Below are positions 1-43,204 of a DNA stretch of 43,204 nt, one piece after another. The DNA is from Hoeflea sp. BAL378. GTDB taxonomy: Bacteria > Pseudomonadota > Alphaproteobacteria > Rhizobiales > Rhizobiaceae. The position numbers and the translations under genes are program-made. How positions within the stretch are numbered: position 1 is the first letter of the stretch; every line of letters begins with the position of its first letter. The stretch covers positions 1-43,204 of the forward strand of contig NZ_JRJG01000071.1 in NCBI RefSeq assembly GCF_000759435.1, written 5' to 3'. The notes beneath the pieces were generated by a model that did not search any database, was not told where the DNA came from, and saw nothing but the letters and a program-made list of their open reading frames with translations.

Positions 1-318
1 AAGAGCGCGGTCGGGACCGGCATGGAGGCGGCCGGCGCGCCGTTCAGCGGCGACGTGGCCTTCGCCAGGGTCCGGCAGATGATCCCCGTCAACCACATGG
101 TGGCGCCCGCCGACCAGGCGCTCTCGTGCCAATCCTGCCACGCATCGGACGGGCTGCTCGCCTCCCTGCCGGGCGGCTTCGTTCCCCGGCGCGACGGCTT
201 TGCCCTGCTCGACTGGGCGGGACTGGCGATCCTGGCGGCGACGCTCGCCGCCTCGCTGCTGCACGCCATGGCCCGCATCGGCTTCGGCATCTTCTACAGG
301 GGGTCGCGACATGGCTGA
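1..318 (+). CDS. C-terminal part of a multiheme cytochrome c, probably octaheme tetrathionate reductase family (5' end outside window)
   Basis: The frame is open from base 1, so the gene starts upstream. The visible 105 residues contain one c-type heme site, CQSCH, preceded by a PVNHMVAP segment. A hydrophobic helix (DWAGLAILAATLAASLLHAM) near the C-terminus could anchor the protein in the inner membrane. The following gene, which overlaps it by 8 bp, encodes a b-type cytochrome. That pairing is known for octaheme tetrathionate-reductase-like cytochromes, which act periplasmically and exchange electrons with the quinone pool through cytochrome b. The family assignment is inferred from the tail and the neighbour only. 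Substrate and direction of electron flow cannot be told from this fragment. Confidence 0.6.
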   Translation, partial: KSAVGTGMEAAGAPFSGDVAFARVRQMIPVNHMVAPADQALSCQSCHASDGLLASLPGGFVPRRDGFALLDWAGLAILAATLAASLLHAMARIGFGIFYRGSRHG

Positions 319-943
319 CACTGCTGCACAGAAATCCAGGGGCGTCTACCTGTTCACCGGGTTCGAGCGGTTCTGGCACTGGTTCCAGGCGGCGCTGATC
401 AGCTTCCTGCTGCTGACCGGTTTCGAGATTCACGGCTATTACGATCTTCTCGGCTTCGAGCGGGCTCTCGATCTCCATGTCCTGGCCGCCTTCACTTTGG
501 TGGTGCTGTGGGTCTTCGCCATCTTCTGGCACCTCGTCACCGGCCAGTGGCGGCACTATGTGCCCACCACCGAGCGGCTGTGGACGATCGTGCTGTTCTA
601 TTCGATCGGCATCTTCCTGGGCGCGCCGCACCCGTTCCGGCCGAGCACCAAGCGCAAGCACAATCCGCTGCAGGCCATGGTCTATCTCGGCTTCCAGGTG
701 GTGATGGCGCCGGCGATCTGGATCTCCGGCATCATCCTGTGGGTCTATGGCCGGTTTCCGGATCTCTATCCGGGCGATCTGCCGGTTCTGTGGGTGAACG
801 CCATTCACGTTGGAACCGCCTTCCTGATCGGCTCCTTCCTGATCAGCCACCTGTATCTGATCACCACCGGCGAGACCGTGGGCGCACAATTGCGGGCGAT
901 GATCACCGGCTGGGACCGGCACGGCGAGCCCGACAAGGACTGA
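311..943 (+). CDS. Cytochrome b561-type membrane subunit (cytochrome b/b6 domain)
   Basis: The protein has 210 residues and four predicted membrane helices. Histidines suited to heme b ligation occur in FWHW (residue 23), DLHVL, FWHLV, AIHVG and ISHLY. This is the pattern of the Ni/Fe-hydrogenase or thiosulfate-reductase type b cytochrome. It would link the membrane quinone pool to the periplasmic multiheme cytochrome encoded immediately upstream. The ATG at 311 overlaps the upstream stop and follows a purine-rich AGGGGG stretch. A longer in-frame extension to position 200 only reads through the upstream gene in another frame, so it was rejected. The two genes are probably translationally coupled. 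Confidence 0.8.
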   Translation: MADTAAQKSRGVYLFTGFERFWHWFQAALISFLLLTGFEIHGYYDLLGFERALDLHVLAAFTLVVLWVFAIFWHLVTGQWRHYVPTTERLWTIVLFYSIGIFLGAPHPFRPSTKRKHNPLQAMVYLGFQVVMAPAIWISGIILWVYGRFPDLYPGDLPVLWVNAIHVGTAFLIGSFLISHLYLITTGETVGAQLRAMITGWDRHGEPDKD

Positions 944-973
944 GCGCAGCTTGGCTCCGGCGGCCGGGTGGCC

Positions 974-1594
974 TTACGGGAAGAGCACCGGCGGATCGCC
1001 CTCCTGCCACGGGGCCTGTTTCGCCATGACCCGTTCGAAGCGCTCCGAGGCCATAAACCGCTCCAGCCAGCGCTGCAGGTCCGGCCACGGCCGGGCGTCG
1101 AACCAGGCCTTGTCGACAAAGGCGAACTGGCGGACGAAGGGAAGAATGGCGTAGTCGGCCAGGGTCGGCCGGCCGAAGATGAAGCCGTCGATCCGCCTGT
1201 CGAGATCAGCCAGGAAGTCCGCAGCAAGGCCGCGCTGCTCCTCCGGATCGGTTCCGGGATAGCGGTCGGCGTATTTGGTCCGGTCGAGCGCCGCCTTGAA
1301 CGGGCCGTCGGTACGGGAAATCCACTCGAACCCTTCCTCGGGCATGGCGAGCCAGCCCTCCGGGTCGCGCTGCCGGAGCGCCCACAGCATGATGTCGAGG
1401 CTCTCGTCGATCACGCCGGTATCGGTGACGAGGCAGGGAACGGTGCCGCTCGGCGAGGCTGCGAGAAAGGTCTCCGGCTTGTGCCGCAACGCGACCTCGC
1501 GCAGTTCGACCTCTGCCGCCGCGGAGGCGAGCGCCAGCCGCGCGCGGATGGCGTAGGGGCAGCGGCGGAACGAATAGAGCAGGGGCAGGGTCAC
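974..1594 (-). CDS. Glutathione S-transferase family protein
   Basis: The 206-residue protein has the normal GST length. An N-terminal thioredoxin-like domain carries RRCPYAIRARLAL, with CPYA at residues 12-15 in the place of the catalytic Cys or Ser. SGTVPCLV contains the cis-proline, and DESLDIMLWAL is the usual glutathione gamma-glutamyl contact (E-S). The rest is the helical C-terminal domain. It is probably a cytosolic conjugating or reducing enzyme whose substrate cannot be predicted. The gene is convergent with the cytochrome b gene, 30 bp away, and stands alone. No function linked to its neighbours is evident. Confidence 0.85.
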   Translation of the reverse strand: MTLPLLYSFRRCPYAIRARLALASAAAEVELREVALRHKPETFLAASPSGTVPCLVTDTGVIDESLDIMLWALRQRDPEGWLAMPEEGFEWISRTDGPFKAALDRTKYADRYPGTDPEEQRGLAADFLADLDRRIDGFIFGRPTLADYAILPFVRQFAFVDKAWFDARPWPDLQRWLERFMASERFERVMAKQAPWQEGDPPVLFP

Positions 1595-1752
1595 GACGCC
1601 AGTCTAGGACAGATGCGCGACGCTGCAAACCGGCGGCCGGCGGCGGCGCACCGCACGGCCCGGCTGCTGCGGAGAACCTTGTCCTTGCCGGATCGGTTCT
1701 CCGCCGCGGCGGCCCCGGTTCGCCCGCCCCGGATCAGGGCAGGGCGACGGTT

Positions 1753-2541
1753 CTAGATCGCCAGATAGTCGTGACGCAGTTGCTCGTTGTGCAGCACGTC
1801 GTCGGCTGTGCCGTCAAACACGACTTCTCCGGATTCGAGGATCACCGCGCGGTCGGCGAGCTTGAGCGCCCGCACCGCGTTCTGCTCGACCAGGATGGTG
1901 GTGATGCCCTGCTGCTTGATGATGTTGAGCGTCTTCTCGATCTCGTCGACGATCACCGGCGCCAGGCCCTCATAGGGCTCGTCGAGCAGCAGGACCTTGA
2001 TGTCGCGGGCCAGTGCCCGGCCGATCGACAGCATCTGCTGCTCGCCGCCCGACAGCGTCACGCCTTCCTGCTTGCGGCGTTCGCCGAGCCGCGGGAACAG
2101 CTCGTAGATCCGCTCGATCGACCAGCCGATCGGCGGCGCGATCTGCGCAAGCTGCAGGTTTTCCTCCACCGTCAGCCCGGCGATGATGCGCCGGTCCTCG
2201 GGCACCAGCGACAGACCGGCGCGGGAGGCCTCGTGCGAGCTCATCCGGTGCAGCGGCTGGTGGTCGAGCCAGACCTCGCCATGGGTCATCAGCGGCGAGC
2301 CGATCTGGGCGATGGCGCGCAGGGTCGAGGTCTTGCCGGCGCCGTTGCGGCCGAGCAGGGCGAGGATCTCGCCCTCGTGCACGTTGAAGCTCACGCCCTG
2401 CACGATGTAGCTCTCGCCGTAATAGGCATGGATGTCGTGCACGGCCAGGAATGCCGGCGCGGTCGCCGCATGGTTGGCGTTCTTGGAAAAGTCGGGCCGC
2501 ACATATGGCTGCCTGCCCGTGTCGCGTTCGATCTCGCTCAT
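1753..2541 (-). CDS. livF: ABC transporter ATP-binding protein, LivF type
   Basis: This 262-residue ATPase has Walker A GRNGAGKT at 64-71, signature LSGGEQQ, Walker B VLLLDEP and a Q-loop region. In the switch position it has LVEQN instead of a histidine loop, as LivF and UrtE proteins usually do. A roughly 30-residue N-terminal extension precedes the ABC domain. The start is supported by a 4-bp ATGA overlap with the stop of the upstream livG. It is the last gene of a five-gene HAAT (hydrophobic amino acid/amide) importer operon transcribed right to left. It would energise uptake at the cytoplasmic face together with LivG. The substrate is not determined. Confidence 0.9.
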   Translation of the reverse strand: MSEIERDTGRQPYVRPDFSKNANHAATAPAFLAVHDIHAYYGESYIVQGVSFNVHEGEILALLGRNGAGKTSTLRAIAQIGSPLMTHGEVWLDHQPLHRMSSHEASRAGLSLVPEDRRIIAGLTVEENLQLAQIAPPIGWSIERIYELFPRLGERRKQEGVTLSGGEQQMLSIGRALARDIKVLLLDEPYEGLAPVIVDEIEKTLNIIKQQGITTILVEQNAVRALKLADRAVILESGEVVFDGTADDVLHNEQLRHDYLAI

Positions 2542-3296
2542 GCTGCGGCCTCTCCCAGGTAGGCTTCCTTCACTTTCGGATGCCCCTTGATGTTTTCGGG
2601 GGTGTCTTCGACCAGGGGCGTGCCCTGCGCCAGCACGGTGATGCGCTTGGCCAGCGAAAACACCACATGCATGTCATGCTCGATGATCACCATGGTGATC
2701 TCGCGGCTGTCGTGGATCTGGTTCAGGAGATCGATCGTGTTGTTGGTGTCGGCGCGGGCCATGCCGGCCGTCGGCTCGTCGAGCAGCAGAAGCTTCGGCT
2801 CCTGCACCAGGCACATGGCCATCTCCAGCCGCCGCTTGTCGCCGCGCGACAGCGAACTCGCCGTCATGTGCCGCTTGTCGATCATGTTGACCTCGGTGAG
2901 CATGTGTTCGGCGAGCTCGATCAGGCCCTTCTCCGCTGCGATGGATTCGAGCGCGTGCAGCCGGAACGACCCGTCGCGCTTGGCGAAGCAGGGAATCAGC
3001 ATGTTTTCGAACACCGTGAGATCGCCGAAGATTTCCGGCGTCTGGAACACGCGGGAAATGCCAAGCTGGTTGATCTCGTAGGGCTTGCGGCCGAGCACCG
3101 AGACCCCGTCGAACAGCACCGTCCCGGTGTCCGGGATCAGCTTGCCGACCAGCACGTTGAGCAGCGTCGACTTGCCGGCGCCGTTCGGCCCGATGATCGC
3201 GTGGACGGTCCCCTGGGCGATGTCCAGGTTGACATTGCCGAGCGCCTGCAGACCGCCGAACCGCTTGTTGACGTTAGAGACTTCGAGAATTCCCAT
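2538..3296 (-). CDS. livG: ABC transporter ATP-binding protein, LivG type
   Basis: The 252-residue ATPase has Walker A GPNGAGKST at 36-44, Walker B KLLLLDEP and switch histidine IIEHD. The signature is LSRGDKRRLEM, a departure from LSGGQ that also occurs in LivG/UrtD-type subunits. It pairs with the next gene product to form the ATPase dimer of the importer. The ATG at 3296 follows GGCGGAG at suitable distance, and the stop overlaps the livF start by 4 bp. It lies 18 bp downstream of the permease gene. The assignment as an amino-acid or amide transporter rests on the whole operon. Confidence 0.9.
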   Translation of the reverse strand: MGILEVSNVNKRFGGLQALGNVNLDIAQGTVHAIIGPNGAGKSTLLNVLVGKLIPDTGTVLFDGVSVLGRKPYEINQLGISRVFQTPEIFGDLTVFENMLIPCFAKRDGSFRLHALESIAAEKGLIELAEHMLTEVNMIDKRHMTASSLSRGDKRRLEMAMCLVQEPKLLLLDEPTAGMARADTNNTIDLLNQIHDSREITMVIIEHDMHVVFSLAKRITVLAQGTPLVEDTPENIKGHPKVKEAYLGEAAA

Positions 3297-3314
3297 GTCT
3301 GATATCTCCGCCGG

Positions 3315-4526
3315 TCAGTTGACGTGTGCTGATGGTTTGGGGTGATGGTCGTTGTCCTTGACCGCCCGTTTCGATTTCCGGCCCTTGCCGGTGATCAGGC
3401 CCCAGATCCTGTTGCCGCCTTCGATCAGGCCGCCCGGCAGGAAGATGACGACCAGCATGAACAGAAGCCCCAGCGTCAGGTTCCAGCCCTTGCCGATGAA
3501 GGGATGCAGCATGAACACGAGCGCGTCCTCCAGCCCGTCCGGAAGCGCGGAAAACCACGTATGCAGGATGTTGTCATTGATCTTCGAGAAGATGTTTTCG
3601 AAGTATTTGATGAAGCCCGCGCCGAGCACCGGACCCATCAGCGTCCCGGCGCCGCCGAGAATGGTCATCAGCACCACTTCGCCCGAGGCCGTCCACTGCA
3701 TGCGCTCGGCGCCCGCCAGCGGATCCATCGAGGCCAGCAGGCCGCCGGCGAGACCGGCATACATGCCGGAGATCACGAAGGCGGCGAGCGTGTAGGGCCG
3801 TGAGTTGAGGCCGGTGTAGCTCATCCGCGTCTGGTTGGTCTTGATGGCGCGCAGCATGATGCCGAACGGCGACCGGAAGATCCTGAGCGACAGGTAGAAC
3901 ACGATGATGGCGATGATGGCGCAGAAATAATAGCCGTTGGAGAAGGTGAACTGCCAGCCGCCGATATCGACCTTCGCGCTCTCGTTCATGACGATGCCGA
4001 AGAAGTGAGGGCTGGACGGGCTGCCGGGGCCCATCAGCACCTGCGGGTCGTTGGTGTAGACCTGCAGGCCGGTCTCGCCATTGGTCAGCGGCGTCAGCAC
4101 CGAATAGGCCAGGTTGAACGACATCTGCGCGAACGCCAGCGTCAGGATCGAGAAGTAGATGCCCGAGCGCCTGAGCGAGATGAAGCCGATGAGCAGGGCG
4201 AACAGCGCCGACATGATCACCGCCAGGATGAGGCCGGGCAGCACGTTGTAGCTCAGGAGCTTGTACATCCAGACGACCGAGTAGGATCCGACGCCCAGGA
4301 AGGCGGCGTGGCCGAACGAGAGGTAGCCGGTCAGGCCGAAGAGAATGTTGAAGCCGATCGCGAAGATCCCGTAGATCGCGAAGCGCTGCATCAGATCCGG
4401 ATATCCGGCGTTGAACTGTGCCAGCGCCGAGTTTTCCGGGAACGGCTGCAGCAAGATCGGTGTCGCCAAAGTCAGAAAAATGACGATCAGCAGAAAAGTC
4501 GTGTCTTTCTTACTCAGACCCAGCAT
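3315..4526 (-). CDS. livM: Branched-chain amino acid/amide ABC transporter permease, LivM type
   Basis: The 403-residue multispanning protein belongs to the LivM (BPD_transp_2) family. Conserved features include [18 protein letters not shown] and the cytoplasmic coupling segment [17 protein letters not shown]. It is somewhat longer than typical LivM, with a large extracytoplasmic insertion around residues 140-185. The C-terminus is basic ([11 protein letters not shown]). A strong GGAGGAA ribosome site lies inside the end of the upstream permease gene, 3 bp away, so the two permeases are likely made together. They form the heterodimeric membrane channel of the importer. Confidence 0.9.
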
Positions 4527-4529
4527 GGA

Positions 4530-5576
4530 TTATTCCTCCATCACGCCTTTGCGACCCATAAGACCGCGCGGGCGGGTCAAAAGGATGATGATTGCAACGA
4601 GATAAATGATGATTTGGTCGATCCCCGGGATCACCGACTTGACTTCGTTCATCGAGGCGAAGCTCTCGAGAATGCCAAGCAGGAAGCCGGCCAGAACGGC
4701 GCCGGGCAGCGAGCCCATGCCGCCCACGACCACGACGACGAAGCTGAGCACCAGGAAGTCCATGCCCATGTGGTAGTTGGGGGAGTTGATCGGCGCGTAC
4801 ATGACGCCGGCAAGTCCCGCCACCGCCGCGGCGATGCCGAACATGATGGTGAAGCGCTTGTCGATATTGATGCCGAGAAGGCCGACGGTCTCGCGGTCGG
4901 CCATGCCGGCGCGGACCACCATGCCGAAGGTGGTGAACCTGAGGAAGGCGAAGACTGCGCCGATGATCACCGCCGAGAACAGGAAGTACACCAGCCGCCA
5001 GTAGGGATAGATGATCTCGTTCTGGGCGAAGCCGATCATCACGCCGAAATCCACCGATCCTCTGAACATGTCGGGCGCCGGCGTCGGGATCGGGTTGGCG
5101 CCATAGAAATACTTGACGATTTCCTGGATGACGATGGCCAGTCCGAAGGTGACCAGGATCTGGTCGGCATGGGGGCGTTTGTAGAAATGCTTGATCAGGC
5201 CGCGTTCCATCACGTAGCCGATCAGGAGCATCACCGGAATGGCGAACAGGATGGCGAGCGGCACCGACCAGTTGACGATGGCGTTCCCGGCCGAATCGCC
5301 GAACCAGCTCACGATATAGGGCGTGTCCACCTTCAGCGGATTGCCCAGGAAGTCCTTCTGGGTCGGATCCTCGATCGTGTAGGACAGCGACAGCATCCGC
5401 TGCAGCGTGACCGCGCAGAAGGCGCCGAGCATGAACAGCGCGCCATGCGCGAAGTTCACCACGCCGAGCGTGCCGAAAATCAGGGTGAGTCCGAGGGCGA
5501 TCATGGCATAGGCGCTGCCTTTGTCCAGACCGTTCAGAATTTGCAGAATGATTGCGTCCATGAATGAAGCCCGCAT
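4530..5576 (-). CDS. livH: Branched-chain amino acid/amide ABC transporter permease, LivH type
   Basis: This is a 348-residue LivH-family permease. The N-terminal helix carries LTLIFGTLGVVNFAHGALFM, the family hallmark, and LVTFGLAIVIQEI follows. An unusually long extracytoplasmic segment lies around residues 65-110 (TQKDFLGNPLKVDTPYIVSW). Three starts are possible: TTG at 5579, ATG at 5576 and ATG at 5561. I use 5576, which has a weak GGAT upstream; 5561 (MDAIILQ) would fit many relatives equally well. It forms the membrane channel with LivM. The binding-protein gene lies 100 bp upstream. Confidence 0.88.
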   Translation of the reverse strand: MRASFMDAIILQILNGLDKGSAYAMIALGLTLIFGTLGVVNFAHGALFMLGAFCAVTLQRMLSLSYTIEDPTQKDFLGNPLKVDTPYIVSWFGDSAGNAIVNWSVPLAILFAIPVMLLIGYVMERGLIKHFYKRPHADQILVTFGLAIVIQEIVKYFYGANPIPTPAPDMFRGSVDFGVMIGFAQNEIIYPYWRLVYFLFSAVIIGAVFAFLRFTTFGMVVRAGMADRETVGLLGINIDKRFTIMFGIAAAVAGLAGVMYAPINSPNYHMGMDFLVLSFVVVVVGGMGSLPGAVLAGFLLGILESFASMNEVKSVIPGIDQIIIYLVAIIILLTRPRGLMGRKGVMEE

Positions 5577-5676
5577 CAATTAATCCGCGCGCGCATCCGG
5601 CACAGCGGTTTTCGTCATCAAGTCAATGAGAAAGCCGCGCCGCCCGGAAGGCGACGCGGCAGGCAGGGTGCGTGGC

Positions 5677-7020
5677 TTATGCGCCGGAGTTGCACTGGCC
5701 GAGGTCGCCGCCGGCGAACATCGGATGATCCGGAGCATATTCGACCTGGGCACGCGGGGTCACTTCGACGATTTCCAGCGTGTCGTATTCGTTGGTCGGG
5801 TTCTCGGTGCCCTTCATGACCAGCACGTCCTTGAAGCACTGGTGGTCATCGGCGCGGTACAGCGTCGGGCCATTGCCCATGCCGTCGAACTCGAAGCCTT
5901 CGAGCGCCTCGACGACGCCGCAGGGATCAAAGGTGCCGGCGCGTTCGCAAGCATCTGCATAGAGCAGGGTCTGCACGTAGCAGGTGTGCGCGGAGTTCGA
6001 GGGCGGACGGCCGTATTTCTCGCCGAACGACTTCACGAAGGCCTTGGAGCCTTCGTCCTGCAACTGCCAGTTCCAGTTCATCGACCCGTAGACGCCGCGC
6101 ACGTTCGCGCCGGCGCCTGCCGCCATCAGCTCGGAGTAGAGCGGAACGATGATCTCGAACTGCTTGCCGTTGACCTGCTTGTCGCGCAGGCCGAACTGCA
6201 CCGCGTTGGTCAGCGAGTTGACCATGTTGCCGCCGTAATGGTTCAGGATCAGCACGTCGGCGCCGGAGTTCAGCACCGGGGCGATGTAGGACGAGAAGTC
6301 GGTCGCCGCCAGCGGGGTGAGCACGTTGTTGACGGTTTCCCAGCCCAGGTTCTCGGTCGCCTTGGCAATGGATTCCTGCTGCGTCCAGCCCCAGGTGTAG
6401 TCGGCTGTCAGGTGGTAGGCGCGGCGATCGGCGCCGTAGGCCTTCGCCAGCACCGGCGCCAGGGCTTCGCCCGACATGTAGGCGTTGAAGAAGTGACGGA
6501 AGCCGTTGCGCTTCTTGTCCTTGCCGGTGGTGTCGTTGGAGTGGGTGAGGCCGGCCATGAAGATCACGCCGGCTTCCTGGCAGAGGCCCTGCACGGCCAC
6601 GGCCACGCCCGAGGACGAGCCGCCATTGATCATTACGGCGCCGTCCTTTTCGATCATCGACTTTGCCGCGGCGCGGGCTGCGTCCGACTTGGTCTGCGTG
6701 TCGCCCGACACGAAGGTCACCTTCTTGCCGAGGATGCCGTTGCCCTTCAGGGCCTTCGACGAGAAGGTGTTCAGCATGCCGCCGTCGCCTTCGCCGTTCA
6801 GGTGCTGAACCGCCAGTTCCTGGGCGCGCAATTCGTCCAGTCCTTCGTCGGCATAGGGGCCGGTCTGGGGAACGTTGAAGCCGAGGGTGACGGTGTCGCC
6901 CTTGGGTTCATTGAGATAAGCCCGGGCCGAGCTCGTGAAAATCGTCGGCAGCGCCAGACCTGCGCCGAACGCCGCACCTGACTTGATCAGCGTACGGCGA
7001 TTCACTTGAAACTTCGTCAT
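5677..7020 (-). CDS. Tat-exported periplasmic substrate-binding protein of HAAT family
   Basis: The 447-residue protein starts with a twin-arginine signal (NRRTLIKSGAAFGAGLALP, RR at 8-9) ending near SSARA. The mature part is a Peripla_BP_6-type two-domain binding protein, with motifs such as GFNVPQTGPYADEG, ARAAAKSMIEKDGAV and YHLTADYTWGW. It delivers a ligand to the LivHM-LivGF importer encoded downstream. The strong AGGGAGGA site fixes the ATG at 7020. Tat export and several cysteines in the C-terminal third (CYVQTLLYADACERAG, GQCNSGA) suggest folding before export. The ligand could be an amino acid, amide or other small compound. It is the first gene of the operon and therefore the promoter-proximal one. 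Confidence 0.88.
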   Translation of the reverse strand: MTKFQVNRRTLIKSGAAFGAGLALPTIFTSSARAYLNEPKGDTVTLGFNVPQTGPYADEGLDELRAQELAVQHLNGEGDGGMLNTFSSKALKGNGILGKKVTFVSGDTQTKSDAARAAAKSMIEKDGAVMINGGSSSGVAVAVQGLCQEAGVIFMAGLTHSNDTTGKDKKRNGFRHFFNAYMSGEALAPVLAKAYGADRRAYHLTADYTWGWTQQESIAKATENLGWETVNNVLTPLAATDFSSYIAPVLNSGADVLILNHYGGNMVNSLTNAVQFGLRDKQVNGKQFEIIVPLYSELMAAGAGANVRGVYGSMNWNWQLQDEGSKAFVKSFGEKYGRPPSNSAHTCYVQTLLYADACERAGTFDPCGVVEALEGFEFDGMGNGPTLYRADDHQCFKDVLVMKGTENPTNEYDTLEIVEVTPRAQVEYAPDHPMFAGGDLGQCNSGA

Positions 7021-7043
7021 GTCATCCTCCCTGGAGTGGAACC

Positions 7044-7065
7044 GGCAAGACCTCCCAGTCTTGCC
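7044..7065 (-). promoter_or_regulatory. Perfect 8-bp stem hairpin in the leader of the binding-protein gene
   Basis: GGCAAGAC (7044-7051) and GTCTTGCC (7058-7065) are perfect complements around a 6-nt loop. On the coding (minus) strand the loop region reads TGGGAGG, very like the real ribosome site GGGAGGA some 20 bases further on. It could be an mRNA leader structure or a repressor operator. An AT-rich stretch further upstream (around 7105-7150) could hold the promoter, but I cannot define its boxes. The rest of the gap up to 7273 shows no gene. Confidence 0.4.
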
Positions 7066-7273
7066 ACCATAGCTACGGTGATAGCAGGCTTAAGACAAAC
7101 ATGGCCGTGGCTCCGATACTATTCGACTATTGTATATTCACGCGAAAATCTAAGCCCGGCGCCTGTTCGGTCCGCCCGCGACCGCCGCCGGACAGGGACC
7201 TGCCCTGGCCCGCTCCCGGGGAAAGCTTCGGCCGTAAACCGCTAAGACGCACCGCCGCCTTGACAATAGTCAC

Positions 7274-8023
7274 TCAGGCGAAACGTCTTTCCAGGTCCGG
7301 CGCGGCGCAGGCGCCGAGCCAGAGGCGGTCAAGTCTTGCCAGCGCCGCCGCGTCGAAGCGGTCGGCGTGGCGCCAGTATTCACCGTCCTCGACCATGTAT
7401 CCGAGCCGCGCTTCCTCGGCGAGCGCCGCGTTGACCGCGTCGGCGTTGATTCGCATCCCGGCCGGCCTCGCGCCGAGCTCGGCGAGCCGGGCGCGGGGAA
7501 AGCATAGCCGGCTATCGGGCTCTGCGGACAGATTGAGGCAAGCGCAGCCCTGCCGCGCCGCGAGCGCCATCAGCCGGACTGACTTCGCCTCCAGCGATTG
7601 CAGCGTCACATCCGGCCGCAGCGGATCGGCCGTTCCTGCGCCATAGAAATGCGTCACGCTGCCGGAATAGGTCATGTCGCAGGCGAAATAGGCAAGGATA
7701 TCCGGCTTGAGCACGGCAAGGGCCCAGTAGCCGGCGGTGAAGGCCATGGTGCCGCCGCCATAGACGAATCCGCCATAGCTGTTCTGGGCGGGCACATAGC
7801 TTTCATGGCTGTGCACGCGCTGGCCCGGCTCGAGCCGGTCGGGCAGCCGGGAGGCGGGAAAATCGCCGGCGTGAACCAGGTGGTCCCAGTCGGGCCGCGC
7901 GCGCCAGGCATTGTTGATGACCACCAGCGCCAGATTGCGCGGCTTCGGCCAGTCGCGCAACAGCGGCGCGCTCGGGGCGCTCCCCACGATCAGCGCAATC
8001 GTCACAGGCGGCACGTCACTCAT
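7274..8023 (-). CDS. Protein of unknown function, possible alpha/beta (Rossmann-like) fold
   Basis: The 249-residue protein begins VPPVTIALIVGSAPSAP, a beta-strand/glycine-turn start typical of Rossmann-like folds. Notable segments are VHSHESYVP, GGFVYGGGTMAFTAGYWAL, ILAYFACDMTYSGSVTHFYG and INADAVNAALAEEARLGYMVEDGEYW. The ACDMTYS stretch vaguely recalls nucleotide-sugar or DUF115-like proteins, but I do not recognise the family. The ATG at 8023 follows GGGGAC at good distance. A longer frame to 8080 uses a poor start. No signal peptide or membrane helix is seen. The gene sits alone between the transporter operon and the divergent iron block. Confidence 0.6.
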   Translation of the reverse strand: MSDVPPVTIALIVGSAPSAPLLRDWPKPRNLALVVINNAWRARPDWDHLVHAGDFPASRLPDRLEPGQRVHSHESYVPAQNSYGGFVYGGGTMAFTAGYWALAVLKPDILAYFACDMTYSGSVTHFYGAGTADPLRPDVTLQSLEAKSVRLMALAARQGCACLNLSAEPDSRLCFPRARLAELGARPAGMRINADAVNAALAEEARLGYMVEDGEYWRHADRFDAAALARLDRLWLGACAAPDLERRFA

Positions 8024-8199
8024 CGGCACAAGTCCCCAAACCCCAGCTCGCTGGCGAGCCCGCCCTGCAATCCAGAACATAGGCGGGGCGGGGCGTTCGG
8101 CAATGCGCCGGGCAGGCGGTTTTGATCGGCCGGATTCGGTGGTTGAGCGGGGCGCGCCCCGGCCCTCCAGCGGCGCCGCGGGCCGGTTCCCGGCCGTTC

Positions 8200-8216
8200 T
8201 TTGGAGTCATTCTAAA
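8200..8216 (+). promoter_or_regulatory. Candidate Irr box (iron control element, ICE)
   Basis: The 17-base sequence TTTGGAGTCATTCTAAA fits a TTTAGAA-N3-TTCTAAA inverted repeat at 12 of 14 arm positions. The right arm is perfect and the left arm has two A-to-G changes. This repeat is my recollection of the element bound by Irr, the heme-responsive Fur-family regulator of Rhizobiales. It lies 45 bp before the ATG of the first gene of an iron-uptake and storage cluster, which makes the assignment plausible. It is a match by eye only. Confidence 0.5.
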
Positions 8217-8231
8217 CTATACAGTTTGACT
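8214..8231 (+). promoter_or_regulatory. Dyad AAACT-ATAC-AGTTT overlapping a possible -35 box
   Basis: AAACT (8214-8218) and AGTTT (8223-8227) form an inverted repeat with a 4-bp spacer. The last bases run into TTGACT (8226-8231), a good -35 hexamer. AT-rich sequence follows, with a weak -10 candidate about 16-17 bases further on. The dyad shares three bases with the Irr-box candidate. It could be a second operator or simply part of an AT-rich promoter. Confidence 0.35.
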
Positions 8232-8261
8232 CCACTTTCTAATTACAATACCAAAATTCTC

Positions 8262-8816
8262 ATGTTTAAACGACATGGGGTCGGGACAGTGCGAGCACCA
8301 CAGCACAGGGACGGGGATTGCCCGGCGGCAGCCTATCTGCGCCGGCAGCCGGAGAACCTGGTCGTCAACGGCTACCGCAATTGCGTCGCGGGCCTCGCGC
8401 ACCAGGACATGCGTTATTGGGATGCGGCCCGCACCGCCCATGCCGCGGCGCTCGGCGCCATCGACGGCCAGTACGCACTCGACGTGATGGCCTCGCTGAT
8501 CGGCCAGCTCGGGGTCTGCGCCACCTGTCCGCTCAGGTTCTACAAGCCCGGCACCGGCCATCTGTGCCGCGACGAATGCCTGGTGCTCGGCATGGTCGCC
8601 GGCGCGCAGCATGGCGACGAGGCGATGATGGTGCATTCGGCCAAGCTGCTCTCCTGCTCCGACGCCTGCATCGAGGTCGTCGACCGGGCGAGCGCCTATG
8701 CCGCGGTCCTGCTCGGCCACGGCCACAGGCTCACGCCGATTCCGCTCGGCGCCATCGCCGACATCGACTTCCGCTCGTCCTCGATCCCGGGATCGGGCGG
8801 CGTCTCCCTTCACTGA
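8262..8816 (+). CDS. Cysteine-rich protein of unknown function, first gene of the iron block
   Basis: The 184-residue protein begins at ATG 8262; the frame stays open upstream, but without a better start. It has eight cysteines, six of them clustered as VCATC, LCRDEC and SCSDAC, a pattern that suggests metal or iron-sulfur binding. Three histidines (HQD, HAAA, VHSAK) are nearby. There is no signal peptide or membrane helix, so it is probably cytosolic. It is followed after 31 bp by the first imelysin gene and preceded by an Irr-box candidate, which points to a role in iron handling. I do not recognise its family. No clear ribosome site precedes the ATG, so the start is uncertain. Confidence 0.65.
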   Translation: MFKRHGVGTVRAPQHRDGDCPAAAYLRRQPENLVVNGYRNCVAGLAHQDMRYWDAARTAHAAALGAIDGQYALDVMASLIGQLGVCATCPLRFYKPGTGHLCRDECLVLGMVAGAQHGDEAMMVHSAKLLSCSDACIEVVDRASAYAAVLLGHGHRLTPIPLGAIADIDFRSSSIPGSGGVSLH

Positions 8817-8847
8817 AAATACGCATAAGACAGGAGTACCACGAACC

Positions 8848-10122
8848 ATGAACACCCTCGCGAAACTGATAGGGCTCGGCCTCCTGGCCTCCACGTCGCT
8901 GACGGCGATGGCTCGTGCGGACACCACGCCGGAAGCCGTGATCGAGCACTATGCGGATGTCGCGGAGGCGAAGTTCGCCGATTCGCTCTCGACCGCGAAG
9001 GCGCTCGACGCCGCCATCGAAGCCTTCCTCGAAACCCCGACCGAGGAAAAGCTCGACGCCGCCAAGGCCGCCTGGCTGGCCGCCCGCGTGCCCTACCAGC
9101 AGACCGAGGTCTACCGCTTCGGCAACGCCATCGTCGACGACTGGGAAGGCCGGGTCAACGCCTGGCCGCTCGACGAGGGCCTGATCGATTACGTCGATGC
9201 GAGCTACGGGTCGGAGAGCGACGAGAATTCGCTGTTCACCGCCAATGTCATCGCCAATCCGCAGATCGAGATCAACGGCAAGACGGTCGACGCCGGCAAG
9301 ATCACGCCGGAGCTGATTTCCGGCACCCTGCAGGAAGCCGGCGGCATCGAGGCCAATGTCGCCTCGGGCTATCACGCCATCGAATTCCTGCTCTGGGGCC
9401 AGGACCTCAACGGCAACGGACCCGGCGCGGGCGCCCGTCCCGCCACCGACTACAGCCTTGAAAACTGCACCAATGGCAATTGCGACCGGCGCCGCGACTA
9501 TCTCGCCGCGGCGAGCGACCTCTTGGTCGCCGATCTCGAGGAGATGGCCGCCAACTGGACCGACGGCGGCGCCGCGCGCGCCGCGCTCGAACAGGCCGGC
9601 GTCGCCGGCGGGCTCTCGACCATCCTCACCGGCATGGGGTCGCTGTCCTATGGCGAGCTCGCGGGCGAGCGCATGAAGCTCGGCCTGCTCCTGGGCGATC
9701 CGGAGGAGGAGCATGACTGCTTCTCCGACAACACCCACAATTCCCATCGCTACGATGCGGTCGGCATCCGTTCGGCCTTTACCGGATCCTACACCCGTCC
9801 CGACGGCACGGAACTCAACGGTCCCTCGCTCGCCGAGCTTGTCGGCCAGAAGGACCAGGCGATCGCCAGGGAAGTGTCGGCCGATCTCGACGCCACGGTC
9901 GCGGCCATGGACGCCATGGTCGCCCGCGCCGAGACCACCGAGGCCTATGACCAGATGATCGCCACCGGCAATGAAGAAGGCAACGCCACCGTGCAGGCGG
10001 CGATCGATGGGCTGATCAAGCAGACCCGTTCGATCGAACGCGCCATTGCCGCGCTGGAGCTGGGGACGATCGAGCTCGAAGGCTCCGACAGTCTCGACAG
10101 CCCCGATGCGGTGTTCAAGTAA
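8848..10122 (+). CDS. Imelysin-like periplasmic iron-uptake protein (peptidase M75 family)
   Basis: The 424-residue protein has a Sec signal peptide (KLIGLGLLASTSLTAMARA). It carries the imelysin GxHxxE motif at residues 174-179 (GYHAIE) within GYHAIEFLLWGQDLNG. Members of this family (IrpA, ICMP) are periplasmic or surface iron-regulated proteins thought to bind metal; peptidase activity is doubtful. A Cys-containing NCTNGNCDRRRDY segment and an acidic EEEHDCFSDNTHNSHRY segment, typical of the family, are present. AGGAG lies about 12 bases before the ATG. bfd follows after 11 bp. Context (bfd, bfr, DUF1111, DUF1513, Irr box) strongly supports a role in iron. Confidence 0.88.
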   Translation: MNTLAKLIGLGLLASTSLTAMARADTTPEAVIEHYADVAEAKFADSLSTAKALDAAIEAFLETPTEEKLDAAKAAWLAARVPYQQTEVYRFGNAIVDDWEGRVNAWPLDEGLIDYVDASYGSESDENSLFTANVIANPQIEINGKTVDAGKITPELISGTLQEAGGIEANVASGYHAIEFLLWGQDLNGNGPGAGARPATDYSLENCTNGNCDRRRDYLAAASDLLVADLEEMAANWTDGGAARAALEQAGVAGGLSTILTGMGSLSYGELAGERMKLGLLLGDPEEEHDCFSDNTHNSHRYDAVGIRSAFTGSYTRPDGTELNGPSLAELVGQKDQAIAREVSADLDATVAAMDAMVARAETTEAYDQMIATGNEEGNATVQAAIDGLIKQTRSIERAIAALELGTIELEGSDSLDSPDAVFK

Positions 10123-10133
10123 GAGAAAGCGCC

Positions 10134-10466
10134 ATGATAGTTTGCAGTTGCAACATCGTCACCAGCAAAGAGATCGAGGCCGTCATCCTTGAGTTCCTCA
10201 TGGCTGACGAGTGGCAATTGATCACGCCCGGGCGGGTGTTCCAGGCCATGAGCGCCCGCGGCAAGTGCTGCGGGTGCTTTCCCGGGGTGATCAACATCAT
10301 CGTCGAGACCACCCGCCGCTACCATGAGCTCATGGACAGTCCCGCGCCCAAGGTGGTCGATCTTCTCAACCGCATCGCCGCCCAGCGGACGCGGATCGAG
10401 AGGGCAAAAAAGAACGCAGTTGCAAAAAGGAGTTCCTCTCCCGTGACCGGATACTCTAGAGTGTAG
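10134..10466 (+). CDS. bfd: Bacterioferritin-associated ferredoxin
   Basis: The 110-residue protein carries the Bfd-type [2Fe-2S] ligands Cys4, Cys6, Cys45 and Cys48 (MIVCSCN and KCCGCFP). Bfd binds bacterioferritin and supplies the electron that reduces and releases stored ferric iron. The C-terminal 45 residues (basic, [12 protein letters not shown]) extend beyond the usual Bfd core of about 65-75 residues. It lies between the imelysin gene and bfr; bfr begins 26 bp after its stop. The cytosolic pair can thus be expressed together with uptake proteins. Confidence 0.88.
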
Positions 10467-10475
10467 CGCTGTCAC
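10443..10475 (+). promoter_or_regulatory. Nested dyads between bfd and bfr
   Basis: A perfect 10-bp palindrome ACTCTAGAGT (10453-10462) overlaps the end of bfd. It is flanked by GTGAC (10443-10447) and its complement GTCAC (10471-10475). The whole lies just upstream of the bfr ribosome site (AAGGGAAAG). It could be an operator or an mRNA structure tuning bfr relative to bfd. It does not resemble the Irr box. Confidence 0.3.
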
Positions 10476-10492
10476 ACAAGGGAAAGAACACC

Positions 10493-10975
10493 ATGAAAAA
10501 AAGCAAGAAAGTCGTCGAATGCCTGAACGAGGCGTTGTTTCTGGAGCTGGCCGCGGTCAATCAGTACTGGCTGCATTACCGCCTGCTGGAAGACTGGGGC
10601 TTCACCAAGCTCGCGGCCAAGGAGCGTGCCGAAAGCATCGAGGAGATGCAGCACGCCGACAAGCTGATCGAGCGCATCATCTTCCTCGACGGCTTCCCGA
10701 ACCTGCAGAATGTGGCGCCGCTCAGGATCGGCCAGACGCTGAAAGAGGTTCTCGAAGCCGATCTCGCCGGCGAGCAGGATGCCTGGAACGCCTACACCAA
10801 ATCCCGCGACATCTGCGAGCAGGAGGGAGACTACGTCAGCAAGAACCTCTTTGAATCGCTGATTGCCGACGAGGAGGGACACATCGATTTTCTCGAAACC
10901 CAGCTTCAGTTGCTCGGCAACCTCGGCGAACAGCAATACGGTCAGTTGAACGCCTCGTCCGCTGACTCGGAGTGA
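10493..10975 (+). CDS. bfr: Bacterioferritin
   Basis: The 160-residue protein retains all ferroxidase ligands at canonical positions: Glu18, Glu51, His54, Glu94, Glu127 and His130. The heme-ligating Met52 (IEEMQHAD) is also present. It should assemble into the 24-subunit heme-containing cage that oxidises Fe(II) and stores Fe(III) in the cytosol. The start [15 protein letters not shown] follows AAGGGAAAG. It is paired with bfd upstream. A terminator-like hairpin begins 35 bp after its stop, so it may be the last gene of the first iron transcript. Confidence 0.95.
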
Positions 10976-11010
10976 GCGCAAAGGGAGTGCAATGACTGTC
11001 ACGACACTGT

Positions 11011-11051
11011 CGCCAAGTTGCTTTTTGATAGGCTTGGCGAATTGTTTTTTT
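11011..11051 (+). terminator. Intrinsic terminator-like hairpin after bfr
   Basis: CGCCAAG (11011-11017) pairs perfectly with CTTGGCG (11033-11039) across a 15-nt loop. AATTG and seven T residues (11045-11051) follow. The element lies 35 bp after the bfr stop and before the likely start of the DUF1111 gene. It falls inside a possible longer reading of that gene (from ATG 10992), which argues against that start. It could end the first iron transcript or act as a partial terminator. Confidence 0.6.
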
Positions 11052-11084
11052 GCGCCCACGCGGCTCCGGCCCGTGCGGCGCTTC

Positions 11085-12665
11085 ATGACCGAAAAATTTT
11101 CAGCACCTGCCTTCACGGCGCCCCGTCCGCGCCCGTCCGGAACAGCCTTAATCGCCAGCCTCGCAGTCTGCCTCGGGCTCCTCGCCGGGGCGCCGGCCGC
11201 CGCCGGAGACCTGTCCGATTTGCCGACCGTCCGCGACGACCTGTCCCGGAAGGACCGCGACCGGGTCGGGCGCGTGGTCGCGCCTGCGGTCTCCTTCGCC
11301 GAGCCGGAACAGTTCGAGGCGATGCAGGGCGGCGCCGGCACCTCGACGAAGCTCGTCAACCGCGACGCGCTGTCCCATTTCAATGCCAATCTCACCTTCA
11401 AGGAGGAAGAGACCTTCAAGCTCGGCAACGCCCTGTTCCGCAAGCTGTGGGTGTCTTCGCCCTCCTCGACGCAGGCCTCCGACGGGCTGGGTCCGCTGTT
11501 CAACGCCCGGGCCTGCCAGAGCTGCCACATCAAGGACGGCCGCGGCCACCCGCCGGAAGGTGCCGCGGACGCCACGTCGATGTTCCTGCGGCTGGCGCGT
11601 CCGGCCAGGACCGACGAGGAACGCCAGGCGCTCAAGACCTATCTGGCGGCGTCGCTGCCCGACCCGGTCTACGGCGGACAGCTCCAGGATCTGGCGGTGC
11701 CGGGCCTCAAGGCCGAGGGCCGGATGGTGATCGCGTACCAGGACCTGCCGGTCGACCTTGCCGACGGCACGCGCGTGACACTGCGCAAGCCGAGCTACAG
11801 CGTCGCCGATCTCGGCTTCGGCCCGCTCGATCCGGAGACCACCCTGTCGCCGCGGATGACGCCGCCGATGACCGGCCTGGGACTGGTCGAGGCCATTCAT
11901 CCCGCCGACATCCTGGCCCGCGCCGACCCCGACGACCGGGACGGCGACGGCGTGTCGGGCCGGGCGGCGCTCGCCCGCGATCCCGCCACCGGCCGGATCG
12001 CGCTGGGCCGGTTCGGCTGGAAAGCCCAGAATGCGACGGTAAGGCAGCAGTCGTCCGGGGCATTTTCCGGCGACATCGGCATTTCCACGCCCGACACCCC
12101 GGCCGGCCATGGCGATTGCACCCCGGCCCAGACGTCCTGCATGGACCTGCCCACCGGAGCCCAGGCCGGACTGGGCGACACCGAGGCGCCCGACCCGGTC
12201 ATGGACCTGGTCACCTTCTACGCGCAGAACCTGGCCGTTCCCGCCCGCCGCAATGTGGGTGACAGGGCCGTGCTCGCTGGCAAGGAGCTGTTCTACACGC
12301 TCGGCTGCACCTCCTGCCACACGCCCAAATACGTGACCTCGCGCAAGGCGGAGAACCCGGCGCACCGTTTCCAGCTCATCTGGCCCTATTCGGATTTCCT
12401 GCTGCACGACATGGGCGAGGGACTGGCCGACGGACAAGCGGTGGGCGCGGCCAGCGGCCGCGAATGGCGCACGCCGCCGCTCTGGGGCGCGGGTCTCACG
12501 CAGGTGGTCAACGGCCACACGTTCTACCTCCATGACGGCCGGGCCCGCAATCTGACCGAAGCCATTCTCTGGCATGGCGGCGAGGCCCGGGCCGCGCGCG
12601 ACGGCTTTGCCGGGCTGGACGAGGCCGACCGCGACAATCTCGTCAAATTTCTGGAAAGTCTCTGA
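11085..12665 (+). CDS. Di-heme c-type cytochrome of the DUF1111 ('thiol oxidoreductase-like') family
   Basis: From ATG 11085 the protein has 526 residues with a signal peptide (TALIASLAVCLGLLAGAPAAA). Two heme c sites, CQSCH at 144-148 and CTSCH at 408-412, place it in the MauG/CcP-like DUF1111 family. Such periplasmic proteins are regularly encoded with imelysin and DUF1513 genes in iron-uptake operons, probably for redox handling of iron. An alternative ATG at 10992 has a better AGGGAG site but would put a terminator-like hairpin and unusual T-rich codons inside the gene, so I prefer 11085. Its stop overlaps the next start by one base. Confidence 0.85.
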   Translation: MTEKFSAPAFTAPRPRPSGTALIASLAVCLGLLAGAPAAAGDLSDLPTVRDDLSRKDRDRVGRVVAPAVSFAEPEQFEAMQGGAGTSTKLVNRDALSHFNANLTFKEEETFKLGNALFRKLWVSSPSSTQASDGLGPLFNARACQSCHIKDGRGHPPEGAADATSMFLRLARPARTDEERQALKTYLAASLPDPVYGGQLQDLAVPGLKAEGRMVIAYQDLPVDLADGTRVTLRKPSYSVADLGFGPLDPETTLSPRMTPPMTGLGLVEAIHPADILARADPDDRDGDGVSGRAALARDPATGRIALGRFGWKAQNATVRQQSSGAFSGDIGISTPDTPAGHGDCTPAQTSCMDLPTGAQAGLGDTEAPDPVMDLVTFYAQNLAVPARRNVGDRAVLAGKELFYTLGCTSCHTPKYVTSRKAENPAHRFQLIWPYSDFLLHDMGEGLADGQAVGAASGREWRTPPLWGAGLTQVVNGHTFYLHDGRARNLTEAILWHGGEARAARDGFAGLDEADRDNLVKFLESL

Positions 12666-13765
12666 TGTCCCGTGTCCTGACACTGCTTCTCGCGCTGATG
12701 CTGGTGGGCGCCGCCGGCCCCGCCGGGGCGGAGACCGGCACGCCGCCTTCGATCGAGCCGGTGCTTGAGCGCATGGTCACCGACTACGTTCGCCCCCGTT
12801 ACGCCACGGTCAACCAGGCCGCCGCCGGGCTCGAGGCGGGTTTCGACGCATTGTGCGCCACCCCGTCCGACGAGGCGCTTGCGGCAGCGCGGGAGGGTTT
12901 CCGCGAGGTCGCCGACGCCTGGTCGCGGATCGAATGGCTCCGGCTCGGCGCGGTGATGTCCGACAACCGGCTGGAGCGCATCCTGTTCTTCCCCGACCGC
13001 AAGGGCACCGGCCGGAAGCAGGTGCAGGCCGCCATCGCCACCGAGGACGAAAGCGTCACCGACGCCGCCGCGCTGTCAGGCAAGAGCGTCGCCATGCAGG
13101 GGCTCGGCGCGCTCGAATACATCCTGTTCGGCTCGGGCAGCGAGACACTCGCCACAGGCGGCGACAGCGGCGCCGGCCACCGCTGCCGGTTCGGCCGCGC
13201 GGCGGCGGCCAATATCACCCATGTGTCGGCCGAACTGATGGCCGAATGGGAGGAGGGAAGTCCGTATCTTACGGCCTTCCTGAAGCCCGGACCCGGCAAT
13301 CCGCTGTTTCGCACCGACCAGGAAGCCGTCAGCGTTCTGTTGGGGCAGATGATCCACGGGCTCGAGGCCATCCGCGACACCCGCATCGGCGCCTTTCTCG
13401 ACACCCAGAACCCGGATCGCGACCGGCCCAGATCGGCGCTCTACTGGCGCTCGGACATGACCCTGCCATCGATCAGCGCCGGCGTGTCGGGCCTGGAGGC
13501 GCTGTTTACCCGCAGCGGAATCGAGATCGTCGCCCAAGAGATGGCGCCACGGCTTGCAGACACCATCCGGTTCGAGTTCACCCAGGCGATCCGCACCGCC
13601 GACAGCCTCGACGCCCCGGTCGAGGACCTGCTCGCCGATCCGAAGACGCGCGACAGGCTGGCCTATCTCGCCTACGCGATCCGGATCATCATCGGCCGGC
13701 TCGACCAGGAGTTCGCCCAGGCCGGCGGGCTTGCCGTCGGCTTCTCGTTCGGAGACGGCGATTGA
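12665..13765 (+). CDS. Second imelysin-like protein, lacking the motif histidine
   Basis: The 366-residue protein has a signal peptide (LTLLLALMLVGAAGPAGA). It aligns with the imelysin/M75 family through AWSRIEWLRLGAV and ALEYILFG. Where the canonical proteins have GxHxxE, this one has G146-L-G-A-L-E151, so the histidine is replaced by glycine while the glutamate stays. A subfamily with this divergence is known in imelysin-like proteins. It is a likely periplasmic partner of the DUF1111 cytochrome upstream (1-base overlap) and the DUF1513 protein downstream (4-base overlap). Translational coupling of all three is likely. Confidence 0.85.
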   Translation: MSRVLTLLLALMLVGAAGPAGAETGTPPSIEPVLERMVTDYVRPRYATVNQAAAGLEAGFDALCATPSDEALAAAREGFREVADAWSRIEWLRLGAVMSDNRLERILFFPDRKGTGRKQVQAAIATEDESVTDAAALSGKSVAMQGLGALEYILFGSGSETLATGGDSGAGHRCRFGRAAAANITHVSAELMAEWEEGSPYLTAFLKPGPGNPLFRTDQEAVSVLLGQMIHGLEAIRDTRIGAFLDTQNPDRDRPRSALYWRSDMTLPSISAGVSGLEALFTRSGIEIVAQEMAPRLADTIRFEFTQAIRTADSLDAPVEDLLADPKTRDRLAYLAYAIRIIIGRLDQEFAQAGGLAVGFSFGDGD

Positions 13766-14838
13766 CCCGGATCCTGCTTGAACGGCGCACATTCCTGGCC
13801 GGCGCCGGCCTCGCCTGGCTCTTTGGCCTGACGCCCGCCGGCGCGGAACGGCTGGCCCGGTCGGAGCTCCTGTTCGCCTCGGCCTACATGGACCCGCAGG
13901 GCGCCTATGGCGTGGCCATCCTCGACGATGGAGGCGCGCTCGTTTCGACCCATCTGCTGCCGGGGCGGGGCCACGGCTTTGCCACCTCTGCGGCCGCGCA
14001 ATGGCTGGTGGCGTTTGCCCGGCGTCCGGGAAATTTCGCCGTCGCGCTCAACAAGGCCCGGGCCGCCGAACCGGTGCCGTTCCACACGCCCGGGGACCGG
14101 CACTTCTATGGCCACGGCGCGTTTTCGCCGGACGGCAAGCTGCTCTACGCCGCCGAGAACGCCTTCGACAGCGGCGACGGCGTCATCGGTGTCTACGACG
14201 CCACGAGCGGCTTCAGCCGGATCGGCGAATTCCCCTCGCACGGCATCGGCCCGCACGAGATCGTGCTCATGCCCGACGGCAAGACGCTGTGCGTGGCCAA
14301 TGGCGGCATCCGCACCCATCCCGACCAGGGTCGCGAGAAGCTCAATCTGCCCACCATGGCGCCGTCCATCGCTCTCATCGACACGGCGACGGGATCGCTT
14401 CTGTCCTCGCACGCCCTGCCTGAACAGCTGCACCGGCTGTCCCTGCGCCACATGGCCGTGGATGCCGCAAGCCGGGTCTGGATCGGCGGCCAGTACGAGG
14501 GCGATGTGATGGACGACGTGCCGGTCCTGGCCAGGCTGGACCAGGAACTTGGCCTCGTCTCCGTCGACCTGCCCGGGGATGTCGCAGCAACCTTCGGCAA
14601 ATATGCCGGCTCCGTCGCCATCGGCAATGACGGGGTCACGCTGGCCGTGGCCTCGCCCCAGAGCGGCGTGGTGCTGACGCTCGACACCAGGTCCGGCCGA
14701 CCGCTCGATCTTGAAACCGCGCCCCGCACCTGCGGTATCCAGGCCCGGGCCGACGGCTTCATCAGCTCCAGCGAACTGGGCCGCTTCGGACCCTCCTCCC
14801 ACGCCTGCGCCTGGGACAACCACATCGCCGCGCTCTGA
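13762..14838 (+). CDS. Tat-exported DUF1513 family protein (beta-propeller-like)
   Basis: The gene starts at TTG 13762, overlapping the stop of the imelysin gene, with GGAG seven bases before. The 358-residue product has a twin-arginine signal (ERRTFLAGAGLAWLFGL, RR at 8-9). Repeats such as HGAFSPDGKLLYAAEN, IGPHEIVLMPDGKTLCVANGG and HMAVDAASRVWIGGQYEGD are beta-propeller blades with candidate metal-binding histidines. DUF1513 proteins are the usual fourth member of imelysin iron operons, but their biochemical role is unknown. It ends the iron block. Confidence 0.85.
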   Translation: MTRILLERRTFLAGAGLAWLFGLTPAGAERLARSELLFASAYMDPQGAYGVAILDDGGALVSTHLLPGRGHGFATSAAAQWLVAFARRPGNFAVALNKARAAEPVPFHTPGDRHFYGHGAFSPDGKLLYAAENAFDSGDGVIGVYDATSGFSRIGEFPSHGIGPHEIVLMPDGKTLCVANGGIRTHPDQGREKLNLPTMAPSIALIDTATGSLLSSHALPEQLHRLSLRHMAVDAASRVWIGGQYEGDVMDDVPVLARLDQELGLVSVDLPGDVAATFGKYAGSVAIGNDGVTLAVASPQSGVVLTLDTRSGRPLDLETAPRTCGIQARADGFISSSELGRFGPSSHACAWDNHIAAL

Positions 14839-15435
14839 ACGGGCAGGGCGCCTGGATGGACCTTCGGCGTTGGGCGCACCCGGTCGGGATGCGGGCCTGG
14901 TCGATCGGAATTATGCGAAGTGTGTGACCTGTCAGAAAACCGGCATGTGCCGGATTCGCGCGCCGTGGGACCGCAACAGAATTGAAAAGCTTGCGAGGGT
15001 GGCGGTTGCGATGGCGAGAGCGCCAATTCCTAGAACAATCATTGCTCGAATCCTGGTGACATCATTGTCATCGATGGCCGGGACACTGCCTGACGCAACT
15101 TGTGCGAAACTGGCGCAGGCGATGCGCGGGTTATCCCCAACAACTGATTAACACTAGCCCTGCGGCGTTAACCTTCAGGCAAGGATTAGCACGTAAAAAT
15201 CTGCTCAATCGTCGGATTGTGAAGGCTTCGGTAGTCCGCCCTCGCAAAGGCATGAAGCCGCTTCGCCGTACCGGAGTCAGTCCGGATCCAAAAAATTCCA
15301 TGAGCCAGGCAGCGCTGCGCAATCGTGTCCCGTCATCTCAGCGTGGCGGCCGCGCAAATCGCACGGGGACGATTTCGGTACAAGCCAGGTTTGAATGCAG
15401 ATGCGCGGCCGGGGGCCGCCGATTGGGGTGATGGC
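14839..15435. other. Intergenic region between iron block and che operon
   Basis: These 597 bases hold no convincing gene; the open frames here have non-coding codon usage. The middle part is less GC-rich and contains two TTAAC elements (about 15149-15172). The shared motility motif follows at 15174-15195, so the che promoter is probably here. A 5-bp stem (CCGGC-ATGT-GCCGG, 14940-14953) lacks a T-run on the plus strand. Confidence 0.5.
15174..15195 (+). promoter_or_regulatory. Shared motility motif, copy 1 (upstream of che operon)
   Basis: TTCAGGCAAG, eight bases, CGTA. It matches the consensus TTCRCRCAAG-N8-CSTA derived from four other motility upstream regions, with one mismatch. It lies 240 bases before the chosen start of the chemoreceptor gene, just after a TTAACC element. 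Confidence 0.45.
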
Positions 15436-17016
15436 GTGGGGCAGGTTCAGGCAAGGGTGAGGGATGCGGCGGCGGCGGCCGACGGCCTGCGCGCGCGCCT
15501 TGACCTGACAGCGTTCGACGCCGAGGGCTGCGAACGTCTGCGCACGATCCGCCCGATGATCGAGGCCGAGGCCCGCATTGCGCTGTCCGCCTTCTTCGAA
15601 CGCCTGCAGAACACCCCTGAAATCGCCTCTCTGTTCACCTCGGCCCGCCAGATCGACCGGCTGGAAGAGCTGGAAGTGGCGCACTGGTCGATCCTCGCCG
15701 ACGGCCGTTTCGACGGGCTCTATGTAGACCGCTCGGTCATTCTCGGCGAAGTCCGCCAGCGCATCGGGCTTGACGCGGGCTGGTCGATCGGCGGCCATGC
15801 GCTCGTGCTCGAGCGCGTCATAAGGCGCCTGGTGGAGGAAAGCCGCACCGGCATTTTCAGCCTGTTTTCAAGCCGTTCGGACCACAGGCTGCTGGCCGAT
15901 CGGCTGGTAGATGTCGTCAAGGCGGCGCTGATCGACATCGACATGCAGGTCTCCCATCGCCTGAGCGAACAGTCCAGGAGCCTGATCCGCCAGCGCGAGG
16001 AGGCGGTCGCTGGGGAGCGGGAGCTCGTCGAAACGACGCTTGGCACGGCGCTCGCCCGGCTGGCCGAGGGCGATCTGTCGGTGCGCGTCGAACCGGCCGG
16101 CATCGAGCCGCACCGCGAGGTCGCCGACAATTTCAACCGCGCCGTCAGCCGCCTTGAAGAGCTGGTGACGGGCGCGGCTGTGCGCCTGTCCGACGCCGAA
16201 CGGCTTGCCGCGCGGCTGAGCGACGATCTCGACCAGGTCCGCGCCGACATCGAGAGCCACGGCGCGAGCCTGGGCGGCGAGCACGACACGCTGGCCGCCG
16301 TCGCCGGCCGCATCCGCCTCACCGCCGAAACCGCCCGCAAGGCCGAGACGCTGATTGCCGAGGCCCGCCAGAGCGCCGAGGCCGGCGACAGGGTCGTCGA
16401 GAACGCCATTGACGCGATGGCCGGTGTCGAGAAATCCGCCGAGCAGATCGGCAAGATCATCTCGGTGATCGATGAAATCGCCTTCCAGACCAATCTCCTG
16501 GCGCTCAATGCCGGCATCGAGGCCGCGCGCGCCGGCGACGCCGGCCGCGGCTTCGCCGTCGTCGCCACCGAAGTGCGCGCGCTGGCGCAACGCTCGGCGG
16601 GCGCCGCCAACGAGATCAAGGACCTCGTCTCCGACGCCAAGTCCCATGTCGGGCGCGGCGTCGAACTCGTCGACCGCACCCGCTCCGCCATCTCGGGACT
16701 GGTCGAGCAGGTCGGCAGGATCTCGCAATCGGTGGCGGGTGTCGGCGCGGCGGCGGAAAACGAAGCCGCGCAGCTTGCCGGCACGGCAGCCAGCCTCGGC
16801 CAGACGGCCGGCCTGATCGCCGCCGGCGCCGCCCGAATCTCGGGCGCGGCCGAAACCCAGGCGGATCTGCGCCTGGTGATCACCGAACTGGGCGAGAAGA
16901 TCAGGATGCACCGGCAGGCCCACCATGCCGGCTTTCAAAGCGTGGAGCTGTCGGGTGGCGCACAGCCCGCCGGGCTCGCGCAAGACCGCTATGCGCAGCG
17001 GAGGTTGGCGCGATGA
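15436..17016 (+). CDS. Soluble methyl-accepting chemotaxis protein with degenerate protoglobin-like sensor (IcpA-like)
   Basis: I start at GTG 15436, with GGGGTGAT before it. The frame extends to 15325 but codons there are unlike the gene. The 526-residue product has no membrane helix. Residues 10-150 resemble a globin-coupled sensor (protoglobin) domain: [16 protein letters not shown], then [17 protein letters not shown]. In functional members the corresponding segment reads GEVHARIGL with the heme-ligating His; here it is Arg107. The C-terminal half is a methyl-accepting signalling hairpin with tip [20 protein letters not shown]. It heads the che operon, the position of icpA in Sinorhizobium. 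It should form cytoplasmic arrays with CheA and CheW. Confidence 0.88.
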
Positions 17017-17079
17017 CACGGCTTCTGGGTCACGCCGCGGCAAAGAACACAAGCCCTTTCACGAGCGAGGATATCTGGC

Positions 17080-17379
17080 ATGTCGTCCACCGACGTAGCA
17101 CCTAAAGTACTCAAACTGCCCGAGGTCCTGGACCTCAATGCGGCCAGCAGGCTGCATGAGCAAGTGCTCGCGCACAAGGGCGAAGACATCGATATCGACG
17201 CGACAGACGTGACCCGGGTTGGCGCCCAATGCGTTCAGGTCCTGCTGGCCGCGGCGCTGAGCTGGCGCGCCGAAGACCAGAGCCTGAGGGTCAATCAGGC
17301 CTCCGATGCATTCATTAAAACATTGCAATTGCTGGGAATTTCGGATGAAGCCCTGCTTCCAAAGGAGATGCTGAAATGA
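17080..17379 (+). CDS. cheS: CheS-like STAS-domain protein
   Basis: The 99-residue protein is a single STAS-like domain (VLDLNAASRLHEQVLAHKGEDIDIDATDV, with VTRVGAQCVQVLLAAAL). It occupies the position of cheS between the receptor gene and cheY1 in rhizobial che operons. In Sinorhizobium meliloti, CheS binds CheA and speeds dephosphorylation of the phosphate-sink regulator CheY1. The stop overlaps the cheY1 start (ATGA). The assignment rests on fold and context. Confidence 0.8.
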   Translation: MSSTDVAPKVLKLPEVLDLNAASRLHEQVLAHKGEDIDIDATDVTRVGAQCVQVLLAAALSWRAEDQSLRVNQASDAFIKTLQLLGISDEALLPKEMLK

Positions 17380-17741
17380 AGAAGAAGGTTCTTACGGTCG
17401 ACGACTCGCGGACAATCCGCAACATGTTGCTGGTCACCCTCACCAATGCCGGCTTCGACACGGTGCAGGCGGAAGACGGTATCGAAGGGCTTGAAGTCCT
17501 GGAGGAATCCAATCCGGACGTCATCGTCACCGACATCAACATGCCCCGCCTTGACGGGTTCGGCTTCATCGAAGGCGTGCGCCAGAACGACCGCTTCCGG
17601 GCGATCCCGATCTTGGTGCTGACCACCGAAAGCGACGCCGAGAAGAAGAACCGCGCCCGTGAAGCCGGCGCAACGGGCTGGATCGTCAAACCCTTCGACC
17701 CGTCCAAGCTTATCGCAGCCATTGAGCGTGTAACCGCCTGA
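17376..17741 (+). CDS. cheY1: Chemotaxis response regulator CheY1
   Basis: The 121-residue single receiver domain has the acidic pair Asp9-Asp10, phospho-acceptor Asp53 (VTDINMP), Thr83 and Lys105. By position it is the CheY1 homologue, which in S. meliloti acts as a phosphate sink drawing phosphate from CheA. The motor-binding regulator would be the second CheY encoded after cheB. It is translationally coupled to cheS and precedes cheA by 13 bp. Confidence 0.93.
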   Translation: MKKKVLTVDDSRTIRNMLLVTLTNAGFDTVQAEDGIEGLEVLEESNPDVIVTDINMPRLDGFGFIEGVRQNDRFRAIPILVLTTESDAEKKNRAREAGATGWIVKPFDPSKLIAAIERVTA

Positions 17742-17754
17742 CAGGACCTGTCCC

Positions 17755-20046
17755 ATGGATATGAATGAAATCAAGGACATTTTTTTCCAGGAATGCGAGG
17801 AACAGCTCGCGGAACTGGAATCTGGTCTTCTCCGCATCAATGATGGCGACACCGATCCGGAAACGGTCAATGCGGTGTTTCGCGCCGTGCATTCGATCAA
17901 GGGCGGGGCGGGGGCTTTCGGCCTCGATGACCTCGTCGCCTTCGCCCATGTGTTCGAGACGACCCTTGATTGCGTTCGATCCAACAAGCTACAGACATCG
18001 TCGGAACTGCTCAAGGTGATGCTCAAGTCGGCCGACGTGCTTGCCGACCTCACCGCCGCGTCCCGCGACGGCGGCAGCATCGACAAATCCCGCACCTCGG
18101 TCCTGGTCAAGGAGCTCGACGCCTTCGCCAAGGGCACGCCGTTGCCGGCATCGGCGCCCGAGCCGGTCAAGCAGGAAGCGCCCGCCGAACCGGCGCCGCA
18201 GGCCACCGACGACAGCGGCTTCCAGCCGGTCCCGTTCAGCTTCGACGGCTTCGAGGATGAAGCCGAAGCGGCCGAATTGCCGGACGAGGCCATTGCCGGC
18301 CGGTCGGTGTTCACGGTGCGCTTCAAGCCCCGCTCCGATCTCTACGCCAAGGGCAACGAGGCGGTGCTGCTGCTGCGCGACCTCGCCAGGCTTGGCGATC
18401 TCCAGGTCCGTTGCGACATCGACACGCTGCCGCCCATCGACCAGCTCGATCCGGAAGGCGCCTATTTCTCATGGCTGATCCGGGTCGAGACCGACAAGGA
18501 CGAGGAGGCCGTCCGCCACGTCTTCGAATTCGCCGAATGGGATTGCCTGATCGAGATCACGCCCGGCTCCGATGACGAGGCGTTCTCGGCCCCCACCGCG
18601 GCGGGCGAGGATCAGCCCATGGCGCCGGTGCCGTTCGATCTATCCATGCTCGAGGAAGAGCCGGTCGTCCCCGCCGAGACCGCCGCGGCGGTGGTCGTCC
18701 CCATTGCCGCCGCCCGTCCGGCGGCCGTCGCCGCCGTCGAGGAGGCGCCGCTCGCGCCGCCGAGCCTGCCGCGCGCCGAAAAGGCCCTTGCCGCGGAAGC
18801 GGAGAAGAAGGAAAGCGCGGTTGCCGCGGTTCCCGCCGCGCCGCAGACCATCCGCGTCGACCTCGACCGGGTCGACCGGCTCATCAACCTGGTGGGCGAA
18901 CTGGTCATCAACCAGGCGATGCTCGCGCAAAGCGTGGTCGAGAACGAAACCGGCGGGTCGTCGGCGATCAATCTCGGCCTGGAAGAACTGCAGCAGCTCA
19001 CCCGGGAAATCCAGGACAGCGTGATGGCCATCCGCGCCCAGCCGGTCAAGCCGGTGTTCCAGCGCATGGGCCGCATCGTCCGCGAAATCGCCGACATGAC
19101 CGGCAAGAACGTCCGTCTGGTCACCGAGGGGGAGAACACCGAGGTCGACAAGACCGTCATCGACAAGCTCGCCGAGCCGCTGACGCACATGATCCGCAAC
19201 GCGGTCGACCACGGGCTCGAAACGCCTGAAAAGCGCGCGGCGCTGGGCAAGAACCCCGAAGGCATCCTGCGCCTGACCGCCAAGCACCGTTCCGGCCGCA
19301 TCGTCATCGAGATCGCCGACGACGGCGCCGGCATCAATCGCGAGCGGGTCCGCTCCAAGGCCATCGAGAACGGCCTGATTGCCGCCGATTCCAACCTCAG
19401 CGACGAGGAAATCGACAACCTGATCTTCCACCCGGGCTTCTCCACCGCCGAGAAGCTCTCCGACATCTCCGGTCGCGGCGTCGGCATGGACGTGGTCAAG
19501 CGCTCGATCCAGCAACTGGGCGGCCGCATCTCCATCACCTCCAAGCCGGGCAAGGGCTCGATCTTCACCATGAGCCTGCCGCTCACGCTCGCCGTTCTCG
19601 ACGGCATGGTGGTGACGGTCGCCAACCAGACCCTGGTGGTGCCGCTCACGGCCATCGTCGAGACGCTGCAGCCGGAAAAGCAGGACATTCACGCCTTCGG
19701 CCCGACGCAGCGGCTCATCGCCATCCGCGACACCTTCTGCCCGCTCGTCGATGTCGGCCACATCCTCAATTTCCGCCCCGACCTCGCCAACCCGATCGAC
19801 GGTGTGGCGCTGCTGGTGGAATCGGAAGGCGGCGGCCAGCGCGCGCTCATGGTCGATGCAATCCAGGGCCAGAGGCAGGTCGTCATCAAGAGCCTGGAGG
19901 CCAACTACACCAATGTTCCGGGCATCGCCGCGGCCACCATTCTCGGCGACGGCAGGGTGGCGCTCATCCTCGACGTCGATGCGGTGGTCACCGCCTCGCG
20001 CGGCCATGCGCTGAGCTCCGAAATGACGCTTTCGGCGACAGGGTGA
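17755..20046 (+). CDS. cheA: Chemotaxis histidine kinase CheA
   Basis: The 763-residue kinase shows the standard domain order. P1 carries phospho-acceptor His46 (AVHSIKGGAGAFG). A P2-like region lies around 180-280 (FTVRFKPRSDLYAKG), followed by a long Ala/Pro-rich linker at about 290-360. P3 dimerisation contains DRLINLVGELVINQAML. P4 ATP-binding boxes are HMIRNAVDHGLE, DDGAGIN and ISGRGVGMDVVK. The C-terminal P5 is CheW-like. It phosphorylates both CheY proteins and CheB in response to receptor input. The linker explains why it is longer than enteric CheA. Confidence 0.97.
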   Translation: MDMNEIKDIFFQECEEQLAELESGLLRINDGDTDPETVNAVFRAVHSIKGGAGAFGLDDLVAFAHVFETTLDCVRSNKLQTSSELLKVMLKSADVLADLTAASRDGGSIDKSRTSVLVKELDAFAKGTPLPASAPEPVKQEAPAEPAPQATDDSGFQPVPFSFDGFEDEAEAAELPDEAIAGRSVFTVRFKPRSDLYAKGNEAVLLLRDLARLGDLQVRCDIDTLPPIDQLDPEGAYFSWLIRVETDKDEEAVRHVFEFAEWDCLIEITPGSDDEAFSAPTAAGEDQPMAPVPFDLSMLEEEPVVPAETAAAVVVPIAAARPAAVAAVEEAPLAPPSLPRAEKALAAEAEKKESAVAAVPAAPQTIRVDLDRVDRLINLVGELVINQAMLAQSVVENETGGSSAINLGLEELQQLTREIQDSVMAIRAQPVKPVFQRMGRIVREIADMTGKNVRLVTEGENTEVDKTVIDKLAEPLTHMIRNAVDHGLETPEKRAALGKNPEGILRLTAKHRSGRIVIEIADDGAGINRERVRSKAIENGLIAADSNLSDEEIDNLIFHPGFSTAEKLSDISGRGVGMDVVKRSIQQLGGRISITSKPGKGSIFTMSLPLTLAVLDGMVVTVANQTLVVPLTAIVETLQPEKQDIHAFGPTQRLIAIRDTFCPLVDVGHILNFRPDLANPIDGVALLVESEGGGQRALMVDAIQGQRQVVIKSLEANYTNVPGIAAATILGDGRVALILDVDAVVTASRGHALSSEMTLSATG

Positions 20047-20059
20047 GGGGAGCGGGCTG

Positions 20060-20515
20060 ATGCGGGTATCGGGCAACGACATGTGCGAATTGATTGCATT
20101 CACCATCGGCGACCAGGAGTTCTGCGTCGAAGTGATGGCTGTGCGCGAAATTCGCGGATGGACGCCCGCAACCCCGCTGCCCCATTCCCCCGGCTATGTC
20201 CGCGGCGTGATCAATCTGCGCGGCGTGGTCCTTCCGGTCATGGACATGTCGCAAAGGCTCGGGATGGACAGGACGGATCCCTCCCAGCGCCATGTCATCA
20301 TCGTCATCCAGACAGGCAGCCAGCTTGTCGGCCTTCTGGTGGACTCGGTCTCCGACATCCTCGCCGTTGCCGAAAGCGCCATCCAGCCGGCGCCGGACGT
20401 GAGCCGGGAAATGGGTCGCGACTTCGTCCAGGGCATCATCCCGATCGAAGGCAGAATGGTCTGTCTCATACAACTTAACGCCCTCTTCGGGTCCATTGAA
20501 AGCGAGGCCGCATGA
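20060..20515 (+). CDS. cheW: Chemotaxis coupling protein CheW
   Basis: The 151-residue CheW domain has IAFTIGDQEFCVEVMAVREI, PHSPGYVRGVINLRGVVLPV and GLLVDSVSDIL, all typical. It couples CheA to receptors in the array. GAGGGGAG precedes the ATG at 20060; MCELIAF (residue 8) is an alternative start. The stop overlaps the cheR start. Confidence 0.95.
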   Translation: MRVSGNDMCELIAFTIGDQEFCVEVMAVREIRGWTPATPLPHSPGYVRGVINLRGVVLPVMDMSQRLGMDRTDPSQRHVIIVIQTGSQLVGLLVDSVSDILAVAESAIQPAPDVSREMGRDFVQGIIPIEGRMVCLIQLNALFGSIESEAA

Positions 20516-21393
20516 GCGCCGCAGCCATACTCCAGGCAGGACGACCAGACGATTGCCTCGTCAACGGGGAATATCCCCTGACGCGCCGGGATCTCTCCGA
20601 GATCGCCGCGATGATCTACTCGGATGCGGGCATCGCGCTCAACGAGACCAAGGCATCGCTTGTCTATTCGCGCCTGTCCAAGCGGCTGCGCCAGACCGGC
20701 CTGGCGAGCTTCCGGGACTATTGCGCCCTGGTCGGCTCCTCCGAAGGCGCCGCCGAACGCCGCGAGATGCTGAGCTTCCTGACCACCAATTTCACCCGGT
20801 TCTTCCGCGAAAACCACCATTTCGACCATCTCCGCACCGAGGTTCTGCCGGGCCTGAGCGCCCGCGCCAAGGCCGGCGGCCGGGTCAGGATCTGGTCGGC
20901 GGGCTGCTCGGACGGACAGGAGCCCTATTCGATCGCGCTCACCGTGCTCGGCCTCGTGCCCAACGCGGCAAGCCTGGACATCCGCATTCTCGCCACCGAC
21001 ATCGACCCCAAGATCATCGCCCAGGCCAAGGCAGGGGTCTATGACGGCCAGTCGATCGAAACCGTTGATGCGGCCATGCGCAAGCAATGGTTCACCCAGA
21101 CGCCCGAGAAGCGCTGGCAGGTGGGCGACCAGGTCAAGCAGCTCATCACCTTCCGCGAACTCAACCTGATGGCCCAGTGGCCGTTCCGCGGGCCCTTCGA
21201 CGTGATCTTCTGCCGCAACGTGGTGATCTATTTCGACGAGCCGACCCAGGCCAAGATCTGGGTCCGCTACGCGGATCTGCTGCCGCCGGGCGGGCATCTC
21301 TACATCGGCCATTCCGAGCGCCTCTCCGGCGAGGGCAAGGACCGCTTCGACAACATCGCCATCACCACCTATCGGCTCAAGGGGAGGAACTGA
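20512..21393 (+). CDS. cheR: Chemoreceptor methyltransferase CheR
   Basis: The 293-residue protein has the CheR N-terminal helical domain and a SAM-dependent methyltransferase domain. Conserved segments include [34 protein letters not shown] (SAM loop), ILATDID and [13 protein letters not shown]. It methylates glutamates of chemoreceptors, opposing CheB. The ATGA overlap with cheW supports the start. Confidence 0.96.
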
Positions 21394-21398
21394 CCGTC

Positions 21399-22469
21399 AT
21401 GACACCGCAAGCGCGCGTCCTTGTTGTCGACGATTCGCCCACCATGCGCGGCCTGATCAAGGCGGTGCTGCGGAGCGATCCGGGCATTGACGTTGTCGGC
21501 GAGGCCGGCGACGCCATGGAGGCCCGCAACGCCATCAAGCAGCTCAATCCCGATGTGATCACGCTCGATGTCGAGATGCCCAACATGAATGGCATCGATT
21601 TCCTCGAGAAGATCATGAAGCTCAGGCCGATGCCGGTGATCATGGTGTCGACGCTGACCAACCGCGGCGCGGAAGCCACGCTGGCCGCGCTGGAACTGGG
21701 CGCCTTCGACTGCGTCGGCAAGCCGCTGCCGGGCGATCCGGCGCCCTTTGCCCATCTCGCCGAAACGGTCAAGGCCGCCGCGCGCTCGCAGCGCCACCTG
21801 CCCGAAGCCGCCACGGTCGAGCATGCGCCCGCCGCCGCAACGCCCGCCTATGCGGCGCCCAGCGACTATCAGCCGTCGCGCAAGATCATCGCCATCGGCG
21901 CCTCCACCGGCGGCGTCGAGGCGCTGATCGCGGTGCTGACCAAGTTTCCGGTCAATTGTCCGCCGACCGTCATCACCCAGCACATGCCGGCGACCTTCAC
22001 CAAGAGCTTCGCCGAACGGCTCAACCGGCTCTGCGCGCCGCAGGTCAAGGAAGCCGAGGACGGCGACCGGCTCGAGATCGGCCGCATCTATCTGGCGCCC
22101 GGCGGCAACCGCCACATGGAAATCTCCAACCAACTGGCGCCGCGCTGCATTCTGACCGACGGCGATCCCGTCAACGGCCACCGGCCGTCGGTCGATGTCC
22201 TGTTCAATTCCGTGTCCATTCTCGCCGGAGCGAAGGCCGTCGGCGTCATCCTGACCGGGATGGGCCGCGACGGCGCAGCCGGTCTTCTCAAGATGCGCCA
22301 GGCCGGCGCCACCACCATCGGTCAAAACGAAAAAACCTGCGTGGTCTACGGAATGCCGCGGGTGGCTCAGGAGATCGGCGCCGTCGGGATCCAGTTGCCG
22401 CTCAACCTCATTGGCGAGGAAATCCTCAAGTCCACAACCATAACCTCTCGCAAAGATAGGGTCGCATGA
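21399..22469 (+). CDS. cheB: Chemotaxis methylesterase/deamidase CheB
   Basis: The 356-residue protein has a receiver domain with Asp11-Asp12 and Asp57 (ITLDVEMP), an Ala/Pro-rich linker, and a methylesterase domain. The catalytic triad region is visible: Ser in [12 protein letters not shown], His in [11 protein letters not shown] and Asp in [10 protein letters not shown]. When phosphorylated by CheA it removes methyl groups from receptors. The ATG at 21399 lies 5 bp after cheR (GGGGAGG before it). The frame extends upstream only through cheR. Confidence 0.96.
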
Positions 22470-22858
22470 TGTCCATTGCACAGAAGATCAAGGTTCTCAT
22501 AGTTGATGATCAGGTGACCAGCCGGCTCCTGCTCGGCGATGCGCTTCAGCAACTCGGGTTCACCCAGATCACGGTGGCTGGGGATGGCGAACAGGGCGCC
22601 AAGATCATGAACCAGCAGCCCCACCACCTGGTGATTTCGGACTTCAACATGCCGAAGATGGATGGCCTGGGCCTGCTGCAGGCAGTCCGCAGCAATCCGG
22701 CGACCAAGCGGGCGGCCTTCATCATGCTGACCGCCCAGGGCGACCGGGCGCTGGTGCAGAAGGCCGCGGCGCTGGGCGCCAACAACGTTCTCGCTAAGCC
22801 CTTCACCATTGAAAAGATGAGAGCAGCCATCGAGGCCGTGTTTGGGGCGTTGAAGTGA
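22466..22858 (+). CDS. cheY2: Chemotaxis response regulator CheY2
   Basis: The 130-residue receiver has Asp14-Asp15, Asp59 (VISDFNMP), Thr in IMLTAQGD and Lys in LAKPF. In the S. meliloti arrangement this second CheY is the one that, when phosphorylated, slows the flagellar motor through FliM. The start ATG at 22466 overlaps the cheB stop; a second ATG at 22469 is equally usable. cheD overlaps its end. Confidence 0.93.
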
Positions 22859-23409
22859 GCGCAGACATTCAGTTTCGCAGAATTCATGTGATTCAGGGTG
22901 AGTACAAGGTCACCAATGACCCGGAAGTGGTGCTGTCGACCATTCTGGGCTCGTGCATTGCCGCATGCATGCGCGATCCGGTGGCCGGTGTCGGCGGCAT
23001 GAATCACTTCCTGCTGCCCGGCCAGGGCACCGGCTCGGGGGGCGAGGCGACCCGCTACGGCGTCCATCTGATGGAGCTGCTGATCAACGGCCTGCTCAAG
23101 CAGGGCGCCCGTCGCGAGCGGCTGGAGGCCAAAATCATCGGCGGCGCCAAGACGATTTCCGGCTTCTCCAATGTCGGCGAGAAGAACGCGGAATTCGCGC
23201 ACCAGTTCCTGAGCGACGAAGGCATCCGCGTCGTCGGCAGCAACACCGGCGGGGACGTCGGGCGCAAGCTCGAATATTATCCCGTCAGCGGCCGCGCCCG
23301 CCAGTATCCTCTCTCGGGCGCAGAGACGCAGAAGACGGTGGCCCTCGAGACCGCGCCGCCACGCATTGTTGTACCGAAGCCGGCGGACACGTCGATCGAG
23401 TTTTTCTAA
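22855..23409 (+). CDS. cheD: Chemoreceptor glutamine deamidase CheD
   Basis: The 184-residue protein has the CheD signature [13 protein letters not shown] with catalytic Cys34, followed by [10 protein letters not shown] with His51. It deamidates glutamines on chemoreceptors and modulates adaptation. It starts with GTG 22855, overlapping the cheY2 stop by 4 bases. The C-terminal 25 residues extend the core. Confidence 0.94.
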
Positions 23410-23421
23410 GGAGTTCGCCCC

Positions 23422-23814
23422 ATGACGAAATCGTCCATCGACGCCGGCGGCGATCTGCACGAACCCCTCTACGAGGTGATGTCGCGCATCAGCCTGGAAA
23501 TCGTTGACGTCGCCGAACTGATCGAGCGGCTCGAGCCGCTCCTGTCCAATGGCCGCTCCACCGAATTCCTGGCCTCTCCCGATCACATGCGGGTGATGCA
23601 GGGCATCGATCTTGCCGTGCAGAAGGCCCGCGGCCTGGCGAACTTCATTGACGGCATCGGCGAGCGGCTCGATTCCGGGCAGCTCATCGACATCACCACC
23701 GCGCTCAACCTGATCACGCTCGAAGACATGAAGCGCCGCCTGAGGGCATCGATCCAGGCGCCCCATTCCGCCGAAGTCTACCAGAAGGCCTCGGGGGATC
23801 TCGATTTCTTCTGA
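23422..23814 (+). CDS. cheT: CheT, CheZ-like chemotaxis phosphatase family protein
   Basis: The 130-residue, largely helical, acidic protein occupies the cheT position (after cheD, before fliF). It contains D63-L-A-V-Q67, a DxxxQ motif of CheZ-type phosphatases within MQGIDLAVQKARGLANFI, so it could act on CheY-P. S. meliloti CheT has been reported to act in signal termination and adaptation. The motif supports the same role here. AAGGAG precedes the ATG. It ends the che operon, 152 bp before fliF. Confidence 0.78.
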   Translation: MTKSSIDAGGDLHEPLYEVMSRISLEIVDVAELIERLEPLLSNGRSTEFLASPDHMRVMQGIDLAVQKARGLANFIDGIGERLDSGQLIDITTALNLITLEDMKRRLRASIQAPHSAEVYQKASGDLDFF

Positions 23815-23889
23815 CGCCGCCGCGCCCGAAGGCGCCATGGGACGGTGCTGCCGGACCGCGCCGCGCGGCCTTTCCGGCCGTCGATCACT

Positions 23890-23911
23890 TTCGCGCAAGT
23901 TTCGCCGCCTA
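23890..23911 (+). promoter_or_regulatory. Shared motility motif, copy 2 (upstream of fliF)
   Basis: TTCGCGCAAG, eight bases, CCTA, an exact fit to the consensus. It lies 55 bases before the fliF ATG in the 152-bp cheT-fliF gap, which holds no other feature I can name. Confidence 0.5.
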
Positions 23912-23966
23912 GGGTGAGCGTACCGGTCATCCTGGCCGGCCTGACCCTATTGAGCGCGGATACAGA

Positions 23967-25658
23967 ATGAATCTGTTGAACCAGCTGTCCCTATTCACGA
24001 AGAACCTGGCTGGCCTGGGTCAGGCGAAACTGATGGGACTCGGCCTTGTCGGCGTCCTGTCGGTCATGCTGATCCTCGGCGCCGCCATCTTTCTCAACAA
24101 GCCCACCCGCGAGACGCTCTACATCGGTCTCACGGGCGAGGACGTCAACCAGATCAGCCTGGTGCTTGCCGAAGCCAATATCGATTTCGCCACCGGCTCC
24201 GACGGGACCTCGGTGACGGTGCCGGCCGGCCTCACCGGCCGGGCGCGGATGCTGCTGGCGGAACGCGGGCTGCCCTCGTCCAACACCGCCGGCTACGAGC
24301 TGTTCGACCAGGTGGGATCGCTCGGCCTGACGAGCTTCATGCAGGAAATCACACGGGTGCGCGCGCTCGAGGGCGAGATTGCCCGCACCGTCCAGTCGAT
24401 CAACGGCATCTCGGCGGCGCGGGTTCACATCGTCATGGCCGACCGCGGCAATTTCCGCCGCGGCGACCAGCGCCCCTCGGCCTCGGTGATGGTGCGCACC
24501 GGCAACAATCTGGCGCCGCGCACCGCCGATTCGATCCGCCACCTGGTCGCAGCCTCCGTCCCGGGCCTCAATGTCGATGAAGTCACCGTTCTCGACGCCA
24601 CCGGCAAACTGCTGGCCGCGGGCGACGACTTCTCCAATTCGAGCCTCAACAAGTCGCTCTCGATCGTGCAACTGGTCCAGAACGAGGTCGAGGCCAATAT
24701 CGAAAAGGCGCTGGCGCCGTTCCTGGGCGTCGAGAATTTCCGCGCCAGCGTGAGCGCCGAAGTCAACACCGACAGCCAGCAGATCCAGGAAACCATCTAC
24801 GATCCCGAATCCCGGGTCGAGCGCTCCACCCGCGTGACGCGGGAGAACCAGAAGTCCAACCAGTCGTCCACCGACGCGCCCGCCACCGTTCAGCAGAACA
24901 TTCCCGACCAGCAGCCCGGGGCCGGCGAAGGCGCGGGTCCGCAGTCGAGCGAACTGGCCGAACGCAAGGAAGAGCAGACCAATTTCGAGATCAACTCGAA
25001 GACCGTCTCCACGGTCCGCAACAGCTACAGCGTCGAGGGCCTGTCGATCGCCGTCGTGGTCAACAAGGAGCGGATCAACGCCATGCTCGGCGGCACGCCG
25101 ACGCCCGAACAGACCGCGGCCTACATCGCCGAGCTTGAAAAGGTCGTCGCCACCGCCGCGGGCGTCGATGCCGAGCGGGGCGATCGCGCCACCGTCACCA
25201 TGATGGAATTCCTGGCCAACGAGCTGCTCGTCGACTCGGCGACCCAGCCCGGCTTCGTCGACACGCTGAAAACGCAGCTCGGCACCATCATCAACGCGGT
25301 CGCCTTCATCACCGTGGCCGTGCTGCTCATCCTGTTCGGCTTCCGCCCGCTGATGCGCAACAACCGGATGATCGCCGGCGGCGGAGCCGACGCGGAAGAC
25401 GGCCTGGAAGACGGCCTGGAGCTGCCCGATTTCTCGCCGGCGGCGCTGGGCGGCGCCAACACCATGCCGATGGAAGGCTTCGGCGCTGACTTCGGTTTCG
25501 GCGAAGAGACCGATTCCGAGCTCGAGCTCGAGCAGTCAGGCACCTTCAACCGCCGCGTCAAGGAAGGCCCGGAACGGCGCCTGGCCCGCATGGTCGAGAT
25601 CAACGAAGAGCGGGCGGCCAAGATCCTCCGCAGTTGGGCCTCCAGCGAAGCGGCGTGA
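23967..25658 (+). CDS. fliF: Flagellar MS-ring protein FliF
   Basis: The 563-residue protein has an N-terminal membrane helix (LVGVLSVMLILGAAIFL). Ring-building motifs follow (YIGLTGEDVNQI, RALEGEIARTVQSINGISAARVHI, SASVMVR and VTVLDATGKLL). A second helix (IINAVAFITVAVLLILFGF) lies near residue 440. The cytoplasmic tail that binds FliG ends GPERRLARMVEINEERAAKILRSW. It forms the inner-membrane MS ring housing the export apparatus. It follows the shared motility motif and is probably the first gene of its own unit. Confidence 0.96.
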   Translation: MNLLNQLSLFTKNLAGLGQAKLMGLGLVGVLSVMLILGAAIFLNKPTRETLYIGLTGEDVNQISLVLAEANIDFATGSDGTSVTVPAGLTGRARMLLAERGLPSSNTAGYELFDQVGSLGLTSFMQEITRVRALEGEIARTVQSINGISAARVHIVMADRGNFRRGDQRPSASVMVRTGNNLAPRTADSIRHLVAASVPGLNVDEVTVLDATGKLLAAGDDFSNSSLNKSLSIVQLVQNEVEANIEKALAPFLGVENFRASVSAEVNTDSQQIQETIYDPESRVERSTRVTRENQKSNQSSTDAPATVQQNIPDQQPGAGEGAGPQSSELAERKEEQTNFEINSKTVSTVRNSYSVEGLSIAVVVNKERINAMLGGTPTPEQTAAYIAELEKVVATAAGVDAERGDRATVTMMEFLANELLVDSATQPGFVDTLKTQLGTIINAVAFITVAVLLILFGFRPLMRNNRMIAGGGADAEDGLEDGLELPDFSPAALGGANTMPMEGFGADFGFGEETDSELELEQSGTFNRRVKEGPERRLARMVEINEERAAKILRSWASSEAA

Positions 25659-26022
25659 TCCGCGCCTGCGGCCGGGCCTCGGCAGGGCCCCGCCAGCATT
25701 TCCCGTCATCGGTCAGCAACTTCACGCCGGACGCCTTCGCCAGGGCGGCCGGCGTGCGCGCATCTGATTCGATTAGCTTCAGCTAAAAAGCAATCCGTAA
25801 AGTCCCAGATAATGGTTATATGTTTTTGGGGTCGCCTGGGTCACACTGCAACAATTGATGGATTGATTCGCTGATTCGTCATGCGGGGTAACCATGGCGG
25901 GGGCGTGGTTCCGGGGTGAAGTTCAGGGGCGGCCTTGCGGTCAGACTGAGGCATACCGGAGTCAGGGTTGTTCTTTGGAGGCGCGCATCGAATACGCGCC
26001 AACACCGGCGAAAGGGGACCGA
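25659..26022 (+). promoter_or_regulatory. visN upstream region with palindrome
   Basis: This 364-bp gap has no convincing gene. GC drops sharply at 25760-25870, which is probably the visN promoter. A perfect arm dyad TTAGCT-TC-AGCTAA lies at 25773-25786, and AT-rich GATAATGGTTATATG follows near 25810. The dyad could be an operator for a regulator of the visNR master genes. The shared motility motif is absent, which fits visNR being upstream in the hierarchy. Confidence 0.4.
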
Positions 26023-26694
26023 ATGATTGCGCGCGGTGCGTTTATACAGGATCTCGAATCCAAGGAAAGCTGCGGCCAGATTACAGGCGGCATGGATCTT
26101 GTCTGCGCTTATGCCGGCGCCCGGTGCTATCTTCTGGCCCGCACCGATCTCTTCCTCGACCGGCATCATGATTTCATCGTCACCTCGAACTGGCCCTTCG
26201 ACCTGGTGCGCACCTTTGGCGCGGCGCTGGTCGACGGCCAGGCCCGGACCAGCGAGATCCGCCGCTGTCTGCAGGCCTTCGAGCCGGCCTTTCAGGACAT
26301 CGACCGGTCGGTCGGCCTGCCGGAGGAGTTCTCCCAGCGCGTCTGCCTGATCCCGTACAATGCGGGCCATGCCCGGATGGTCCTGGCTCTGCTGTTCGCC
26401 AAGGACGCCTTCCTGTCGCATGACCGTCTTCGCGATGTCGCGCTCGCGGCGGCCTATTTCACCTCGCGCTTTCCGGAAGTGGTCTCAACCAACGACACGC
26501 TCTCCGATCTGACCGACCGGGAAGTCGAGTGTCTTTCCTGGATCGGCGAAGGCAAGACCAGCGACGAAATCGCGCTGATCATCGGAATCTCACGCAACAC
26601 CGTCAACAATTACATCACCAGTATCATGAACAAAACTGGAGCAAAAACACGCTCAGAAGCGGTTGCCTTCGCTGTGCGGCAGCGAATTATATAA
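26023..26694 (+). CDS. visN: LuxR-type motility master regulator VisN
   Basis: The 223-residue protein has an N-terminal ligand-binding-like region and a C-terminal LuxR/FixJ helix-turn-helix (LTDREVECLSWIGEGKTSDEI, then ISRNTVNNYITSIMNKTGAK). Its position after fliF and directly before a second LuxR gene is that of visN in rhizobia. There VisN and VisR act together to switch on rem and the flagellar genes. AGGGGA precedes the ATG at 26023; an open frame extends to 25894 but looks non-coding. The inducing ligand is unknown. Confidence 0.85.
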   Translation: MIARGAFIQDLESKESCGQITGGMDLVCAYAGARCYLLARTDLFLDRHHDFIVTSNWPFDLVRTFGAALVDGQARTSEIRRCLQAFEPAFQDIDRSVGLPEEFSQRVCLIPYNAGHARMVLALLFAKDAFLSHDRLRDVALAAAYFTSRFPEVVSTNDTLSDLTDREVECLSWIGEGKTSDEIALIIGISRNTVNNYITSIMNKTGAKTRSEAVAFAVRQRII

Positions 26695-26707
26695 CAAGGG
26701 AGCATTC

Positions 26708-27451
26708 ATGATGGCATACGGAACATCACACCTTATTCCATCCGGCCAGGATCGGGTTCAGCATCTCTCCCAGGGCGGAGCGAGCGGAGGGGCGGGCTCC
26801 ACGGCTGATCTGTTCCCCAAGCTCGTCATCATGCAGCGGCTCTGCGCCAGCGAGGGCTTTGCGGTGCTGACCGCCCAGGCGCAGACGCTGCTGACTCCGG
26901 GCCGCCTCGAATGCGGAATACAGAGCCCGGGAAGCGACGCCTTCGTCGACGGGCTGATGCAGGCCCAGGCGGCTTTCCTGCTGTCGCATCTCGCCCTGTC
27001 GCCACGGCCGGTGATTTTCACCCCGCACAAGACGCAGATGCACGACGTCTCGCCCGCGCTGACGGTTCATGTTCCCGACGGTCAGGGAATCGATCTGGCC
27101 CTGCCCGCGCAGTTGGGCGCCATGGGCAACGGCTATGTGATCTTCTTCTCGGTGCGGGCCGCCATGGACAATGACCTGCTCATCGACATGCACCGCAAAT
27201 CGCTCGGCGTCATGCGCGAGAAGCTGAGGCTCGCCTTCGGCGGCGCCTCCCAGTCCGACAAGCTCAACGAGCGGGAAATCGAGTGCCTGCAGCTCGTCGG
27301 CAACGGCATGAAGAGCGAGGCGATCGGCGAGCGGCTCAATCTGTCGGTTCACACCGTCAACGCCTATCTGGGATCCGCCACCACGAAGCTCAATGCCGTC
27401 AACCGGATCCAGGCCATCGCCAAGGCGATCCGCCTCGGCATCATCGCCTGA
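26708..27451 (+). CDS. visR: LuxR-type motility master regulator VisR
   Basis: The 247-residue protein ends in a LuxR helix-turn-helix (LNEREIECLQLVGNGMKSEAI, NLSVHTVNAYLGSATTKLNA). It lies 13 bp after visN with AAGGGAG before the ATG at 26708. It is the expected partner of VisN in a heteromeric activator at the top of the rhizobial flagellar hierarchy. The N-terminal half (LVIMQRLCASEGFAVLTA...) resembles an autoinducer-domain fold. No autoinducer synthase gene is in the window. Confidence 0.85.
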   Translation: MMAYGTSHLIPSGQDRVQHLSQGGASGGAGSTADLFPKLVIMQRLCASEGFAVLTAQAQTLLTPGRLECGIQSPGSDAFVDGLMQAQAAFLLSHLALSPRPVIFTPHKTQMHDVSPALTVHVPDGQGIDLALPAQLGAMGNGYVIFFSVRAAMDNDLLIDMHRKSLGVMREKLRLAFGGASQSDKLNEREIECLQLVGNGMKSEAIGERLNLSVHTVNAYLGSATTKLNAVNRIQAIAKAIRLGIIA

Positions 27452-27587
27452 CCGGAGCCGGCTGACGCTCAGGCGAGTGTCGCGCATCCGGCCGGACCAT
27501 CCGATCGGCGGTGCCGAAGCTTGCTTGGGATGGCGAGCGCCGCATCAGGATGCAGCAGCGCCCTGCACCGGGTCGGCGCAAGTCACC

Positions 27588-28040
27588 TCAAGCGGCGGGC
27601 CGGGCGATCTGGTGGGCCTGCAGGAACGGCCGGAACGCCGCGGCGCGCAGGCTGCTGGCCAGCAGCAGGGCGTTGTCATGGGGATTGTCGTGCGGCGCGT
27701 CAAAGTCGATATGATTGATCTCTACGCCGGCATAATCCTGCTCCAGCGTCAGGCGCGCATAGATCGTCACCCCCCGCGGCCGGATTTCCAGGTCGAGCAC
27801 CACTTGCGGCGGGCCGCCCCAGTCCAGGTTGTAATCCCCGCCGATGCCGAGCTTGATGGTTCCGGGCAGGAAGAACATCTCGGCGGCCGAAGCCACCAGG
27901 TCGGCGAGATCCGCGTGCCGCTCGAAGCGCAGCATCGAGATCAGGTCGGCGACGTCGATCAGCCGCATTTCCGAGGCGACCGCGCAGATGGCGTCCGCGA
28001 CGATCTTTTCCCATTCGGCCGAATACTCGTTCTGTCTCAT
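27588..28040 (-). CDS. Conserved-looking protein of unknown function coupled to flhB
   Basis: The 150-residue protein has no signal or membrane helix. It is acidic and hydrophobic-patterned ([25 protein letters not shown], then [16 protein letters not shown]). The ATG overlaps the flhB stop by 4 bases, so it is the last gene of the motA-fliM-fliN-fliG-flhB operon. It is probably made in stoichiometry with flagellar parts. I do not recognise its family. The context suggests an export- or switch-related helper, but nothing in the sequence shows a mechanism. Confidence 0.7.
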
Positions 28041-29128
28041 GAAAGCGCGCCCGCAGGTTTGGATTTCGACTTGACGGCGTAGATCCGGTGCACCAGCTCG
28101 GCCACAGCCTTGTAGAACACCGCGGGAATGAAATTATCCACCGAGACTTGCGCAAACATGGAGCGTGCGAGCGGCGGATCCTCGAACACCGGAATGCCAT
28201 GGGCTTCGGCCACTTCGCGGATCTTCAGCGCGATCAGGTCCTGGCCCTTGGCGATGACCACCGGCGCGCCGCCTTCTTCGCGGACATAGCGCAGGGCCAC
28301 GGCATAGTGGGTCGGGTTGGCGATCACCAGCGTGGCGCGCGGCACCTCGGCGATCATCCGGCGGCGGGCGCGGTCGCGCGCCAGCGAGCGCTGCCGCGCC
28401 TTGAGGATCGGATCGCCGTCGGACTGCTTGAGTTCGTCCTTGATGTCCTGCTTGCTCATCCTGAGATCGGCGTTCCAGCTATAGCGGGTCCACAACAGAT
28501 CGAGGATCGCCAGCGTCGCCGTGCAGATCAGCACCACCACGATCACCTTGCCGGCAAGGCGGGAGATGTCGGGCGCCACCAGGGTGGGGTCCATGAACAT
28601 GTAGTCGAGCGAGCGGAAGAAATCCTCCCGCATCACCGCCGTGACGATCGCCGAGACGATGACGATCTTGGACATCGATTTGGCGAATTCCACCATGCCC
28701 TTGGCGCCGTAGATCCGGCCAAATCCCTTGGCGGGCGAGATCCGCTCGAGCTTGGGCTGGACCCGGTCGAACACCGGGCTCGGCATGTTCTGCAGCACGG
28801 AGGCGGCGATGCCGAAGCCGATCAGCAGCGCGAAGGCCGGCAGCAGCACCGCGCCCGCCTCGAAGAACAGCACCTGGAACAGCGCCAGCGCGTCGCCGCC
28901 GTTCTCCAGCCGCCATCCGTCGGCCTGTTCGAACAGATCCCTCAGCGCCTCAGTAAAATGCCCGGCGCGGCCGGGCAGGAAGAACACAAGATAGATCAGC
29001 ATTCCCAGTACCGAGGCGAAGATCGGCACTTCCCGGCTGAAGGGCACATTGCCCTTGTCCACCGCGTCGCGGAGTTTTTTCTCTGTCGGTTCTTCAGTTT
29101 TGCTGTCTTTGTCCTCGCCGTCAGCCAT
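28037..29128 (-). CDS. flhB: Flagellar type III export protein FlhB
   Basis: The 363-residue protein begins with the conserved hydrophilic N-terminus ([25 protein letters not shown]). Four membrane helices follow, then a cytoplasmic domain with the autocleavage motif NPTH near residue 270 ([17 protein letters not shown]). FlhB controls the switch from rod/hook to filament substrates after cleavage between Asn and Pro. It lies 12 bp after fliG. An antisense open frame over this region is a shadow. Confidence 0.96.
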
Positions 29129-29140
29129 CGGGGCTCAGAC

Positions 29141-30205
29141 TCACGCCGCTTCGGCCTGGGCTTCGGCGGCGGCCGGCGCCGGCGCATTCGGATCGCGCAG
29201 CGTGAGCTGGTCGAGGCCGGCGAGCCGGATCGCCTCCTGCGCGATGGTGCGCCGGGCGACCGCGATCTCGCGCGTGCTGACGCCCGCATCGCCCGCGGCG
29301 AGGTCGGATTCGATCATCCGGCGCTGGCGGGCGCCGATCGCCGACAGCAGGGCTTCGCGCAGCGTGTTGTCGGCGCCGCGCAGGGCCGTGGTGATGATGT
29401 CGCCGGAGATGTCGTTGAGCAGGGTGACGCGGCTGCGCTGCGGCATCTGCACGATGTCGTCGAACAGGAAGATGCGCGGACGCACCTTGGCGACGGCGGT
29501 CTTGGACGCGGTCTCGAGCGCGCCCAGCAGCGATTCGACATCGGGCTTGGACAGCTCGTTCATGATTTCGGCGACCTTCACCGCCCCGGTGCTGGCCCGT
29601 TCGGCCTCCATCTCGGCGACAAGTTCCCGCACGCGCGTCTCGATGATCTCGGCGGCGCGCGGATTGACGTTCTTGAGCTCGACCGCGCGCCGGACGATGT
29701 CGACCCGGACCTGCTCGGGCAGCCGCATCAGCGTCCGCCCGGCAAAGCCCGTCGGCAGCATCGAAACGATGTAGGCGGCGGTCTGTGGGTGCTCGTTCTG
29801 CAGGAAGCGGCCCACCCGGTCGGGATCGGAATCCTGCAGCCGGTCCCAGACCGACGTCTCGTAGCTTTCGAACTGGGTGCGCCGCCCGAGAAGACCGTCC
29901 ACCTCGTCGGGGGTCAGGCCTTCCTCGAGAATGCCTTCCATCGCCTTGGCGTTGTCCATCAGGCCGGTGCCTTCGCTGAACAGGTCCTCGAATTCGTTGA
30001 CCAGCTCGACCAGTTCCTGCGGCTTGATGGTGCGCAGGTTCTGCGCCTTCTTGATGATTTCCTGCAGTTCCTCGTATTCGAAGAACTTCAGCAGCTTGCC
30101 GGCCACCGGCTTGCCCATGGCCAGCAGCACCGCCGCCGCCTTTTCCGACGGCGTCAGCGCGGTGTTTTCTGCGTTTGCCGTGTCGAACTCGCCGTAAATT
30201 GCCAT
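29141..30205 (-). CDS. fliG: Flagellar motor switch protein FliG
   Basis: From ATG 30205 the protein has 354 residues. FliG segments are clear: TPSEKAAAVLLAMGKPVAGKLLKFF, the EHPQTAAYIVSMLP middle-domain motif and the C-terminal charged torque helix region (RVTLLNDISGDIITTALRG). It binds FliF and the stator and generates torque. A longer start at 30235 would overlap fliN; 30205 lies one base after the fliN stop. Confidence 0.95.
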   Translation of the reverse strand: MAIYGEFDTANAENTALTPSEKAAAVLLAMGKPVAGKLLKFFEYEELQEIIKKAQNLRTIKPQELVELVNEFEDLFSEGTGLMDNAKAMEGILEEGLTPDEVDGLLGRRTQFESYETSVWDRLQDSDPDRVGRFLQNEHPQTAAYIVSMLPTGFAGRTLMRLPEQVRVDIVRRAVELKNVNPRAAEIIETRVRELVAEMEAERASTGAVKVAEIMNELSKPDVESLLGALETASKTAVAKVRPRIFLFDDIVQMPQRSRVTLLNDISGDIITTALRGADNTLREALLSAIGARQRRMIESDLAAGDAGVSTREIAVARRTIAQEAIRLAGLDQLTLRDPNAPAPAAAEAQAEAA

Positions 30206-30206
30206 G

Positions 30207-30848
30207 TCAGCTGGACTTCTTCCGTTCTTCGCCAATCACTTCGATGATGCGCACCGCAAACTTGGTGTCGTCGGAATCCAGCACCGTGATTTCGCCGCGG
30301 CCGATCAGCTTGCCGTTGACCATGATCTCGACCGGCTCGCCGATCTTCCGGTCGAGCGCGATGGTGGCGCCTTCCTGCAGGTTCATGAGCGAGGAGACCG
30401 CCATCCGGCTCGAGCCGAGGATGATCTGCACGTCGATGGGAATGCCCATCACGAGGTCTAGCCGGCTGGTGGTGCCGGTGGCGCCGGTCTTGACGCCGGC
30501 ATGGGCGGCGGGTTCGGCGGCGAAATCATGGCCGAGTCCGGCATCGGCGCCGAAATCGCCGCCAAAGGCCGCGCCGCCGAGGCCCGGCATGCCGAGATCC
30601 GGCGCATCGCCGATGTTGAATGGGTCGTTGACGTCGCCCGCGGCGTCGCCGTCGGCGAAATCCGCGCCAAAATCAGAACCGAAGGCCGCTGAGCCACCCA
30701 TGCCATCCACGCTTTCATTCGTGACAACCGGTTTCTCGCCGGCGTCTTTCTTCAATACTCCGCGAAGCTCATCGATGGCCCCGTCAATCGCGCCGTCGCC
30801 TTGCGCCATCGGATCGGCGTCACCATCAAATGCGTTTTCGCCCGCCAT
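30207..30848 (-). CDS. fliN: Flagellar motor switch protein FliN
   Basis: The 213-residue protein has a C-terminal SpoA domain ([52 protein letters not shown]), as in all FliN. The first 125 residues are a low-complexity Asp/Gly/Ala-rich extension ([18 protein letters not shown]), longer than in enteric FliN. It completes the C-ring with FliM and FliG and helps dock export cargo. It starts 61 bp after fliM. Confidence 0.94.
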
Positions 30849-30909
30849 ATGCCCTTATCCCGTTTCAAGCTTGCCCGGAGCCTGCCTCGACGCGCCCCGG
30901 GGTCCATCT

Positions 30910-31863
30910 TCATGCGAAATCTGTTTTCCAGTTTTCGTCCGGTCCCGCCGGCCCTTCGACCTTGACCATGTAGCGTGTTCCGGCCCGGCCGAGCGCGCAG
31001 GTGTAGAGCGGCTTGCCGTTGGCGCTGAGCGTCACGGCGATGTCGCCCGTGTCGGCGAAGGCGATCAGGTCGCCCGCCTGCAGACGGCTGATCTCGCCCA
31101 GCGGAAGCGGCGCCAGCGCCACCGCCGCCTGCAGGCTGATCTGCGACTGGGACACCCGGTCGCTCAGCCGTTCGGTCCAGTCGAGCGCGCTGGCGCTCGC
31201 CTTCTTGCCCTGCGCGGGCGCGGTGATTTTCGCCTTGAGCAGGAGCGCCTGGGGCAGGATCAGGATCAGCGGCGCGACGACGGCGCCGAAGCCGATCTCC
31301 AGCGTCATCGCCGCGGCGTGGAAATTCGGGAACGGGTCATCGATCTCTTCGCGCAGGTCGAGCTGCGGCCTGGCCACGCTGGCCTTGGCCTTCGGGTCGG
31401 CCGACACCAGCGTGCGCAGGCTGTCGTTGAGCTGCTCGAACACCACCAGCGACATGTCGAGCTCGATTCCCGAAAGCGGCCGCGCCACGATGTCGAGCTG
31501 GTCGGGGTCGTTGCCGCCGAGCAGGCATTCGACCAGGCCGATGATCAGCTTGGTCCCGCACAGGCTGGCGATCTCCTTCGACCAGCCGGCGATGGTGGTT
31601 TCGCAATAGACCGCGTCGGTGATCAGCTCCGAGAGCAGTTCGCGCCGCCGGCCCTGCCGGATCGCGCCCGGACGGGCGTCGATCTCGACGCCGGTCGCCT
31701 TTTCGAACGCCGTCGCCAGCATCGGGCCGAGCGCCTGCATCAGGGTCTGGCATTTGGCCTCGATCGTTGCGGCGCTGCCTTTCGCTCCGGTCATCAGATC
31801 GAGCAGTTGCGGATCGAACTGGGCCGGGCCTTGCGGGCTTTCGGGGGCTGCTTCTGCGCTCAT
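30910..31863 (-). CDS. fliM: Flagellar motor switch protein FliM
   Basis: The 317-residue protein fits the divergent rhizobial FliM. A central CheC-like domain (WSKEIASLCGTKLIIGLVECLLGG) and a C-terminal SpoA domain (AAVALAPLPLGEISRLQAGDLI) are visible. The N-terminal CheY-binding peptide is not obviously conserved. It lies 4 bp after motA and upstream of fliN. FliM receives the CheY2-P signal in this system. Confidence 0.9.
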   Translation of the reverse strand: MSAEAAPESPQGPAQFDPQLLDLMTGAKGSAATIEAKCQTLMQALGPMLATAFEKATGVEIDARPGAIRQGRRRELLSELITDAVYCETTIAGWSKEIASLCGTKLIIGLVECLLGGNDPDQLDIVARPLSGIELDMSLVVFEQLNDSLRTLVSADPKAKASVARPQLDLREEIDDPFPNFHAAAMTLEIGFGAVVAPLILILPQALLLKAKITAPAQGKKASASALDWTERLSDRVSQSQISLQAAVALAPLPLGEISRLQAGDLIAFADTGDIAVTLSANGKPLYTCALGRAGTRYMVKVEGPAGPDENWKTDFA

Positions 31864-31867
31864 TGTC

Positions 31868-32746
31868 TCACGCCGCCTTTGCGTCGCCGCCGCCGCCGGG
31901 GTTCATCATTTCCTGCTCCACCGCGTCGATGGAGGGACGCTCGTAGGACGAGATCGTCTTGCGTCCGTGCTCGAGCGCCACCTGCGGCACGGAGCCGTTC
32001 ATGTAGGCGAGCAGGGTCTGCTTGACGATGGTGTAGAGCCGGTTCTGCTTGGTGCGAACGATCTTGATGTTGGTGGCGATCGGTCCGATCAGGCAGTAGG
32101 ACAGGAAGATGCCGAGCATGGTTCCCACCAGCGCCGCGCCGATCAGGCCGCCGAGGATGGCAGGGGATTCGTTGATGGCCGCCATGGCCTTGATGACGCC
32201 GAGAACGGCGGCGATGATGCCGATCGCCGGAAAGGCGTCGCCCATCGTGCTCACCGCGTTGTAGGCCTTGAGACTGTCGGTCGAGATGGTCTCGATTTCC
32301 TCGTCCATCAGCGCCTCGATTTCATGCGGGCGGGCGTTGCCGATGATGATCAGCCGCACATAGTCGCAGATGAAGGAGGTCAGCTCCTTGTTCTTGAGAA
32401 CAGTGGGGGCGGACTGGAACAGCTCCGATTCCTCGGGGTTGTCGATATGGCTTTCAATCTCGTTGCGGCTCTTGGTCCTGAGGTCGCGCATCAGCGAATA
32501 GAGAATGCTCAGCGTGTCCAGATAGTCGCGTTCCTTGGGGACCTTGTTCTTGAACGCCTCGCCCAGCGCCTTGAGCGTGTCCTTGATGGTCTTGACCGGG
32601 TTGGCCATGATGAAGCCGCCGACGCCCGCGCCGCCGATGATCATCAGCTCGAACGGCTGGTTGAGCACCTCCAGGTGTCCACCCATAGCCATGAAGCCGC
32701 CGAGGATACACCCGAGGGTAACCACAAAGCCGATAACCATATTCAT
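31868..32746 (-). CDS. motA: Flagellar motor stator protein MotA
   Basis: The 292-residue protein has four membrane helices. The N-terminal [24 protein letters not shown], a large cytoplasmic loop with charged residues, and [19 protein letters not shown] are all typical of MotA. It forms the proton-driven stator with MotB; motB is not in the window, as in rhizobia where motB-motC lie further along. First gene of the minus-strand switch operon, 39 bp downstream of a shared-motif copy. Confidence 0.95.
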
Positions 32747-32785
32747 GATGAACCACCGCGCGAATTGGACATGCTGTTTACTGCG

Positions 32786-32807
32786 TACGGCGTGAGCCTT
32801 GTGTGAA
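32786..32807 (-). promoter_or_regulatory. Shared motility motif, copy 3 (upstream of motA, minus strand)
   Basis: Read on the minus strand: TTCACACAAG, eight bases, CGTA. It fits the consensus TTCRCRCAAG-N8-CSTA exactly and ends 39 bases before the motA start. Confidence 0.45.
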
Positions 32808-32852
32808 GCTGAATCTCTCCGTCTAATTAACGGTTTGTCCCCGCCCTACAGC

Positions 32853-32874
32853 TTCGCGCAAGCAAGATGGCCTA
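32853..32874 (+). promoter_or_regulatory. Shared motility motif, copy 4 (upstream of DUF1217 gene and flgF)
   Basis: TTCGCGCAAG, eight bases, CCTA on the plus strand. The ten-base left half is identical to the fliF copy. It lies 98 bases before the GTG start of the DUF1217 gene, divergent from the motA copy 46 bases away. Confidence 0.5.
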
Positions 32875-32972
32875 ATCCGGGGCAAGCATGCGGGCGACTG
32901 CGCCCTGTCGCGACAAATGCGCCATGGCGGGCTTGAGCGATGCGCCCTGACGGATCGGAAAGGGTAACCCCG

Positions 32973-33755
32973 GTGACGACCACTTACACCAGCTACAATC
33001 TGATTGCGCGGGATTTGCCGCGCTCGCTCGACCGGATCGCCAGTCAGCCCGTGGTTGCGCGCGAGAGCGAATATTACCTTTCGCGGATCTCCGAGATCAA
33101 ATCCGTCGACGAGTTCATGGCCGACACGCGCCTGTTCAACTACGCGATGAAGGCCCACGGGCTCGAGGACATGAGCTATGCCAAGGCGTTCATGCGCAAG
33201 GTCCTGACCGAAGGCGTCGACAACGAGGATGCCTTCGCCAACAAGCTCGCCGATTCCAAGTACAAGCAATTCGCCGAGACCTACAATTTCGCCCGCCATG
33301 GCGAAACCGCGACGATCTTCACCAAGGCGCAGCAGGGCACGGTCGACAAGTACCACCGCCTGTCGCTGGAGCAGGAGGCCGGCGAAGACAACACCGGCGT
33401 GCGCCTGGCGCTCTATTTCCAGCGCAACGCGCCCGAGATCACCTCGGCCTACGGCATCCTTGCCGACACCGCGCTCTACCAGGTCGTGCAGACCGCGCTC
33501 GGCTTCTCCTCCGAGCTCGCCGGAGCGGACATCGACCGCCAGGCCGACATGATCAATGCGCGCATCGATATCGAGGATTTCAAGGATCCCGAAAAGCTCG
33601 ACAGCTTCATGCAACGCTTCACGGCGCTGTGGGAGATCGAAAACCCCTCCTTCAGTTCCGTCGATTCGAGCCTGTTGCTGAGCTCCTCGTCGGGCTTCGG
33701 CATCTCTCCGGAGCTGATGCTGACCATCAACAATCTCAAACTCGGAGGTCACTGA
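32973..33755 (+). CDS. DUF1217-type flagellar-region protein
   Basis: The 260-residue protein starts at GTG 32973 (MTTTYTSYNLIARDLPRSLDRI) after AAGGGTAA; an upstream ATG at 32940 lacks a ribosome site. It is soluble, mostly helical and rich in aromatic residues. Proteins of this kind (DUF1217), encoded beside flgF in rhizobial and Brucella-type clusters, have no settled function. The gene is coupled to flgF by a stop/start overlap, implying a rod- or assembly-related role. Confidence 0.75.
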   Translation: MTTTYTSYNLIARDLPRSLDRIASQPVVARESEYYLSRISEIKSVDEFMADTRLFNYAMKAHGLEDMSYAKAFMRKVLTEGVDNEDAFANKLADSKYKQFAETYNFARHGETATIFTKAQQGTVDKYHRLSLEQEAGEDNTGVRLALYFQRNAPEITSAYGILADTALYQVVQTALGFSSELAGADIDRQADMINARIDIEDFKDPEKLDSFMQRFTALWEIENPSFSSVDSSLLLSSSSGFGISPELMLTINNLKLGGH

Positions 33756-34480
33756 TGCAGGGTTCGCTCTATGTCGCCATTTCATCGCAGATCGCGCTTG
33801 AGCGTCGCCTGACAACGCTGGCCGACAATGTCGCCAATGCCAACACCACCGGCTTCCGCGCCACCGAGGTCAAGTTCAACGAAGTGCTTGCCGACACCGG
33901 CGTGGCCGATGTCTCCTTCGTCGACCAGGGCCAGGACTTCCTCAAGACCTCCAATGGCGGCCTGAACGCCACCGGCAACCAGCTCGATTTCGCCATTCGC
34001 GGCGAGGCCTGGTTCATGATCGAGACGCCCACCGGCAACATGCTCACCCGCGACGGCCGTTTCTCGCTGACCGAGACCGGGCAACTGGTCAATATCAACG
34101 GCTATCCGGTCCTGGATCCCGGCGAGGCGCCGATCCAGCTCGATCCGGGCGGCCCGCCGCCGAAGGTCGGGCGCGACGGCGGCCTCGAGCAGGACGGCGT
34201 CCGGCTTGGCGCCATCGGCCTGTTCGAGGCGGACCTGTCGCAGGGGTTCCAGCGCAAGGCCGCGCTCGGAATCGTGCCGACGGTTCCGCCCGAACCTCTG
34301 CTCGACGCCAACAGCGCCGGCCTGCTGCAGGGCTATCTCGAGGAATCCAACGTCAATCCGGTCTCCGAGATGAGCCATCTGATCATGCTCTCGCGCGCGT
34401 TCGAAAGCGCATCCGCGATGATGAAGGCGACCGAGGACATCTTCAAGGAAGCGATCCAGACGCTGGGCAGCGGCAGATGA
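33755..34480 (+). CDS. flgF: Flagellar proximal rod protein FlgF
   Basis: The 241-residue protein has the rod/hook N-terminal motif (RRLTTLADNVANANTTGFRA). The FlgF/G core includes LDFAIRGEAWFMIETPTGNMLTRDGRF. The C-terminal coiled segment is YLEESNVNPVSEMSHLIMLSRAFE. The start overlaps the upstream stop (TGATG) with GGAGG before it. It is exported without cleavage and assembles in the periplasmic rod. Confidence 0.94.
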   Translation: MQGSLYVAISSQIALERRLTTLADNVANANTTGFRATEVKFNEVLADTGVADVSFVDQGQDFLKTSNGGLNATGNQLDFAIRGEAWFMIETPTGNMLTRDGRFSLTETGQLVNINGYPVLDPGEAPIQLDPGGPPPKVGRDGGLEQDGVRLGAIGLFEADLSQGFQRKAALGIVPTVPPEPLLDANSAGLLQGYLEESNVNPVSEMSHLIMLSRAFESASAMMKATEDIFKEAIQTLGSGR

Positions 34481-34535
34481 GTGCCGTGCAGGTGGGTCTG
34501 GGCGCTGACCGCTCATTTGTGCCGGAGGCCTTGCG

Positions 34536-35915
34536 ATGAGCGGCCGCCAGGGCCTTGCCAGGCTCGCCGACAGCGTGCGCGAATTTTCCAGGCCCCACGG
34601 CGGCTGCGACATCTCCGGCACCGTCACCTCCGTCTCCCCGGGACGCTGCGTCATTTCCGGCCTGTCGCGCCATGTCCGCATCGGCGAGTTCCTGGGCTTC
34701 CGCCATGGCGATGCGGTCAAGCTGGCCGAGGTGGTGAGCCTCGGCCCCGACGAGGTCGTCGCCTGTCCGGTCGACGGTGCGTCTCAGGCCGGCATCGGCG
34801 AGCGCGTCTGGCGCCGCGGCGCGTTCCGCATCTCCCCGGACGCGGGATGGTGCGGGCGCACCATCAATTCGCTCGGCGAACCGGTCGACGGGCTCGGCCC
34901 GCTGCCGCAGGGGCCCGTGGCCCGCACCGTCACCGGCGCGCCGCCCGCCTCGATGCTGCGCCAGAGGGTCAGCGCGCCGCTGCGCACCGGCATCCGCGTG
35001 GTCGATGTCTTCGCGCCGATCTGCCAGGGCCAGCGGCTCGGGATCTTCGCCGGATCGGGCGTCGGCAAGTCGACGCTGCTGTCGATGTTCGCCAAGGCCT
35101 CCGATTTCGACCGCGCGGTGGTCGCCCTGGTCGGCGAGCGCGGCCGCGAGGTGCGCGAATTCATCGAGGACACGCTCGGCCCGAACATGAAGAAGACCGT
35201 CGCGGTGGTCGCCACCAGCGACGAAAGCCCGATGCAGCGCAAGCTCGCGCCGCTGACGGCCATGGCCGTTGCCGAGCATTTCCGCGACACCGGCGAAAAC
35301 GTGCTGCTGATCGTCGACAGCCTGACGCGCTTCGCCCATGCGCTGCGCGAGATCGGCATGGCGGCGGGGGAGCCACCGGTGGCCCGCGGCTATCCGGCCT
35401 CGGTGTTCACCGCCTTGCCCGGCCTGCTCGAACGCGCCGGACCTGGCCCGGAAGGGTCGGGGGCGATCACGGCCATCGTCTCGATCCTGGTCGACGGCGA
35501 CAATCACAACGACCCGGTCGCCGATTCCGCCCGCGGCATTCTCGACGGCCATCTCGTGCTCGACCGCGCGCTTGCCGACGAGGGCCGCTATCCGCCGGTC
35601 AATCCGCTGACCTCGATCTCGCGGCTGGCCCGCAAGGCCTGGCGCGGCGACGAGGAAAAGCTGGTGATGCGGCTCAAGGCGCTGATCCACCGCTACGAGG
35701 AAACGCGCGATCTCCGGCTGATCGGCGGCTACCGGGCCGGATCGGACGCCGAACTCGACATGGCCATAAAGCAGGCGCCGGTGATTTACGAGATCCTGCG
35801 CCAGACCCCCGAACAACCGCCCAGCGTCGACGCCTTCGCCGAGCTGGCCGAAGCAATGAAGGCCGCGGCCGGCATCCCCTCCGCGCCGCCCCCCAAGGAA
35901 AGGGCCAGACCGTGA
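34536..35915 (+). CDS. fliI: Flagellar export ATPase FliI
   Basis: The 459-residue ATPase is of F1-beta type. Walker A GSGVGKST lies near residue 175, with GERGREVREF, VLLIVDSLTRFAHALREI (Walker B), GEPPVARGYPASVFTALP and the typical C-terminal helical domain. It works with FlhA and FlhB to unfold and deliver export substrates. GGAGG precedes the ATG at 34536. The stop overlaps the next start (GTGA). Confidence 0.96.
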   Translation: MSGRQGLARLADSVREFSRPHGGCDISGTVTSVSPGRCVISGLSRHVRIGEFLGFRHGDAVKLAEVVSLGPDEVVACPVDGASQAGIGERVWRRGAFRISPDAGWCGRTINSLGEPVDGLGPLPQGPVARTVTGAPPASMLRQRVSAPLRTGIRVVDVFAPICQGQRLGIFAGSGVGKSTLLSMFAKASDFDRAVVALVGERGREVREFIEDTLGPNMKKTVAVVATSDESPMQRKLAPLTAMAVAEHFRDTGENVLLIVDSLTRFAHALREIGMAAGEPPVARGYPASVFTALPGLLERAGPGPEGSGAITAIVSILVDGDNHNDPVADSARGILDGHLVLDRALADEGRYPPVNPLTSISRLARKAWRGDEEKLVMRLKALIHRYEETRDLRLIGGYRAGSDAELDMAIKQAPVIYEILRQTPEQPPSVDAFAELAEAMKAAAGIPSAPPPKERARP

Positions 35916-36475
35916 CCGACACGATCGATTTTGACGATGCTGATGACGACGCGCCCGGTCCCGTCGCCAAGCCGAAACGCACGGGCGATCGCGTCTTCGC
36001 GGTCTCCGGCTTCCTGCTCGCCACGGCGGCGGCGTTCTTTCCCTGGTATGTCTTCTTCAATCAGGAAAGCTTCGGCATCGCTCCCATGGGCTACAACGAC
36101 ACCAGGGACCTGCCCGAGACCCCCGGCCGCGCCGTGGTCAATGTCTCGCCGCTCGCAATCCCCGATGAGAAGGATGGATCGGCGCCGGCCTCGGCCTTCG
36201 ACCCGATCGTCACCGCCACCGTCCCCAATGCCGAAGACCGGGCGGCCGGCGAGTCCGCTTCGCTGAGCGAGGATCCGAACCAGTCCTTCCCCGGCAAGCC
36301 GCAGTACCGGTTGCTGCACGTCGCCAACGGCCGCGCCCTCATCGAGGACCGGTCGGGCATGTACATCGTCCGCATCGGCTCGGTCCTGCCGGACAATTCG
36401 CGCCTCGCCACGCTCGAGCAGCGCAATGGCCAGTGGGTCATCGTCACCTCGAACGGCGACGTGATCCAGAACTGA
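35912..36475 (+). CDS. Single-pass membrane protein of unknown function between fliI and flgB
   Basis: The 187-residue protein starts at GTG 35912, coupled to fliI by a 4-base overlap. An acidic N-terminus (TIDFDDADDD) is followed by one membrane helix around residues 28-47 (VFAVSGFLLATAAAFFPWYV). A disordered linker comes next, then a C-terminal beta-rich domain (LHVANGRALIEDRSGMYIVR, then NGQWVIVTSNGDVIQ) expected in the periplasm. The topology suggests an envelope-anchored assembly or regulatory factor of the flagellum. The family is not recognised. Confidence 0.75.
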   Translation: MTDTIDFDDADDDAPGPVAKPKRTGDRVFAVSGFLLATAAAFFPWYVFFNQESFGIAPMGYNDTRDLPETPGRAVVNVSPLAIPDEKDGSAPASAFDPIVTATVPNAEDRAAGESASLSEDPNQSFPGKPQYRLLHVANGRALIEDRSGMYIVRIGSVLPDNSRLATLEQRNGQWVIVTSNGDVIQN

Positions 36476-36520
36476 GACCGGTCGCCGGCGTGATCCTGCG
36501 GCAATCGGCTCCTCGCAAGG

Positions 36521-36542
36521 CACGCACAAGATTGACCGCCTA
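36521..36542 (+). promoter_or_regulatory. Shared motility motif, copy 5 (upstream of flgB)
   Basis: CACGCACAAG, eight bases, CCTA. The CAAG-N8-CCTA core is exact; two of the first ten bases differ from the consensus. It ends 32 bases before the flgB ATG. Confidence 0.45.
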
Positions 36543-36574
36543 GTTTCCGGACTTGCACAGGACGGAGACATGTC

Positions 36575-36952
36575 ATGCAACCGATCCAGCTTTTCGATCT
36601 GACCTCCAAACAGGCGCACTGGCTGACCGTTCGCCAGAGCGTCGTCGCAGGCAACATCGCCAACGCCAACACGCCCGGCTACGCCACCCGCGAGGTCGCA
36701 GCCTTCGAGGCCGTGCTCCAGGAGACCGGGGCGCGGATGGCCGCGACCCATCCCGGACATATCCAGGAGGACGCGCTGCGCGGATCTGTCAGCAGCCGCG
36801 ACAGCCGCGACGTCGAGGTCCAGCCCTCGGGCAATTCGGTCAATCTGCCTGATGAACTGAGCAAGACAGGGGAGATCAAGCGCATGTACGAGCTCAACAC
36901 CGGCATGGTGAAGGCCTTTCACCGGATGATGCTTCTGACGGTGAGGCGCTGA
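36575..36952 (+). CDS. flgB: Flagellar proximal rod protein FlgB
   Basis: The 125-residue protein has the N-terminal [20 protein letters not shown] rod motif and the C-terminal [20 protein letters not shown] helix. FlgB is the most proximal rod subunit joined to the export gate and FliE. GGAG precedes the ATG. It heads a tightly packed operon with flgC, fliE, flgG, flgA, flgI, motE, flgH, fliL and fliP, and overlaps flgC by one base. Confidence 0.94.
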
Positions 36953-37377
36953 TGGTCATCGATCCGCTTTCGCTGGCCTCGCGCATCGCCTCCTCGGGTC
37001 TGGACGTCCAGGAAACCCGCATGCGCATCCTGTCGGAAAACCTGGCCAACGCCCAGTCCACCGGCGACACGCCCGGCGCCGACGCCTATCGCCGCAAGAC
37101 CATCAGCTTCTCCTGGGAGCTCGACCGGTCGCTCGGCGCCTCGAGCGCCAAGATCTCCAAGATCGCCACCGATCCGGGGGAATTCACCATCGAATACGAT
37201 CCGGGCAATCCCGCGGCCGACGACAAGGGCATGGTCAAGCTGCCCAATGTCAACGTGCTGATCGAGCTTGCCGACATGCGCGAGGCCAACCGGTCTTACG
37301 AAGCCAATCTCCAGACCGTCAAGCAGACCAGGGAACTGGTCTCGATGACGATCGATCTCCTGAGGGCCGGACAATGA
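36952..37377 (+). CDS. flgC: Flagellar rod protein FlgC
   Basis: The 141-residue protein shows [20 protein letters not shown] and [20 protein letters not shown] at the N-terminus. [24 protein letters not shown] is at the C-terminus, all standard for FlgC. It forms the rod with FlgB and FlgF. The stop overlaps the fliE start (ATGA). Confidence 0.95.
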
Positions 37378-37712
37378 TTGACATGATCGGAGCAGCTTCC
37401 GCGCTGTCGCGCCTGGGTGGCGCGGGCGGAACCGAAGTCGCCAGCGCGGCCTCGATGTCGCAGACGGCGGCCACCGCGGCGTCGGCCATGCCCGGCGGGT
37501 CCTTCGCCGACGTCATGCAGTCGCTGGGCGAGGGCGTGATGGACAATCTGAAGGTTGCCGAGGGCCAGTCCTTCGCCGCCGTCCGCGGCGAGGCGGCCAC
37601 CCGCGACGTCGTCGACGCGATCATGACCGCCGAACAGTCGCTGCAGACCGCCGTCGCCATCCGCGACAAGCTGGTCACCGCCTATCTCGAAATCGCCCGC
37701 ATGCAAATTTAA
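37374..37712 (+). CDS. fliE: Flagellar hook-basal body protein FliE
   Basis: The 112-residue protein has an Ala-rich N-terminus and the conserved C-terminal region [46 protein letters not shown] and YLEIARMQI. FliE links the MS ring/export gate to the rod. Coupled to flgC. Confidence 0.93.
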
Positions 37713-37722
37713 GGATATCGCC

Positions 37723-38511
37723 ATGAAGGCCTTGGCCATCGCAGCAACCGGCATGAATGCCCAGCAGCTCAATCTCGAAGTGATCGCCAACAACGTGGCG
37801 AACATCAACACCACCGGCTTCAAGCGCGCGCGCGCCGAATTTTCCGACCTTCTCTACCAGGTCGAGCGCAATGCCGGCGTCGCCAATGCCTCCAACCAGG
37901 CGATCGTGCCCGAAGGCGCGCATATCGGTCTCGGCGTGCAGACCTCCGCGGTGCGCAACCTGCACATCCAGGGAAGCCTGGTCGGCACCTCCAACAAGCT
38001 CGATCTCGCGCTTGTCGGCCGCGGCTGGTTCCAGATCGAGATGCCCGACGGCGCCACCACCTACACACGGGCCGGGGCCTTCAACACCAATGCCGACGGC
38101 CAGCTCGTCACCATCGACGGCTACACCGTCGTCCCCGGCATCACCTTTCCCGCCGACACCAGCGAGGTCGTGATCTCGGCCTCGGGCCAGGTCTTCGGGC
38201 GGATCGGCAACGAGACCGAAATGCAGGATCTGGGACAGTTGACGCTAGCGAGCTTCGTCAACGAGGCGGGCCTCGAGCCGATGGGCGACAACCTGTTCCG
38301 CGAGACCCCGGCCTCAGGCCCGGCGACGGTCGGCATCCCCAACGATCCCGGCTTCGCCAGCATCCAGCAGGGCTATCTTGAAGCCTCCAACGTCGATCCG
38401 GTCAAGGAAATCACCGACCTGATCTCGGCGCAGCGGGCTTACGAGATGAACTCCAAGATCATCCAGGCCGCCGATGAAATGGCCTCCGTCGTTTCGAAGA
38501 ATCTCCGGTAA
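37723..38511 (+). CDS. flgG: Flagellar distal rod protein FlgG
   Basis: The 262-residue protein has the canonical N-terminus ([20 protein letters not shown]) and [36 protein letters not shown] and the C-terminal [20 protein letters not shown] with [10 protein letters not shown] follow. It builds the distal rod. AAGGA precedes the ATG. Confidence 0.97.
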
Positions 38512-38528
38512 CAAAGGACAAGGCAAAC

Positions 38529-39011
38529 ATGACGTTTGGCCACACATCAGCTTTGACACGGCTTTGCCGCGCAGCCTTCGTGCTGGCGTGCGCGCTCTGC
38601 GCCCTGGCGCCGGCGCAGGCCGGGCAGGGCACCGCTGTGGTGCCGGAACGGACCATCTATCCCGGCGAGGAACTCGTCGCCGGCCTGGTGCGCGAGGTCG
38701 AGGTCACCAACCCGAATCTCGCCAGCGGCTATGCCGAGATCACCGCCGACGTTGTGGGCAAGGTCACCACCCGCACGCTCCTGCCCGGACGGACCATTCC
38801 GGTCGGCGTGCTACGTGACGCCTGGGCGGTGGAGCGCGGCGCGACCGTCAAGCTGGTCTTCGCCGGCGGCGGCCTGACCATCACCGCCGAAGGCACGCCG
38901 CTCAAGAACGGCGCGGTCGGCGATTTCATCACCGTCCGCAACATCGAATCCGGCGTGGTTATTTCCGGCACCGTCATGGACGACGGCAGCGTGCGGGTGG
39001 CCTCGCAATGA
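38529..39011 (+). CDS. flgA: P-ring assembly chaperone FlgA
   Basis: The 160-residue protein has a Sec signal (AAFVLACALCALAPAQA). A SAF-like domain follows (RTIYPGEELVAGLVREVEV, TTRTLLPGRTIPVGVLRDAW, VRNIESGVVISGTV). It is a periplasmic chaperone for P-ring assembly, encoded directly before flgI with an ATGA overlap. Confidence 0.94.
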   Translation: MTFGHTSALTRLCRAAFVLACALCALAPAQAGQGTAVVPERTIYPGEELVAGLVREVEVTNPNLASGYAEITADVVGKVTTRTLLPGRTIPVGVLRDAWAVERGATVKLVFAGGGLTITAEGTPLKNGAVGDFITVRNIESGVVISGTVMDDGSVRVASQ

Positions 39012-40165
39012 CCGGCAGGCTCGCACGCATCGCCGCGGTCTGGCTTGGCCTTGTGTGCCTCGCCGGCTCCGGGCTTGATCGCATCGTCGCGCCGGAGCTC
39101 GGCTGGGTGCGACCCGCCGCCGCCGCCTCGCGCATCAAGGACATCGCCTCGCTGCAGGCGGCGCGCGACAACCAGCTCATCGGCTACGGCCTGGTGGTGG
39201 GCCTCCAGGGCACCGGCGACGGGCTGCGCAACTCGCCCTTCACCGAGCAGTCGCTGCGCGCCATGCTGCAGAATCTCGGCATTTCCACCGAAGGCGGCGC
39301 CTCGCGCGCCAACAATGTCGCGGCGGTGATCGTCACCGCCAACCTGCCGCCCTTTGCCAGCCTCGGCTCGCGCATCGACGTCAGCGTCTCCTCGCTCGGC
39401 GACGCCACCTCGCTGCGCGGCGGCACGCTGGTGATGACCTCCATGTCCGGCGCCGACGGCCAGATCTACGCGGTCGCCCAGGGCTCCGTCGTGGTCTCCG
39501 CCGTCACCGCCCAGGGCGACGCGGCGAGCCTGCAGCAGGGCGTGGCCACGGCCGGCCGCCTGCCTGGCGGCGCCATCATCGAGCGCGAAATCCCCGCCAC
39601 CTTCAAGCAGGTCGGCGGCCTGGTCTACCAGTTGCGCAATCCGGATTTCTCCACCGCCGTCGGCATGGCCGACGTGATCAACGCCTATTCGCAGGCGCGC
39701 TACGGCGCTGCCATCGCCGAGGCCCGCGATTCCACCACCATCGCCGTGCGCAAGCCGGAAAAGGCAGACCTTGCGCGGCTGACCGCGGAAATCGAGGGCC
39801 TGATCGTCGAGACCGACACGCCGGCCCGCGTCGTCATCAACGAGCGCACCGGCACCATCGTCATCGGCAATGACGTGCGCGTCTCCCGCGTCGCCGTCAC
39901 CCATGGAACGCTCACGGTGCAGATCACCGAGACCCCCACCATCGTGCAGCCGGCCCCGTTCTCCAACGGCGTGACCGCGGTCGAGCCGCTCACCGACATC
40001 ACCGCCGGCGTCGAGGGCGGGCAGGTCGCCATCATCGACGGGCCGGACCTGCGCACGCTGGTCGCCGGCCTCAACTCGATCGGCGTCAAGCCCGACGGCA
40101 TCATCGCCATCCTGCAGGGCATCAAGTCGGCCGGCGCGCTGCATGCCGAACTGGTGCTGCAATGA
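39008..40165 (+). CDS. flgI: Flagellar P-ring protein FlgI
   Basis: The 385-residue protein has a signal peptide (RIAAVWLGLVCLAGSGLDRI region). Conserved parts are SRIKDIASLQAARDNQLIGY, GLVVGLQGTGDGLRNSPFTE, DVSVSSLGDATSLRGGTLVM and the C-terminal GVKPDGIIAILQGIKSAGAL. It forms the periplasmic P ring. Both ends overlap neighbouring genes by 4 bases. Confidence 0.96.
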   Translation: MTGRLARIAAVWLGLVCLAGSGLDRIVAPELGWVRPAAAASRIKDIASLQAARDNQLIGYGLVVGLQGTGDGLRNSPFTEQSLRAMLQNLGISTEGGASRANNVAAVIVTANLPPFASLGSRIDVSVSSLGDATSLRGGTLVMTSMSGADGQIYAVAQGSVVVSAVTAQGDAASLQQGVATAGRLPGGAIIEREIPATFKQVGGLVYQLRNPDFSTAVGMADVINAYSQARYGAAIAEARDSTTIAVRKPEKADLARLTAEIEGLIVETDTPARVVINERTGTIVIGNDVRVSRVAVTHGTLTVQITETPTIVQPAPFSNGVTAVEPLTDITAGVEGGQVAIIDGPDLRTLVAGLNSIGVKPDGIIAILQGIKSAGALHAELVLQ

Positions 40166-40689
40166 GCGCCGCCCGTCGCAGCCTCCTTGGCAGGGCGGTC
40201 CGGGGCCTCGGCCCCGCGGCGGTCGTCGTGCTCGGGCTCGTCGCGCCGGGAGCGCTGGCGCAGCAGGCGCCGCCTCCGACCTCGGAAGAGGACGTCCGCG
40301 CCTTTTGCGGCAACATCGCCGATGCCGCGCGCGACCAGCGCTACCTTCTGCAGAAGAAGGAGCTCGAGGATCTGCAGGCCGGCGTCGACGAGCGGCTCAA
40401 GCGGCTCGAGGACCGGTCGGCGCAGTACCAGGACTGGCTCAAGAAGCGCGAGGAATTCATGCGCGTGGCCGAATCCCAGCTCGTCGACATCTACAAGAAC
40501 ATGAAGTCGGACGCGGCCGCCCAGCAGCTCGAGATCGTACGGCCCGAAGTCGCCGCGGCGATCATCATGAAACTCAGCCCGCGGCTTGCGAGCGCCATTC
40601 TCAACGAGATGGATTCGACCAAGGCCGCCGGCCTGACCGGCATCATTGCCAGCGCCGCGGCGCCCGACCAACCCGAGGACCCGTCATGA
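40162..40689 (+). CDS. motE: MotE, periplasmic motility chaperone (MgtE-N-like)
   Basis: The 175-residue protein has a signal peptide (AAVVVLGLVAPGALA). A single cysteine, Cys49 (RAFCGNI), lies before a long coiled coil (LLQKKELEDLQAGVDERLKR). The MgtE-N-like end has PEVAAAIIMKLSPRLASAIL. In S. meliloti, MotE is a disulfide-linked dimer acting as a chaperone of the stator-associated periplasmic protein MotC. The single Cys fits that. Its place between flgI and flgH matches rhizobia. motC is not in the window. Confidence 0.85.
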   Translation: MSAARRSLLGRAVRGLGPAAVVVLGLVAPGALAQQAPPPTSEEDVRAFCGNIADAARDQRYLLQKKELEDLQAGVDERLKRLEDRSAQYQDWLKKREEFMRVAESQLVDIYKNMKSDAAAQQLEIVRPEVAAAIIMKLSPRLASAILNEMDSTKAAGLTGIIASAAAPDQPEDPS

Positions 40690-41390
40690 TCAGGGCAATA
40701 GCCTTCACCGCTCTCGCCCTTTCGCTCGCCGGCTGCAACTCGCAGACCTTCAACGAGATCGGCAAGGCCCCGTCGATGAGCCCGGTAGGTTCCGGCCTCG
40801 CCTATGGCGAGACGCCACAGATGGCGGCCTACCCGAAACAGCCGCCCCAGCGCTCGGGCAGTTTTTCGTTGTGGGACGACCGCAGCTCGAAGCTGTTCCA
40901 GGATGCCCGCGCGGTCAGCGTCGGCGATATTCTCACCGTCGATCTCGCCATCAACGACAGGGCCAGCTTCGACAATGCCACCGACCGCAGCCGCACCAAC
41001 GACAGCGCCATGAATCTCGGGGTCAACATTCCGGCCATCGGCGCGGTCGGCGCGGGCGACATCAATTACGGCTCGGACACGAAGACCAAGGGCCAGGGCA
41101 CCACGGCGCGGTCCGAGAAGCTCAACCTGCGCATCGCCGCCGTCGTGACCGGCATCCTGCCCAACGGCAATCTGGTCATCAGCGGCAGCCAGGAGGTGCG
41201 GGTCAACCACGAACTGCGCATCCTCAACGTCGCGGGCATCGTCAGGCCGCTCGATGTCGATCACAACAACACCGTGGCCTACGACAAGATCGCCGAGGCG
41301 CGCGTCTCCTATGGCGGCCGCGGCAGGCTCACCGAAGTGCAGCAGCCGCCGGTCGGACAGCAATTCGTCGACATCTATTCCCCGATCTGA
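40686..41390 (+). CDS. flgH: Flagellar L-ring lipoprotein FlgH
   Basis: The 234-residue protein has a lipoprotein signal with lipobox LSLAGC (Cys17). It has the FlgH core: GSFSLWDDRSSKLFQDARAV, SVGDILTVDLAINDRASFDN, NGNLVISGSQEVRVNHELRI and GRLTEVQQPPVGQQFVDIYS. It forms the outer-membrane L ring. The ATG overlaps the motE stop. Confidence 0.96.
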   Translation: MIRAIAFTALALSLAGCNSQTFNEIGKAPSMSPVGSGLAYGETPQMAAYPKQPPQRSGSFSLWDDRSSKLFQDARAVSVGDILTVDLAINDRASFDNATDRSRTNDSAMNLGVNIPAIGAVGAGDINYGSDTKTKGQGTTARSEKLNLRIAAVVTGILPNGNLVISGSQEVRVNHELRILNVAGIVRPLDVDHNNTVAYDKIAEARVSYGGRGRLTEVQQPPVGQQFVDIYSPI

Positions 41391-41401
41391 CGGGCTGACC
41401 C

Positions 41402-41917
41402 ATGGCTGACACCGAAGAAGAGACCGAGGGAGCAGGCAAGAAGAAGTCCGGCCTGATCGTCACGATCGCGATCGTCCTGGTTCTGAGCCTGCTCGCCGGC
41501 GGCGGCGGCTGGGTGCTGGGCGGCATCCTCGCGCCGAAGGTGGCCCAGCCCGAGGAGGAGGCGGCCGCGGCGGCCGCAGCGCCCCATGGCGGCGCCGAGG
41601 GCGAGAAGGAAGGCGAGGGCGAAATCAAAGCACGGGAAAACCTCGTTCAGCTTGAGCCGATCACCACGAATCTGTCATACCCTTCCGACAACTGGATTCG
41701 AATCGAGGTATCGCTCGTGTTCACCGGCGAGACCGATGACGAACTCGCCGATCAGATCCACCAGGACATTCTTGCCTACCTGCGGACCGTCTCGCTTCAG
41801 CAGATAGAGGGTCCCCGGGGATTTCAGTATTTGCGGGACGATTTGCGTGAACGGGTGAAGCTGCGGTCCGAGGGCCGCGTCAACGATCTCCTTTTGAGGA
41901 CCTTTGTGATCGAATGA
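41402..41917 (+). CDS. fliL: Flagellar basal-body-associated protein FliL
   Basis: The 171-residue protein has a short cytoplasmic N-terminus (EEETEGAGKKKS), one membrane helix (LIVTIAIVLVLSLLAGGGGW) and an Ala/Glu-rich linker. A periplasmic domain follows (LEPITTNLSYPSDNWIRIEV, ending RVNDLLLRTFVIE). FliL surrounds the stator and supports torque. It overlaps fliP by 4 bases. Confidence 0.93.
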   Translation: MADTEEETEGAGKKKSGLIVTIAIVLVLSLLAGGGGWVLGGILAPKVAQPEEEAAAAAAAPHGGAEGEKEGEGEIKARENLVQLEPITTNLSYPSDNWIRIEVSLVFTGETDDELADQIHQDILAYLRTVSLQQIEGPRGFQYLRDDLRERVKLRSEGRVNDLLLRTFVIE

Positions 41918-42651
41918 TTCGATTTTTTTCGGCCCTTGCAGCCATGATGGCATTTGCAACGGCGGCCAACGCACAGGGCATAGACCCCAGCCTGCTGCAG
42001 CTCCCGGTCGACGGGTCGGTCGCAAGCTGGATCATCCGCACCTTCGGCCTTCTCACCGTGCTCTCGGTCGCTCCGGGCATCCTGATCATGGTGACCAGCT
42101 TCCCGCGCTTCATCATCGCGTTTGCGATCCTGCGCTCGGGCATGGGGCTGGCCACGACGCCGGCCAACATGATCCTGGTCAGCCTGGCGCTGTTCATGAC
42201 CTTCTATGTCATGGCGCCGACCTTCGACCGGGCCTGGGAGACGGGCGTCACGCCGCTGCTCGAAAACCAGATCACCGAGGCGCAGGCGATTCCGCTGATC
42301 GCCGATCCGTTCCGCGAGTTCATGCTGGCCAACACCCGGCCCAAGGATCTCGCCCTGTTCATCGACATCGCCACCGAACGCAACCAGTCCACCGAGACCG
42401 CCGGCAAGATCGACCTGCGCGTTCTGGTGCCGGCCTTCATGATCTCCGAAATCCGGCGCGGCTTCGAGATCGGCTTTCTCGTCGTGCTGCCGTTCCTCGT
42501 CATCGACCTCGTCGTGGCCACCATCACCATGTCGATGGGCATGATGATGCTGCCGCCGACGGCGATCTCGCTGCCGTTCAAGATCCTGTTCTTCGTCCTG
42601 ATCGACGGCTGGAACCTGCTCGTGGGCAGTCTGGTCCGCTCTTTCGTCTGA
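41914..42651 (+). CDS. fliP: Flagellar type III export protein FliP
   Basis: The 245-residue protein has a cleavable signal (ALAAMMAFATAANA). FliP segments are LTVLSVAPGILIMVTSFPRF, LAIFMT-like LALFMTFYVMAP, LVPAFMISEIRRGFEIGFLV and MGMMMLPPTAISLPFKILFF. It builds the export gate with FliQ and FliR, which are not in the window. Last gene of the operon here. Confidence 0.96.
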   Translation: MIRFFSALAAMMAFATAANAQGIDPSLLQLPVDGSVASWIIRTFGLLTVLSVAPGILIMVTSFPRFIIAFAILRSGMGLATTPANMILVSLALFMTFYVMAPTFDRAWETGVTPLLENQITEAQAIPLIADPFREFMLANTRPKDLALFIDIATERNQSTETAGKIDLRVLVPAFMISEIRRGFEIGFLVVLPFLVIDLVVATITMSMGMMMLPPTAISLPFKILFFVLIDGWNLLVGSLVRSFV

Positions 42652-43011
42652 AACGGTCCGCCACGGCGGATAAGTCAGCGCCGGCGTCCGCGCGGGCGGG
42701 CAAGCGCTGTCCCGTTCCTTCGAAGTGCACCCGCCCTGCCGGCACCGGTCGGACCCCGGCGACGCGTTGCCCGCGCGCGATTCCCGCATTCTTTCATCAG
42801 TCGTTAACCATATAGTAATTCCTGGTCTTTTTGCCTTTCGATTAATCACTTCGAAAGTCGGAACTGTGATTATGGTGCCAACACGACGGGAAGGAACTCC
42901 TTCGTGAAGCAAAAGAGTTCCGACAGGCATGACGCCGAACTGCCGTGACCGGTAAATACATAAGCCCGGTATGTCCCTCTCCAGTATCTCGTAATAACAA
43001 GGGACAACCCT
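42652..43011 (+). promoter_or_regulatory. Flagellin upstream region and structured leader
   Basis: No gene is visible in these 360 bases. The AT-rich part around 42790-42850 contains GTTAACCATATAGT, a possible promoter (TATAGT at 42811-42816 as -10; a weak -35). Downstream, GGAACTC (42893-42899) pairs with GAGTTCC (42915-42921), and inside the loop CTTC pairs with GAAG, giving a likely stable leader hairpin. ACCGG/CCGGT near 42950-42975 is a second possible stem. AAGGGA before the ATG is the ribosome site. Confidence 0.45.
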
Positions 43012-43204
43012 ATGACAAGCATCATGACCAATGCCTCGGCGATGTCTGCCCTGCAGACCCTTCGTTCGATCAACTCCGATATGGAATCCACCCAGAACCG
43101 TATCTCTTCGGGCTACAGGGTCCAAAGCGCTGCCGACAACTCCGCCTATTGGTCGATCGCGACCACCATGCGTTCCGACAACAAGGCGCTCGGCACCGTG
43201 CAGG
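43012..43204 (+). CDS. Flagellin, N-terminal fragment (3' end outside window)
   Basis: The visible 64 codons begin MTSIMTNASAMSALQTLRSI and continue with MESTQNRISSGYRVQSAADN and AYWSIATTMRSDN. This is the D0/D1 N-terminal signature of alphaproteobacterial flagellins (RISSGYRV, SAADNSAYWSIA). It is exported through the FlhB/FliP apparatus and polymerises into the filament. The gene is cut by the window edge. It is likely the first of several flagellin copies, as in rhizobia. Confidence 0.93.
   Translation, partial: MTSIMTNASAMSALQTLRSINSDMESTQNRISSGYRVQSAADNSAYWSIATTMRSDNKALGTVQ

Follow-up and report, generated by a model that had tools for sequence, protein, structure and literature searches.

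The window analysed in our study (the whole stretch of 43,204 nucleotides, that is, 43 kb of a genome of 5.48 Mb in 281 contigs) carries a motility cluster of Hoeflea sp. BAL378 whose gene order we take to resemble that of the rhizobial motility cluster. Judged by its MotA, which is 85-94% identical, this genome stands near Hoeflea. In its che part, Pfam names MCP, CheY, CheA, CheW, CheR, CheB, CheY, and CheD, and in its flagellar part fliF, two LuxR-type genes, flhB, fliG, FliMN-type genes, motA, DUF1217, fliI, flgB, flgI, and fliP, with flgF recognized as a FlgEFG-type gene. The two LuxR-type genes are presumably visN and visR, so called from their place. The features of the window are listed below; the double boxes are termed Rem-type after the regulator that, as argued further on, very probably recognizes them.

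14932..15042, minus strand: open reading frame of 36 amino acids downstream of the weaker box, conserved in the genus
15083..15088, minus strand: -10 of the weaker box, CAGTGT
15093..15114, minus strand: Rem-type double box, weaker than the others and pointing away from che (about 17.7-17.9 bits)
15167..15201, plus strand: che-operon element, a look-alike of the box with its own conserved sequence in the genus; class uncertain
23884..23905, plus strand: Rem-type double box before fliF, half-sites ATCACTTTCGC and GCAAGTTTCGC (E 0.0027; 30.3 bits)
23910..23915, plus strand: -10-like TAGGGT of the fliF promoter, with a predicted transcription start
23967..25658, plus strand: fliF (Pfam YscJ_FliF and FliF C-terminal)
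25894..27451, plus strand: visN and visR, LuxR-type (Pfam GerE); no box upstream
31868..32746, minus strand: motA (Pfam); FliMN-type genes, fliG, and flhB come next, also on the minus strand
32782..32787, minus strand: -10-like TACGCA of the motA promoter, a weak match to TAGNNT
32792..32813, minus strand: Rem-type double box before motA, half-sites TTCAGCTTCAC and ACAAGGCTCAC (E 0.033; 26.2 bits)
32847..32868, plus strand: Rem-type double box upstream of DUF1217/flgF, in divergent orientation to that of motA (E 0.0059; 29.9 bits)
32873..32878, plus strand: -10-like TAATCC of the DUF1217/flgF promoter
32940..33755, plus strand: DUF1217 gene (Pfam), whose start may be the GTG at 32973, followed by flgF and fliI
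36515..36536, plus strand: Rem-type double box before flgB, half-sites GCAAGGCACGC and ACAAGATTGAC (E 0.029; 28.5 bits)
36541..36546, plus strand: -10-like TAGTTT of the flgB promoter
36575..36952, plus strand: flgB (Pfam Flg_bb_rod)

A sequence-only reading of this window had pointed to five copies of a 22-bp motif, TTCRCRCAAG-N8-CSTA, before motility transcription units. The five strings are present at the positions and on the strands it had given, each with eight bases between CAAG and C[CG]TA. The exact core CRCAAGN8CSTA occurs 14 times in the 5.48 Mb, and four of these occurrences fall inside the 43-kb window, where 0.08 would be predicted from the rest of the genome (Poisson P 1.6e-6); the exact 22-mer has three matches in the genome, every one within the window. 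With up to one mismatch to the 22-mer allowed, the genome has 13 places. Seven of these belong to flagellar or che genes, of which four lie in the window and three on other contigs (upstream of flgE, flhA, and a long DUF1217 gene); the other six are unannotated. The flgB copy differs from the 22-mer at two positions. The claim that such recurrence is unlikely by chance therefore holds for the strict core, but not for the core with one mismatch, which is found 10 times in the window against a shuffle mean of 5.5, with 9 of 100 shuffles reaching 10. Genome-wide, the loosened patterns are even rarer than their reversed controls (640 vs 1517 for the core and 86 vs 157 for the 22-mer). Because the loosened core is not enriched, the evidence consists of the strict copies, their places, and their conservation.

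Conservation was examined by a scan of the whole genome and of related genomes, which the sequence-only reading had proposed as a check. Our profile R1 was built from 86 sites of relatives, with the own genome and the named Hoeflea loci excluded (of 90 non-redundant relatives' sites, those at L081, L068, and L168 and one L179 site were left out of the alignment and model). At E<=10, it gives 11 matches in the 5.48-Mb genome; 150 of the 2216 first-look candidates were scored, so that weak sites such as the che copy, which is not among the 11, can be missed. The top seven are all flagellar, namely those before flhA, fliF, flgE, DUF1217/flgF, the long DUF1217 gene, flgB, and motA (E 0.0016-0.033), and these seven good sites score 26.2-30.3 bits with the box profile. 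Outside the window, copies thus lie before flgE, flhA, and the long DUF1217 gene, together with a weaker one, the lower match C151:1951, which precedes an ORF and then motB. Two other lower matches were discarded: C65:32047 covers only model positions 2-23 and has no -10, and C151:5219 lies inside an ORF. A further lower match, C6:85044, stands before a PAS-domain gene.

The upstream regions of relatives were anchored by tblastn in 22 genomes and 80 named loci. In cross-validation, each gene was searched with a profile that had been trained on sites of other genes. For motA (52 training sites; cutoff at the null's 99th percentile, 4.3 bits), the box was recovered in 83 of 99 distinct upstreams, the highest of the resampled nulls being 16.9; for flgB, 65 of 66 upstreams exceeded the null, with L072 as the exception. 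These counts are not probabilities, since related genomes are not independent. Twelve of the 16 motA misses belong to MotA proteins of 40-46% identity, mostly titled as other orders; the remaining ones are L082 (genome G005, with no Rem match), L177, L181, and L197. Several of the motA sites lack TA at position 21. The fliF box is also present before the fliF of relatives. Within the same genus, R1 gives 4-8 matches at E<=0.1 in 18 of 18 genomes, many of them arranged divergently with 60-70 bases between the two, a layout also seen at motA/DUF1217. The repeated motif is a real promoter element: many related bacteria carry it upstream of their flagellar operons, at a fixed distance. That it is a chance resemblance picked by eye is scarcely conceivable, even though loose cores are neither enriched in the window nor as frequent genome-wide as reversed controls: the relatives-only profile recovers flagellar genes, the box is conserved over many genera, and no score of 14 bits or more arises in 3 Mb of order-3 random sequence, one strand. 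For the four sites before fliF, motA, DUF1217/flgF, and flgB, chance is refuted by the profile scan and the cross-validation.

The element is longer than the 22-bp motif first described, although its strings are there. The box consists of two 11-bp direct repeats, GC[AC]AGCYTCRC–GCAAGNYTSGC (22 bases), followed by four bases and the -10 hexamer TAGNNT, and it usually lies 50-75 bp upstream of the start codon (the median distance is 60 bases, and the middle half of the values falls within 54-71). With the first T of TTC counted as 1 and a position 0 included, the consensus reads G-5 C-4 [CA]-3 A-2 G-1 C0 Y1 T2 C3 R4 C5 G6 C7 A8 A9 G10 N11 Y12 W13 S14 G15 C16, being weak at positions 14-16, and continues after four bases with T21 A22 G23 N N T26. 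Every one of 37 sites, from relatives and from the own genome, has the A at -2, which lies outside the search pattern. In these 37 sites, which were chosen without the repeat in mind and with -2 and -1 left free, letters standing 11 positions apart within a site are identical at a rate of 0.526; the remaining shifts between 2 and 16 give 0.12-0.34 (permutation P = 0.0008). A larger set of 102 sites agrees at shift 11 in 48.5% (P 0.0014), but there A at -2 and AG at 9-10 were prescribed by the search pattern. The repeat is plain at flhA (CTTCGC-GCAAG-CTTC) and at fliF (CTTTCGC-GCAAG-TTTCGC). Among 162 non-redundant sites selected on box positions -5 to 10 only, TA stands at position 21 in 65% and at no other position from 11 to 39 in more than 7%; the downstream TA of the earlier motif is part of the TAGNNT hexamer. 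We also weighed an inverted repeat and set it aside, since pairing is confined to CTT...AAG.

The che copy is best set apart from this family, so that four of the five strings (fliF, motA, DUF1217/flgF, and flgB) stand as copies of one motif and the fifth does not. It was at first kept as a fifth member and was separated after an alignment of 17 same-genus upstreams, the own one included, showed that it has a conserved sequence of its own. As such, GTTAACCTTCAGGCAAGGATTAGCACGTAAAAATC is conserved in 16 of 17 other same-genus loci (the contig of the 17th begins too late), about 156-176 bp upstream, mostly as part of the longer sequence GTTAACCTTC-NNN-CAAGGATTA...CGTAAAAAT; genomes G069 and G105, in whose examined stretches no che operon was found, stand outside this comparison. 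In genome G023 it reads TTAACCTTCAAGCAAGGAATTAACCAT, recalling CtrA half-sites, and a start-site study of S. meliloti lists mcpE among the genes with CtrA motifs (PMC3616915). With the box profile the che copy reaches 20.1 bits, below the range of 26.2-30.3 bits spanned by the seven good sites, and because of this score it may have a mixed role. Judged from these alignments, its membership is doubtful, and it should be removed from the set or treated as doubtful. Two remarks of the sequence-only reading, that the motif is absent before visN and not clear before flagellin, were borne out: a scan with the box profile finds no site before visN, and there is none in the flagellin upstream stretches examined. 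Flagellins would lie outside the box regulon, and che probably outside too. Taken together, that reading's observation is confirmed in part and its interpretation supported in part.

Since an upstream block at fixed spacing from a -10-like hexamer is also what a promoter of an alternative sigma factor, working with no activator, would present, this explanation deserves attention. We consider it quite unlikely: a 22-bp double repeat with an 11-bp pitch is wider than a -35 element; of the two alternative sigma factors compared, FliA gives three weaker matches in the 281 contigs of the own genome, none over the curated cut-off, and a sigma-28 promoter was rejected on this ground; the GG-N10-GC of sigma-54 is absent from the logo of 90 sites, and that form was rejected as well. 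The CtrA box TTAA-N7-TTAA, which also controls alphaproteobacterial flagellar genes, is unrelated in its letters; it does not appear in the box logo, and in the stretches scanned full CtrA boxes number two before rem, one before a flagellin, and none at the class II boxes. We thus agree with the earlier remark that the sigma-54, sigma-28, and CtrA forms do not fit.

The layout of the box is that of an OmpR/PhoB-family operator, with an 11-bp-pitch direct repeat at the place of the -35 and fixed spacing to the -10. The PhoB pho box comprises two direct repeats with an 11-bp pitch that replace the -35, with about 10 bp from the repeat core to the -10; our box shares that layout, and its letters differ. 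The family member that draws attention is Rem, an aspartate-less OmpR/PhoB-type regulator (FtcR or LafR elsewhere), which matches solved OmpR/PhoB-type regulators and whose gene lies directly before flgE, with the box between the two. Its helix EXHXSKLRK, which we take to be the DNA-reading one, is invariant in 17 aligned proteins. In the own genome, the box precedes flhA, fliF, flgE, DUF1217/flgF, flgB, and motA, and the membership of such flagellar genes in class II is known from other rhizobia (PMC8429497). Rem has been described as an activator of class II genes (PMC8429497; PMC9812332), active without phosphorylation (PMC9812332), and held in check by MirA (PMC12632262; PMC9731437). Across 121 genomes of the order, R1 finds the box at E<=0.01 in 17 of the 26 that carry rem and in 4 of the 95 that lack it (Fisher P 6e-11; 16 of 25 vs 4 of 95, P 2e-10, when the own genome is left out), a comparison that covers rem alone among OmpR-type genes and in which partial or weak Rem matches count as rem (cut-off E<=1e-20). 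Nine of the 26 genomes with rem have no R1 match at E<=0.01. Of the 41 R1 matches in genomes with rem, 32 are no more than 30 kb away from motA or rem. The four rem-negative genomes with a match compare with about one expected (P 0.016); at three of these matches, none of the ten flagellar/che proteins used as queries is encoded nearby, and the fourth, in genome G049, is near an OmpR-type regulator 29% like Rem.

These observations make it very probable that Rem recognizes the element, which would act as the operator-promoter for flagellar genes of class II; binding, activation by Rem, and the use of sigma-70 we infer from sequence and geometry. Two Rem DNA-binding domains would sit head to tail on the half-sites GC[AC]AGCYTCRC and GCAAGNYTSGC. 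Because the box stands at the putative -35 place, with four bases separating it from the TAGNNT -10 (ten bases from CAAG to the hexamer), Rem would bring in an RNA polymerase of the sigma-70 type, in the way PhoB acts at pho promoters. With a copy of its own before most flagellar assembly units, the box would mark the class II regulon. A profile scan of the rem upstream region finds no good box before rem itself, where there are two full TTAA-N7-TTAA boxes; FtcR has been reported to bind its own promoter (PMC9456535). One study of S. meliloti mentions a CtrA motif upstream of rem but reports that CtrA did not bind rem and that its depletion left rem unchanged (PMC4433202). The parts consulted of two start-site papers give no flagellar transcription starts (PMC3616915, PMC10469942).

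The sequence-only reading had named as candidates a site of Rem, a site of VisNR, or a variant promoter; the first and the last find joint support, and VisNR is disfavoured. The case for the LuxR-type pair is that visN and visR are encoded in the window beside fliF, within the cluster itself, and that VisNR act above the flagellar genes in rhizobia (PMC8429497). Nevertheless, only 5 of the 121 genomes yield a VisN match at E<=1e-12, and VisN is undetected in 13 of 17 genomes that have both rem and the box (a diverged VisN could escape), the box stands before motA of two Bradyrhizobium (L192, L198), and the site is a direct repeat, not a palindrome. According to a review, B. diazoefficiens lacks visNR and has a rem homologue (PMC8429497). 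On these grounds the chance that VisNR bind the box is very slim, and a VisNR site was rejected. An OmpR-type regulator other than Rem is equally improbable: the architecture fits the whole OmpR/PhoB family, and the match in the rem-negative genome G049 does sit at an OmpR-type gene, but it is Rem whose gene lies within the regulon, and from genome to genome the box goes with rem.

Recognition by Rem would agree with the Rem/FtcR/LafR regulation of class II genes in Rhizobiales, to which our system is alike in the family member beside flgE and in the target genes. In the literature searched, we found no operator consensus for Rem or LafR; the search was limited, and a published one may exist. 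FtcR of Brucella melitensis binds before fliF, and its ChIP motif, TGTGGGCA (PMC9456535), differs from our box and is not contained in its consensus. This disagreement with the published motif of a Rem orthologue is important to flag. Unlike other OmpR/PhoB-family regulators, Rem has been called aspartate-less and active without phosphorylation (PMC9812332), and the box would offer exact probes for how such a regulator activates transcription. That Rem controls class II genes was known before, which limits the novelty; what would be added is that this genetic link becomes a readable DNA code, so that the sequence of many related genomes could reveal their regulon, genes of unknown function among its members. 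A broader proposal, to which we assign a little less than an even chance, is that a single Rem operator of fixed geometry serves as the class II switch across much of Hyphomicrobiales, independently of VisNR and read without phosphorylation, and that it marks new motility genes, namely the long DUF1217 protein and the 36-amino-acid product encoded away from che; in that case the published FtcR motif would not be the flagellar operator.

The box before the latter gene scores 15.7-27.1 bits across 17 same-genus loci. The 36-codon ORF keeps a constant length in all 17 same-genus loci with upstream sequence, with a pN/pS of 0.40, and its product is a probable membrane protein; in an 81-genome sample of the family, it has weak matches in two other genera.

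Beyond the window, three loci of the same genome (L032, L240 and L031) carry features that concern rem itself or the Rem-type box, the paired 11-bp direct repeat that is the putative operator of the flagellar activator Rem:

L032 (contig C92) 4905-7205, minus strand: gene for a 766-aa protein
L240 near 2050 (C6:85044): box-like site, 23.7 bits, before a multi-PAS-domain gene
L031 (contig C46) 1243-1343: two perfect TTAA-N7-TTAA boxes, the CtrA form, before rem

Four stretches of the 766-aa protein match DUF1217, and a strong predicted Rem-type box (27.2 bits) lies upstream of its gene, which is likely to be an uncharacterised class II motility gene. The site at C6:85044 may be an additional target or a chance match. 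The CtrA-form boxes lie upstream of rem although CtrA reportedly does not bind rem in S. meliloti (PMC4433202).

Within the window, the following elements lie beside the che operon:

15093-15114, minus strand: weaker Rem-type box preceding a 36-codon ORF
14932-15042, minus strand: the 36-codon ORF, MIVLGIGALAIATATLASFSILLRSHGARIRHMPVF, pointing away from the che operon
8698-14838: a pair of peptidase M75 genes of the imelysin type with ferritin-like, di-haem oxidoreductase and DUF1513 genes

The 36-codon ORF keeps the same length throughout 17 same-genus loci, among which its pN/pS is 0.40, and its product is a candidate new motility microprotein. The M75, ferritin-like, di-haem oxidoreductase and DUF1513 genes are consecutive and adjoin the che operon; this row looks like an iron-handling unit.
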